A DNA stretch of 50,123 nt from Bacteroidales bacterium (lineage in GTDB: Bacteria; Bacteroidota; Bacteroidia; Bacteroidales; Prolixibacteraceae). The DNA lies in the NCBI GenBank assembly GCA_015654795.1, contig JAATGF010000142.1, forward strand, positions 1 to 50,123. The letters are read 5' to 3'. The notes under the pieces are model-generated. The model was not told where the DNA came from. It searched no databases and worked only from the letters and a program-made list of their open reading frames with translations. Positions 1 to 50,123 of this stretch are shown here, in pieces (the stretch's first letter is position 1; every line of letters starts with the position of its first letter). A program made the translations under genes and the position numbers.

Positions 1-312
1 GATTTTGTACATTTATTTCTAAGAGGGCAATTCCCGCAATCATCACATTTATAGTCATTATATACGTTATTCCGGTATTTTTTATTTGCCTGATGTAACC
101 TTAATTTTTTGTTGTTTGAACAAGTATACTGGTCGTTTTGCCCGTCGTAAATAAACTCAATGCCATTTGCCTTGTATTGTTTTTTTGATATTAATTTTTG
201 TATTGGAATAATACAATTTGTCCCGGAGGTTTCTTCTATTTCCTTTATCTGATTTAAGTTACCATAACCTGTGTCCGCTATTATTTCGCTGGGAACCATC
301 CCTAGTTGAACC
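1..312 (-). mobile_element. IS1182-type transposase fragment, truncated at its N-terminal side
   Basis: On the minus strand an open frame reads VPSEIIADTGYGN, then FIYDGQNDQYTC, then a cysteine cluster CDDCGNCPLRNKC, and runs off the left edge of the window. This matches the middle of IS1182-family DDE transposases, where an 'ADxGYGS/N' motif precedes a Cys-rich segment. Going upstream, the frame meets a TAA at about 315-317, almost touching the stop codon of the next gene, so the N-terminal half is missing and this is a remnant at a rearrangement junction. The assignment rests on motif recognition; the rest of the element lies outside the window. Confidence 0.7.
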
Positions 313-321
313 TTTTAAACA

Positions 322-3126
322 TTATTTGGCAACTATATCGGAACCGTAGATTCCACCTGTTTTTGCACTCTTATTCTTAAGTCCGGAGAGATAATAATTA
401 TTGGTGAGTTCTATTGAACTTCCCGTCGCGTGCAGCTTGGCATACGCATTATTCTCATCGGCCTCCGCTGCCACTCTCTGTGCGAAAAAAGAAGAGTAAA
501 CATACGCTTTTCCGCCTCTGACATCTACACCTGTAGCACCTGACCGTTGGAAGTTTGCCTGTTGGTAACGTACAATACCGTTATTCACTATACCTCCTAC
601 GGTAGGACTACCCCAAAACGCAGTATTGTACAGGATAAGCTTAGCATCAGGGTGAACTTTGTTCGTGTTAATTTGGTCTCCCATCAGGACATACGACCTG
701 ACAGCTTGTCCGGCGATTTGCGTATTAACCAATTCGGAGTTGATCGCGATTATTTCGGTATTCTTGTCTGCATCTTCAACAAATAAAGAATATGTGCAAC
801 CGTCTGATCCGTGACCTACGACCGTCATTTTTCCCGGATATTTACCGGTTATCGCATCTTTCAGAAAATGTATGCCGTAAACCGAACCATAAACGAAATT
901 GTTAAAAATCGTCTGGTTTTTAACATCAGCGAATTTTAGCTGGCTGCAATGGGCTTGTACGTATCTCATCAAAGATACATTCGGATACCCTTCGCGACTT
1001 TGCGGTAGTCTTGTACCGTAGTGCGGATTGAACTGCATATTCCTGATAAATCCTCCTTCAGCGCCTCCGCCGACCCAAATACCCGCTCTTGCGACTACGC
1101 CGGCAAAATAATCAACGTAGTGTCCGCTGGTGTTATACGAAGCGAGATCTATTCCTTTATCGCCGACCGGAACAGTTATATTAACAATATATACATTCGT
1201 ACCTTGTCCCTGTATCAGGAACGGAGTCGGTCTGGGATTATTGGCGTTAAAATCGCCGGTTGCTATATTAAGCTGCACGATGTTAAATCCTCTGATACCT
1301 GCATGTGCCTGAAGCTGTATGAGCGAAGGACCTTTTTCCCCGGCAGCGCCGCCGCTATAATTTGTAAATATAGCGGCACCTCCGCTTTGCGTATGGTGTT
1401 GTACGTCCCATGTTCCTCTCAGTTCAACTCCCGAAGGAACGGTGATGGGTTTATCCACCAAATATCTTCCACCCGGCAGATACACCGTACCGCCACCGGC
1501 TGCCTTCACTGCATTTAGCACCGCCTGCAACTGAGCCGATACGTCTTCTGTCGGTACGTCGTCATTAAAGCCTGTAGCTCTCGGCAGATCAACTCTCATA
1601 ACTTTGTTTGACCCCGGTCTTGGGTGCACGTCAATATTTGTCTTAATATTTTTAGGAATCGGATCAAACACATATTTATCGCCGGTCGAAATCTCAACTT
1701 TGGCGGTACTGCTGTTATTCCTGATTTCCAATTTGCGATTATAACCGGAGTTTATCGATTTAAGCGTATTCACGTTTGCGCCCAAATACACATGACCGGC
1801 AGTTTTTTTAAATTCGCTTTGTGTAAGCAATACGTTACCATTATTTATTTTAAGAGCATATTTGCCGTATTTGGCAAAAGTGCAACTTTCAAAGGAGATA
1901 ACTCCGTCACTGCCGTCACTGACAATTGGCCCGGAGAAATCTACTCCGTTGAATTGTGCTGAGGTTCTGAAATCGTTGAAGAAATATGCGGCGACACCGT
2001 CTTCATTAGAGCCAAATGTAGAATTGGAAAAAAGCAAACCGTATGGGTTGACGGCCTGAACGTATAAACCGGTGTCGCAGTTTTCGATATGTATTTCGGT
2101 GAACTGTGCATTCGGAGTATCACTGTAACCGGGTTCTTTACCTATCCACATGCCCGTTTTATAACCAGAAACATACAGATAAGATACATATTCCCAGTCG
2201 GAGCGGTGCATCTGAAACCCGGTGCCGTTTGCTTTCGTGTATGCAGTAACTTCAGCAAGCGAGGGCGAACCCGGAAGCCCCGAATTTGCCCAGTATTTTG
2301 GGTTTATCCTGACGTTCTCAATACGTCCGATGTCGGTACATATATGGACTTCGATTCCCGTTTTGAGAGCCGTCATGTAGCTGTCCATGACATAATGAAG
2401 CTCGCTCGGAGCGGAATAGAAGCCGTTATAAGCGTTTACAAGCGTTATGTTTTCAATTGTTGCGCAATCTCCGGTCGCCTGATAAAATGTCCATGGATAC
2501 GGTTTAATATCTTTGATATTCTGTTCGGGATACCAAATCGACAGGTTTGTCACGCCAGTTCCCTCTCTCATATCTATAAATCTGTCGGCTATGCTGGCAT
2601 GGGTAGTACGGAGTGCGTTGCCGGCCTGACTGTCGTTCCACCAGCTTTCAACAGTTCCGTCATAATTGGGAGAGTCTTTGCCGACACGCACTTCAAGAAT
2701 AGTTCCGAGAACTTTTCCGTTATTCAATTCCGGGTTTGCCCAGTCGCCACGGAGCTGTACGCCTGCGGGGAGCTGCAAAACATATTCATAATTGTAAACT
2801 TTATTTGATTCTTCAGTACCCCGGCGAACTCTCACATTCCTGCTACCGGTTTGTGTGCTGCGGAATTCATAATTGCCCGCAGGGATATACACTACGCCGC
2901 CGCCAGCGTTATGCGCAGCATCAATAGCAGCCTGGAAAGCAGCTCTGTTGTCAAACCCGGCTTGGGCTTTTGCTCCGAATTTCGAGTCGGTCACTACAAA
3001 GTCGGATATTGCCCAATCTTTTGTAGGGTAAATAGTTTTTATAGCTTCTTTTATTTCACTCCGTGCCCATAAACTCACAAAAGAGAGAAAAAACAGAACA
3101 ATAAAAAATACACTTTTTTTATACAT
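322..3126 (-). CDS. secreted tandem right-handed beta-helix protein (pectate-lyase superfamily / GH28-GH55-like)
   Basis: A 934-residue protein with a clear signal peptide (MYKKSVFFIVLFFLSFVSLW). It carries two copies of the Pectate_lyase_3-type opening motif. The first is near residues 40-90 (FGAKAQAGFDNRAAFQAAID, then GGGVVYIPAGNY). The second is near residues 510-570 (DVSAQLQAVLNAVKAAGGGT, then VYLPGGRYLVDKP and GVELRGTW). Two such beta-helix modules in one chain are typical of GH55-like exo-beta-1,3-glucanases, but many Bacteroidota PUL proteins of this fold are uncharacterised, so the linkage cleaved is unknown. It lies 30 bp downstream of the GH43-ceramidase fusion on the same strand and could be co-transcribed with it. 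The family is confident; the substrate is not. Confidence 0.75.
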   Translation of the reverse strand: MYKKSVFFIVLFFLSFVSLWARSEIKEAIKTIYPTKDWAISDFVVTDSKFGAKAQAGFDNRAAFQAAIDAAHNAGGGVVYIPAGNYEFRSTQTGSRNVRVRRGTEESNKVYNYEYVLQLPAGVQLRGDWANPELNNGKVLGTILEVRVGKDSPNYDGTVESWWNDSQAGNALRTTHASIADRFIDMREGTGVTNLSIWYPEQNIKDIKPYPWTFYQATGDCATIENITLVNAYNGFYSAPSELHYVMDSYMTALKTGIEVHICTDIGRIENVRINPKYWANSGLPGSPSLAEVTAYTKANGTGFQMHRSDWEYVSYLYVSGYKTGMWIGKEPGYSDTPNAQFTEIHIENCDTGLYVQAVNPYGLLFSNSTFGSNEDGVAAYFFNDFRTSAQFNGVDFSGPIVSDGSDGVISFESCTFAKYGKYALKINNGNVLLTQSEFKKTAGHVYLGANVNTLKSINSGYNRKLEIRNNSSTAKVEISTGDKYVFDPIPKNIKTNIDVHPRPGSNKVMRVDLPRATGFNDDVPTEDVSAQLQAVLNAVKAAGGGTVYLPGGRYLVDKPITVPSGVELRGTWDVQHHTQSGGAAIFTNYSGGAAGEKGPSLIQLQAHAGIRGFNIVQLNIATGDFNANNPRPTPFLIQGQGTNVYIVNITVPVGDKGIDLASYNTSGHYVDYFAGVVARAGIWVGGGAEGGFIRNMQFNPHYGTRLPQSREGYPNVSLMRYVQAHCSQLKFADVKNQTIFNNFVYGSVYGIHFLKDAITGKYPGKMTVVGHGSDGCTYSLFVEDADKNTEIIAINSELVNTQIAGQAVRSYVLMGDQINTNKVHPDAKLILYNTAFWGSPTVGGIVNNGIVRYQQANFQRSGATGVDVRGGKAYVYSSFFAQRVAAEADENNAYAKLHATGSSIELTNNYYLSGLKNKSAKTGGIYGSDIVAK

Positions 3127-3156
3127 AACTATTTTATTTTTATATATTTCTTGTTT

Positions 3157-5361
3157 TTACTTCTGCCAATCGGGTTTCCAAATGACCGTACCGTCGTCGA
3201 GGCGATGATCGCCTGGCCCCTGAGTTGAACGCATAAGACCTTTGATCACGTAATAGTTGTTCAAATGCCTGGTCATCACCGCTTCGCCACCGCCCGGAGC
3301 ACGGACAGGTCCCCAATCGGCGCCGTAACCGCCCAGGGCAGCCGAGCGAACGTCGGAAACATAAGTCGGCCATTTACCGCCATTCCAGGTGTAACCGAAG
3401 AAGAAAGGCACTGTGCAGGGGCCCATTTCCCGCTTCCAGTCGAGCTGGAATTTGATGAAAGGCTCTCCGGGAAAAGTTGCAATTGCATATTTATCGTTGA
3501 TCAGGATTGTTGAAAAATGGATTTTTGCCACATCTTTATCAAAACGGCTGGCTAAGTCCAACGAATCTGTTTTCAACACAAGGCTTGACATTTCATTGGG
3601 ATTGGGATAAAGTTCTTTTGCCAAAGCGACAGCCTCTATACCAAGTAATTTACCCATACGTCCCACCATATCGAAAAACTTTTCGGGTTCGCTGCCGTCG
3701 GTAGGCGTTTTAAAGAGTGAACATTGATTGCCTGCTCCGCCTTGGATAAACAAGCAATTTACCTTGCTATCGAAAGCTTCTTCCACGTATTGGGTGGCAT
3801 AGCCCACATAATCTGCTGAAACGACGGAACGCACATCCACCAGCGCATCCGGGTGACAGGCAAAGTTCATAATCAGCGCGCGCGGCCTGCCCCTGACGTC
3901 GTCAATGCGAATTACTCCCACCGAATTATCAACCGGGCCAAACGGAATCCGTTCTTTATTCAGATATCGGAAATGTTCTTCCGGATCGGCATACCAGGCT
4001 TCGCGGGCATGACCATCGTCGCGGATAATCAGCCGGTTGAACGTCAATTGCGGAGTCGGACGGTTTCCGCCCGATATTTTAGCTTCAAACATGTTGTCGG
4101 AAGCCTCTTTGATGATGCTTGTCAGTTTTTCTTCAACCGTATTCCGGTCTGTGGCCCCCGAATGAGTATGCGAAGGGCAGAAATACAATTCATCTAACTC
4201 ATATTCTTTTTTCAGTTTATTGAGCAATGAAGGATTGGTGTATCCTCCCAGGTCAAGCGAGATGAAAGCAATGCGGGTATCCTGTATTTGCAGAATCAAA
4301 CTCCGTGCATAGATCAGATCGTGAACTGTGCGGTTATTCGGGAGGGTAGTCGGCGAAATGTCTATTTTAGCCGTACCTGCCTTTAAGCGGCCGTCGGTTT
4401 GAATCACCTTTTTGATGGTACCGTCGGGATTGTAATACAGTTTATCGACGCAGACCGAGCGCGTCCAATCGTTGAATTTACCATTTTTCCTTGAAAGTTC
4501 GCTGCTGTGGTAGAAAGCATACCATTGTCCTTTGTATTCCACGATAGAGCCGTGGTTGGTATAGCTGTCGGTCGGATCCATGTAGATTCCCTTGTATTCC
4601 CACGGACCAAGGGGACTTTTGCTGGTTGCGTACCTCATCCTGTTGTCGCCGGCGACTCCTTCCTTGTCGTTACCTTCGTCGTGATTGTCGGAGTAGGAAA
4701 GATAATAAATGCCATTTCTTTTGTGAACCCAAGTAGCTTCGTGAAAATCCTGCAAACCTTCCATCGGCTGAAGTTCGCCGTCGATTTCATACATATTATC
4801 TTTCATTCTGGTGCCGAAGCATTTACCGCCGCCGCCATAATAGAAGTAGGCTTTACCGTCGGTATCCACAAATACGCAAGGGTCGATTTGACCGCTTTCG
4901 GGAAGTCCGAGCATCGGGTGGTCGAGAACCTTGAATCCCGAAGCGGGTTTATCGCTCACAGCAACTCCAATTTTCCAGTTTCTGCCCCAAGGATCCTGAC
5001 TTGGCTTCGGAAAATAGAAATAATACTTACCATTTTTGTAGGCGCAGTCGGGCGCCCACATCAGTTTAGCGTCGTTTCTGAGGGGTTTTGCCCAGGGGAC
5101 CTGGCTTGCACGCAGGATTTCGCCATGGTCAGTCCAATTTACCATGTCGTTGGTCGAAAAAACATGGTATTCGTCCATCAGGTCGCAACCGCGCGGCGGA
5201 TCAATATCATGTGAAGCATAAACATACAACCTTCCGTCGTTCCAAACATGCGCCGATGGGTCAGCAGTATAGATATGAGTAATAAAAGGATTTTGAGCAT
5301 ATGACCCAATGAATAACAAACTCAATATTATCGAGAAAAAAACTCTTTTTATTTGTAACAT
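3157..5361 (-). CDS. GH43 glycoside hydrolase fused to a neutral/alkaline ceramidase-like domain
   Basis: A 734-residue secreted two-domain protein (signal peptide ending near YAQ23). Residues 24-322 are a complete GH43 five-bladed propeller like the three stand-alone copies in this window. The predicted general base is Asp34 (YTADPSAHVW), the pKa-modulating Asp is Asp160 (QIDPCVFVD) and the general acid is Glu208 (DFHEATW). The GH43 part ends where the others stop (NPDGTIKKVIQT) and runs without a linker into a neutral-ceramidase-like domain from about residue 325: LKAGTAKIDISP, VHDLIYARSL, the putative zinc motif SHTHSG near 397-402, and later IQGGAGNQ. Family knowledge gives arabinofuranosidase/xylosidase activity for GH43; the C-terminal domain may be an amidase or esterase rather than a ceramidase. 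I have not seen this pairing described. Confidence 0.82.
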   Translation of the reverse strand: MLQIKRVFFSIILSLLFIGSYAQNPFITHIYTADPSAHVWNDGRLYVYASHDIDPPRGCDLMDEYHVFSTNDMVNWTDHGEILRASQVPWAKPLRNDAKLMWAPDCAYKNGKYYFYFPKPSQDPWGRNWKIGVAVSDKPASGFKVLDHPMLGLPESGQIDPCVFVDTDGKAYFYYGGGGKCFGTRMKDNMYEIDGELQPMEGLQDFHEATWVHKRNGIYYLSYSDNHDEGNDKEGVAGDNRMRYATSKSPLGPWEYKGIYMDPTDSYTNHGSIVEYKGQWYAFYHSSELSRKNGKFNDWTRSVCVDKLYYNPDGTIKKVIQTDGRLKAGTAKIDISPTTLPNNRTVHDLIYARSLILQIQDTRIAFISLDLGGYTNPSLLNKLKKEYELDELYFCPSHTHSGATDRNTVEEKLTSIIKEASDNMFEAKISGGNRPTPQLTFNRLIIRDDGHAREAWYADPEEHFRYLNKERIPFGPVDNSVGVIRIDDVRGRPRALIMNFACHPDALVDVRSVVSADYVGYATQYVEEAFDSKVNCLFIQGGAGNQCSLFKTPTDGSEPEKFFDMVGRMGKLLGIEAVALAKELYPNPNEMSSLVLKTDSLDLASRFDKDVAKIHFSTILINDKYAIATFPGEPFIKFQLDWKREMGPCTVPFFFGYTWNGGKWPTYVSDVRSAALGGYGADWGPVRAPGGGEAVMTRHLNNYYVIKGLMRSTQGPGDHRLDDGTVIWKPDWQK

Positions 5362-5373
5362 CTTGTTGTTTTT

Positions 5374-5435
5374 AAAATTTTAAAACATTATCATACTAAC
5401 CATGAATACAAATTAATCAGGTTAGTACGATAATG
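5374..5435 (-). terminator. rho-independent terminator between the two GH43 genes
   Basis: A 16-bp inverted repeat (5386-5401 with 5420-5435; arms begin CATTATC and end CTAACC, one G-U pair) with an 18-nt loop. On the minus strand it is followed directly by TTTTAAAATTTT. It lies between the stop of the GH43 at 5460 and the start of the fusion gene at 5361, so it probably separates or attenuates the two transcripts. Confidence 0.65.
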
Positions 5436-5459
5436 CAGATGATCAACGATCAGTAATAC

Positions 5460-6479
5460 CTATTGCTTTTCATCTTTCTTAACGTAATCAGTCGTGACAA
5501 CTTTCTTTATTGTACCGTCCTGATTATAATACAACCTGTCAAAACAGATTGATCTTTGCCAGTCTTGATTAGAGAGCGCACTGTTGTGATAAAAAGCATA
5601 CCACTTTTTCTTGAATTGAACTATAGAACCATGATTTGTATAACTATCAGTAGGGTCCATGTAGATTCCCTGATATTTCCAAGGTCCAAGGGGGTTATTG
5701 CTGGTAGCATATCTCATCCGATTGTCTCCTTTCACGCCTTCTTTATCCCTGTTGGCATCGTGATTGTCAGAATAGGATAGATAATATATCCCGTTTCTTT
5801 TATGAACCCAGGTAGCTTCATGAAAATCTTCCAGACCCAACATCGGTTGCATTTGACCATCAACTTCCATCATGTTATCTTTCAATTTACCACCCTCACA
5901 ACGAGCCCCGCCACCGTAATAAAGATAAGCCTGACCGTCATCGTCAACAAAGACACATGGATCAATCATTGATTTTAGTCCTTCAATATAACCCTGAACT
6001 TTAAAATCACTGGCAGGGTTTTTACTGGTAGCAACTCCAATTTTCCATGACTTTCCCCAGTTGGTTTCACTTGGATGCGGGAAATAATAATAATAAGTAC
6101 CGTTTTTAAAAGCACAATCAGGCGCCCACATGAAACCGCCTTCTTTTCTGCCCCATGGAACCTGACTTGAATTGAGAATTTCGCCATGATCGGTCCAATG
6201 CTTCATGTCTTTTGTTGAAAAAACATGATATTTATCCATTAAATCGCATCCCCGTGAAGGAGAGACATCGTGCGAAGCATACACATATAGTCTGCCGTCA
6301 GCCCATACGTGCGCAGATGGATCTGCAGTATACATGTCCGTAATAAAAGGGTTGCCCTGGGCAAAAACTCTTGATGAAAAAACAATGAAAAGTAAAACAA
6401 TAAATACAGAAGACCAAATCTCCCGAACTGAATAACCTCTGAATACGTTCTTTTTAGTTAAATTACAAAGCGTTGTCAT
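5460..6479 (-). CDS. GH43 family glycoside hydrolase
   Basis: A 339-residue single-domain GH43 enzyme. The N-terminus is longer than in its paralogues; the hydrophobic signal segment is residues 23-40 (SVFIVLLFIVFSSRVFA), so a downstream start is possible. Catalytic positions are all present: base Asp53 (TADPSAHVW), Asp173 (MIDPCVFVD) and acid Glu221 (DFHEATW). It ends with the conserved tail RSICFDRLYYNQDGT. Known activities of the family are alpha-L-arabinofuranosidase, beta-xylosidase and arabinanase; the subfamily is not assigned here. It lies downstream of the GH71/99-like gene on the same strand, with a beta-helix gene remnant between, and is followed by a terminator. It is one of six related GH43 sequences in the window. 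Confidence 0.88.
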   Translation of the reverse strand: MTTLCNLTKKNVFRGYSVREIWSSVFIVLLFIVFSSRVFAQGNPFITDMYTADPSAHVWADGRLYVYASHDVSPSRGCDLMDKYHVFSTKDMKHWTDHGEILNSSQVPWGRKEGGFMWAPDCAFKNGTYYYYFPHPSETNWGKSWKIGVATSKNPASDFKVQGYIEGLKSMIDPCVFVDDDGQAYLYYGGGARCEGGKLKDNMMEVDGQMQPMLGLEDFHEATWVHKRNGIYYLSYSDNHDANRDKEGVKGDNRMRYATSNNPLGPWKYQGIYMDPTDSYTNHGSIVQFKKKWYAFYHNSALSNQDWQRSICFDRLYYNQDGTIKKVVTTDYVKKDEKQ

Positions 6480-6498
6480 TTTTTAGTTATTTAAAGTG

Positions 6499-6621
6499 TT
6501 AAAGTGTTTTTGCACTGTTTTCAGGCTTAACGCCAAACTCCATAATGCTCTTTAAATCTGCTGCATTCAATCTGCCGATACATAGTACGAGCAGGATTGC
6601 TAAAAATAGATTTACTTTCAT
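6499..6621 (-). pseudogene. N-terminal remnant of a pectate-lyase/GH28-like gene (40 codons)
   Basis: A minus-strand frame starts at ATG 6621 and encodes a typical signal peptide (MKVNLFLAILLVLCIGRLNA), then DLKSIMEFGVKPENSAKTL and a stop. 'SI.(D/E)FGVKP(D/E)NSAKT' is the usual opening of secreted pectate-lyase_3/GH28 proteins, which normally continue for 400 or more residues with a '(D/N)xTxAxQxAID' stretch. Here the frame ends, and the start of the GH43 at 6479 follows 20 bp later. It looks like the stump of a beta-helix enzyme removed by deletion. A genuine 40-residue secreted peptide is the less likely alternative. Confidence 0.6.
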
Positions 6622-6670
6622 AATATATTTGAATTAGTATAAGGCATATATTAAAAAGTTATAAATCAGA

Positions 6671-7927
6671 TTATTTTCTTTCAGGAAGAGTAAACGACAG
6701 GGGATTTTCTTTCCTGAGCATTTTGGCGGCTTCTCCCGTCAGCCAAAGATACTGGTCCGATGGTTTTCCATCCATTCCTACAAATTTTGCAATATCGCTA
6801 ACCGGAGGATTATCTGTACATTTAAAGATGGCTGTACCTTCATTTACCTCATCAAACATGGCAACATAAAGCATATCCGCGCCGGCATTGATTGCCGTAG
6901 AAATTTGCTGCCAATAAAAGCGGCCACCCTGACGAGGAATCGATTCCACAGGTTTTACATCGTTACGGAATGCACGACGGCTAAGGTTATGCCAGCTAAA
7001 TCCCGGACATACACAAGGTGCATAATCAATCCCATTCTCTTTGCACCATTTCATATCAGCTAAAATAACATCCCGGTAACGGTCCATATCGTTATGAAGA
7101 AGCGGGGTGAAACGTTGAACCATCCAGGGCATAACAATATCAGCCTGTTTGATTATCTCGTGTAAATAAGAGTCATGGATACAATCAGCATTCAGATCTC
7201 TCCAGAAAGTCGGCACACCAACCATTATACTGCATCCGCCATATTGCGGGTCATTTTTTAGAAAATCAATAAACCGCTGAATCCCGATATTTCGAATATC
7301 ATACGGACGATCAGGAAAGCCCAATCCCCAGATCGTAACCAATGGTTTCCCGTTATGGAAAAGATACGTGTGGGTTCCCTTTTGATTGGTAACATTCAAT
7401 GAATCGACAAGATATTTCCAGTCATCGATCAGCAAAGAACAGTCTTCTCCGGATCCTTTCAAGCCTGAAAGGTCATACATAATGGCAATAGCCCTTTCAT
7501 TCCTGGAAGCCGCATCAAACGCATTTTTTAAAATTTCGGTTTCCACTCTTTTCCGGTTTCCTGGACGTGCAGCATCGAAAAAGCGTTGCATAAATACCCC
7601 GTCAAGTCCATACTGTTTCATCCATTTAAAATGAAGATCAGTCGTACTTTTGTCTGCCGAGTTAAAGAAGCGGGCCATACTGCCATCCGCCAATTTCAAC
7701 CCGGTAGGGTATGTTTTCTCATATTCGCTGACATCCGGCCACATGTCAATACCTATTTGCTCTTCACTGGGATACATGATCCCATTTTGTGGCACACGAA
7801 ACCATCCCTGGTAACCGGCCATCACCAACCCCTTATAAGAAGGGAATTTTGTGTTCAGAGAATGCTTTGTCTGGGCACCAGCCCCAATTCCAATCAGCAG
7901 AAAAAATGCAAAAATCCTACATTTCAT
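6671..7927 (-). CDS. secreted GH71/GH99-like glycoside hydrolase
   Basis: A 418-residue protein with a signal peptide (MKCRIFAFFLLIGIGAGA). It shows hallmarks of the Bacteroidota GH71/99-like group: an opening YKGLVMAGYQGWF, MQRFFDAARPGN in mid-protein, a PWMVQRF segment, and a C-terminal MFDEVNEGTAIFK (Glu360 and Glu363). This last motif resembles the paired catalytic glutamates of GH99 (EWHEGT). Characterised relatives act on alpha-glycans: GH71 on alpha-1,3-glucan, GH99 on alpha-mannan. The specificity of this '-like' group is not known. A close paralogue lies at 25463-26725. It is downstream of a GH43 remnant and upstream of the GH43 at 5460. Confidence 0.8.
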   Translation of the reverse strand: MKCRIFAFFLLIGIGAGAQTKHSLNTKFPSYKGLVMAGYQGWFRVPQNGIMYPSEEQIGIDMWPDVSEYEKTYPTGLKLADGSMARFFNSADKSTTDLHFKWMKQYGLDGVFMQRFFDAARPGNRKRVETEILKNAFDAASRNERAIAIMYDLSGLKGSGEDCSLLIDDWKYLVDSLNVTNQKGTHTYLFHNGKPLVTIWGLGFPDRPYDIRNIGIQRFIDFLKNDPQYGGCSIMVGVPTFWRDLNADCIHDSYLHEIIKQADIVMPWMVQRFTPLLHNDMDRYRDVILADMKWCKENGIDYAPCVCPGFSWHNLSRRAFRNDVKPVESIPRQGGRFYWQQISTAINAGADMLYVAMFDEVNEGTAIFKCTDNPPVSDIAKFVGMDGKPSDQYLWLTGEAAKMLRKENPLSFTLPERK

Positions 7928-8019
7928 GATAGTTTATTTTGGGTTAGGCTTATTTAAAAAATAATCCCAACCTCTAATGAGTATGGTTAATTATCACCGG
8001 TTTAGTAAAATCATATAGA

Positions 8020-8225
8020 TTAAACTTCGGTTTTGACTGTGAATTGATCCATCATATCGCATGGAGGCGAACTACCGTGCAACGGATATACATCATAACC
8101 TCCTTCAGCCATATGCCCAGATCGGGTTGTATAAATATCTTCGAGACACGAATTCCTCTGAACCATTGATCCGGATAATTTTCCAATCGTAGGGAATATT
8201 GTAAAATCGTTTCGTTCAGACTCAT
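8020..8225 (-). pseudogene. decayed 5' end of a GH43 gene
   Basis: Starting at ATG 8225, the minus strand aligns with the first 70 or so codons of the GH43 at 18275-19243. MSLNETILQYSL corresponds to MNLKRMIFTISL. After a frame change, IYTTRSGHMAEGG corresponds to MYTADPSAHVWQDG, and VYPLHGSSPPCDMMDQF to VYPSHDISPPRGCDLMDQY. The DNA matches well over the stretch from CCATCA to GATATACAT near 8050-8095. At least one frameshift, small deletions and a stop at 8020-8022 make it non-functional, and the remaining three quarters of the gene is gone. The catalytic Asp position is lost. See the duplication finding for the matching flank. Confidence 0.8.
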
Positions 8226-8315
8226 GTCATAAAAATTTAACAACACTAAACTCTTGATTATTTAACGACAATTCGACCTCAGCGTTCATAATGAATAAAA
8301 GGCAACAGAAACAAT

Positions 8316-8354
8316 AAATTATCCCGCTATTCTATATGTCCAGCGGGATAATTT
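8316..8354 (-). terminator. strong hairpin terminator after the DUF3823 gene
   Basis: A perfect 13-bp stem (AAATTATCCCGCT with AGCGGGATAATTT) around a 13-nt loop. Its AT-rich outer stem supplies U-rich 3' ends on both strands. It lies about 60 bp beyond the stop of the DUF3823 gene, so it probably ends the first SusC-SusD-DUF3823 transcript. The same hairpin with the same arms recurs at 19349-19388. Confidence 0.75.
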
Positions 8355-8415
8355 TAATATACTTCAGACAATATTGAATACTGCAAAAATCTGCAATATT
8401 CAATATCTATCATAA

Positions 8416-9186
8416 TCAATGAGTGCGGCTCGGTACAACAACCTTCACAATCGGCGAATAGTTATATTTTCTATTTGCATCGTCAACAGATGCTCCTACA
8501 CGTACATAATAAGTATAACCTGCTCTCAACTTGAAACCAGTCATGGTAAGCACCGGAGTCGTGTCGCCACCGCCCGGCACATAAGTCGCCCAACTTTTAC
8601 TGATTTGTATTCTCAAATTATTATACTCAGCGATGTTAATGTAATTGGAGTTCCCACAAAATGTATTAAGACTTATGAAAGCCTTAACATCATAAAGATT
8701 GGGAAGATTGACCACTTTTGAATTTATTGTTTTCGAAAAAATTGGAGCCTTCAGTTTGCATGTAATGGTCATAATTGTATCAGTCACTGTTGGTACAAAT
8801 TCAAGAACCTGCAGATAAGGAGTCACCGTGAAGTCCTGTGTGGTAGATTTATCCAATACTACACCCTTTATGGTATCACAAGCCCAGAAAGGGCCGCCAT
8901 AAGCAAGCATGTCGTATGTCCCGGCGAATAACTTCGTATTATTATACGTACCATCTGCTTTAATCGGTATGGATTGATACTGGGCAACAGATTTTGTCCA
9001 GCTTTTTTCCCATATGCGGATGGACCAGTCATTTTGGTCGATCACTAAATTCTGTCCAGTGTATGAATCGATCACCTTTCCGGAGAATTGCGCACCTGGC
9101 GCATCCCAGTTATCAATCTTCATACATGAAGCTAAGCCCAGGCACAACATGCCTGCACCTATCATTGAATAAAATATTCTTTTCAT
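8416..9186 (-). CDS. DUF3823-family surface lipoprotein (SusE/SusF position)
   Basis: A 256-residue lipoprotein with a signal peptide and lipobox (LGLASC, lipid Cys21), then DNWDAPGAQFSGKVIDSYTG, the characteristic opening of DUF3823 proteins. Two beta-sandwich-like halves follow; the C-terminal one ends GYTYYVRVGASVDDANRKYN. Proteins of this family sit directly after SusC/SusD and are thought to be cell-surface glycan-binding accessories, but no function is proven. It starts 27 bp after the SusD stop and is probably the last gene of that operon. The C-terminal 90 bp are closely repeated in the remnant at 19505-19700. Confidence 0.78.
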   Translation of the reverse strand: MKRIFYSMIGAGMLCLGLASCMKIDNWDAPGAQFSGKVIDSYTGQNLVIDQNDWSIRIWEKSWTKSVAQYQSIPIKADGTYNNTKLFAGTYDMLAYGGPFWACDTIKGVVLDKSTTQDFTVTPYLQVLEFVPTVTDTIMTITCKLKAPIFSKTINSKVVNLPNLYDVKAFISLNTFCGNSNYINIAEYNNLRIQISKSWATYVPGGGDTTPVLTMTGFKLRAGYTYYVRVGASVDDANRKYNYSPIVKVVVPSRTH

Positions 9187-9213
9187 ATTAATTCGTATTA
9201 ATAAGTTAATAAA

Positions 9214-11163
9214 TTAACGAAGCGGATTCTGAGGCAGAAGATTAGTGTTCTTATTAATTTCGCCCTGCGGAATCGGTTCATAGTTTGAAGCCTTAGATGC
9301 AGTCCAGGTCTCGTTATTTTTTACACTCTCATCCAGGAAGAAGTACTTTTTATTCTCACGATCGTAGTAACACTCCAGAGCACGTGGAATCCATTGTTTC
9401 ACCACAGCGTCGACAACTCTCCAACGGCGGAGATCCCACCAACGATGATTTTCTCCAAAAAGCTCACGGAAACGTTCGTCGCGGATGAATTGCAGGTCGC
9501 CACCCACCAAATAACCGTTTTTCGTCAAACTATTCGGGTCAGTGGGATTATTATCATGGCGCGCATCTATAGCGCCGGCACGTATGCGAATCTTTTCGAT
9601 GTAATCGAATGCTTCCGCCTTTCTGCCTAATTCATAACATACTTCAGCCTGGTTCAAATAGATTTCGCCCAAACGGAATACTATATAATGCTGAGCACTG
9701 TTATTCAGCCTGACATCAGGAGTCGCCATGTTCGTATTAACGTATTTACGTATATAGGCACCGGTAAGGGTATTGCTTTCACCACCTCCATTTTCAAATT
9801 GTCCATGCTGACCGGTGATAAGATCACCGCCAGGGGATGGATCGGTATCATTCTTATTTCCTAAAATTCTATTTCCGTTTTTGTTGATATCAGCAACACT
9901 GCTGCCGCTTTGAGCATCCGCTGCCAGTCCGGGGAAAGATTTGTAAATGCCTCGCTGAATGCTGTAAGTTTTTCCGCGAAGTACATCGCCATCAAAATAA
10001 CAAGTGCCTCTCAGACGAGGTTCCATGCCATTCGTAATGTCGCTGCGCTTAGCAAAACGAATTGGTTTACCAGCCGCATCCGTGAAGGCAGGAAAGTCAA
10101 ACATCCTCATGAAATCCAGTGAAGGATAACTTTCTGCACCTACTTCAGATGCCATGTCCGGATTAGGGGACATCAATGCATCATAACTATGTTTCAGTCC
10201 AAGGCCACCCGGGGTATTTTTATCAAAAAACTTGACAAAAATATTCTCCGAAGATGTGGGATCCTGAAACAAGCTGGCAAAATTCGATGCCTTAACAGGT
10301 AACAACGGATCAGCAATCTTATTATCAGTATATAGGGTATAACCACCTGATTCGACTATTTTACCCGCATCGTAAGAATACTGGAAGAACTCGACCGCCT
10401 GGGAGGGATCCATTCCAGCCAATCCAAGTTGTGCTGCTTTTTGATCTGCCTTGAAGTTCAGATAATCGGTGTATTTGGCAATCGTACCTGCATAAAGCAT
10501 GGCACGCGACATTAAAGCGGCAGCCACATACTTATTGGCGCGTCCGGCTTCTTTAGTTGTCCTCAGGTTAGCAATGGCAAACTGCAGGTCATCATGGATT
10601 AATTTCCATGTTGCATACTCTGTTGCACGCTTTACATTCAACGAATCCTTAGAGCCTAAGATATCCTGCACTTTCGTAATGAGAGGTACGCCTCCATAAC
10701 GTTTAGCCAATCCGAAGTAAAAATAAGCACGTAAGAAATGAGCTTCGCCCATTAAGGAGTTATAGACATTAACATCTCCATAAAGAGTCTTATAATCGGG
10801 GAAATTCGCAATGAAACTGTTCACAAGACGGATTTTGTCGTATGGCCAATAACCAAAACCATCGTTGTTTACCTTTATCCATGTGTTAACAAATTCACCG
10901 GACATATTTCCCTGGGAAAACTTTCCTGCTTCCCAACCATTATTCTTCTGACTAAAACCGGAAGATCCACCGCTTCTTGCGAAATAAGTAAAGTCTTCTA
11001 TAGGAAGCCATGTATAAATCCCGGAAAAGTATTTCTTGACACCAAATTCGGTGCCGTATAGTTCAGGTTCACCCAACATTCCTTTGGGTTGCAAAGTCAA
11101 ATCATAGCATGCGGAAGCTATAAACCCCAAAATGACACTAAATAATACAAGTTTAATTTTCAT
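9214..11163 (-). CDS. SusD/RagB family glycan-binding outer-membrane lipoprotein
   Basis: A 649-residue lipoprotein with lipobox GFIASAC (Cys19). It has the SusD fold landmarks: an N-terminal TPR-like helical part (SLMGEAHFLRAYFYFGLAKR, then YGGVPLI) and the C-terminal RagB/SusD region (YIVFRLGEIYLNQAEVCYEL, FIRDERFRELFGENHRWWDL). In the Sus paradigm it forms the lid of the TonB-dependent importer and binds oligosaccharide at the cell surface. It starts 15 bp after the SusC stop and is followed by the DUF3823 lipoprotein, a normal SusC-SusD-accessory order. Confidence 0.93.
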   Translation of the reverse strand: MKIKLVLFSVILGFIASACYDLTLQPKGMLGEPELYGTEFGVKKYFSGIYTWLPIEDFTYFARSGGSSGFSQKNNGWEAGKFSQGNMSGEFVNTWIKVNNDGFGYWPYDKIRLVNSFIANFPDYKTLYGDVNVYNSLMGEAHFLRAYFYFGLAKRYGGVPLITKVQDILGSKDSLNVKRATEYATWKLIHDDLQFAIANLRTTKEAGRANKYVAAALMSRAMLYAGTIAKYTDYLNFKADQKAAQLGLAGMDPSQAVEFFQYSYDAGKIVESGGYTLYTDNKIADPLLPVKASNFASLFQDPTSSENIFVKFFDKNTPGGLGLKHSYDALMSPNPDMASEVGAESYPSLDFMRMFDFPAFTDAAGKPIRFAKRSDITNGMEPRLRGTCYFDGDVLRGKTYSIQRGIYKSFPGLAADAQSGSSVADINKNGNRILGNKNDTDPSPGGDLITGQHGQFENGGGESNTLTGAYIRKYVNTNMATPDVRLNNSAQHYIVFRLGEIYLNQAEVCYELGRKAEAFDYIEKIRIRAGAIDARHDNNPTDPNSLTKNGYLVGGDLQFIRDERFRELFGENHRWWDLRRWRVVDAVVKQWIPRALECYYDRENKKYFFLDESVKNNETWTASKASNYEPIPQGEINKNTNLLPQNPLR

Positions 11164-11177
11164 AACTATTAATTTTT

Positions 11178-14100
11178 TTAGAATTTAAGGCTTGCACCAA
11201 GAGTATATGTCCTATTGACCGGATAATTATAGATTTGAACATCACTGGTTGATGCACCACCACCATTTGCACCCGGACGTTCCGGATCCTGGTTTTTCAG
11301 GCCGCTCCACGTCAAAAGGTTATATCCGTTTGTGTAGATTCTTAAACTTTTTACTCCCACCTTTGCCAATAACTTCTTCGGTAAGGTGTAACCAATTTCC
11401 AGTGTCTTCAGACGTACGTAAGAAGAATTTTGAACAAGGTTTGTACCCGTACGACGACCGTCATGACCGGTAACGGGATAATAACCTGATATCCATTGGG
11501 TATTGGGGTTAAACATATCCGCATTAGGATCTACAGGATGCCATCTATCCTTAAAATATGACATTGTTTGTTGTCCGTTAAAAGGGAACGCCTCAGTAAG
11601 CACCTCTCCAAATTGAACATAACAACCGGCTGCACCCTGGAAATTCATTGACAAATCAAAGTTCTTCCAGGAAACTCCTGTACTAACAGCAAAGTTAAAC
11701 ACGGGAAGACTTTTAGTTGCGATTGGGTGATCATCACTTCCGTTAACTATACCATCACCGTTCCAGTCATTATTATACCAGTCGCCCGGTAAAACGCCCT
11801 GTCCGGTAGGCATTGAGAAGTTCCTGATTTGTTCGTAGGTTGTAAACTGAGTCACTGATTCATTACCCCACCAAATATTGTTATAACGTCCGCTGGTACG
11901 GTTTCTCCAGTTGTCGTATGAATTGCTGGCAGGTGTTTCAAGCCAATCGGTACGCATGCTCTTGGTAGCCGATATCTGAGGACTAACGAAATAATTGAAG
12001 TCGCTGATTTTATTGCGGTAATTAAGAGATAATTCCCAACCGAAATTACGATCGCTGTTCAGGTTTTCCTGGGGCAAGCTGGCGCCTACGGTACCGGGAA
12101 CTACATCCAGTCTGGTTGCAAGCAAACCTGTACGGTCACGTCTGTAAACTTCAAAAGTACCGCTCAATTTATTGTATCCAAAATCCAAAGCTAAATTATA
12201 CATTTTGGTTTTATACCATGTCAAATTCGGATTAGGAATTCCGGGAGGCGCAACACCGCCGGTAAATGAATTAGCGTAATACCATCCGTAGTCATTACCA
12301 TTCAAAGCATAACCGGTTGTTGGAGGATAGTTACCTGCAGAACTGTCATCACCCATTTCGCCGTAAGAACCTCTCAGTTTCAAATTATTGATAGCTTGAA
12401 AATTATTCTTGATGAAACTTTCCTCACTCAAACGCCACCCTGCTGAAACTGTCGGGAAGAATCCCCAACGGTTATTGGCCGGGAATCGTGAAGATCCGTC
12501 GTAACGAAATTTGAAATCAACCATGTATTTACCATTGTAATCGTACACTGCCTGACCAATGACGGATTGGGTCACACGGTCGCTTGGAGTGCCTCCGGTA
12601 CCTTGTTGATTTGTGGTTTCACCGGCAAACAAGTATTGTGAGTTAACCATCAACTCACGGAATGCGGCAAAATCATCCGACACACTATGATTCTCTTCGA
12701 AGATAAGAAAGCTGTTTAGGTTATGTTTACCGAACTTATTGACATAGTACATTCCCAACTGCATGTTGCTGCCGCTATTTATGTTAGCGCTTCTACGAAT
12801 GCTGGAAGGCGAATTCTTTAGAGTCGGATTATAAGTCTGCAAATTAGTGTTGTAAGTATATAGAGTATAGGTCTTCTTATACTGCGTATTATCCGCCAGA
12901 TACATGTTATAGTCATACGATCCCTTTGCCGATAGTCCTTTTATGCCAGGTATGTCATAGGTCAATGCCAATGTACCATTGAGCCTGCGTTGAATGTCTG
13001 TTGTAGTGCCTTTATAAGCCGAACTGGTTTCTGCAAGAATGTTGGCATTTGGCATATAGATTACGTCGCCGTTAAGATAATCCGGATTGTCGTTTGCGTA
13101 GAAAGGAGCATCCGGACGCATTAACCAAGCGTTCTTATACATTGACCAGTCAGATCCGTTTGGACTGTTATTTTCGGTCATGATGCCGCCCAACGAAATC
13201 CTTGCTTTCAAACGATTGTTAATCTGAGCATCGATGTTCGAACGAACATTCCAACTGTTTGCATTTAAATCACCTGTTTTGAATGAACCATCTTGTTGAC
13301 CGTAACCAAGATTAAAGAAATAGCGTAATTTATCATTTCCGCCATTTACGCTGAGGCTGTGTTTTTGCTGCGGCGTATTATCACGAAAGGCTGCTTTCAT
13401 CCAGTTGTATGACGGTTTTCCGTCAATGTAAGGCTGCATTTGCGCCTGAGTGAAGAGCGGAGCATTACGTGTTAAATAGTTAGAAGAGCCGAAGCCTTGC
13501 CAGTTCATCTCGTTCCTCATGAACATGTAATCCTGGGCGTTTAACCCTTCACCAACATATAGAAACTGTTGCACTGTATAGCTGGAGTTAAAGGTGACAT
13601 CAACTTTCCCGTTTTGCGATGTACCGCTTTTTGTTGTGACCAGCACAACGCCGTTCGCTGCACGCAAACCATAGATTGCAGCTGCGCCGTCTTTCAATAC
13701 AGATATGTTCTCAATTTCCTCAGCATCCATTCTGGCAAAATAACCCTGGTCGCGCGGAACACCGTCGACTACAAACAATGGAGTACCCATACCTCGGATA
13801 TCTATTGTTGTATCGTAAGCGCCCGGCATACTGCTCTTTTGAACGACACGTACGCCAGGTAATTTACCTGTCAACATATTTACCACGTTTTCGTTTTTAG
13901 TGATAACAAGATCTTCATTTTTGATGGATGATACAGCTCCTGTTAACGTTGCTTTTTTCTGGGTCGAATAACCCACAGCTACAACTTCTTCCAGTCCTAT
14001 CACTTCTTCTTCCAGAACAACATTCACGGAGGTCTGGTTTCCAACTTTTATTTCCTGGCTTTCCATACCTACAAAAGAAAACTTCAAAGATGTGTTTTCA

Positions 14101-14621
14101 GAAACATTGGCAAGAGTATATTTCCCTTCGTTATCGGTTATCACTCCAGTAGTAGTACCTTTTACGACAATGGATACCCCAGGGATTGGTAGGCCGGAAT
14201 GATCGGTCACTTTGCCGGTTATTTTTTTGTCAGACTGCTGAACGGAGAAACTGGACAGATCTGAAGACTTTACAATGATATTCTTCCCTTTAATCTCGTA
14301 TTTGATCGCATTTTTTCCGAAAATAGTTGTAAGTACTTCATCTATTTTACTATCTTTAAGATCAACCGAAACTCGTTGCTGGTCATTAATCTGCCCTTTG
14401 TTGTAAAAGAAGAAGAAATCTGACTGTTTTTCAATGGCATCAAAGACTTCCGAGATGGTGGCATTTTCCATCTTCAGGTTTAAGCGAGTGGCTTGCGAAT
14501 AAACACTCGCTGTTGCCTGCATAATAGTGATCACCAAAATGAATAGGTAGAGTTTCATAATTAGTGACACTTTTTTAAACAAGAGCTCTCTTCCCCTGTT
14601 TGGATTGGATTTTTTTTTCAT
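11178..14621 (-). CDS. SusC/RagA TonB-dependent receptor with STN signalling domain
   Basis: A 1147-residue outer-membrane receptor. An internal Met22 (MKLYLFILVITIMQATASVY) is a better signal-peptide start than the first Met. Domain order: STN (about residues 50-120, VFDAIEKQSDFFFFYNK), carboxypeptidase-D-like repeat (ITGKVTDHSGLPIPGVSIVV), TonB box/plug (EEVVAVGYSTQ; DIRGMGTPLFVVDGVPRDQG) and a long beta-barrel ending in YTLGASLKF. STN-bearing SusC proteins signal to a FecR/ECF sigma pair; that pair lies directly upstream here. It imports oligosaccharides together with the SusD at 9214. Confidence 0.94.
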   Translation of the reverse strand: MKKKSNPNRGRELLFKKVSLIMKLYLFILVITIMQATASVYSQATRLNLKMENATISEVFDAIEKQSDFFFFYNKGQINDQQRVSVDLKDSKIDEVLTTIFGKNAIKYEIKGKNIIVKSSDLSSFSVQQSDKKITGKVTDHSGLPIPGVSIVVKGTTTGVITDNEGKYTLANVSENTSLKFSFVGMESQEIKVGNQTSVNVVLEEEVIGLEEVVAVGYSTQKKATLTGAVSSIKNEDLVITKNENVVNMLTGKLPGVRVVQKSSMPGAYDTTIDIRGMGTPLFVVDGVPRDQGYFARMDAEEIENISVLKDGAAAIYGLRAANGVVLVTTKSGTSQNGKVDVTFNSSYTVQQFLYVGEGLNAQDYMFMRNEMNWQGFGSSNYLTRNAPLFTQAQMQPYIDGKPSYNWMKAAFRDNTPQQKHSLSVNGGNDKLRYFFNLGYGQQDGSFKTGDLNANSWNVRSNIDAQINNRLKARISLGGIMTENNSPNGSDWSMYKNAWLMRPDAPFYANDNPDYLNGDVIYMPNANILAETSSAYKGTTTDIQRRLNGTLALTYDIPGIKGLSAKGSYDYNMYLADNTQYKKTYTLYTYNTNLQTYNPTLKNSPSSIRRSANINSGSNMQLGMYYVNKFGKHNLNSFLIFEENHSVSDDFAAFRELMVNSQYLFAGETTNQQGTGGTPSDRVTQSVIGQAVYDYNGKYMVDFKFRYDGSSRFPANNRWGFFPTVSAGWRLSEESFIKNNFQAINNLKLRGSYGEMGDDSSAGNYPPTTGYALNGNDYGWYYANSFTGGVAPPGIPNPNLTWYKTKMYNLALDFGYNKLSGTFEVYRRDRTGLLATRLDVVPGTVGASLPQENLNSDRNFGWELSLNYRNKISDFNYFVSPQISATKSMRTDWLETPASNSYDNWRNRTSGRYNNIWWGNESVTQFTTYEQIRNFSMPTGQGVLPGDWYNNDWNGDGIVNGSDDHPIATKSLPVFNFAVSTGVSWKNFDLSMNFQGAAGCYVQFGEVLTEAFPFNGQQTMSYFKDRWHPVDPNADMFNPNTQWISGYYPVTGHDGRRTGTNLVQNSSYVRLKTLEIGYTLPKKLLAKVGVKSLRIYTNGYNLLTWSGLKNQDPERPGANGGGASTSDVQIYNYPVNRTYTLGASLKF

Positions 14622-14663
14622 ACATTTGAATGTTTTTAAATAATAAAATGATTTTTCGTTTTT

Positions 14664-14712
14664 CGCCTGTCGGGCGTTTTTGCAGCGAGAATAGGTAGGA
14701 CTATTCTCGCTG
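14664..14712 (-). promoter_or_regulatory. leader hairpin between FecR and SusC
   Basis: In the 260-bp gap between FecR and SusC there is a perfect 12-bp inverted repeat (14683-14694 CAGCGAGAATAG with 14701-14712), loop 6 nt. Next to it is a weaker GC-rich repeat, CGCCTGTCGGGCG, at 14664-14676. On the plus strand the first is followed by TTTTTT and the second by TTTTT. On the minus strand they would fold in the SusC 5' leader about 45-90 nt before the start codon. They may act as an attenuator or as terminators for antisense transcripts. Confidence 0.45.
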
Positions 14713-14881
14713 TTTTTTAGATGGTTACGATTGTTTGTTGTTTATTTCATCATAGGCTATTAGTTTATTTTTAAGGTTTTGAATTCATTTAAACTAAAAC
14801 ATGTCTTCCAAACGCGATGTTTCACCGCAAGCTGGTCGAGGATTATCTTGCATAATATTTAGTCAATCAGAATTAGAATAA

Positions 14882-15880
14882 TCATTCCAACCAAACTTCA
14901 TGTCCCTTAATAGTATAGTTTAGTTTAACACTTCGTTTCAAAGTTTCGAACGCGTCAAGCAGATCCTGATCGTAGCTAAACACCCCTCTGAAACGAAGCT
15001 TTTCCAGTTCTGGATTTTTAACGTAAATCTTAATATCATATAATCGCTCGAGTTCAGTGATAATCGTTTTTAAATCAGCATCTTTAAATATAAATCTGTC
15101 TCCCCTCCAGGCGCTGAAATGCGAAACATCTACATTAGCAATTTCAAACTTTTCTTCCTTCGTGTCATAGATTGCCTGTTCTCCTGGTTTAAGTTGAAGC
15201 GAAGCTTTATTCGATTTTTGAATGAAAAGTTCAACCGAACCCTCTTCAAGTGTGGTAACGATTTGTTCTGCTCCTGGATAGGCTTTCATATTAAATGTGG
15301 TTCCCAAAACCTTAACTGTAGCCATTTCGGTAACTACATAAAAAGGTTTTTTAGCATTTTTAGTAACTTTAAAATATCCCTCGCCAATAAGCTTCACTTC
15401 TCTTTTATCCGCCTGATCAGTAGCAGGATAGCTAAGTGTTGATTCGGCATTTAGCCATACCTCGGTACCATCGGCCAGTGTACATGCAGCAATGTGTTTT
15501 TTTGGCGCAGTTACAGTATTCCAGGTTAACTCCTTTGATGATAAGGTTGAAGATCCAATATACCAGCCAACTGCAAGCATTATTGGCCCAATAAGGATCG
15601 CAGCTATACGAAGAAGCCGCAATAAAACCCGATCGCGTTTTAGCTGTAAAGCCGATAAGGCAATAATACGACCCTGAATCAACGTCTTATCCTGTTCAAT
15701 CTGTGAGTTAGTGAGTGGCGTCGAACAATTGTCCCAAACTTTTACTGAATCATCATAGGATTTTTTATTTTCAGCCGATAGGTTCTGCCATTGCTGGAGC
15801 TCTTCGATTTCTGAGGGGGTACTATTTCCTGAAAGAAAGGAAGCTATTTGCTGGTCATTAACGAGTGCCTGATGATCCAT
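14882..15880 (-). CDS. FecR-family anti-sigma factor
   Basis: A 332-residue protein with a short cytoplasmic N-terminal part that would bind the sigma factor, one membrane segment near residues 88-110 (LLRIAAILIGPIMLAVGWYI), then the periplasmic FecR domain (LADGTEVWLNAESTLSYP; GEGYFKVTKNAKKPFYV; VKVLGTTFNMKAYPG). A C-terminal DUF4974-type region follows (FKDADLKTIITELERLYDIK). It would hold the sigma factor from the neighbouring gene inactive until the STN domain of the SusC at 11178 signals that substrate is bound. The spacing to both partners is short and all three are on the same strand. Confidence 0.92.
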   Translation of the reverse strand: MDHQALVNDQQIASFLSGNSTPSEIEELQQWQNLSAENKKSYDDSVKVWDNCSTPLTNSQIEQDKTLIQGRIIALSALQLKRDRVLLRLLRIAAILIGPIMLAVGWYIGSSTLSSKELTWNTVTAPKKHIAACTLADGTEVWLNAESTLSYPATDQADKREVKLIGEGYFKVTKNAKKPFYVVTEMATVKVLGTTFNMKAYPGAEQIVTTLEEGSVELFIQKSNKASLQLKPGEQAIYDTKEEKFEIANVDVSHFSAWRGDRFIFKDADLKTIITELERLYDIKIYVKNPELEKLRFRGVFSYDQDLLDAFETLKRSVKLNYTIKGHEVWLE

Positions 15881-15946
15881 TAAGCAATGATGTTTAGTTT
15901 GATTAATCTTAAGACGACTATCTTGTCAGTTACCCTGTATTGAAGG

Positions 15947-16567
15947 CTAACTATTTTTTGAAAATAGAAACATTAATATTTGAATATTTTGATTGTCAGT
16001 TAGTTTTGATCTTAATTTCCTCATGGCAATTCCCATTTGCATCTCAACAGTTTTGATGGAGATCCCAAGTCGTAACGCAATTTCGCTGTAGCGAAGTTCT
16101 TCAAAACGACAAAGGGTAAAGATTTCGCGACACTTCTCGGGCAAGGCTTCAATTGCCGAATTGATCCTCGCATTCAGCTCAGCTTCTTCAATCAAATCAC
16201 GTTCATGAGTTACTGACTCTGGTTGTGATTCGCGAAGATATCTAGTTTCAACAAGTTTATGTTTCAAGTAGTCAAGAGAATAATTTCGGACGGTTGCAAA
16301 TAGATACGCCTTTAATGATTGATCAATGACTAATTTGTTGCGTTTCATCCAAAGATCAACAAATACCTGCTGTACCAGGGATCGGGATTCGTCTGAATCG
16401 TGGATAAATTTATTCGCGTAAAAACATAAGCTAACGTAGTAACAGTCAAATGCATCGGTAAATGATTCTTCATCTCCCTGAACTATTTCTCGCAATAAAT
16501 CTTGCTCTGCTTTCATCTGGTCGAAAATTTGGTCAGTAAATGTTCGTATTGTATCTTTAGGAAGCAC
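15947..16567 (-). CDS. ECF sigma-70 factor (RpoE-like, Bacteroidota expansion group)
   Basis: A 206-residue protein; the start may be Met18, because the first 17 residues are not typical. Region 2 is seen as FTDAFDCYYVSLCFYANKFI and VQQVFVDLWMKR, and region 4 as AIEALPEKCREIFTLCRFEE followed by LRYSEIALRLGISIKTVEMQ. It would direct transcription of the downstream SusC-SusD-DUF3823 genes once released by the FecR protein. A dead IS1595-type element ends only about 95 bp upstream of the start, so the native promoter may have been altered. Confidence 0.9.
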   Translation of the reverse strand: MLPKDTIRTFTDQIFDQMKAEQDLLREIVQGDEESFTDAFDCYYVSLCFYANKFIHDSDESRSLVQQVFVDLWMKRNKLVIDQSLKAYLFATVRNYSLDYLKHKLVETRYLRESQPESVTHERDLIEEAELNARINSAIEALPEKCREIFTLCRFEELRYSEIALRLGISIKTVEMQMGIAMRKLRSKLTDNQNIQILMFLFSKNS

Positions 16568-16661
16568 AAAACTAAGCTATTTTCTTTTACTTGTCTGAAG
16601 TAAATTTGAATTCTTCAGCATTAGGGATTTTTATCAGAAATTCTTGACAATTAAAAATAAT

Positions 16662-17705
16662 AATACTTATCCGCAAGCACCCTATTGTAAATTTTAGATT
16701 CGAATCAGGAGAATAAGAAACGGCAGCAATAAGTAACCTGTCGAAGAGTCTATCTCCAAAATATCTTCTGTTGAATTTGTAACAGTCCTCATTCAGATAA
16801 TATTGCAAATATTAGTTTTTCAGTTTATGATATAATCGTTTAGCGTTGCTGATTGCAATGTGAACCCATGGTAATAAAATTGGACTCATATCCGGCACAA
16901 CAACAGTAGCTTTATGCGATCGGACATATTCTTTTAATTTATAACATAATATTAAATCATCCGTTGTTAATTGAGCTTATCAACCTGTCTTTTATAACAA
17001 TAGATTTCAGGTCGTTAATAACCTGCATCTTAATATGTCTCACACTTTTGGGCTTACGAATATTCTTCGGGGAGTCCACAAAGGTACTCTCAGCCATAAC
17101 AGGCACTTTACTTTGACTCCCACGCCCTCTTTTCAGCGGCTTATCCTTTTTATCCTGTTGTATTTCCGTTGTAAAGAAAGCATCGTCAGGTTCCATTTGT
17201 CCTTAAAGTTGATACTCATTATCGCGTTTACCCATAACATCCCGAAGTTTGTTTATCGTTTTCCAAATAGGTTGATAACGTTTATGACACAATTGACGAC
17301 ATAATTCTTCCGTTAAGAAAGACTTCTTTGTACAAGTGAGCAAATGCATGGCAACGAACCAATATCGAAAAGGTAATTTGGAACTTTGCATCACTGTACC
17401 TGATGAACGTAACGATATTCGTCGATGACAATGCTTACATTTGTAACAAAGTTTATTTTCGAGCCAATAATGCTCTTACAAGATTACTAAAAATTATACC
17501 GATTTGGTCTCTTTGTCCCTTAAATTTTAAACGACAAGTTCCCTCATCTGGAAATTTCTGAATGAACTCAAGTATATTCATAATGTAACATTTACACTCT
17601 AAATATAGTGAACATCAGTAATATATGTAATTTTTCAATACAGATATTATTAAAAGAATCCTTATTTTACTTCTGTCACATTAGGACGGTTTGCGGATAA
17701 GTATT
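16662..17705 (-). mobile_element. degenerate IS1595-family (ISXO2-like) insertion sequence
   Basis: The minus strand encodes a broken ISXO2-like transposase starting at ATG 17581 (MNILEFIQKFPDEGTCRLKF). It then shows the zinc-ribbon side (HYWLENKLCYKCKHCHRR), LPFRYWFVAMHLLT, EPDDAFFTTEIQQ, LPWVHIAISNAKR and NRRYFGDRLFDRLLIAAVSY. The reading frame is broken by several frame changes and in-frame stops, for example at 17203-17205 and 16812-16814. The ends carry imperfect inverted repeats, 16662-16684 and 17682-17705, sharing AATACTTATCCGCAA and CCTA. Total length is about 1.04 kb, normal for the family. No convincing target duplication was seen. It is an inactive relic. Confidence 0.8.
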
Positions 17706-17835
17706 TATATAATGATACTACAACTCACATGAATCTTCTCCGTACCAACGCCGTACTACGTTTCAGTCATACTTGATTAAACATTTTTACATAATGCTTT
17801 ATTGTAGAATTAGGATGCTTCCAATTCAACTTTTG

Positions 17836-18244
17836 CAAATACGTAATGGGAATAAATGTCGTCTTTTGCCAATTCCGGATTTGTGGACTCCCGAAGCACA
17901 GTGCACTTTTGATGTATATTTTAATTCAAACAAACAGCCCGGATGGATTTGCCCCATATTCTCCTCGCACCTGCTCTATATCTGCTCTATGTTTGCTCTA
18001 TGTTTGGTCCATATCAAGTCTGGTATCAGGTCCTATACCCACATCGAATCCACAAACGAAGATTCTTAATGACCATAATGATTTTTTCAATGACGGCGAA
18101 GCCAATGACCTTTTCAATGACTTTTTAATAACCCTTAATGACATTCATCGCCCCATCGCCATGATTTTTCACACGCTCTCCCTCCTTCTCCCCACCGCCC
18201 TTTCCCACTTTTATAAATACGACATCTATTTATTCTCATCACTT
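17836..18244 (-). repeat. dispersed non-coding repeat element, copy A, with 11-bp tandem repeats
   Basis: This occupies the space between the IS1595 relic and the GH43 gene. Read on the minus strand it begins with a 29-bp terminal motif (18216-18244) ending ATGTCGTATT. The left arm shares AAAG, GAAA, GGCG and TGGGG with the copy at 45037. A run of imperfect GTCATTGAAAA-like repeats follows (about 18062-18145), then five 11-bp tandem units at 17952-18006 (CAAACATAGAG type), then the right arm ATCCATCCGGGCTGTTTGTT and CACTGTG. A degenerate inverted copy of the terminal motif lies near 17836-17863. Open frames here are short and do not resemble proteins, so I treat it as non-coding. Confidence 0.65.
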
Positions 18245-18274
18245 AAATATTTCATTATAATTTAATTTAACAAA

Positions 18275-19243
18275 TTATTTTCCCCATTCAGTTGTTTGTT
18301 TGACCATTTGAATGCTTCCATCCGGATTATAAAAAAGTTTATCCACGCAAACAGATCTTTGCCAATCGTTGAATTCCCCTTTATCACCCGATAGTTTGCT
18401 GTTATGATAAAACGTATACCATTGTCCTTTATATTCAACTATCGAACCATGATTGGTATAGCTGTCGGTGGGTTCCATGTAGATTCCTTTATATTCCCAG
18501 GGACCAGATATGCTTTTACTGGTAGCATATCGCATTCGGTTGTCTCCCTTTACGCCTTCTGTATCCTTGTTGGCATCGTGATTGTCAGAATAGGACAAGT
18601 AATATATCCCGTTTCTTTTATGAATCCAGGACGCTTCATGAAAATCGGCTAAACCTTCAACTGTTTTCAATTCGCCGTCAATTTCCATCATAGTATCTTT
18701 GAGCTTACCCATCATACATCTACCGCCTCCTCCGTAGAACAAATAAGCCTGACCATCGTCATCGACAAAAACGCATGGATCAATCATGGATGGAATATTT
18801 GGAATGTAACCTTGTACAACAAAATCTTTATCCGGGTATTTACTTGTCGCAACACCTATTTTCCAGGAGTTATTCCATTTTGTTTCACTTGGATGCGGAA
18901 AGAAAAAATAATAAGTACCGTTTTTATATGCGCAATCAGGCGCCCACATAAAACCACCTTCTTTTCTGCCCCAGGGCACATTGGATGCACGCAAAATTTC
19001 TCCGTGATCTACCCAGTTAACCATGTCGTCAGTAGAAAAAACATGATATTGATCCATCAAATCACATCCGCGCGGAGGCGAAATATCGTGCGACGGATAT
19101 ACATACAAACGTCCGTCTTGCCAAACATGCGCCGATGGATCAGCCGTGTACATGTGTATGATAAACGGATTCTTCTGAGCCATTGCTCCCGACAATATTC
19201 CTGTCATAAGGGATATTGTAAAAATCATTCTTTTCAAATTCAT
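18275..19243 (-). CDS. GH43 family glycoside hydrolase
   Basis: A 322-residue secreted single-domain enzyme with signal peptide MNLKRMIFTISLMTGILSGA. Catalytic residues are intact: Asp35 (YTADPSAHVW), Asp155 (MIDPCVFVD) and Glu203 (DFHEASW). It ends with the conserved RSVCVDKLFYNPDGS and a short tail. The expected activity is removal of arabinose or xylose side groups, or a related GH43 reaction. It lies downstream of the GH3 gene, separated by a DUF3823 remnant and a hairpin, and its 5' region is duplicated (decayed) at 8020-8225. Confidence 0.88.
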   Translation of the reverse strand: MNLKRMIFTISLMTGILSGAMAQKNPFIIHMYTADPSAHVWQDGRLYVYPSHDISPPRGCDLMDQYHVFSTDDMVNWVDHGEILRASNVPWGRKEGGFMWAPDCAYKNGTYYFFFPHPSETKWNNSWKIGVATSKYPDKDFVVQGYIPNIPSMIDPCVFVDDDGQAYLFYGGGGRCMMGKLKDTMMEIDGELKTVEGLADFHEASWIHKRNGIYYLSYSDNHDANKDTEGVKGDNRMRYATSKSISGPWEYKGIYMEPTDSYTNHGSIVEYKGQWYTFYHNSKLSGDKGEFNDWQRSVCVDKLFYNPDGSIQMVKQTTEWGK

Positions 19244-19348
19244 ATCATTAAAATCAAGAAATTAAACTAAAACATTTAAACTCATTACTATTTAACATCG
19301 GTTCGACCTAAGCTATGGTGGTAAATAAAAAAGACAGACTGAAACAAT

Positions 19349-19388
19349 AAATTATCCCGCTTATTCTGTATGTTCAGCGGGATAATTT
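19349..19388 (-). terminator. hairpin terminator, duplicate of the one at 8316
   Basis: The same 13-bp stem (AAATTATCCCGCT with AGCGGGATAATTT) and a similar loop, between the DUF3823 remnant and the GH43 start. It is part of the duplicated segment that also includes the GH43 5' end. It would end any transcript coming from GH3 and leave the GH43 with its own promoter. Confidence 0.65.
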
Positions 19389-19504
19389 TATAAAGCTTTG
19401 GACAAAATTGAATATTGCAATTTTGCACATTCGTTCTCTTAAAGACGAGTTCGAGCGTTTCAGATAGATCTGATAAATATTCAATACGTGTCCGCCATCA
19501 TTGA

Positions 19505-19700
19505 TTACGGTACGACAACCTTCACAATCGGCGAATAATTATATTTTCTATTTGCATCGTTTACAGCTGCTCCTACGCACGTAATAAGTATAACCAGGGA
19601 AAAGACCTATGCTATAGATGCCACTCGCGTCGTTATTGCCAACCTCTATTGATTTTTTTAAACCAATTGGATCATTGAGAAAATTATAATAGAAACATGG
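19505..19700 (-). pseudogene. C-terminal remnant of a DUF3823 lipoprotein gene
   Basis: The minus strand reads LNDPIGLKKSIEVGNNDASG, IYSIGLFPGYTYYV, then, after a 2-nt deletion, GAAVNDANRKYNYSPIVK and VVVP-stop. The last 90 bp are nearly the same as the end of the intact DUF3823 gene at 8416-9186 (GYTYYVRVGASVDDANRKYN). An in-frame stop at 19701-19703 closes the upstream side. The N-terminal 180 or so residues are absent; the GH3 gene now lies immediately upstream. Confidence 0.75.
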
Positions 19701-19747
19701 TTATAGTGGTGAAGCACAAGCTCCATCGCCGACAAACTCCGATTAAT

Positions 19748-22006
19748 TTATTTTGCAGCGACCACTAATTTACCCTGTTGACGAATATCTTCTGACGAAC
19801 TTCCTATCATGATCTTAAATTCTCCCGGTTCGACAACTCGTTTCATTTCACGGTTCCAAAGCCAAAGGGCTTCCGGGCCGACATTAAAGCTTATATCTTT
19901 ACTTTCGCCCGGTTGAAGCGTTACGCGGTTAAATCCTTTCAGTGCTTTCACCGGAGTTGTTACACTACCAACTTCATCGCGCACATATAATTGCACAACT
20001 TCTGTCCCTTCAACACTTCCAGTGTTTTTTACTGATACTTTTATTGTTGCAGTTCCGTCAATAGCCATCGTTTCCGGTGAGATTTGTATACCGGAATATT
20101 CAAAAGTTGTGTAACTCAGACCGTGACCGAAAACGAATAAAGGACCTTTCTGAAGATCCACATAGTTATGTTTCGACGAAGGTTTGTGGTAGTAATAGAA
20201 AGGGATCTGACCAACCGAACGAGGAAATGTGACCGGTAATTTTCCTGAAGGATTCACTTTGCCAAGTAAAACATCGGCAATAGCCAAACCTCCTTTTTCG
20301 CCTGAAAACCATGTTTCAACAATTGCCGGAACATTTTCAGCAACCCAATTGATAACAAGCGGTCTCCCGTTAAATAGGACGGCGACAATTGGCTTTCCTG
20401 TTGCTTGAATAGCTTTAATCAAATCCAACTGATTTTCACTCAGTTCAATATTCGAACGGTCTTTCCCTTCACCTACAATTTGTATATTCTCGCCTAAAAC
20501 AACGACGGCAACATCCGATCTTTTAGCAAGATCTACAGCCTTCTGCTTATTTGCATTTCCGGTCTTTTCGAATGTATAGCCTTTTTCATAACTAATTATC
20601 TGCGTGCTCCCAGCCCTTTGCTTTAAACCATCCAAAATCGATATACCAATTTTGTCGGGATTTGCATAGCCACCCGGATAAGTACTTTCAGCCAATTCGC
20701 CTATTACAGCAATCCGTAGTTTTTCATTTTTTAGCGGAAGTACACCCTGCTCATTTTTCAATAAAACAATACTTTCATGCGCGGCTTGCAAGGCTAATTG
20801 CTGATTCTCTTCTGTATGAAACACAGTCAGTTTCAAAGCCGGATCGACATATGGTTTTTCAAAAAGTCCTAGCATAAATTTGACCCTTAAAATATCGCGA
20901 ACAGCAACATTCAGGTCTTCTTCTGTAAGAGTTTTTTCAGCTAAAGCCTGATTGATTGCATCTTTAAAGCTTTTGTGGTCAAAATCGTAGAACTGCATAT
21001 TCAAACCTGCTTTTATCGTTTGAACCATCGCATCAGTCGTATCTTTTGCTGTCATATGACTGTTTACCGTCATCCGAATAGCTCCTAAATCTGAGAGTAC
21101 AAATCCTTTAAAGCCCCATTCCTTGCGCAAAACATCAGTAAGCAACCATCTGCTAGATACACAGGGAATTCCGTCCAGTTCATGATAAGCTGCCATAATT
21201 CCTTTGGCACCGCCTTCACGGACAGCTTTTTCAAAAGGAACCATATAGGTCGAACGTATTTCGCGCTCACCAATAAATACAGGCCCGATATTGCTACCGG
21301 CTTCGGGAAGACTATGTACAGCAAAATGCTTAGGCTCAGCAATTACCGTATTATTTTGATCAAGACCCTGTCCCTGCATCCCCTTCACGATTGCAACTCC
21401 ATTTGAAGCCACCAGATATGGATCTTCTCCATATGTTTCTTCAAGACGTCCCCAACGTGGGTCGCGGGCCAAATCCAAAACCGGACCAAGAATCATGTGA
21501 ATACCATGTGCCCGGCTTTCGGTCCCGATAATCCGACCAACTTTTCGGACAAGCGCAGTATCCCAGGCGCTGGCTAACTGAAGTGGAATAGGGAAAGTTG
21601 TACTTCCGTTTCCACAATATCCGTGAAGGCCTTCTTCTATAAATAAAACCGGAATTCCCAGACGGGTTTTTTCCACAGCATACTTTTGAATTTGATTGGT
21701 TATCTCTGCACTTAACGGATAAAAATCATGAATTGAGCCGATACCGGTATTGCCAAGTGCTGTCGCAGTTTTCTCTTCGGAATAGGAAACTGCATCATGT
21801 TTTTCCAACGTGGCAACCTCTTTTCCCCAGTACATATCCATCTGATTGATCTTTTCTTCAGTCGTCATCTGGCTGAGAAGGTCATCAACTCGTTTTTCTA
21901 CAGGTAAAGTTGAATCCTTAAAAGGATATTTTCCCGTTCCATTTTGTTTCGCACACGAAGCAAATACAAGGGTAATTATAAAATAGTAATAGCAGGTCTT
22001 CGTCAT
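19748..22006 (-). CDS. GH3 family beta-glycosidase lipoprotein
   Basis: A 752-residue protein with a lipoprotein signal (LVFASC, Cys18). The N-terminal GH3 TIM-barrel includes GPVLDLARDPRWGRLEETYG, the KHFAVHS motif and the nucleophile Asp306 in GFVLSDLGAI. The GH3 C-terminal alpha/beta sandwich follows (VVLGENIQIVGEGKDRSNIE; PIVAVLFNGRPLVINW), then a fibronectin-III-like domain (EGTEVVQLYVRDEVGSVTTP). Family activities are beta-glucosidase or beta-xylosidase. It acts in the periplasm or at the outer membrane, on oligosaccharides released by the other enzymes. It is 58 bp downstream of the oxidoreductase and probably shares its transcript. Confidence 0.92.
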   Translation of the reverse strand: MTKTCYYYFIITLVFASCAKQNGTGKYPFKDSTLPVEKRVDDLLSQMTTEEKINQMDMYWGKEVATLEKHDAVSYSEEKTATALGNTGIGSIHDFYPLSAEITNQIQKYAVEKTRLGIPVLFIEEGLHGYCGNGSTTFPIPLQLASAWDTALVRKVGRIIGTESRAHGIHMILGPVLDLARDPRWGRLEETYGEDPYLVASNGVAIVKGMQGQGLDQNNTVIAEPKHFAVHSLPEAGSNIGPVFIGEREIRSTYMVPFEKAVREGGAKGIMAAYHELDGIPCVSSRWLLTDVLRKEWGFKGFVLSDLGAIRMTVNSHMTAKDTTDAMVQTIKAGLNMQFYDFDHKSFKDAINQALAEKTLTEEDLNVAVRDILRVKFMLGLFEKPYVDPALKLTVFHTEENQQLALQAAHESIVLLKNEQGVLPLKNEKLRIAVIGELAESTYPGGYANPDKIGISILDGLKQRAGSTQIISYEKGYTFEKTGNANKQKAVDLAKRSDVAVVVLGENIQIVGEGKDRSNIELSENQLDLIKAIQATGKPIVAVLFNGRPLVINWVAENVPAIVETWFSGEKGGLAIADVLLGKVNPSGKLPVTFPRSVGQIPFYYYHKPSSKHNYVDLQKGPLFVFGHGLSYTTFEYSGIQISPETMAIDGTATIKVSVKNTGSVEGTEVVQLYVRDEVGSVTTPVKALKGFNRVTLQPGESKDISFNVGPEALWLWNREMKRVVEPGEFKIMIGSSSEDIRQQGKLVVAAK

Positions 22007-22064
22007 ATTCGTTTATATTTCTGATTTATTTGATTTTAAGCAACGAAACAGGAAAAAATATCTG

Positions 22065-23183
22065 TTACTTCTTTAACATTATCGCTTTCCCTGTTTTGGC
22101 TGACTCTCTTGCCGCTTCCAAGATCTTAACAACTATCATGTTGTTATCCAGGGAATAAAGATCATATTTCGACATCTTCACTTTTCCGTTCAGAACATCA
22201 GCAAAATAGTTAAACGGATCTTCATAAACTGCAATATCTTTTGCCGTAACTTGTGTTGATAATTCAGCCTTCATCGTTTTGTTTCGCAACAGCATACCCT
22301 TGTTATTCTGAGCAATAATATAGCCGGAATTACCATATATCTCCATATCCTTTCTGCCAAAGGGCCAGTTCCATGATGCCTGAATAATACATTGCGCATC
22401 AGGGTATGTAACGATAATGGTTGCCTCATCCTCTACTTTTGGATAAACTTCAGGTTTAAAATGTTGTGTAACTGCTGTCACCGAAACAGGCTCCTGTCCT
22501 TTCTGTAAATAGGTCATCAGATTTGCCCCGTAACAGCCAAAATCGATGAGCGCACCGCCTCCATTTTGAATAGGGTCAGTGAGCCAATCCAAAAAAACTT
22601 TGTCACAGCCAATTTCCTTAGGTCCCTGGTGCCCGTCGTGAATGACAACCTTTCTAAGTGTGCCCACAAAATTACTGTCGTTAACCAGCTGAAACGATTT
22701 TGCAGTTGTGGCATACCATGATGTTTCGTAGTCTGTTAGCAAATAAATATGGTATTTATCGGCAAGGTCTTTCATCTTTTTTGCATGTACCATATTTGTA
22801 GCAAGTGGCTTTTCAACCATAACATGAATTCCGCGGGGAGCACATGCTTCGACAACAGCCATATGCTCGAAAATTGAACCAAAAGCAACAACAGCTTCAG
22901 GCTTCACACTGTCTAACATTCGACCCAAATCATTATAAATCAACTTTGGATCGAAACCATATTTTTTCGCAGTATTCAGCGCTAATGTCTTATTTGTTTC
23001 AAAGACACCAACTAATTGAAAATCTGTCTTATTTTTCCGCCCTAAAAAGAACGGCGTATGCCCGTGTGTTACCCCTGCAATTGCAAGTCGAATAGGCTTA
23101 GTAACAGGCGTCTGTGCCTGCAAATCTGGTAAAACGGCCAGAAAAAGAACAAAAAGCAGGAAGAATTTTTTAATGATTTTCAT
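22065..23183 (-). CDS. secreted Gfo/Idh/MocA-family oxidoreductase
   Basis: A 372-residue protein with a Sec-type signal peptide (MKIIKKFFLLFVLFLAVLPD), the Rossmann start IRLAIAGVTHGHTPFF, and the family's lysine motif VEKPLATN (Glu124-Lys125-Pro126). The C-terminal beta-sheet domain contains GGALIDFGCYGANLM. These enzymes act on sugars with a tightly bound NAD(P); exported members are common in Bacteroidota polysaccharide loci, but substrates are mostly unknown. It is first in an apparent operon with GH3. Its upstream region holds the palindrome at 23519-23543. Confidence 0.87.
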   Translation of the reverse strand: MKIIKKFFLLFVLFLAVLPDLQAQTPVTKPIRLAIAGVTHGHTPFFLGRKNKTDFQLVGVFETNKTLALNTAKKYGFDPKLIYNDLGRMLDSVKPEAVVAFGSIFEHMAVVEACAPRGIHVMVEKPLATNMVHAKKMKDLADKYHIYLLTDYETSWYATTAKSFQLVNDSNFVGTLRKVVIHDGHQGPKEIGCDKVFLDWLTDPIQNGGGALIDFGCYGANLMTYLQKGQEPVSVTAVTQHFKPEVYPKVEDEATIIVTYPDAQCIIQASWNWPFGRKDMEIYGNSGYIIAQNNKGMLLRNKTMKAELSTQVTAKDIAVYEDPFNYFADVLNGKVKMSKYDLYSLDNNMIVVKILEAARESAKTGKAIMLKK

Positions 23184-23499
23184 AATTGAGTTGTATAATT
23201 AAACAATGATTAAATTTATAAGTAATTAAATAGACGGGGCAATCGCGACGTTAAAAATGATTCTTACAGTAAAATGCCTCAACATAATCCGAAATTTAGA
23301 TATTCAATCTGGTCGAATATCCGGAGTTACAAATAAATGGCAATTTATATCTCTCAATTATTAAGTAACTAATTATTTGCCAAATTGACCTAAATACAGG
23401 TTGTGAAGTTTTTTTATCAGGTTATTACATTGACATATATTTTTAGGTTTGTAACTTGGGCCTCATTTTACAAATATAGTTGAGACCCATTAACAACCC
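23184..23499. other. intergenic region upstream of the oxidoreductase
   Basis: AT-rich spacer with no open frame worth calling and no recognisable RNA. It presumably contains the promoter and 5' leader of the oxidoreductase-GH3 transcript, but I could not place a clean -33/-7 pair. Confidence 0.4.
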
Positions 23500-23543
23500 T
23501 ATTAATACTTAGTAAATGGCTTATTAATTATTTATTAATAAGC
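23500..23543 (-). promoter_or_regulatory. palindromic operator candidate upstream of the oxidoreductase-GH3 operon
   Basis: A 10-bp perfect inverted repeat, GCTTATTAAT-N5-ATTAATAAGC (23519-23543), preceded by ATTAATACTTAGTAAATG (23501-23518). The same inner palindrome TTATTAAT-N5-ATTAATAA and a similar flank occur at 41661-41719 upstream of the second SusC gene. It lies about 320 bp before the oxidoreductase start. A two-fold symmetric site of this size fits a dimeric regulator; the regulator is unknown. Confidence 0.5.
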
Positions 23544-23708
23544 TATTAATTTCTTAACCAACAGATTAGCTGAACGATAAACTGCAGGGAAATGGGACAA
23601 TTGGAGAATTAGCAAGGGAAAAATTGCAAGTAACCCGCTTATAGGAGGAGCTAATCGTAATTTAATGTACAATATGGAATGCGGCAGGCAGGGAAAATGT
23701 GCTTAATC

Positions 23709-23752
23709 AAGCATGATATAAGCATGACATAAAGGGTATAGGAAAGCAGGAA
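23709..23752. repeat. short degenerate 11-bp tandem repeat
   Basis: Four consecutive 11-bp units (AAGCATGATAT, AAGCATGACAT, AAAGGGTATAG, GAAAGCAGGAA), followed by AAAATCCATC. The period and flank recall the 11-bp arrays of the dispersed elements at 17952 and 45131, but similarity is weak. The rest of 23544-23907 shows nothing I can name and separates the broken GH2 from the next operon. Confidence 0.35.
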
Positions 23753-23907
23753 GAAAATCCATCTGAATGGGGTTAGATATACTAATGGAGTAATGCCCCA
23801 AAACATGGATTGGTAATATCAGGACAATGAAGAAAGAAGCACGTGCATAGGAGTTATTCCTGAAGTCTGCACGATCAGTTCCGTCAAATCACCAGGCCGT
23901 TTTCAGT

Positions 23908-25439
23908 GCGAGTGGGATCTAAATGTTTGACAATTTTGATCTAGTTATTGATCTCTTCAACCTGCCTTTCTTCAATCGTTTTGGGAGCATGCAATACGTT
24001 GATAACTACCGGCAGGGTTTCGTTGCAAACACCCCAGCCAAATACCGACGGGTGGTTACGGTCGCGCATCACCAAATTTTTTACATGCTTTTTGCAATAC
24101 ACCCAATAGTCGTCCGAGTCCATTTTAGGCCCGCCATCGCTCGACCAGATACCGGTTTCATCGAGCACGCAAATTCCCATTTCATCGGCCACATCGAGGT
24201 AAAATGATGGATACGGCTGGGCGTGAAGACGAACGGCATTGGCATTGGCGTCTTTCAGCATTTTGAACCAGGCCCAGGCATACCGGCGCGTCATCTGCGG
24301 AATGCCCATAAAATGCCACGAGTCACCTTTCAGAACAACCGGGTCTCCATTCAGCAAAAACTGAGTTCCACCGATGGTAAACTGGCGCCATCCGAAGCGC
24401 GTATATTTCAGGTCGCTGGTGACTTTCTTGCGGCCTTCAGTCAGGTTGATCAGCGCACCGTAAAGATTAGGCGAATCGGGTGTCCAGGTCTTCAGTTTTC
24501 CGTCTACCTTTTTCGACACGGTCACCACCACGCTGTCGCCGGATTTCAGTTCTACTTTCTCCGGATATTCCAGCTGAAGCACCTCTTCCTTCAACGCACC
24601 ATTGTCTGCCGAAGCCAGGTTGACATCGGTTGTTGCCGGCTTTTCCCAGTGACGAACCGAAGCCTGAACCGAGAATACGTGTGTGTCGGGTGAGTTGTTT
24701 TTTATCGTGATGGCAAAGTTCAACTGATCATTGCTAACATCAGGCTGCACAAACACATCGGAAATAGCCAGTTGCGGAACGGCAATCAGTGAAACATCCT
24801 GCCAGATTCCGGCAATGTGCTGCCCCCAGAACGAACCGGCCACGTAGTTGCGGCGTCCGTATTTTCCCGGAACATCGGTCAGGCTGGCTTTGGCAACACC
24901 AACCAATACCTCGTTGGTTCCCGCTTTCAGAAATTTTGTCACATCCAGTTCGGTCGGGAAAAAGATGTCGAGGTTTTCACCTGCCAATTGCCCGTTCACA
25001 TAAATTTTGGCAAATCCGGCAATGGCTTCAAAATACAGTTTTATCCGTTTGCCGGTCCAGTTTGCAGGCAACTGAAACTCCTTGCGCATCCAGCCCATCT
25101 GTGCTTTTTCCCACAATTTAGGGTATGACGGGAAAGCCAGAAAATCGCCTCCATCGCCGCTGGCAAATGAATTGATGTTCCATGGCGAAGGAACTTTCAG
25201 CGGGACAGATTCCCAGGTAAACGATTCAGGCTTTACAAATTTGCTCATGTTGGTTTCGATCACCGGCATAAACTGCCATTTCCCATTCAGGCACAGTTCG
25301 TCGCGAAGCGGTTTTTCGGCATCGTTCACAAAGCCGCGTATCGGGTTAAACCGGTAATTACCGGCTTGCTGAGCGTAGAGATTTATTGCAAATCCATAAC
25401 CAATCAGCAAAGGCTGATCAAAATTTTTTCCCTGAACAT
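23908..25439 (-). pseudogene. truncated GH2 family glycoside hydrolase
   Basis: The frame encodes a GH2 sugar-binding domain (LNGKWQFMPV; FEAIAGFAKIYVNGQLAGEN), the immunoglobulin-like domain, and the start of the TIM barrel with ANAVRLHAQPYPSFYLDVAD and the acid/base motif WGVCNE. An amber TAG at 23941-23943 then stops it. The same frame continues IKIVKHLDPTR, as expected if TAG was a Trp TGG; after that the similarity ends. The nucleophile half of the barrel is missing. The 5' end also looks shifted: a natural ATG at 25439 is out of frame by 1 nt, with a six-base A run at 25424-25429 the likely slip, leaving only a TTG start at 25410. It cannot be an active GH2. Confidence 0.8.
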
Positions 25440-25462
25440 TGACACAAAAATAAATTAATGAA

Positions 25463-26725
25463 CTATCGTTGAGGTAATTTCAGGCTAAGAGGTTTTTCCT
25501 TTCGGAGCATTTTGGCTGCTTCGCCAGTTAACCAGAGATAAGTGTCGGATGGTTTACCGTCCATACCCGCGAATTTGGCAATTTCGCTAACCGGAGGATT
25601 ATCGGTGCATTTGAAAATGGCAGTTCCTTCGTTTACCTCGTCAAACATGGCCACGTAAAGCATTTCGGCTCCGGCGTTGATTGCCGTTGAAACCAATTGC
25701 CAGTAGAAACGACCACCCTGACGAGGAATAGAGCCAACCGGTTTTACATCATCCGGGAATTCGGAACGGCTCAGGTTGTGCCAGCTGAACCCGGGATAAA
25801 CACATGGCACATAATCGATATGATGCTCTTTGCACCATTCTATATCCGCCAGAATAACGTCGCGGAACCGATCAATATCATTATGTAAAAGTGGTGAAAA
25901 CCGCTGAACAGCCCACGGCAAAACAATGTCGCATTGCTGAATGAGTTCGTGCAGGTACGGATCGGGATTGCAGTCGGCATTTAGATCGCGCCAGAAAGTT
26001 GGAACGCCCAGCATGACAGAGCAACCGCCATAAACAGGGTCGTTTTTCAGAAAATCGATAAAACGTGCCAATCCAATGTTGCGAATATTGTACGGACGAT
26101 CGGGGAAACCTACACCCCAAATTGTAACCAGTGGTTTGCCATTGTGAAAAATATAGGTGTGAGTACCGGCCTGATTGGTTACATGCAGCGAATCGACCAG
26201 GTATTTCCAGTCTTCAATTAATACAGAACAATCTTCGCCCGAGGCTTTTAATCCCGATAAATCATACATTACCCCTATGGCGCGCTCGTATTTCGAGGCT
26301 GCTTCCAGGGCATTTTTCAGAACAATATTTGCTCCACGTTGGCGTGCTTCGGGTTTGGCCGAGCCAAAAAAACGCTGCATAAAAACGCCGTCTAGTCCGT
26401 ACTGTTGCATCCATTTAAAATGCAGGTCAACTGTACTTTTGTCACTCGAATTAAAGAAGCGGGCTGTGCTTCCATCAGCAAGCTTAAGACCAGTGGAGTA
26501 GGTCTTTTCGTACTCCGAAACATCGGGCCACATATCGATGTGAATCTGTTTTTCGTCGGGATACATTTTCCCATCTTTTGATACCCGAAACCAACCCTGG
26601 TAACCAGCCATAACCAATCCCTTGTACGATGGGTATTTGGTAGTTGTAGCATGCCTGTTACCGGCAAATAATGATATACTCAGGAGTAACAATCCTGAAA
26701 CCAGAAATGTCAATTTTGTTGTCAT
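25463..26725 (-). CDS. secreted GH71/GH99-like glycoside hydrolase, second copy
   Basis: A 420-residue paralogue of the enzyme at 6671-7927, very similar along the whole length (YKGLVMAGYQGWFRVSKDGK; VLPWAVQRFSPLLHNDIDRF; MFDEVNEGTAIFK with Glu363 and Glu366). The signal peptide is MTTKLTFLVSGLLLLSISLF. The two copies differ mostly at the N-terminus and at scattered positions, which suggests duplication with both kept under selection. It is immediately upstream of the broken GH2 (24 bp) and downstream of the chimeric GH43 pseudogene. Substrate is uncertain, as for the first copy. Confidence 0.8.
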   Translation of the reverse strand: MTTKLTFLVSGLLLLSISLFAGNRHATTTKYPSYKGLVMAGYQGWFRVSKDGKMYPDEKQIHIDMWPDVSEYEKTYSTGLKLADGSTARFFNSSDKSTVDLHFKWMQQYGLDGVFMQRFFGSAKPEARQRGANIVLKNALEAASKYERAIGVMYDLSGLKASGEDCSVLIEDWKYLVDSLHVTNQAGTHTYIFHNGKPLVTIWGVGFPDRPYNIRNIGLARFIDFLKNDPVYGGCSVMLGVPTFWRDLNADCNPDPYLHELIQQCDIVLPWAVQRFSPLLHNDIDRFRDVILADIEWCKEHHIDYVPCVYPGFSWHNLSRSEFPDDVKPVGSIPRQGGRFYWQLVSTAINAGAEMLYVAMFDEVNEGTAIFKCTDNPPVSEIAKFAGMDGKPSDTYLWLTGEAAKMLRKEKPLSLKLPQR

Positions 26726-26760
26726 GATTAAATATTTAATTAGTGTATTTCTTTGGGTTA

Positions 26761-27411
26761 TTAATTTTTTAAAACAGCCGCTTTCAGAATAAAATCAACA
26801 ACTGCTGCGGACTTGGAAAACTGTGTGGATAGTGCTTAAATCCTGATTTGTTCATAACCGTTATATCGTCTTTTAGTGCTTCATCTTTTGCTCAAACAGC
26901 AACGTATTTCCGTTGGGCAATACGGCTCGTCGGCATCGATGCACAAAATCAGAATGGGATATTATCCCTTCACAATTTGCAGTACTTTATCAATTGGGCT
27001 ATTTCTGAACTTCCGAAGCTGATCATCGGAGGTAATGTTGCAGTCTTTCCGGAAAGCCGTCAGTTCATCGGGGCTTGATGAGCGTTGGCCCAGCCCGCAA
27101 GGCCAGCTTTTCATGTCGAGTAACGGATTGTCGATATAGACTGCACTAACTTTCCTGTGATTTTCAGCTGCCCGTTTCAATGCATAAACGGCGCCCCTAC
27201 TCATTTTTTCGAGCACTCCTTTCTCGGCTAGCGGTAGATCAACATCATGAGAAGCATAAATATAAAGACGGCCATCATTCCAAATATGAGCTGACGGATC
27301 GGCTGTGTACATATGAGTTATAAAAGGTTTTTCTTGTGCCTTGATTTTTGTTGAACCTATTGCAAATAAGATTGAAAGCACAAATACTATAATAACTTTT
27401 GATTGGATCAT
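26761..27411 (-). pseudogene. chimera: GH43 5' end joined to the 3' part of an alpha/beta-hydrolase
   Basis: Residues 1-58 are a GH43 start (signal peptide; FITHMYTADPSAHIWNDGRL; YASHDVD). The frame then switches without a break to a different protein: MSRGAVYALKRAAENHRKVS, AVYIDNPLLDMKSWPCG, NSPIDKVLQIVKG. This matches the nucleophile-elbow-to-cap part of secreted alpha/beta-hydrolases/esterases. A TAA follows, but the same frame continues YPILILCIDADEPYCPTE. Further frameshifts then give ALKDDITVMNKSGFKHYPHS and VDFILKAAVLKN up to 26761, the expected hydrolase end with its catalytic His region. A deletion evidently joined two neighbouring genes. The open part is 149 codons. Confidence 0.78.
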
Positions 27412-27452
27412 TGAATTAAAATTTTAAATTGATACCGTGTGTTATTAAAGAT

Positions 27453-28970
27453 TTAGTTTTTATTGATTGAAAGTGAAGATGATGACATCGTGGCACCATC
27501 ATAAGAAACATCGGTTGCATCCTTAAAAACAATGCCTTTTATATCTCTAAAATTTAAGTTGAAGCTTTGTTTTAATAATTCTGGGCGCGAAAAATTCCGG
27601 TTATCAACTGCGTAAAACGCTGGATCTTTCTGTGGAACAATAAACGGTTTGGAAACTTGCCCTGTCGAATCGATATGGCAAATGAATGGCTTACTGGCAA
27701 CACCATCCAACCGGCGGCTGCTGAACACAAACCAACGGCTGTTTCCCGACCATGAAAAATAACTCTCGCTTTCGCTGCTGTTAACCGCCGGCTTTGTCAT
27801 TTGCATGGTTTTCAAGTCAATAAGATACAAATCTGCCGACTTGTTGTTTACCGGGAAATATCCAAAATCGACCATTGAAAAAAGCATGAACCGTCCATCG
27901 GGCGAAACAGTCGGAAAAGCAATGCTTTTCCCGATTTTTTCAGCAGAAATTATTTCTTCGGGCTGCCCCATGTTGTTGGTACTTTCGTCGAACGACACAC
28001 GCATCAGGCTGTAAAGGTTTTCTTCGTTGGGCATGTCGGTTTTGTATTCGTCGGCGAGGGTATAGTAGAGATATTTACCATCAGCCGACCAGCATGGAAG
28101 ATTTTCCCGTTTGGACGACGAAATCTGCGGAAATGTGAAAACTTTATTTGTTTCAATATTGTACAGTACAATATCTGAGGCTAAATCGAAGACTTCTTTT
28201 ACTTTATGGTCGAACCCCGACAAATAGTAGTTCTGTACAATTTTGTTCACAGCAAAAGCCACCAGTTTCCCAGCTGGATGCCAGCTGCAATAAGCTCCGG
28301 CCGAGAGGGTTTCAGGAGTCTTGAGATTGATTTTGCTTAGCTTCCCTTTGTTGTAAAAAACTGTTCCGCCGTGTTTTCCGCGAATGTGAAACAACATTTG
28401 GTCGGGGTTATTCCGGTTGAAAGTATGGCAATTCATACAGTCGTGTTCGATCCGATAATTGTTGAATACCTCTTTCTCGTCGAAGTTTTGCAGGTTGCGC
28501 TGGTGCATAGCCATCCGGTTCCACAAGCTATTGGTCGGGGCTATATCGCGATAGTATAAGTACGGGTCGATGGCATCGGCTGAAACCAGATTTCTGAACG
28601 GTTTGAAACGATGCCATCCGTCGCTTTTTTTCGCAAATATTTCGATTGTAATGCTGTCGTTCTTGTTGGCGTCAAGAAGCTTTTGCCATTGAGTCTCTGG
28701 AATCAATGTTTTGCCGTTGGTACTGGCAAGCCTGAGCGGAGTCCCTTTTTTTCCTGAAATCTGCACCAAAAAACGGTCGCCCGGTTCCTTAACCTCAAAA
28801 TTGAAGGGAGCCAGATTAAATGGAAGAGTCGCTCCGGAATAATCGGGGAAAATATGAGCCGATTGCTGTTCCTTCACATATTCGCGAATTTCGGGGACCG
28901 AACACCCAATCATCAGAAACAGAAAGATTCCTGAAATTAAACATGCTTTAATATTTTTCATACTTTTCAA
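27453..28970 (-). CDS. PD40/TolB-like lipoprotein with a CxxCH haem-binding motif
   Basis: A 505-residue lipoprotein (FLFLMIGCSV, Cys23). The N-terminal 170 residues are a beta-rich part of unknown fold. One c-type haem motif, HDCMNCHTFN (Cys178, Cys181, His182), follows, then WD40-like PD40 repeats (AYCSWHPAGKLVAFAVNKIV; ENLPCWSADGKYLYYT; AFPTVSPDGRFMLFSMVDFG; SYFSWSGNSRWFVFSSRR). It is probably anchored in the periplasm or outer membrane. Its start is 4 bp after the stop of the DUF6057-type gene, so the two are an operon. The role is unknown; the haem motif suggests electron transfer or sensing. Confidence 0.7.
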   Translation of the reverse strand: MKSMKNIKACLISGIFLFLMIGCSVPEIREYVKEQQSAHIFPDYSGATLPFNLAPFNFEVKEPGDRFLVQISGKKGTPLRLASTNGKTLIPETQWQKLLDANKNDSITIEIFAKKSDGWHRFKPFRNLVSADAIDPYLYYRDIAPTNSLWNRMAMHQRNLQNFDEKEVFNNYRIEHDCMNCHTFNRNNPDQMLFHIRGKHGGTVFYNKGKLSKINLKTPETLSAGAYCSWHPAGKLVAFAVNKIVQNYYLSGFDHKVKEVFDLASDIVLYNIETNKVFTFPQISSSKRENLPCWSADGKYLYYTLADEYKTDMPNEENLYSLMRVSFDESTNNMGQPEEIISAEKIGKSIAFPTVSPDGRFMLFSMVDFGYFPVNNKSADLYLIDLKTMQMTKPAVNSSESESYFSWSGNSRWFVFSSRRLDGVASKPFICHIDSTGQVSKPFIVPQKDPAFYAVDNRNFSRPELLKQSFNLNFRDIKGIVFKDATDVSYDGATMSSSSLSINKN

Positions 28971-28973
28971 TAT

Positions 28974-30776
28974 CTAACCAATCATGCGTGCTAAAATTTC
29001 ATTTCGTTCTTCGTCCGAAATCCGGCTTTCAAACAGGATGTAGTACCAGTAAGTATCTCCATATTTTGCCTGCAGATTCATACGAGCCCGGGGCAGGTCA
29101 TTTCTCGCGGCTGCAAGGTCTTTTCCGAATTCACCAAATCGGTTGATAACACGATTGTCGAATGTGAATTCCTGAGGATCGATCGGAATTCCCTTTGCGA
29201 ACAGGCTGTAATAGAGTAGCCCTTCCATGTAAACCTTCGGAAGAGAGGTATATCCATACGTTTTAAGGCCGGTTAAACAGGTCGCAAAATCATTCATTCG
29301 GTTGTCGAGCAATATACTGATAACCAAATAATCGTAAGCCATTTTATTGTTTTTGGAATTGTGCGATAACAAATACAGATTCATTTCCACTCCCTTGGCA
29401 AATACTTCAGCCTGGGGCAACTGCAACCGCCTGTATTCGCTTAGTTCCGGGTCGCGGTCAATCATTGTCGAGTCGTCGATAAATCGCTGATAGCAGGTAA
29501 CCCAGTTTTTGCAGAATAAAGAATGGCTCATAAGGTTCAGAAATTTTTGGGCTTCCTTTAACTGACCTTCTGCCAGATAAGCTTTAACGAGGTTTTTCAG
29601 AACAATCGGGTTGGCTCCATAAACGTTGGTTGCCTCGGTTCCCCAAACTACCGACAGGGAAAGTGCGCCCATCTGGAGGAAAATATCCTGATTGGTAATT
29701 ACTTCCGAATAGTCGGTTATTTCGGGAGCAATCAGTCCATCGGAGCCATATCCCTGGTAATAGCTGAAAAGATCATCACAAATTTTGCCTGTATGGAAAA
29801 GCGCCGCATTGGTGAAAAATGACACATTTCGATCGGGATTGGTACATTTTTTCGAGTATTCCAAAACCTTTGCCCAGTCGTGTTTCAGTCCAAAATATTT
29901 GACTTTGAGTCCATTTTTTTGTTCAAAGCTGAAGGTTAAAAACAGAACCGAAATCATAAGAATTAAGACTGAATAAGCAAGCCAAACAGGTTTCAGTTTT
30001 AATTTCCTGAAAATGAACTCACCTTTCGCCTCGTAAAAAATGATCGGGATAAAAACCGACAGGTAAAGGATAAAAGGCAGCAGTGGAAACGAATAAACCC
30101 GCATCATATCAGTCAGTTCCTGAAGGTAATCGTGAAAAGTCAGATTGAAAACCACACGAAGGACAATCACCACGATCGCAGTTTCAACGAGGTACCAAAG
30201 TAGCTGGCTTTTGGGAGTTTTATGCTTTATCAGAATGACCAGTAAGTACAACAACCAAAAGGTTGCAGCCACGAATCCGTTGAAATAGCATATAAATACA
30301 AGCAACAACGCATAAACCCAAACTGCGTTTTTTGAGTTTCGTGCAACTGACGAGAGATGCACATTCAGAGTTACGAGTAAGCAAACCATGTTTAGATCAT
30401 TCTTAAGATCATGATCGTAGTCGTTGTGCATGCTCATTAGCAGAATAACCGGTAGTAAGGGAAGCCAATAATTCTTCTTTTCGTTTCGGAATATACTCAC
30501 CATCAGGCAATAAGTCGAAGCAACAAAACAAGTAATTATTACCGAAGAGATTACATGGAAATTGTAAAAGCCGATTAGGAAGCGGGAAAAGTAATCGGCC
30601 GGGTAGCCGGGAAATTGGAAAAACTGTTTGAAGAAATAGAAATCGATGAAAAACTCGCGATAATTTCGCATGAGATACAACTCCGGCTCAATTACGAAAT
30701 ATGTAAATCCCAGGTAAGCAGCCGCGGCTAACGCGGCAGTCAGAACCAGGTTTCTTCGTTCAAAGAGTTTTTCCAT
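28974..30776 (-). CDS. DUF6057-like polytopic membrane protein
   Basis: A 600-residue protein. The N-terminal half has about eight to ten hydrophobic segments (LVLTAALAAAAYLGFTYFVI; VISSVIITCFVASTYCLMVS; WVYALLLVFICYFNGFVAAT; LLPFILYLSVFIPIIFY; LAYSVLILMISVLFLTF). The C-terminal 300 residues are soluble and rich in helices (LVKAYLAEGQLKEAQKFLNL), TPR-like. I recognise the general pattern of DUF6057 proteins, which often lie beside a PD40/TolB-like gene in Bacteroidota, as here. Function is unknown. It is translationally close to the CxxCH lipoprotein downstream, with only 3 bp between stop and start. Confidence 0.6.
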   Translation of the reverse strand: MEKLFERRNLVLTAALAAAAYLGFTYFVIEPELYLMRNYREFFIDFYFFKQFFQFPGYPADYFSRFLIGFYNFHVISSVIITCFVASTYCLMVSIFRNEKKNYWLPLLPVILLMSMHNDYDHDLKNDLNMVCLLVTLNVHLSSVARNSKNAVWVYALLLVFICYFNGFVAATFWLLYLLVILIKHKTPKSQLLWYLVETAIVVIVLRVVFNLTFHDYLQELTDMMRVYSFPLLPFILYLSVFIPIIFYEAKGEFIFRKLKLKPVWLAYSVLILMISVLFLTFSFEQKNGLKVKYFGLKHDWAKVLEYSKKCTNPDRNVSFFTNAALFHTGKICDDLFSYYQGYGSDGLIAPEITDYSEVITNQDIFLQMGALSLSVVWGTEATNVYGANPIVLKNLVKAYLAEGQLKEAQKFLNLMSHSLFCKNWVTCYQRFIDDSTMIDRDPELSEYRRLQLPQAEVFAKGVEMNLYLLSHNSKNNKMAYDYLVISILLDNRMNDFATCLTGLKTYGYTSLPKVYMEGLLYYSLFAKGIPIDPQEFTFDNRVINRFGEFGKDLAAARNDLPRARMNLQAKYGDTYWYYILFESRISDEERNEILARMIG

Positions 30777-30815
30777 AGTGTTTATTCTCTTAATTTTTCA
30801 GAAGGTGCTGTAGTG

Positions 30816-31754
30816 TTATTTCACTCCCCTGGTGGTTTGTACAACCGTTTTAATCGTTCCGTCGGCATTGAAAAATAGTTTATCGACGCAAACCGAGCGA
30901 AGGTTTCCTTTTCCTGAAATAGATTGATTATGGTAGAAAGCGTACCATTGGCCTTTGTATTCGACAACCGAGCCATGGCTGGTGTCGCATCCGGTTGGTT
31001 CGAGGTAAATGCCCTTGTGTTCCCACGGGCCAAGCGGACTTTTGCTCATAGCGTATCGTAGCTGATTTTGGCGCGGATTATTGTCGGCATAAGTCAGGTA
31101 GTAAATGCCATTTCGCTTAAACAGCCAGGCTGCTTCATGAAAATCAATCAGCCCGGTCATGTCCTTCATTTCGCCGTCAATTTCCACCATATTTTCCTTT
31201 AGCTTTCCGCCCTGGCATTTGCTTCCGCCGCCGTAAATCAGGTAAGCCTGCCCGTCGCCGTCGACAAAAACGCAAGGGTCGATCATGGCAAAACCGCCAA
31301 CGCTTTTAATGTATCCCTGGCTTTTGAAGTCGCTTGCCGGTTTTTTGCTGGTTGCCACTCCAATTTTCCAGGTGTTGTTCCAGTCTGATCCGCTCGGATG
31401 CGGGAAATAGTAGTAGTAAGTGCCGTTTTTATATGCGCAGTCGGGTGCCCACATGAAACCACCTTCCGGACGGCCCCATTCTACCTGTCCTGAATTCAGG
31501 ATTTCGCCGTGGTCTTTCCAGTTAACCATGTCGTCGGTTGAAAACACATGGTAGCGGTCCATCAAATCGCAACCACGCGGCGGATCAACATCGTGCGATG
31601 CATAAATGTAAAGTCGCCCGTCTTTCCATACATGAGCTGACGGATCGGCTGTGTATATGTGAGTTATGATCGGGTTCTTTGCCCAGCTGATGCTGGTCGA
31701 TAAAACACATAAAGCACACATGAATAAACTGGAGATAAGTATTTTGCGATTCAT
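30816..31754 (-). CDS. GH43 family glycoside hydrolase
   Basis: A 312-residue secreted enzyme (signal peptide ending near SISWA) with all three catalytic positions: Asp37 (YTADPSAHVW), Asp159 (MIDPCVFVD) and Glu207 (DFHEAAW). It lacks the NHDxxxDxEGVxGDNRMRYA stretch found in the other copies and reads YADNNPRQNQLRYA instead. This 8-10-residue shortening in a loop near the active site may alter specificity. The tail ends RSVCVDKLFFNADGT. It is upstream of the DUF6057 gene by 39 bp and downstream of the carbamoyltransferase, same strand. Confidence 0.87.
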   Translation of the reverse strand: MNRKILISSLFMCALCVLSTSISWAKNPIITHIYTADPSAHVWKDGRLYIYASHDVDPPRGCDLMDRYHVFSTDDMVNWKDHGEILNSGQVEWGRPEGGFMWAPDCAYKNGTYYYYFPHPSGSDWNNTWKIGVATSKKPASDFKSQGYIKSVGGFAMIDPCVFVDGDGQAYLIYGGGSKCQGGKLKENMVEIDGEMKDMTGLIDFHEAAWLFKRNGIYYLTYADNNPRQNQLRYAMSKSPLGPWEHKGIYLEPTGCDTSHGSVVEYKGQWYAFYHNQSISGKGNLRSVCVDKLFFNADGTIKTVVQTTRGVK

Positions 31755-31848
31755 GAATAATTGATTTTAATGCTATTAAATTGAGTTATAATAAAAATAG
31801 AACCAGATAAATCATTAGTTATTTGCATTTAAGTTTGGTACATAGATG

Positions 31849-33708
31849 TTAGTCAGGATTAACCTGTGGTTTTTTCGGAAATACTATTCTATTTTGGTCT
31901 GATCGTTTCATCAGGTAATTGCCCATAACCAGGTAATCCATTTCGGTGTGCATAAAATCGGTAAAAGCGTCTTCGGGCGAGCAAACAATTGGCTCTCCGC
32001 GCACATTGAATGAGGTATTAACCAGCATTCCACATCCGGTTAATTGTTTGAAATCACTAATTAGCTGATAAAAACGAGGATTCGATTGAGCAGTAACCGT
32101 TTGTATCCGGGCCGAATAATCGATGTGCGTAATGGCAGGAACGGACGATCGCTGATGATACAACCGATCGTACATTCCAAAGTTGGCGTAATTCTCCGGC
32201 TCCGGACTTCTTATGGGCAAATTCAACGATGCAACAAAAAGCATGTACGGCGAACTCATTTTTTCACCAAAAAAATGCACGGTATCTTCTTTCAAAACAC
32301 TTGGAGCAAATGGTCGAAACCCCTCGCGAAACTTGATTTTCAGGTTTAGTGTCTTTTGAATTTCCGGATTGCGCGGATCGGCCAGAATGCTCCGGTTACC
32401 CAGCGCCCTCGGCCCAAACTCCATCCGCCCCTGGAACCAGCCAACAATTTGCCCATCGGCAAGTAACTGGCTAACGTTTGTACTCAATGCTGAAAAATCA
32501 GCATGATAAGTGTATTTTGCATCGTAGCGCAATAGTGTGCGCTCAATTTCACGATCAGTATATTGTGGTCCCAGGTACGCGGAATTCATCGAATCGGCCA
32601 ACTGATCGCCTGTTACACGTGAGTTCCCAAAATAAATGTGGTGAACAGCATAAGCTGCTCCCAACGAACCTCCGGCATCGCCTGCTGCAGGCTGTATCCA
32701 GATATTTTCGAATAATCCGGCTTCCCTTATTTTGCTGTTTATAACGCAGTTCAATGCAACCCCGCCTGCCATTACCAGATTTTTACACCCGGTAAGGTTT
32801 CGGGTAGTTTCGGCCAGTCTAACAACAATTATTTCTGTAACCTGCTGGATGGCCAGTGCCAGGTTCATGTGTTCCTGATTTATTTCTGATTCAGCTTCGC
32901 GCCTTGAAATCCCAAGTAGTTTCTTCCATTTCAATTCGTTAGTCATAGTTAAACCGGTTGCAAAACGAAAATAATCCATGTTCAGAATGATTGATCCGTC
33001 AGGCCTGACATCAACCATTTCATCCAGAATTTTTCTACAAAATCCGGCTGTTTGCAGCGACTGTGAATTGCCATATGGAGCCAATCCCATTAACTTGTAT
33101 TCTCCACTATTGACTCGAAATCCGAGATAATAGGTAAATGCAGAGTACAATAAACCAACCGAGTGTGGAAAATGAAGTTCTTTCAATTTCCTGATTTCAT
33201 TTCCTTTTCCAAGACAAATGGTGGTTGTAGCCCATTCGCCTACGCCATCGATGGTTAAAATGGCTGCCTCTTCAAACGGAGATGGATAAAACGCACTGGA
33301 CGCATGAGACAAATGGTGCTCAGGAAAAAGTAAAGGGACTTTTAACTCACCAAATTTTTGCAACTCCCGGTGCAATAATTTTCTAAAAAACAGCTTGTCT
33401 TTAATCCAGACAGGCATTGCGGTCAGAAAACTCTTCAATCCGCATGGAGCAAAAGCATGGTAAGTTTCAAGCAGTCGTTCGAATTTCAGAAAAGGTTTAT
33501 CATAAAAAGCAATAGCCGACATTTCTTCAAAGCGAATTCCGGCTTCGGAAAGTACATAACTTATTGCTTTTGCAGGGAACCTTGAGTCATGTTTAATTCT
33601 TGAGAATCGTTCTTCATGGGCTGCGGCAATAATTTTTCCGTTCACGATCAATGCGGCTGCACTATCGTGATAAAATGCTGAGATGCCTAATATTGCCGTA
33701 CGTGTCAT
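31849..33708 (-). CDS. carbamoyltransferase (NodU/TobZ/CmcH family)
   Basis: A 619-residue protein with the N-terminal Kae1/ASKHA-like domain (ILGISAFYHDSAAALIVNGK; AAHEERFSRIKHDSRFP; FPEHHLSHASSAFYPSPF; ILTIDGVGEW; GEYKLMGLAPYG; NLVMAGGVALNCVINSKI) and the C-terminal carbamoyltransferase domain (GWFQGRMEFGPRALGNRSIL; FREGFRPFAPSVLKED). These enzymes transfer a carbamoyl group from carbamoyl phosphate, through carbamoyl-adenylate, to a hydroxyl on a sugar or other small molecule. It is the last gene of a four-gene cassette with DUF5989, SxtJ and SGNH proteins. The acceptor is unknown; a surface glycan or lipid-linked sugar is plausible. Confidence 0.92.
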   Translation of the reverse strand: MTRTAILGISAFYHDSAAALIVNGKIIAAAHEERFSRIKHDSRFPAKAISYVLSEAGIRFEEMSAIAFYDKPFLKFERLLETYHAFAPCGLKSFLTAMPVWIKDKLFFRKLLHRELQKFGELKVPLLFPEHHLSHASSAFYPSPFEEAAILTIDGVGEWATTTICLGKGNEIRKLKELHFPHSVGLLYSAFTYYLGFRVNSGEYKLMGLAPYGNSQSLQTAGFCRKILDEMVDVRPDGSIILNMDYFRFATGLTMTNELKWKKLLGISRREAESEINQEHMNLALAIQQVTEIIVVRLAETTRNLTGCKNLVMAGGVALNCVINSKIREAGLFENIWIQPAAGDAGGSLGAAYAVHHIYFGNSRVTGDQLADSMNSAYLGPQYTDREIERTLLRYDAKYTYHADFSALSTNVSQLLADGQIVGWFQGRMEFGPRALGNRSILADPRNPEIQKTLNLKIKFREGFRPFAPSVLKEDTVHFFGEKMSSPYMLFVASLNLPIRSPEPENYANFGMYDRLYHQRSSVPAITHIDYSARIQTVTAQSNPRFYQLISDFKQLTGCGMLVNTSFNVRGEPIVCSPEDAFTDFMHTEMDYLVMGNYLMKRSDQNRIVFPKKPQVNPD

Positions 33709-33712
33709 AATT

Positions 33713-33862
33713 TTAAAAGATTGAGTAAATGAAAGGTGCCAATGCCGAAGTCTCGGTTAGTACAACCAACAGACCCAAAATCAGCAGTATAGCAATGAGT
33801 GGAATCATCCAGAATTTCTTCCGGATTTTGAGAAATCGAAAAAGTTCTTTTAAAAAATCCAT
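33713..33862 (-). CDS. DUF5989-type small membrane protein
   Basis: A 49-residue protein (MDFLKELFRFLKIRKKFWMI, then PLIAILLILGLLVVLTETSA and a short tail APFIYSIF). One transmembrane helix follows a basic, aromatic N-terminus, the standard form of DUF5989. It fits exactly between SxtJ (9 bp upstream) and the carbamoyltransferase (4 bp downstream). DUF5989 and SxtJ are regular companions of carbamoyltransferases in many phyla. A role in membrane docking of the transferase is only inferred. Confidence 0.85.
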   Translation of the reverse strand: MDFLKELFRFLKIRKKFWMIPLIAILLILGLLVVLTETSALAPFIYSIF

Positions 33863-33871
33863 AGCCCAAGT

Positions 33872-34273
33872 TTAAAATAAGTCAATTAAATCGTCAGAAG
33901 AATAAACCTGATTACGATTGATTAGTACCGAAGATTGATCTTTTTTGAATGCTTTTAGCTGAAGCGGGTCTTTCCCTATCCAGCGGCGGATAAGCCCTAC
34001 CGGTGTTACAATTGTAAAAAAGACAATGCTCAGTAATACTGTCGAACTAATTTTGCTTAGCAGCTTGGCCAAACCAAACCAGGACGATGTTAACGGTGAG
34101 TAAACAACCGGGACGATAAGCGCCACAAACCCGAGAGATATGGCCCCAAACATGAATTCTTTTTGGTCGGTCCACAATGCAAAAAGGCACGAGATAACTA
34201 CCAGCATCAGCCCGAATTCGATGTTTTGTAGTCGGGAAGGTTTTGAGAAAAAATTTTCTTCTGCATCTTTCAT
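33872..34273 (-). CDS. SxtJ-family membrane protein
   Basis: A 133-residue protein with several hydrophobic segments (IEFGLMLVVISCLFALW; FMFGAISLGFVALIVPVVYS; ISSTVLLSIVFFTIVTPVGL) and the family's tail IRRWIGKDPLQLKAF. SxtJ proteins accompany carbamoyltransferases; their function is not established. Its start overlaps the stop of the SGNH gene by 4 bp (ATGA arrangement), and DUF5989 follows 9 bp later, so the cassette is a tight operon. Confidence 0.83.
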   Translation of the reverse strand: MKDAEENFFSKPSRLQNIEFGLMLVVISCLFALWTDQKEFMFGAISLGFVALIVPVVYSPLTSSWFGLAKLLSKISSTVLLSIVFFTIVTPVGLIRRWIGKDPLQLKAFKKDQSSVLINRNQVYSSDDLIDLF

Positions 34274-36156
34274 AATTCCAGTTGTTTTTTCATTTTTAGA
34301 GTACTTTCGGTTCTCGATCCGGCGAGCACTGCCATTTTTACATATTTTTTGGCTCCATCCGGATTATTCATTTTCACGTACAGCCCGGCAATCTCGTCCA
34401 TGATTGCAGTGTTTTTTTCATCATTTTTCAGTTTTTCCTGACATTGTATAATTTGCTCAACCAGTGGCTTTAAGGCCAATAAGTTCATCAGGCTGTTATT
34501 GTGTGATATGGCGTAATTCAGGTAAGGAACAGCTTTCAGAGGTAAATCTTGTTTCAGGTATAAAACGAAGAGAAAATGAGCTTTATCGAACGAAGCTCCT
34601 GAAGCAAATGACTTGCTAAAATAAAATGCAGCTGCCTGCTCGTTACCCGATTCGCCACAAATCATTGCGGCTTTCTCGTAAAATACCGGGTCGGTCGAAT
34701 ATTCGAGTACCGAGCCTTCAGCAATTTTTGCAGCCTTAGCCAGTTGTTTTTGAGTCTGATAGTACGTGTACAGTGAGTTATGAACAGTAAGCCAGTCTTC
34801 TTCGTTGCGGAAAAGTTTTGCTGCCAACTTCTCTTCGATAGTATTTTCGGGTATCGGTTTATTAATATAGGTTGAATCGTAAAAAGGCCAGTGCGCCTTG
34901 AGTTGCATAATCCGGAACTCACCAGCAATTGAATCGAGGGGCGAAACAGGCATGGTTTGTTCCAAATGTTCTTCGGTAAATGGTGTAGTATTTTTAGGAA
35001 GTATATTGTAATCCATTATTTTGGTGTAGAAAGCATTTGCAAGCAGAGCGTAGCCTTTAATGTTGGGATGAACATGGTCAGTAAAAAGCTCTTTACCAAG
35101 TAGTTGATTGGGTGAGTTTTTTTCAAATTCTGTTTTTGCGTCAACCATGTAAGTGTGTTTGTATTGGTGGCACAATGTCTCTATTATCAAATTTAATTCT
35201 TCGGGTGCCCTAAAACGAAGTAAATCGAGCTCCTTTGCTTTTGTAAAATAATCTTTGGCGCTTTTATAGTCACCTTTGTTCAGAAATTTCTGGGCTTTCC
35301 GATAGCAGGACAACGCATTATTTTCATCGGTCCCTTCGGTGATAAAAGGTGGTAAATCTTTTAAATTACTTACTGTGTTACTGAAAAAAACCGGAATATT
35401 CCGGCTGCTCAGCAATTGCAGAACAGCATTCATGTTGTATTTAAACTGGTTAATTCCTTTTTCGTAAAGTTTCGAGTGAAGCGGAATTTTCTGGTCGTGA
35501 ACCATCAATTCCATTCGGGTCATTTTCTTTTCTGAACTTGTGTTTTTTATGGTATGGATTATCTGGCTGTAACTGTTCATACACAACTGAACCACCCTCG
35601 ATTGCCTCATTTGAAGCAGGAAGTTTACCAGCGCAGGATTACTGCCAATGGTTTGTGACGAGGCAACTCCCATGCCTCCGTAGTATTCGTTCTGTCCAGC
35701 ATAAATTAGAACCGCATCCGGTTCATATTTAATTAGTTGTTCGGCAAACCCTTTAATGGTATATGAATTAACAGCTGTTAACGACAAATTAATTATTTCG
35801 AAGTTTTTATCTGGATATTCATTCATCAGTCGGTACTGAAGCCAGCGGTGAAATGAAGCATTATGAAAATAGGGAAAACCTACGGTAGTCGATTCTCCAA
35901 GCATAAAAAAGCGAAAGGTATTCGGCTCTTTCTTTTTGCGGAAAAACTCGGTATTACCTTGAGGGGCAAAACGTGAGTCGGTGAAGTATTTTTCTGAAGC
36001 TTGCGGATTGAACACCAAATAACCTTTCGATCCAGGATACTCAACAAATAAATCGAAATTGTTGCCAAATCCGAAAATCCGTAATGCTCCTTCGATGATT
36101 AAAATAGCAACGAAAGGAAGCAGGATAGCAATTATTTTGAAGGTGAAATTTCTCAT
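34270..36156 (-). CDS. membrane-anchored SGNH/GDSL hydrolase with C-terminal TPR-like region
   Basis: A 628-residue protein with an N-terminal membrane anchor (IIAILLPFVAILIIEGALRI). The SGNH domain has the block I Ser89 (FMLGESTTVGFP), the block III Asn156 (IYAGQNEYYG) and the block V Asp-His pair (TDHVHPNIKGYALLA). The last 200 or so residues are helical, tetratricopeptide-like (EKAAMICGESGNEQAAAFYF; AGLYVKMNNPDGAKKYVKMA). It may add or remove an acyl group on a glycan in the periplasm, matching the carbamoyl transfer encoded by the same operon. It is the first gene of that cassette, downstream of the SusD terminator. Confidence 0.83.
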   Translation of the reverse strand: MRNFTFKIIAILLPFVAILIIEGALRIFGFGNNFDLFVEYPGSKGYLVFNPQASEKYFTDSRFAPQGNTEFFRKKKEPNTFRFFMLGESTTVGFPYFHNASFHRWLQYRLMNEYPDKNFEIINLSLTAVNSYTIKGFAEQLIKYEPDAVLIYAGQNEYYGGMGVASSQTIGSNPALVNFLLQMRQSRVVQLCMNSYSQIIHTIKNTSSEKKMTRMELMVHDQKIPLHSKLYEKGINQFKYNMNAVLQLLSSRNIPVFFSNTVSNLKDLPPFITEGTDENNALSCYRKAQKFLNKGDYKSAKDYFTKAKELDLLRFRAPEELNLIIETLCHQYKHTYMVDAKTEFEKNSPNQLLGKELFTDHVHPNIKGYALLANAFYTKIMDYNILPKNTTPFTEEHLEQTMPVSPLDSIAGEFRIMQLKAHWPFYDSTYINKPIPENTIEEKLAAKLFRNEEDWLTVHNSLYTYYQTQKQLAKAAKIAEGSVLEYSTDPVFYEKAAMICGESGNEQAAAFYFSKSFASGASFDKAHFLFVLYLKQDLPLKAVPYLNYAISHNNSLMNLLALKPLVEQIIQCQEKLKNDEKNTAIMDEIAGLYVKMNNPDGAKKYVKMAVLAGSRTESTLKMKKQLEL

Positions 36157-36212
36157 TTTTAGTCAATCCACATGTAACTTCATAACATCTCAACATTGTA
36201 AACCGAAGAAAT

Positions 36213-36237
36213 AAGGGCATCCGAGATGGATGCCCTT
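36213..36237 (-). terminator. rho-independent terminator after the second SusC-SusD pair
   Basis: A perfect 10-bp stem AAGGGCATCC / GGATGCCCTT with a 5-nt loop, 10 bp past the SusD stop on the minus strand and followed by TTATTTCTT. It separates the SusC-SusD transcript from the SGNH-SxtJ-DUF5989-carbamoyltransferase cassette. Confidence 0.8.
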
Positions 36238-36247
36238 TAATGTTTAA

Positions 36248-37831
36248 TTAGTAACCAGGATTTTGCTTCCAGTTTGGATTTCTTTCCATTTCCGTCTGAG
36301 GAATTGGAGCAAGATACCTCGTTTTTAATTGCTCGCCCGAAGTATAAGTCGGATTTAATACGTTTTCCCAATATTGCGCCTTTTCATATTCGCCCACAAC
36401 CCGTTCCGAAATAATCTGAGGGAGCAATTCTAACCGCACAATATCAAACCAACGGACACCAAACTCTCCGGCACACTCATAGGCTCTTTCATGAACTACA
36501 GAATCGCGGAAAGCAATCTGGGAAAGGCCTGAAGTAAGATCTTTTAATCCGGCACGCTGGCGAACTAAATTGATGGCGTCGTATCCATCAGCTGTTGGAG
36601 CACCGCTTGCCATAGCAGAAGCTTCAGCATAATTCAGCAAAACCATTGGGTAACGGATCAAGTCCAAAGTTTTATCAGTACTTGGATTCATTTCCAGAAT
36701 CTCAGTATCAGTTTCTTTCAATCCATCTCCCATAGTTGTACCAGGAGCGGCAACGCCATAACGAAATTTTTTATAATAAGGATGTTGAGTGTTTGTTTTG
36801 GGGTCATCCCATGCCAAAAGTTGAAATGTATCATCAGCTTGTTTCTTTTTAATAACTGTTAAGAAAGTTTCATCTGTGCGTTTACATTTCGGAGCATTTC
36901 GGAAGAAATTAACTTCAGTGCAGAAATCATGCCAACCATTTTGGCCTTTTATAGATGTTTCATCATCCGGAACACAGAACTGACCTGTGCCTCTGCGTGG
37001 AAGACCGCCAGCTGTGTTGTATTGCAGGGCAAAAATAGCTTCTGAATTATTATTCGTTTTGAAAACATCTCCATAATCGGCCACCAACGAATATTTACCT
37101 GATTGGATAACTTCTTTTGCTTTAGTTGCAGCCAATGAATAATTACTGGTTTCTTTCAACGGGTACCCGGCCATATTTAAATAAACATCGGCTAAAAGTG
37201 CTTTTGCAGCATATTTGGTAGCTTTTCCTGGTTGTCCTGGCCATGAATCAGGTAAATAAGATTCAGCTTTTTGCAGGTCGTCGAGAATTACAGTATACAC
37301 TTCTTTCATCGGTTGTCTGTCCGGGCGGTCATCAACATCAATGCTTTCGGTAACAATTGGCAGATCCCCAAAAGTCCTGGTCAAATAATAGTATGAAAGG
37401 GCACGTATGAAATACGCCTGACCAACAACATTGTTTTTCTGCGAATCGGAAGTAAATTCCACTTTATCAATGGCCGAAATGATTGCGTTAGCCTGGTAAA
37501 TGCTTCTCCAGGGACCACGCCACTGGCCCTCCATGTTTGCATTTCCGGCACTTCCCTGTAGCCGGTCAAAGTCGCGGAAATCGATCTTATTTGAACCAGG
37601 GTGGGTAGCTAAATCATCAGATCCAAAGTAAGATGTGAATCCACCTGCAAATCCCCAGGCATCATCAGGAGCCAGGGCACGGTACATCGCTGCTATTACA
37701 CCTTCAAGCTCTTCCGGTGTTTTAAAATATGTTCCAGGAGTTAAGGTAGCTTTAGGATTTTCAACCAAATCAAGACATCCTGAGAGCATCGATAACATAA
37801 AAATCGCAAATAAAAAATATCCTTTTTTCAT
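36248..37831 (-). CDS. SusD/RagB family glycan-binding lipoprotein (second pair)
   Basis: A 527-residue lipoprotein, lipobox LSMLSGC (Cys19). It shows the SusD landmarks NNVVGQAYFIRALSYYYLTR, TFGDLPIVTES, the C-terminal LIRYPMVLLNYAEASAMA, and FRDSVVHERAYECAGEFGVR with WFDIVRLE. It partners the SusC at 37866, from which it is separated by 34 bp. It differs clearly in sequence from the SusD at 9214 and probably binds a different oligosaccharide. A hairpin terminator follows it, so the operon is a plain SusC-SusD pair without an encoded accessory lipoprotein. Confidence 0.93.
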   Translation of the reverse strand: MKKGYFLFAIFMLSMLSGCLDLVENPKATLTPGTYFKTPEELEGVIAAMYRALAPDDAWGFAGGFTSYFGSDDLATHPGSNKIDFRDFDRLQGSAGNANMEGQWRGPWRSIYQANAIISAIDKVEFTSDSQKNNVVGQAYFIRALSYYYLTRTFGDLPIVTESIDVDDRPDRQPMKEVYTVILDDLQKAESYLPDSWPGQPGKATKYAAKALLADVYLNMAGYPLKETSNYSLAATKAKEVIQSGKYSLVADYGDVFKTNNNSEAIFALQYNTAGGLPRRGTGQFCVPDDETSIKGQNGWHDFCTEVNFFRNAPKCKRTDETFLTVIKKKQADDTFQLLAWDDPKTNTQHPYYKKFRYGVAAPGTTMGDGLKETDTEILEMNPSTDKTLDLIRYPMVLLNYAEASAMASGAPTADGYDAINLVRQRAGLKDLTSGLSQIAFRDSVVHERAYECAGEFGVRWFDIVRLELLPQIISERVVGEYEKAQYWENVLNPTYTSGEQLKTRYLAPIPQTEMERNPNWKQNPGY

Positions 37832-37865
37832 AATTTATTCCTTTTAAAATGATACTACTTTTGAA

Positions 37866-40800
37866 TTAGAAATCAACTCGTAAACCCAACGTGTAGGTTT
37901 TCGGATTAGGTACAACACCCATTTCAAGACCTTGTGTTCTTGCATCAGTTGAACTGTTGACTTCAGGATCAAAACCAGGGTAATTGGTAATCGTGAATAA
38001 GTTTTGCCCACTTACGAATAAATCCAATTTACTCAGGAAGATTTTATTAATCAGTCTTTTAGGTACACTATAGGTAAGCGACACGTTTTTTAACTTGATG
38101 TAACTACCGTCGTAAACAAACCGGCTACTATTAAAATAGTTGGCCGAGGTACCTCCTTGCACGGGTATATCAGTTTCGTGTTCGGGCGTCCAGGCATTTA
38201 GTACATCTTTTATAGTAGCATTTCTTGCTATTCCGTGACCTCCCCACATTGTGCCAAGTGTTTGAGAATAAATATCATTCCCTGACATTCCCTGAAACAT
38301 AATACTCAGGGTAAAGTTCTTATATTGAATATCATTACTAAACCCAAAAGAGAAATCGGGAGTACCATTTCCTATCTCCATTCTGTCTTCTGGTGTGTAC
38401 GCGTTGTCATTATTCTTATCAAAATATTTGGCATCACCCGGTTTCATTCCAAATTTAGCGGCCTCAGCTGCTTCGCTTGATTTCCAGGTTCCGAGAAATT
38501 TATATCCCCAGAATTCACTGAGTGGTTTGCCTACTATTAACCGTGAAACACCAGCTCCGAAAGTTCCAATTCCGTTTGCCTCCAGATTATTTTCGCCCAT
38601 TAAGTCAACAACCTTATTTCTGTTGAATGAAATTGTAAAGTTTGTTGTCCAGCTAAAATTCTTTTTTGAAACAGGCAAACCGCTTAATGATGCCTCAAAT
38701 CCTTTATTGTTCAATTTACCCATATTGCGGTTATAGTTTCCTCCTCCCATGTAGTAAGGAGCAGCATAAGAGTATAATAAATCGTCAACATCCTTATTGT
38801 AATAATCTGCAGTAAAAGTCAATTTACCGTTATACAGAATTACATCTACCCCAAAGTCTGTTTGTTTGGCATGTTCCCACGACAATTTTTTGGAAACAGC
38901 AGTTCCCAGAGGGGTTGTAGGGATGGCTGTCGTTCCGTCATAATAATATGGGTTACCTGTATTTACCTGCGCAATTGTCGAATAAGCACCAACAGCCTGA
39001 TTTCCGGTTTCACCATAACTTAATCTGACTTTTAAACCGGAAATAACCGGATGATCTTTCAAAAAGTTTTCCTGAGCAATATTCCATGCAATTGCGGCAG
39101 AAGGGAAATTATCATATTTGTCGGTCAGTTTTGATGAACCATCCCGGCGAACACTCATCGTTACCAAATAACGATTCTTGTACGCATAATTTATACGAAA
39201 CATATACGATTGTAATGCATCAGAAGAATATCCCGAAGAAGTAAGCTGCGTACCACCTAATCCTAAGTTATAATAGGTTAGGGCCTGAGTAGACAGATTT
39301 CGGGCAGTTGCAGTGACATTTACATTTTCGTATTTGCTTTGTTCATACAGCAAAGTTGCAGTAAGGTGATGATCTCCAAAATTTTTATCGTAAGTTAAAA
39401 AGTTACTGTTTTGCCACGATTTCCAATCATTAGAATAGATGACAGCTTCAGACGTACTGTTAGTCAACGGACCGGAATATCTCTGATTAAACTGAGTCCC
39501 GGTTGAATAGGTATTATTCGAGGTAAAAGTAAGGCCATCTAATATTTTATAAGTTAAGATACCTGTACCAACTGTAGTTTTGCTACTGTTGTCGTCGAGT
39601 CTGTCATACGATTGTGCTACCGGATTGTAACCATTGGATGCCCATGCTGAACTTAGATTATAATTACCTTGGCTATTCCTGATGGGTAAAGTAGGATCAA
39701 AAATTAACGCACTTGCAAATGGATCATATACGTCGCCACCAAAATTATTATTTCTGCTTTTGGGTTCGATATACGAAAAGTTGAATTTGAAATCCAAACG
39801 GTCATTCGCCTTTACATCTAAATTGGCCCTTACATTCGATTTTTTATAATACGAATTAATCAACATCCCGGGCTGATCTAAACTATTAAATGAAACACGG
39901 TAACGAACAGCGTTAGTCCCACCGGAAACGCTTAAATCATAATTTTTTACCCAAGGATTTCTGGTAACGGCATCAAGCCACTTAGTACCGCCTGAGGCCT
40001 GCAATTGTGAGATTTCAGCATCAGAAAAAGATCCGGCCTTAGTATATTTATTAATGACCTGAGCAAATTCAGCGCCCGACAAAAGATCCATTTCCCCAGG
40101 TAGACTCAGATTACTGAACCATGTGTTAAAACTAACAACCGTTTTCCCTGATTTCCCTGATTTTGTAGTGATCAAAACAACGCCATTTGTTCCTCTGGAA
40201 CCATATATTGCAGTAGAAGATGCATCTTTCAGAATCTCAATTGATTCAATGTCATTCGGATTTAATGCATCAATTCCACCTCCAATATTTCCATCAATAA
40301 CGTAGAGTGGTTCGTTACTCCCGGTGATTGAACTCGCCCCCCGGATCTTTACAGATAACCCTTTCCCCGGTTGGCCACTACTGCTTATTACCTGTACTCC
40401 GGGTGTTGTTCCTTGTAACGATTGCTCGATACGGGTAATTGGCCTTTTAACCAATTCTTCAGTTTTAATTGAACTTACAGCTCCGGTCACATCCGATTTT
40501 CTTTGAACCCCGTAACCTACAGCAACAACTTCAACGAGTTCGATGGTCTCTTCCTGCATAACCACATCGACTTTCTGATTTCCATTAACAGGAACTTCCT
40601 GAGTTTTCAGACCTACAAATGAGAAAACAAGAACCCCATTTTCGGGAACCCTGCTTAATGAGTATTGACCATCTGCGTCGGTGAGTGCTCCGTTTGAGGT
40701 TCCTTTAACCACGATTGTTACACCTGGAATGGGACTACCAGTACCATCTGTAACTTTTCCGGTGATAGTTTTTCCTTGCTGCGACAAATTCTGATCCTTT

Positions 40801-40946
40801 ATAATGTTATCAGAATAATTAGCTGATACCTGAAAAGAACATAGAATTAGGAACAAAAAAAGTGTCCAATCTCTTAGAAAAAAATGCTTCTTTCTTAAAT
40901 AACAGTTTGTTTCATGTTTTTTCATAGTTTGAATAAAATTTTTCAT
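37866..40946 (-). CDS. SusC/RagA TonB-dependent receptor (second pair, no STN domain)
   Basis: A 1026-residue receptor. The signal segment is LFLFLILCSFQVSA after a long basic N-terminus; Met8 is an alternative start. There is no STN domain. The chain begins with a carboxypeptidase-D-like repeat (ITGKVTDGTGSPIPGVTIVV), the TonB box region (EVVAVGYGVQRKSDVTGAVS), the plug (VKIRGASSITGSNEPLYVID) and a barrel ending YTLGLRVDF. Lacking STN, it should not depend on sigma/FecR signalling and is more likely controlled by another type of regulator; a palindrome lies upstream at 41687. Its leader is disrupted by an inserted 436-bp element and by short duplications of its own first codons. Confidence 0.93.
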   Translation of the reverse strand: MKNFIQTMKKHETNCYLRKKHFFLRDWTLFLFLILCSFQVSANYSDNIIKDQNLSQQGKTITGKVTDGTGSPIPGVTIVVKGTSNGALTDADGQYSLSRVPENGVLVFSFVGLKTQEVPVNGNQKVDVVMQEETIELVEVVAVGYGVQRKSDVTGAVSSIKTEELVKRPITRIEQSLQGTTPGVQVISSSGQPGKGLSVKIRGASSITGSNEPLYVIDGNIGGGIDALNPNDIESIEILKDASSTAIYGSRGTNGVVLITTKSGKSGKTVVSFNTWFSNLSLPGEMDLLSGAEFAQVINKYTKAGSFSDAEISQLQASGGTKWLDAVTRNPWVKNYDLSVSGGTNAVRYRVSFNSLDQPGMLINSYYKKSNVRANLDVKANDRLDFKFNFSYIEPKSRNNNFGGDVYDPFASALIFDPTLPIRNSQGNYNLSSAWASNGYNPVAQSYDRLDDNSSKTTVGTGILTYKILDGLTFTSNNTYSTGTQFNQRYSGPLTNSTSEAVIYSNDWKSWQNSNFLTYDKNFGDHHLTATLLYEQSKYENVNVTATARNLSTQALTYYNLGLGGTQLTSSGYSSDALQSYMFRINYAYKNRYLVTMSVRRDGSSKLTDKYDNFPSAAIAWNIAQENFLKDHPVISGLKVRLSYGETGNQAVGAYSTIAQVNTGNPYYYDGTTAIPTTPLGTAVSKKLSWEHAKQTDFGVDVILYNGKLTFTADYYNKDVDDLLYSYAAPYYMGGGNYNRNMGKLNNKGFEASLSGLPVSKKNFSWTTNFTISFNRNKVVDLMGENNLEANGIGTFGAGVSRLIVGKPLSEFWGYKFLGTWKSSEAAEAAKFGMKPGDAKYFDKNNDNAYTPEDRMEIGNGTPDFSFGFSNDIQYKNFTLSIMFQGMSGNDIYSQTLGTMWGGHGIARNATIKDVLNAWTPEHETDIPVQGGTSANYFNSSRFVYDGSYIKLKNVSLTYSVPKRLINKIFLSKLDLFVSGQNLFTITNYPGFDPEVNSSTDARTQGLEMGVVPNPKTYTLGLRVDF

Positions 40947-41027
40947 AGTTTGAATTAAAGTTGTAAATTAAAAAACATCATTTTTTAGAAAAAATGCTTC
41001 TCTCTTAAATAACAGTTTGTTTTTCAT

Positions 41028-41463
41028 AAGTACTGCGAATAAATAGATGTCGTATTCTCTGTATTTGTTTACTTTCAAAAGGCAGTAAAATAAAAATACA
41101 TGATATCAACGTAATACAAAAATCACTTTCTATTGTAAAATGTCTGAATCTCTTAGTTATCGGTTAACTCTTTCGCGGCCTCTGGTGGCCCCTCAGTTTA
41201 ATTTGATCTGAATCAGGTAAATCTTCCCGACCTTTATCGTACCGATAAAGGCACCACCACGCGTCCTTCGTATCTGGTCTGTATTAACTCCGCACCTTCC
41301 CCGTATCAAAATCAGGTCTTTTTTTTCTGTAATCGTTTATGAAATAGGGATGATGCATTAGTCCATATAGGAAAAACCTGAAGGCCTACATAAGTATCAA
41401 CGATGTATTGCAAAATACAATTCAGCCTTTACAAAATACGACATTATATCATTTCCGGTACTT
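41028..41463. mobile_element. MITE-like non-coding element (copy D) in the SusC leader
   Basis: A 436-bp segment bounded by inverted 29-bp ends (41028-41056 and 41435-41463). Both begin AAGTAC and end ATGTCGTATT, with a variable middle. It is flanked by a perfect 14-bp direct repeat AGTTTGTTTTTCAT (41014-41027 and 41464-41477), as a target duplication would be, although AGTTTGTTTTTCAT-like repeats also exist nearby. It has no open frame of note. Inside is a perfect 9-bp hairpin CCTTTATCG-TAC-CGATAAAGG (41231-41251). The same terminal motif occurs in copies at 17836-18244, 42012 and 45037. Confidence 0.7.
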
Positions 41464-41660
41464 AGTTTGTTTTTCATAGCTTGTTTTTCATAATTCATAG
41501 TTTGTTTTTCATAGTTTGAATTAAAAAACATCATTTCATTCATTGATGATGATGAATTGATTTTTTGAGTGGTTTAACAGTTTTTACATAAGCAAAGTTT
41601 TTAAGGAATTAATTCATATCGATAACGGGAACAAAATTAAAGAGGGGTGATTAATATTAG

Positions 41661-41719
41661 GATTAATATTTGCTAAATGCGGGTATAATTATTTATTAAT
41701 TTTTTATTAATAAATAATT
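41661..41719 (-). promoter_or_regulatory. palindromic operator candidate upstream of SusC (second pair)
   Basis: A perfect inverted repeat with 14-bp arms, AATTATTTATTAAT-N5-ATTAATAAATAATT (41687-41719), next to GATTAATATTTGCTAAATG (41661-41679). Its core TTATTAAT-N5-ATTAATAA and the neighbouring ATTAATA(C/T)TT..TAAATG motif are shared with 23500-23543. It now lies 740 bp from the SusC start, but only about 300 bp if the 436-bp inserted element is removed, similar to the distance in the other operon. Confidence 0.5.
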
Positions 41720-42011
41720 CAACATATCCCAAATGGCTTATCGGTCTGAAAAACAGTTAATTTGTGAGAATGGATAGCTTTATGAGAATGGATAGCGAGA
41801 ACATGAATTAACCCGATTTTAACCTGTGCGGAGGTATCACTGTATTTTAATGAGGATTTATGGATTGCTGCATATAAATTTGAACAGAATCAACGACATG
41901 AATTACCCCATTTCCTATAGAAAATCAGTAAGACTGATTCTCGTCTCTTGAAGATAAATTGCATTCAAATCTTATTTTCCTTTGAGATTCGGATGCGATT
42001 ATTGGATATAT
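41720..42011. other. intergenic spacer between divergent operons
   Basis: It contains a short direct repeat AGAATGGATAGC (near 41768-41779 and 41784-41797) but no open frame, RNA or terminator that I recognise. It separates the minus-strand SusC operon from repeat copy C and the plus-strand receptor. Confidence 0.35.
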
Positions 42012-42130
42012 AAGTACCAGAAATGAAATAATGTCGTATTCACAAAAACGGGAAAAGGCGAGTCAAGTCAGGACGAGAGACAGAGAGAGGGAGTGTATTA
42101 AACCAGGTATGGACCAAACACAGAGCAGGT
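42012..42130 (+). repeat. dispersed non-coding repeat element, copy C (truncated)
   Basis: The 29-bp terminal motif (42012-42040: AAGTACCAG, then ATGTCGTATT) is followed by CACAAAAACGGGAAAAGGCG, matching the left arm of the copy at 45037. A purine-rich stretch follows, then three 11-bp units (CAGGTATGGAC, CAAACACAGAG, CAGGTAAAACC). The right arm found in copies A and B is missing. From 42131 to 42489 I see only AT-rich leader sequence for the downstream receptor gene and no confident promoter. Confidence 0.6.
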
Positions 42131-42489
42131 AAAACCTTTTCAAAACATGTTTTTACAAGAAATATGTAGCTAATTTTTCACGGACGCCGAAGGAAATATA
42201 ATCATAATATAGGGTTTGGCCCCTTTTCTTATTGACCCACCTCAACCGTTACAGAGTTCCCTTTCTTCTGCGTTTTCCCCTGGATTACTTTTTTTAATCC
42301 GCTTTTCTGATTCGCCCAGTTAAGTATTTGTTGTTCGAAAATGAACACCAACTGTTCAGATTTGTAGAAAAGCAATGTGCTGGTTATTTTCAGTATGCTT
42401 ATGTATGAAATTGGTATATAGTGCGGTGTGTTGTTTGGCACGAATGATGACAATCTTGGTCAGGAATATTAAAACTTTAAATTTATATT

Positions 42490-44859
42490 ATGCGACCAAA
42501 TTTTATCATTTTAATCCTGACTTTGTTCCCGCTACTGGGACTTGCCCAAAACCAGATAAAAGGAATAGTAAATGATCCCGCAACATCAAATCCGGTTTCA
42601 TATGCAACTGTTGCGTTGTACTCATTGCCGGATTCAACGATGAAGACCGGAGTTGTAACTAATCAGGACGGGCTATTTGCTTTTAATAACCTCAAGAAGG
42701 GGTTGTACTTCTATGAGGTTAGTTTTGTGGGATTTAAGTCAAGCCGAAGTAAATCAATTTCACTAGATGGAAAACAGGGTGTTGTCGATTCAGGGAAAAT
42801 TCTTTTGGAGGAGAAGACTGAAACGCTTGCCCAGGTAGAGGTTGTTGGTGAACGGCTCAAAGGTACTGAAGCAGTTGATCGTACGATTTACACGATCCCC
42901 GAATCTGCCGTTAAGGTTGCGGGATCAGGAACAGATATTTTACGGCGTATTCCATCTGTACAGGTCGATTTAAGTAATAATATTTCACTTCAGGGAAACA
43001 CCAATATCCTGATTTTGATTGACGGGAAAGAGCGCGATAATAATTTTATTGCACAGCTCGATCCCAAGAGTATTGACAAAGTTGAGGTTATCACTAATCC
43101 TTCTTCGAAATATGATGCCGGCGTACGCGGAGTGATCAATGTTATTCTGAAAAAAGAGAAACGTCAGGGGATCAGCGGTTCTGCCGATCTTGAAATACCA
43201 ACCAACAGTGACCATTATATCTCATCATCTTATGGTTCACTTGATTATGGAACCGGGAAATTCAGGTTTTTCAGTTCGGTGAACAGCCATGCCGAAGGTT
43301 TCGCGAATGTAAAAGATTTTAACAGTGAAAATGGATCAAGTCTGTATCAGGCGAAGGGTGATGGTCGGTTTAGTTTTGGTATGGCAGTTATCCACTATGG
43401 GTTTGACTATTTTATCAATGATAAAAATACCTTTAACTTTTATGCAAACTATAATCCAACCCAGTTTAATATGGATTATAATCTTCAAAACAAGATGATT
43501 GATAATGGGGAAGTTAGCAACAGTTTTACCACTGATTCCAAATCGCATGACTCGCGTAATGGTCAGTTTTACTCTATCTTTTATAAAAAGGAGATGAAAA
43601 AACAGGGACATCAGATTACACTTGACCTAAGCTACTATGACTCTAAGGCTACTACAAATAACAGCTATATTGAACAGCAGTATTTACCCGATTTCTCATC
43701 TCCGACAGATCAACCAACGACGAGAACCGAAAAATTGATGCCGGGAAGACAATCGGTAAATACAAAAATTGATTACACGTTACCAATCAATGATAAATAT
43801 TCCTTTGAAGCCGGTGTTCAGAACTACATGCAATATATTGATGATCAATATGATTATTCGAACAGCGCCTCCAGTTTTTTCGATTATAAAGAAATTCGTT
43901 ATGCAGGTTATTCAAGGTTAAGCACCAAGTTCAAGAAATTAAGCATTCAGGGTGGTTTGCGTGCTGAGTATTCCGATATTTATATTTCGGATGCGAAAAC
44001 AACTGATTACTTCTTTTTACTTCCAAATGCGTCTGTTCAGTATTCTTTTGAAAATCAGCAGAGTTTGAAATTATTATTTACAAGGTCAATCGATCGGCCC
44101 GGGAGTGGTGATCTGAATCCGTCGGTCACCGTTGTAGATGCTTACAATATTTCGCGAGGAAACCCACACCTTGATCCGTCATACACAAACAGAATCCAGC
44201 TTACATACAGCAAAAATATCAATTCAAGTTTTATTTCGCCTGAGCTATATTACGACCATAAGGGTGATGTATATCAAAAAGTTATTAAAGTGAATAGCCA
44301 GAATGTAAGTGAAAGTTATATCGACAATCTGGGTACTGCTGACGAATTTGGACTTGGCCTGTCAGCATCAATAAAAGTGAACAAATGGTTGATGATCAAC
44401 CCCTATTTCAGGGGATTTTATAGTCACACAAATAGTTTTGTTAATGCAGATTTTAATATTGATGCAAAGGAAGATTTCGCATGGATGGGAAATATTTATG
44501 CAACGGCAACGCTTACGAAGGGTCTTAATTTTTGGTGTTATGCAACTTACGCAAGTCCGGTAACTACAATGCAGAGTACGCGTTACCGGGATGCGCTTTA
44601 TCTGGTTGGTTTTGAAAAAAGTATCTGGAAAGATAAAGGTAAGATCGGAATTAACTGGTACGAACCTTTTAAGTCAGATTTCAGATTTAACCGTGTTGTC
44701 GCTAAAGGTTCCGGAATCTATCAGGATGATGATAATTTTGTAAAACTTCGGACGCTTATATCCTTGAAATTCACCTATCGTTTTAACAAAGGGAAAGAGG
44801 TGAAAAAACTTGAACGCCAGAAAAGTCTCGAAAGCGACGGGAAAGGCGGATTAGGCTAG
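42490..44859 (+). CDS. outer-membrane beta-barrel TonB-dependent receptor family protein
   Basis: A 789-residue protein with signal peptide MRPNFIILILTLFPLLGLAQ, a carboxypeptidase regulatory-like domain (residues about 22-105, SNPVSYATVALYSLPDS; SFVGFKSSRSKSI), a plug domain (GTDILRRIPSVQVDLSNNIS; ILILIDGKERDNN; IDKVEVITNPSSKYDAGVRG) and an outer-membrane beta-barrel of the 'OMP_b-brl_3' type ending FKFTYRFNKGKE. It is shorter than SusC and has no SusD partner. Proteins of this group are common orphan receptors in Bacteroidota; ligand unknown. It is a single-gene plus-strand unit with its own terminator, flanked on both sides by copies of the dispersed repeat in the same orientation. Confidence 0.87.
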   Translation: MRPNFIILILTLFPLLGLAQNQIKGIVNDPATSNPVSYATVALYSLPDSTMKTGVVTNQDGLFAFNNLKKGLYFYEVSFVGFKSSRSKSISLDGKQGVVDSGKILLEEKTETLAQVEVVGERLKGTEAVDRTIYTIPESAVKVAGSGTDILRRIPSVQVDLSNNISLQGNTNILILIDGKERDNNFIAQLDPKSIDKVEVITNPSSKYDAGVRGVINVILKKEKRQGISGSADLEIPTNSDHYISSSYGSLDYGTGKFRFFSSVNSHAEGFANVKDFNSENGSSLYQAKGDGRFSFGMAVIHYGFDYFINDKNTFNFYANYNPTQFNMDYNLQNKMIDNGEVSNSFTTDSKSHDSRNGQFYSIFYKKEMKKQGHQITLDLSYYDSKATTNNSYIEQQYLPDFSSPTDQPTTRTEKLMPGRQSVNTKIDYTLPINDKYSFEAGVQNYMQYIDDQYDYSNSASSFFDYKEIRYAGYSRLSTKFKKLSIQGGLRAEYSDIYISDAKTTDYFFLLPNASVQYSFENQQSLKLLFTRSIDRPGSGDLNPSVTVVDAYNISRGNPHLDPSYTNRIQLTYSKNINSSFISPELYYDHKGDVYQKVIKVNSQNVSESYIDNLGTADEFGLGLSASIKVNKWLMINPYFRGFYSHTNSFVNADFNIDAKEDFAWMGNIYATATLTKGLNFWCYATYASPVTTMQSTRYRDALYLVGFEKSIWKDKGKIGINWYEPFKSDFRFNRVVAKGSGIYQDDDNFVKLRTLISLKFTYRFNKGKEVKKLERQKSLESDGKGGLG

Positions 44860-44884
44860 TCAGCATCCGTATCCACATATTTTT

Positions 44885-44939
44885 CAAGAGGTTGCCCTAT
44901 TGGTCGGAGAACAGGATCAAAGGCAATCTCTTGTTTTTT
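44885..44939 (+). terminator. rho-independent terminator of the beta-barrel receptor gene
   Basis: Inverted repeat CAAGAGGTTGCC (44885-44896) with GGCAATCTCTTG (44922-44933), a 25-nt loop, and a run of six T at 44934-44939. It lies 26 bp after the receptor stop codon on the plus strand. Confidence 0.7.
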
Positions 44940-45036
44940 GAAGTTTTTATTTGTATCTTTATGCGTTAATAGATTTATTTTTAGGACTTAAATTTGCTTG
45001 CCTAAATATTTCTCATGAGGTTGTAGATTTTATCAT

Positions 45037-45277
45037 AAGTACCAGCCAGAAATGAAATAATGTCGTATTTGCAAAAGCGTGAAAAGGCGATGGGGCGAGT
45101 CAAAGAATCTTTGATAAACGCGGCATGAACCAAACATGAATCAAACATGAATCAAACATGAATCAAACATGAATCAAACATAGAGCAGGTATAGAGCGGG
45201 TACGAGGGAAATATGGAGCAAACCCATCCGGGCTGTTTGTTTCAATTATGATGAATATGTATTAAAAGCGCACTGTG
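45037..45277 (+). repeat. dispersed non-coding repeat element, copy B, with eight 11-bp tandem units
   Basis: It begins with the terminal motif (45037-45069, AAGTACCAGCC, then ATGTCGTATT), followed by the left arm GAAAAGGCGATGGGGCGA. From 45131 to 45218 there are exactly eight 11-bp units: four CAAACATGAAT, then CAAACATAGAG, CAGGTATAGAG, CGGGTACGAGG and GAAATATGGAG. The right arm is CCCATCCGGGCTGTTTGTTT, ending AAAAGCGCACTGTG. The same order is present in copy A at 17836-18244 on the other strand. I did not find an inverted second terminus on its right side. Confidence 0.7.
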
Positions 45278-45761
45278 ATTAATCGGTAATTCAAATCAAG
45301 CATTTTTTAATCGCAAAATTGCTATCGGCAGTTCAACACACAGGCGTTTTTTGGTATCATTTGGCCTTACCGGTAAACATATTGCCACTTATCTTCTTTG
45401 CCAATTTTGGAATACATGGCTATCCAGTCCCTACTATTTTCTTCACACAGTCTGTTTTACACTTATAGATGTACGGAAAAACATAGGTTGACATAGGACT
45501 ATATATATTTCATTTTGTATCTAGTGCTACTCTGCCCCAGCTTTCACAGAAATCTATTAATTAACTGAGCCTTTGTGTATACACTGCCTGTTAATTCAAT
45601 GCGAAACAGATACCTGTAATTTAATGGGGATATCATAACGGCTATTCTCGATAATATTATAATTCAACTCATTTTGCTCACACAGCAGCAAGCAAAAAGG
45701 CCCCACCAATAGGGCTGCGTACAAATAGTCTTTTCATATTATATTACAAGGTTTTATTTGT
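45278..45761. other. intergenic spacer before the prophage-like region
   Basis: No convincing gene. On the minus strand a 19-codon frame near 45740 (MKRLFVRSPIGGAFLLAAV) looks like the start of a signal peptide that stops at once, and a short frame near 45390-45430 reads DWIAMYSKIGKEDKWQYVYR. Both may be gene debris. No RNA or terminator was recognised. Confidence 0.35.
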
Positions 45762-46460
45762 TTATTCAAGTCTAATCACGCCAATAACTAAAGCCATTCC
45801 TGTCACCTCCTCGATGTTAATCACAAACGGTTCAAATTCTTTATTATCACTAACCAACAATAGATGCTGATCATCAGCGCCTTTCCTGATACGCTTGACC
45901 AGTATCCCCTGTTCTACTGTACCAATCAAATGTACCTTATTCCATTGAATAAATCTGCTCTTCCGCAATATAGAACAGGCAATTACATCCCCATTATTGT
46001 ACTTCGGATACATTGAAGCCCCCGAAACTTCGATCATAAAATCAATCTTTCTATCCTTAAACAAAGGCACTACATAGTAATCCTTTATGTCGCCATTGTT
46101 TATTGCGAAGTCACCATTGCCAAACCCTGCTACTGCAAAAGGTGTTGCAAGGGGTATCCTTTTATATTCACCCTCATTGTTATCAGCGTCTTGGATAGCA
46201 ACAATTGACTTATCTATGTTGCTTTTTTCAATATTTGCATGACGATACATCTCACCAATATCATTTATTAACCAATCAGGATTTATGTTCGCATTTGCGC
46301 AGATCACTTTTTGCACGACTTCGAACGAAGGATTTCCCTGTCTTGTACCAACAACATTCTCAATGACTGTAGGAGAAACCCCTATGGCCTTTGAAAAAGC
46401 TCTCTTATTACCAGAGTATAGCTTATTTATAATGTCTGCAAATCGTTGATTTATACTCAT
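45762..46460 (-). CDS. phage-type repressor: HTH_XRE plus S24 (LexA-like) peptidase domain
   Basis: I choose Met at 46460 (232 residues, MSINQRFADIINKLYSGNKR) instead of the upstream ATG at 46538, because the intervening stretch contains the operator repeats and a promoter. The N-terminal helix-turn-helix reads KRAFSKAIGVSPTVIENVVG. The C-terminal S24 domain has the catalytic Ser in FMIEVSGASMYPKYNNGDVI and the Lys in GILVKRIRKG. This is the CI/LexA-like layout: DNA binding plus RecA-stimulated self-cleavage. It faces a small plus-strand gene across paired operators, a lysogeny-switch arrangement. Confidence 0.87.
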   Translation of the reverse strand: MSINQRFADIINKLYSGNKRAFSKAIGVSPTVIENVVGTRQGNPSFEVVQKVICANANINPDWLINDIGEMYRHANIEKSNIDKSIVAIQDADNNEGEYKRIPLATPFAVAGFGNGDFAINNGDIKDYYVVPLFKDRKIDFMIEVSGASMYPKYNNGDVIACSILRKSRFIQWNKVHLIGTVEQGILVKRIRKGADDQHLLLVSDNKEFEPFVINIEEVTGMALVIGVIRLE

Positions 46461-46470
46461 TAAAAAATAA

Positions 46471-46534
46471 TATTCGCATAAGCGAAAATAATTAATTAAA
46501 AACTTTGATATATTCGCATAAGCATATATCTTTG
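46471..46534 (+). promoter_or_regulatory. two repressor operators and a Bacteroidota-type promoter
   Basis: The sequence TATTCGCATAAGC occurs twice, at 46471 and 46511, exactly 40 bp apart. The first is a palindrome (TTCGC-ATAA-GCGAA); the second keeps the left half and reads on as ATATAT. On the plus strand a -33 TTTG (46504-46507), 19-bp spacing and a -7 TATCTTTG (46527-46534) fit the Bacteroidota consensus TTTG-N19-TAnnTTTG. The second operator lies between and over these boxes, so the S24 repressor should block the small plus-strand gene. Confidence 0.7.
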
Positions 46535-46566
46535 TCATACGAAAGTATTACAAAAATACAAATAAA

Positions 46567-46785
46567 ATGACAATCGAAGAATTAAAATCATTATTGGATA
46601 CAGGTGATTATGTGAAGATAGCCCGCATAGTCGGATACCCCGACCTGACTAATGGCCGGAAGTATGTTTACAGGGTTCTATCAGGCCGCATAACTGGCAA
46701 GTCAGGTAAGGCAAAAGAGATCATCGAAGCTGCCCATGTAGTTGCAGAGCGCAACCGGGCAAATGGCAAACTGCGCGACAAATAA
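46567..46785 (+). CDS. small putative phage regulatory protein (Cro position)
   Basis: A 72-residue protein (MTIEELKSLLDTGDYVKIAR, later VYRVLSGRITGKSGKAKEII). It is helical and basic, and the 'IARIVGYPDLTNGRKYVYRV' stretch could form a helix-turn-helix, but I do not recognise the family. It is divergent from the repressor and sits about 30 bp after the operator-covered promoter. A Cro-like or early-gene activator role is inferred from position only. Confidence 0.65.
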   Translation: MTIEELKSLLDTGDYVKIARIVGYPDLTNGRKYVYRVLSGRITGKSGKAKEIIEAAHVVAERNRANGKLRDK

Positions 46786-46913
46786 CACATGAATCATTTC
46801 TCACAGCATACTATAGGCTACTCTGTAGCCGCGTTCCCCAGCAGGATTAGCAGCACCAATCAGTCAACTGACTGACTAGTTTAACGTTTCAAACCACTTT
46901 AAATCAATTTATA

Positions 46914-47203
46914 ATGAAAGAAATCCAATTACAAGTTACCGACGAACTCGCGGTAACAGTGATACCAAATCCACTCTATGAGTTTATGATGCCTACTGTT
47001 ATGACTATCAAGAACTTGAATATACACAAAGTGACTCGCGGATCTGTGCCACATTTATTAAGCTTGATGAGCGCACTCCTTTTCGTTTTCAGACATTTCA
47101 AAAATTCATCTTAGGAATACAAGAAAGCACACTCCATAAAATATTGGTTGCAATTATAAAAATTGCTGTTGATGAAGTCTATGAAGATATAAGCGAGATC
47201 TGA
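46914..47203 (+). pseudogene. frameshifted phage-like gene
   Basis: The first frame begins MKEIQLQVTDELAVTVIPNP and continues LYE; the coherent reading then moves to another frame from about 46980: VYDAYCYDYQELEYTQSDSR, ICATFIKLDERTPFRFQTFQ, KFILGIQESTLHKILVAIIK and so on to a TGA at 47201-47203. The first frame itself closes earlier, with an unlikely sequence (66 codons). The second frame has no start of its own, so a single-base indel in a gene of about 97 codons is the simplest view. The family is not recognised. It is preceded by a plausible leader and follows the small regulatory gene. Confidence 0.5.
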
Positions 47204-47360
47204 CAGCAAAGTTGTTAAAAGCAATATTGACTACGCAACCAAAAACTCATTCGTTTGGGACTGTATTAAAGAAAGCTACCGTCTGCTCAGCCATTTGAGT
47301 GCAGAGGTTGGAACGCTCTCGTTTATCGATTATACCAAATCGGCCAAAAGCTCTGATTGA
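47193..47360 (+). pseudogene. decayed open frame of the prophage-like region
   Basis: A 55-codon open frame without a start codon (SDSKVVKSNIDYATKNSFVW, then DCIKESYRLLSHLSAEVGTL and SFIDYTKSAKSSD) ends at TGA 47358-47360. Its composition is protein-like, and it overlaps the end of the preceding broken gene. It could be that gene's continuation after another frameshift or the tail of a separate gene. The phage region ends here; no integrase, transposase or structural gene is present. Confidence 0.35.
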
Positions 47361-47468
47361 ATCTGACATTTTAACTTTTTGTTGACGATATTTTTCTCTA
47401 TTATGCGACGAATATTTTTTTCAATTTGTCAAAGAATAAAGTTGTAACTATTTCTTTATTTTTACCGC

Positions 47469-48056
47469 ATGCTAACTATTCATGGAATTTTTGAAAAAGA
47501 TCTGATTATTCGGCTCAAGGAAGGTGATCAAACTGCTTTTGAGTTGTTGTTTCATTTTTATTATCCCGGGCTGGTCATCTATGCATCGCAATTTACTGCT
47601 GACAGAGCTGAAGCAGAAGAGATTGTTCAGGACTTTTTTGTGCGATTCTGGCAAAAACATCAGCAAATCTTACTTTCCGACTCCCTGAAGAACTATTTTT
47701 TCTCATCCATTAGAAATGGCAGCCTAAACTACCTGAAACACAAAAAAATTGAGGCCAATTACCTGAAAGAGATTTACGACCTTTCAAATGAACATCTTGC
47801 TTACGATACCAATCTGTATATTGAATCTGAACTACAGGAAAAAATAAAGCATTCAATTGACCTGTTACCTGAAAAATGCCGCGAAATTTTTATGATGAGC
47901 CGAATACGCGGCCTGAAAAACGAAGAAATCGCTATTGAATTAAATCTATCCAAACGAACGGTTGAGACTCAGATTAGTAATGCAATAAAAGTACTGCGGG
48001 TTGAATTAAAGGATTATGCAGGGTTACTAATTTTCCTTGGGATCCATCACTTTTAA
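47469..48056 (+). CDS. ECF sigma-70 factor (second system)
   Basis: A 195-residue sigma factor: region 2 FELLFHFYYPGLVIYASQFT and AEEIVQDFFVRFWQKH, region 4 IDLLPEKCREIFMMSRIRGL followed by KNEEIAIELNLSKRTVETQI. It belongs to the Bacteroidota ECF group that works with FecR-type anti-sigma proteins. FecR follows 220 bp downstream and a SusC with an STN domain follows that. It shares the family pattern with the protein at 15947 but is clearly diverged. Confidence 0.9.
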   Translation: MLTIHGIFEKDLIIRLKEGDQTAFELLFHFYYPGLVIYASQFTADRAEAEEIVQDFFVRFWQKHQQILLSDSLKNYFFSSIRNGSLNYLKHKKIEANYLKEIYDLSNEHLAYDTNLYIESELQEKIKHSIDLLPEKCREIFMMSRIRGLKNEEIAIELNLSKRTVETQISNAIKVLRVELKDYAGLLIFLGIHHF

Positions 48057-48276
48057 CAGGTTTGCCATCTACAGTGTTTTACGATATGTATTGGCAAAGA
48101 GGAATCGGAACGAAAAAAATCGTTTAAAATTTAATTGCCTAAAAATTAGATAATTAACCAATTGGCATTGAAAATTATCCATTATTTTTCATTTTCATCT
48201 ACGTGTGTTCCCTTGTTAGGTTGTATTTAATGTCGGAAGAGTAGAATAAAATTGCTCTACTTTTCTTAAAATTCCG

Positions 48277-49257
48277 ATGAACAATCAAATATATACAAAT
48301 CATAATATTGAAAAACTGATTTCTGTCCGTTTGAACCAGGATTTTGAAACACAGATTGATGAAGCTGCGAAGGTAATTTCTGAAATTGAGAGTGTTGACA
48401 GTTATTCCGCTTATCTTAAAGTTCAGAACCGGCTTAAAAATAAGGGGAAATACAGGCTGTTGTTTAGTTCCTTATCTCGGATTGCAGCAGTTCTTTTTAT
48501 CCCGTTATTAATTGCCTATGGAGTTCTTCTCGACCGACAATTGAATTTTAAAAAAATTCAACAATTTGCTGTTCAAGAGATTACGAGTCCATCTGGTGTC
48601 CGATCACAAGTTATCCTGCCCGATGGATCAAATGTTTGGTTAAATGCAGAAAGTACAATAAAGTTTAAAGTGCCATTTGATCAAAAAAGCCGGGATGTTT
48701 CCATATCGGGCGAGGCGTTCTTTAATGTTCAGAAAAATCCCAATGTTCCTTTCATCGTAAGAACAGGGAATATAAATATAAAGGTATTGGGTACAAAGTT
48801 TAATTACAGAGCGTTTAAGGATGAAAAGGATATAGAAATAGTTCTCGCAGAAGGTAAAGTAAGCTTAAATACTGACGGGGAGAAAAGAGAGAATGAGATC
48901 ATTATGAAATCAGGTGATAGGGCAGTTTTTGACAAAGCATCGAATCATACAAAGGTAACGAATGAAAACATTGAAAAATATATTGCATGGCACGACGGGA
49001 AACTGGTTTTTGACGAAACTCCAATGCCAGAAGTTGCTGCCCAGATTAGCCGTTGGTTCGGCGTTGATATAGTTATTGCAGATTCTAAAATAAATAACTA
49101 CCGTATCACGACAACATTTGAAAATGAATCTTTGCATCAGATACTCGAACTTCTTAGGTTATCATCACCTATTGAAATTAAATACATACAAGCGAAAATC
49201 AATAAATCCAATCAGATTCAAACTAAATCAAAAGTAATATTCAGTAAGAAAAACTAA
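48277..49257 (+). CDS. FecR-family anti-sigma factor (second system)
   Basis: A 326-residue protein with an N-terminal cytoplasmic part, a membrane segment near residues 68-88 (LSRIAAVLFIPLLIAYGVLL), the FecR domain (LPDGSNVWLNAESTIKFKVP; SGEAFFNVQKNPNVPFIVRT; IKVLGTKFNYRAFKDEKDIE) and a C-terminal DUF4974-like region (FDETPMPEVAAQISRWFGVD). It should control the sigma factor at 47469 in response to the SusC that starts at 49384. Confidence 0.92.
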   Translation: MNNQIYTNHNIEKLISVRLNQDFETQIDEAAKVISEIESVDSYSAYLKVQNRLKNKGKYRLLFSSLSRIAAVLFIPLLIAYGVLLDRQLNFKKIQQFAVQEITSPSGVRSQVILPDGSNVWLNAESTIKFKVPFDQKSRDVSISGEAFFNVQKNPNVPFIVRTGNINIKVLGTKFNYRAFKDEKDIEIVLAEGKVSLNTDGEKRENEIIMKSGDRAVFDKASNHTKVTNENIEKYIAWHDGKLVFDETPMPEVAAQISRWFGVDIVIADSKINNYRITTTFENESLHQILELLRLSSPIEIKYIQAKINKSNQIQTKSKVIFSKKN

Positions 49258-49383
49258 AAAACAAATGCCTATGAGTAGATTGCCACATAACTAAACCAAG
49301 AAAGGAAGTGCTCGAACACCTCCTTCCCAATTACCCAATTAAGGGCAGATTAAATAATGTTACAAATAAAATCACACAAATTT

Positions 49384-50123
49384 ATGAAAATAATCATGAA
49401 CTTATCGTGCTCGTTTATATTGGAGCACAAAAAAATGTTTTTAGCTATGCGAAACACCTTATTCATCATGCTGATCTGCGCATTTCAATCGATTGCAGGG
49501 ATAAGTTATGCTCAATCTACGCGTCTTTCGCTTGATATGAAAAATTCTACAGTGAAAGAAGTCCTTCAAAAGATTGAACAGCAGAGCGAGTTTTATTTTT
49601 TATACAATAGCGAACTCATTGATGTTCAACGAAAAGTTGATATTTCAGTTACGAATGAAAAGATCGATGATATCCTCTCTAAACTTTTTACTGGAGATAA
49701 GGTAAATATTTTAGTACGTGAACGTCATATTATATTGACTCCTGAGAGTGAAAATATTACACAACAAAGCAATAAGGTTACAGGTAAAGTGACCGATAAA
49801 AGTGGAATACCACTCCCCGGTGTTGCAATTGTAGTCAAAGGCACTACAACTGGTGTTATCACCGATGCCAGCGGGAATTATTCATTAAACAATATTCCTG
49901 AAAACGCAATTTTGCAGTTTTCATTTGTGGGAATGAAGATGGAGGAACTTGCTGTCAAAGGAAATACGACTATAAATGTCAGGCTTGAAGAGGAAACGAT
50001 CGGGATCGAAGAAGTCGTTGCAATTGGTTATGGTGTACAGAAAAAAAGCGATTTAACGGGTTCCGTGGACAGAGTATCTATTGGCGCGAATGGATCCCAA
50101 ACAAATACAAATCTTTTGCAGGC
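49384..50123 (+). CDS. SusC/RagA TonB-dependent receptor with STN domain, 5' part only
   Basis: The open frame runs from ATG 49384 to the window edge (246 codons) and is clearly incomplete. Met at 49396, 49435 or 49447 are alternative starts; the hydrophobic signal segment is NTLFIMLICAFQSIAGISYA. It contains an STN domain (VKEVLQKIEQQSEFYFLYNS; VDISVTNEKIDDILSKLF), a carboxypeptidase-D-like repeat (VTGKVTDKSGIPLPGVAIVV) and a TonB box (EEVVAIGYGVQKKSDLTGSV). It completes a sigma-FecR-SusC triad like the one at 11178-16567. Its SusD partner would lie beyond the window. Confidence 0.9.
   Translation, partial: MKIIMNLSCSFILEHKKMFLAMRNTLFIMLICAFQSIAGISYAQSTRLSLDMKNSTVKEVLQKIEQQSEFYFLYNSELIDVQRKVDISVTNEKIDDILSKLFTGDKVNILVRERHIILTPESENITQQSNKVTGKVTDKSGIPLPGVAIVVKGTTTGVITDASGNYSLNNIPENAILQFSFVGMKMEELAVKGNTTINVRLEEETIGIEEVVAIGYGVQKKSDLTGSVDRVSIGANGSQTNTNLLQ

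Follow-up and report, generated by a model that had tools for sequence, protein, structure and literature searches.

Three stretches of DNA in a Prolixibacteraceae genome carry the same end motif beside arrays of 11-bp tandem units, which raises the question of whether they are mobile elements with a repetitive but passive interior or carriers of an array that is itself functional. The window, i.e., the whole 50,123-nucleotide stretch of DNA that was analyzed, is contig C95 of a 3.68-Mb genome assembly that comprises 180 contigs and is 69% complete. A preliminary description, made from the letters alone, had placed three copies of a dispersed family in it, and all three places are right within a few bases. 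The motif at their ends had also been recognized in a MITE-like element at 41,027, and this common end is seen in both the self-comparison of the window and a scan with an end profile. The features are listed below, where the label MITE anticipates the reading that is argued for in the text.

17702–17843, plus strand: the greater part of a second MITE subtype that lacks recognizable end repeats and has degenerate 11-bp units, abutting the main-family copy
17844–18245, minus strand: main-family MITE copy with left terminal repeat, purine-rich and GTCATTG modules, 11-bp array, right arm and truncated right end
17922–17944, minus strand: right-arm core of this copy, of the ATCCGGGCTGTTTGTTTCAATTA type
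17945–18010, minus strand: six in-phase 11-bp units, counted outward from the right arm in 11-base steps
18216–18245, minus strand: left 30-bp terminal inverted repeat of the same copy, with TA (profile score 46.8)
41027–41464, plus strand: MITE with two IS630-type terminal repeats (41027–41056 and 41435–41464; profile scores 47.6 and 27.3) and an interior unlike that of the main family
41127–41339, plus strand: interior module common to elements with other ends, with a hairpin at 41231–41251 and 11-bp units at 41264–41307
42011–42132, plus strand: partial main-family copy with left terminal repeat (42011–42040), a short purine-rich part and two 11-bp units
45036–45278, plus strand: main-family copy with left terminal repeat containing four extra bases (45036–45069), array and right arm; the right terminal repeat is absent
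45127–45225, plus strand: nine in-phase 11-bp units, i.e., GAACCAAACAT, four times GAATCAAACAT, AGAGCAGGTAT, AGAGCGGGTAC, GAGGGAAATAT and GGAGCAAACCC

We propose, with a probability of about 0.86, that these copies are non-autonomous IS630-type transposons (MITEs), which would depend on a transposase supplied in trans and whose interior would be passive cargo containing a slipping 11-bp minisatellite. A puzzling repeat would then find its explanation in IS630-type MITEs that have multiplied to high numbers.

Within the window, the 17,844 and 45,036 copies match each other in inverted orientation over 91 nt at 86% (17922–18012 against 45158–45248), and tandem arrays of period 11 are reported by TRF at 45124–45181 (5.3 copies, 97%, score 109) and at 17972–18006 (score 56). 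The array is variable, as had been described, whereas the unit numbers first given for the two copies, eight and five, do not hold, since the in-phase count is nine and six. At no more than one mismatch, the end motif ATGTCGTATT matches 13 times in the window, compared with a mean of 4.59 in shuffled sequences, none of 100 of which reaches 13. At 17843/17844, the main-family copy is fused to the remnant of another MITE subtype; the segment 17702–17843 aligns with L043, L156 and L078 at scores of 141, 145 and 115, respectively, the maximum of 50 shuffles against L043 being 62.

The common end is a 30-bp terminal inverted repeat of the form TAAGTA-N14-ATGTCGTATT, which starts with TA. In a profile built from 90 unique ends, the repeat is 30 bp long, with T in first place in 81 and A in second place in 87 of them, and the flanks beyond it are nearly random, with a weak A at −3 (49/90) and A or T at −1 (71/90). 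A search in which the middle part was allowed to vary from 11 to 17 bases retrieved 19 ends in four genomes, and the middle is exactly 14 bases long in all of them. In the source genome, the full 30-base end gives 73 matches at up to three mismatches and its reversed control none, while the 16-base core of the end at up to two mismatches gives 190 against 40 for the control; the family thus occurs far above chance, and its preliminary description as dispersed and non-coding, with variable 11-bp arrays, is supported. The right part of the element occupies at least 41 strong places in this genome, a lower bound because 40 of 224 candidates were scored. The fetched stretches contain 60 right arms, of which 57 are distinct after the removal of two poor ones and one duplicate.

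The pairing of ends is less complete than their number would suggest. At a loose cut-off, the profile scan yields 23 paired elements of 171–651 bp and 77 single ends; at a score of at least 20, the fetched stretches hold 106 distinct ends, 38 of them within a listed pair, and both ends reach this score in 15 of the 23 pairs, a low pairing that counts against the MITE reading. Reading frames bear on both sides. While 46 of the 60 right-arm copies are free of overlap with ORFs of at least 90 aa, the other 14 do overlap one, which likewise counts against MITEs; 13 of these overlap ORFs of 95–172 aa, and one shares 56 bases with a neighboring 519-aa ORF. A 139-aa ORF spans the 17,844 copy and has no match in a Pfam search, and no ORF of at least 80 aa is present at 45,036–45,278. 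Terminal inverted repeats, short length, high dispersed copy number, duplication of a TA target and, in the window copies, the lack of a recognizable transposase gene inside are thus found together here, and in the tests made for an IS630-derived MITE the family, judged by its sequence, behaves as one.

One and the same 30-bp end links seemingly unrelated intergenic sequences across Prolixibacteraceae. Of 140 genomes of the family, 12 contain it as a 30-mer, the source genome among them, with no match for the controls, and at 12 of 21 end loci in relatives a second, weaker end lies in reach, delimiting elements of 162–509 bp with other interiors. No empty site appeared in another strain, and a search of 100 relatives for the right part at an E-value of 1e-5 had no hit; both count against the MITE reading. 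Two exact patterns have no match in viral contigs. At several of the relatives' loci (L087, L092, L098, L099 and L101), the IS630-type end is the same as here and the interior contains a ATTGCTTCGTCG...CTCGCAATGAC-type repeat, which we take to be one known from many bacteria.

The identity of the end follows from an element that still encodes its transposase. In the relative G101, a 1,035-bp element (L131:1501–2535) has both 30-bp repeats facing each other and two ORFs of 129 and 169 aa between them. The 169-aa ORF matches DDE_3 (8e-31) and the NCBIfam model transpos_IS630 (4.9e-33, above the cut-off). The hits of the 129-aa ORF are helix-turn-helix models and, below the cut-off, transpos_IS630. 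When named genomes were scanned with the 169-aa ORF, 57 transposase loci emerged, among them loci in Prolixibacteraceae, other Bacteroidales, Lutibacter, Flavobacterium and Paludibacter and, at greater distance, in Saprospiraceae and Poribacteria; in 47 of the 57, the terminal repeat lies at a fixed, expected place 3' of the transposase gene, so that the ends match an IS630-family element. Among the ten exceptions, a near match at this place fails the test in L186, L187, L188 and L198; the protein match is shorter and the core out of register in L183 and L204; the contig ends too early in L184; and L190, L197 and L230 are distant relatives without the repeat. The element had initially been described as not being a standard IS, a view that these ends do not support; its arms are, accordingly, part of a known IS as far as the ends are concerned, although not in the interior.

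A test for a resident transposase with matching ends, as had been suggested, turned up a decayed relic in the source genome. The only relative in a protein search is a stretch on contig C54 with 14 stops, at which the end-profile scan detects no end above background, and the Pfam model DDE_3 (PF13358) has no match in the 69% complete assembly; within the genus, DDE_3 is found in 7 of 18 genomes, in six of them above the cut-off. The partner in the source genome is either dead or missing from the assembly, since a multi-copy partner may be missing from one that is incomplete and divided into so many contigs. The missing intact partner is counted against the MITE reading. A candidate autonomous element on contig C25 was rejected, as it consists of ordinary genes.

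The best direct evidence for the putative insertion at TA is the single case of L163, in which a 216-bp MITE is nested in another MITE; when the flanks are joined with one TA, they can be aligned to the uninterrupted copies L029 and L150 with no gap where they meet. At the level of sequence comparison, matching ends, a fixed end length, a TA at the boundary, one nested TA duplication and a transposase-bearing element in a relative are thus in evidence, and the end common with the IS630 element, together with the TA duplication, identifies the elements as probable IS630-type MITEs. Local TTTTTCATAGTTTG-type repeats flank the 41,027 element at 40904–40973 and 41463–41518 and can mimic a long target duplication.

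The mechanism that we envisage begins with an IS630-family transposase, supplied in trans, that would recognize the 30-bp terminal repeat, excise the element and join it at a TA, which would be duplicated in the process. The transposase of a relative, or a similar one in this lineage, may have moved the copies. Interior modules were presumably exchanged between element types by recombination, and the 11-bp minisatellite would have expanded and contracted in whole units, probably through slippage or unequal recombination.

The interiors, many of which contain an 11-bp array, are mosaics of modules, as their sequences indicate. In many copies of the main family, a purine-rich part with 8-bp units is followed by GTCATTG units of about 12 bp, the 11-bp array and then the right arm. 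The fraction of matching positions is 0.524 at a lag of 11, 0.47 at 22 and 0.44 at 33, compared with 0.294 in shuffles, with small secondary excesses of up to 0.34 at lags of 4, 7, 15, 18 and 29; these values come from 57 related copies, and their z-scores are hence not independent. The register of 11 bp is kept in most copies, although unit numbers vary widely: some copies have almost no array, while L002, the longest, reaches about 17 units. Further element types of the genome contain 11-bp arrays of their own, and the period is 11 in 20 of 29 arrays, a biased sample because the loci were chosen for these elements.

Modules are also shared across end types. The module at 41127–41339 aligns with L244 at a score of 214 (167 of 209 aligned bases identical; maximum of 40 shuffles, 35), and it is present at 23 places; left ends of the GGATCAAGCTGAA type accompany it at six of these (two sharing one) and right ends of the GAATTCTGTCTTGATC type at seven, with both at two places; the same interior thus occurs between unrelated ends. 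The 23 places, including L244 (the place of L079), L172 and L242, represent a second MITE-like type, some copies of which have GGATCAAG...CTTGATCC ends; it contains a CCTTTATCG...CGATAAAGG hairpin and a TCCGTACCTGG-type 11-bp array, and its interior is the one that it has in common with the window at 41127–41339.

We found no evidence that the array itself does something. The right-arm copies are mostly intergenic, and the four gene arrangements around the 44 of 60 copies with both neighbors occur 13, 11, 11 and 9 times, without orientation bias. Main-family arrays are unstructured as RNA on both strands, with z-scores of −0.3 to +2.1 against shuffles, and the fold of the module at 41,220–41,330 (z −1.0) and that of L244 (+0.6) are similarly unremarkable. 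Per kb, indels amount to 7.1 bases in the array (23 in 3,245, seven of them from one poorly aligned copy) and, in the right arm, where the counting was not quite the same, to 8.8 openings or 21 bases; they are thus rarer in the array by a modest margin at most. With orientations balanced, arrays unstructured and indels depleted modestly at most, the role in DNA bending or as a protein array that had been suggested from the length of the unit is not supported.

A rival reading nevertheless holds that the array is functional, with one unit per helical turn, and that a protein array, of the host or the transposase, or bent DNA keeps the spacing at 11. It draws on the register kept in most copies and over the long array of L002, on the several sequence types of period 11 in one genome, where the loci were chosen for these elements, and on period-11 arrays in other genera; set against a depletion of indels that is modest at most, the widely variable unit numbers, with the array nearly absent in places, and the lack of orientation or neighbor bias, we consider it quite improbable. 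It has also to be asked whether the pyrimidine strand, with YC about every 11 nt, could serve as a portable Rho-utilization site and the elements as transcription terminators, since an 11-nt spacing resembles the YC spacing of Rho sites and the main-family arrays are unstructured on both strands. A terminator is expected downstream of genes on the right strand, however, and the orientations are balanced; moreover, the relatives' array loci lie between convergent genes in 3 of 19 cases, against 18 of 135 neighboring pairs in a sample of G058, where the 19 are those with both neighbors among 24 loci that include overlapping matches to the same arrays. This makes a Rho site very unlikely. A third reading, as a coding sequence or a structured non-coding RNA, for which the ORF across the 17,844 copy and the hairpin within the 41,127–41,339 module might speak, is scarcely credible: Rfam has no match at the gathering score in the window or in five loci that carry elements or arrays of this sort, shuffled sequences fold as well as the main-family arrays do, the 139-aa ORF lacks a Pfam match, the 45,036 copy is free of ORFs of at least 80 aa, and 11 is not a multiple of three. 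In addition, a Bacteroidota-type promoter pattern occurs in none of nine elements (shuffle mean, 0.08).

Returning to the proposed IS630-type MITEs, a further point concerns the recurrence of the period itself. Plain slippage does not explain why period 11 recurs with other sequences in other genera, and this is counted against the best explanation. A pattern for the second array type has 63 matches in the source genome and occurs in 4 of 139 other genomes, once or twice each; its reversed control is unexpectedly frequent in genus g12 (G058, G047, G161 and G028), and a search with the control pattern gives 52 matches in G047, 37 in G058, five in G161, three in G044 and one in G028. Many period-11 arrays of g12 form long inverted arms around a short loop, and among all the sequences folded, strong hairpins were confined to two arrays of G058 (z −10.1 and −5.4). 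Such dispersed hairpins, with arms made of 11-bp arrays, e.g., TTCGTCCATGG, are seen on G058:C1 and in G047 (loci among L255–L276 and L285, around 9354) and lie outside long ORFs in most loci. No IS630-type end was detected up to 400 bp away from the 24 array loci or from four G058 arrays, the best score being 5.5.

A survey of sampled stretches indicates that the period is not a trait of the whole family. In 200 kb of G058, four arrays lie outside long ORFs and all have period 11, with 11 and its double as the only tandem periods; two of the four were already known and two are new, with other units, and three of the ten stretches sampled held a known place, two having been picked for it. By comparison, no period-11 array lies outside long ORFs in 200 kb of G101, and the 218 kb sampled from the same genus, in 16 stretches, are free of tandem arrays altogether. 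In other genera, 20 stretches that had not been picked for arrays (315 kb) contain arrays of various periods, among which 11 is found a single time, within coding DNA; another 20 from other families (236 kb) contain none of period 11. Four stretches picked for a known array were tallied separately. Period 11 as a family-wide trait was therefore rejected, as the 36 unpicked stretches of the family show no such preference. We judge the recurrence in other genera to be real but patchy. That the 11-bp period is under a mechanism or constraint independent of sequence seems unlikely; the facts cited for it are the occurrence in at least two MITE types here, the g12 hairpins and single places in other genera. 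Eleven base pairs are also one turn of an A-form duplex. If true, a dispersed module that is propagated or maintained one helical turn at a time would amount to a new type of repeat element, residing inside MITEs here, and the recurrence of the period in several genera poses a concrete question that closed genomes could decide. At L254 (G028:C1:3581383), a reading frame that by eye resembles the first half of an IS3-like transposase is preceded by an 11-bp hairpin array.

The nearest published parallel that we found is BrickBuilt, a MITE of Porphyromonas gingivalis with a 23-nt tandem unit, IS5-like 12-bp ends, 19 copies in ATCC 33277 and irregular target duplications, as given in the available passages of its description (PMC4596501). 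According to these, both are intergenic Bacteroidales MITEs with a spacer-free internal tandem array, a leader and tail with inverted repeats and ends that match an IS, and other MITE types of the genome have similar ends. They differ in that the unit here is 11 bp, the ends are 30 bp long and IS630-type, the target is TA, at least 57 right arms are present and a module is common to different end types. The family is also distinct from CRISPR, as had been stated, and from described RNA repeats, its units being contiguous, without spacers, and without an Rfam match. Nearest in modular design is BOX, whose boxB module, at about 45 bp, is longer than the unit described here. BOX of Streptococcus pneumoniae resembles the present elements in the variable number of its middle module, its target duplications and terminal repeats like those of the resident ISSpn2, and differs in the predicted RNA fold of boxB and in the IS; the relevant passages mention no 11-bp units (PMC3049150). 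RUP of the same species is a MITE with IS630-Spn1-like ends, but it is a simple 107-bp element for which these passages mention no tandem array (PMC3049150). MITECca01 of Cardinium, with 169 copies, is likewise a lineage-specific MITE expansion in Bacteroidota, although it derives from an IS982-family element and no minisatellite is mentioned in the portion available (PMC9769881). From the IS630 family itself (NCBIfam NF033545, Pfam DDE_3), whose members have terminal repeats of the same kind in L131 and its relatives, the window elements differ in that no transposase gene was found in them. The BrickBuilt paper is cited in a 2024 review of prokaryotic MITEs, in whose text a term search finds none of the words "tandem", "IS630" and "modular"; in titles and abstract openings of the open-access literature searched, no description of 11-bp arrays of this kind was found. 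The element type, an IS630-derived MITE, is known, and the repeat-filled version is set apart as new by its unit, ends, target and module sharing. It would be the second case after BrickBuilt of a MITE-borne minisatellite in this part of Bacteroidota, here with an interior that occurs between different ends.

Repeated paralogous genes are present at 4396–6353, 18275–19243 and 30816–31754, and the product of the second is a member of glycosyl hydrolase family 43. The window also contains a SusD-type gene (36248–37831), a TonB-receptor gene (37866–40946) and sigma/FecR genes; it is probably a polysaccharide utilization region.
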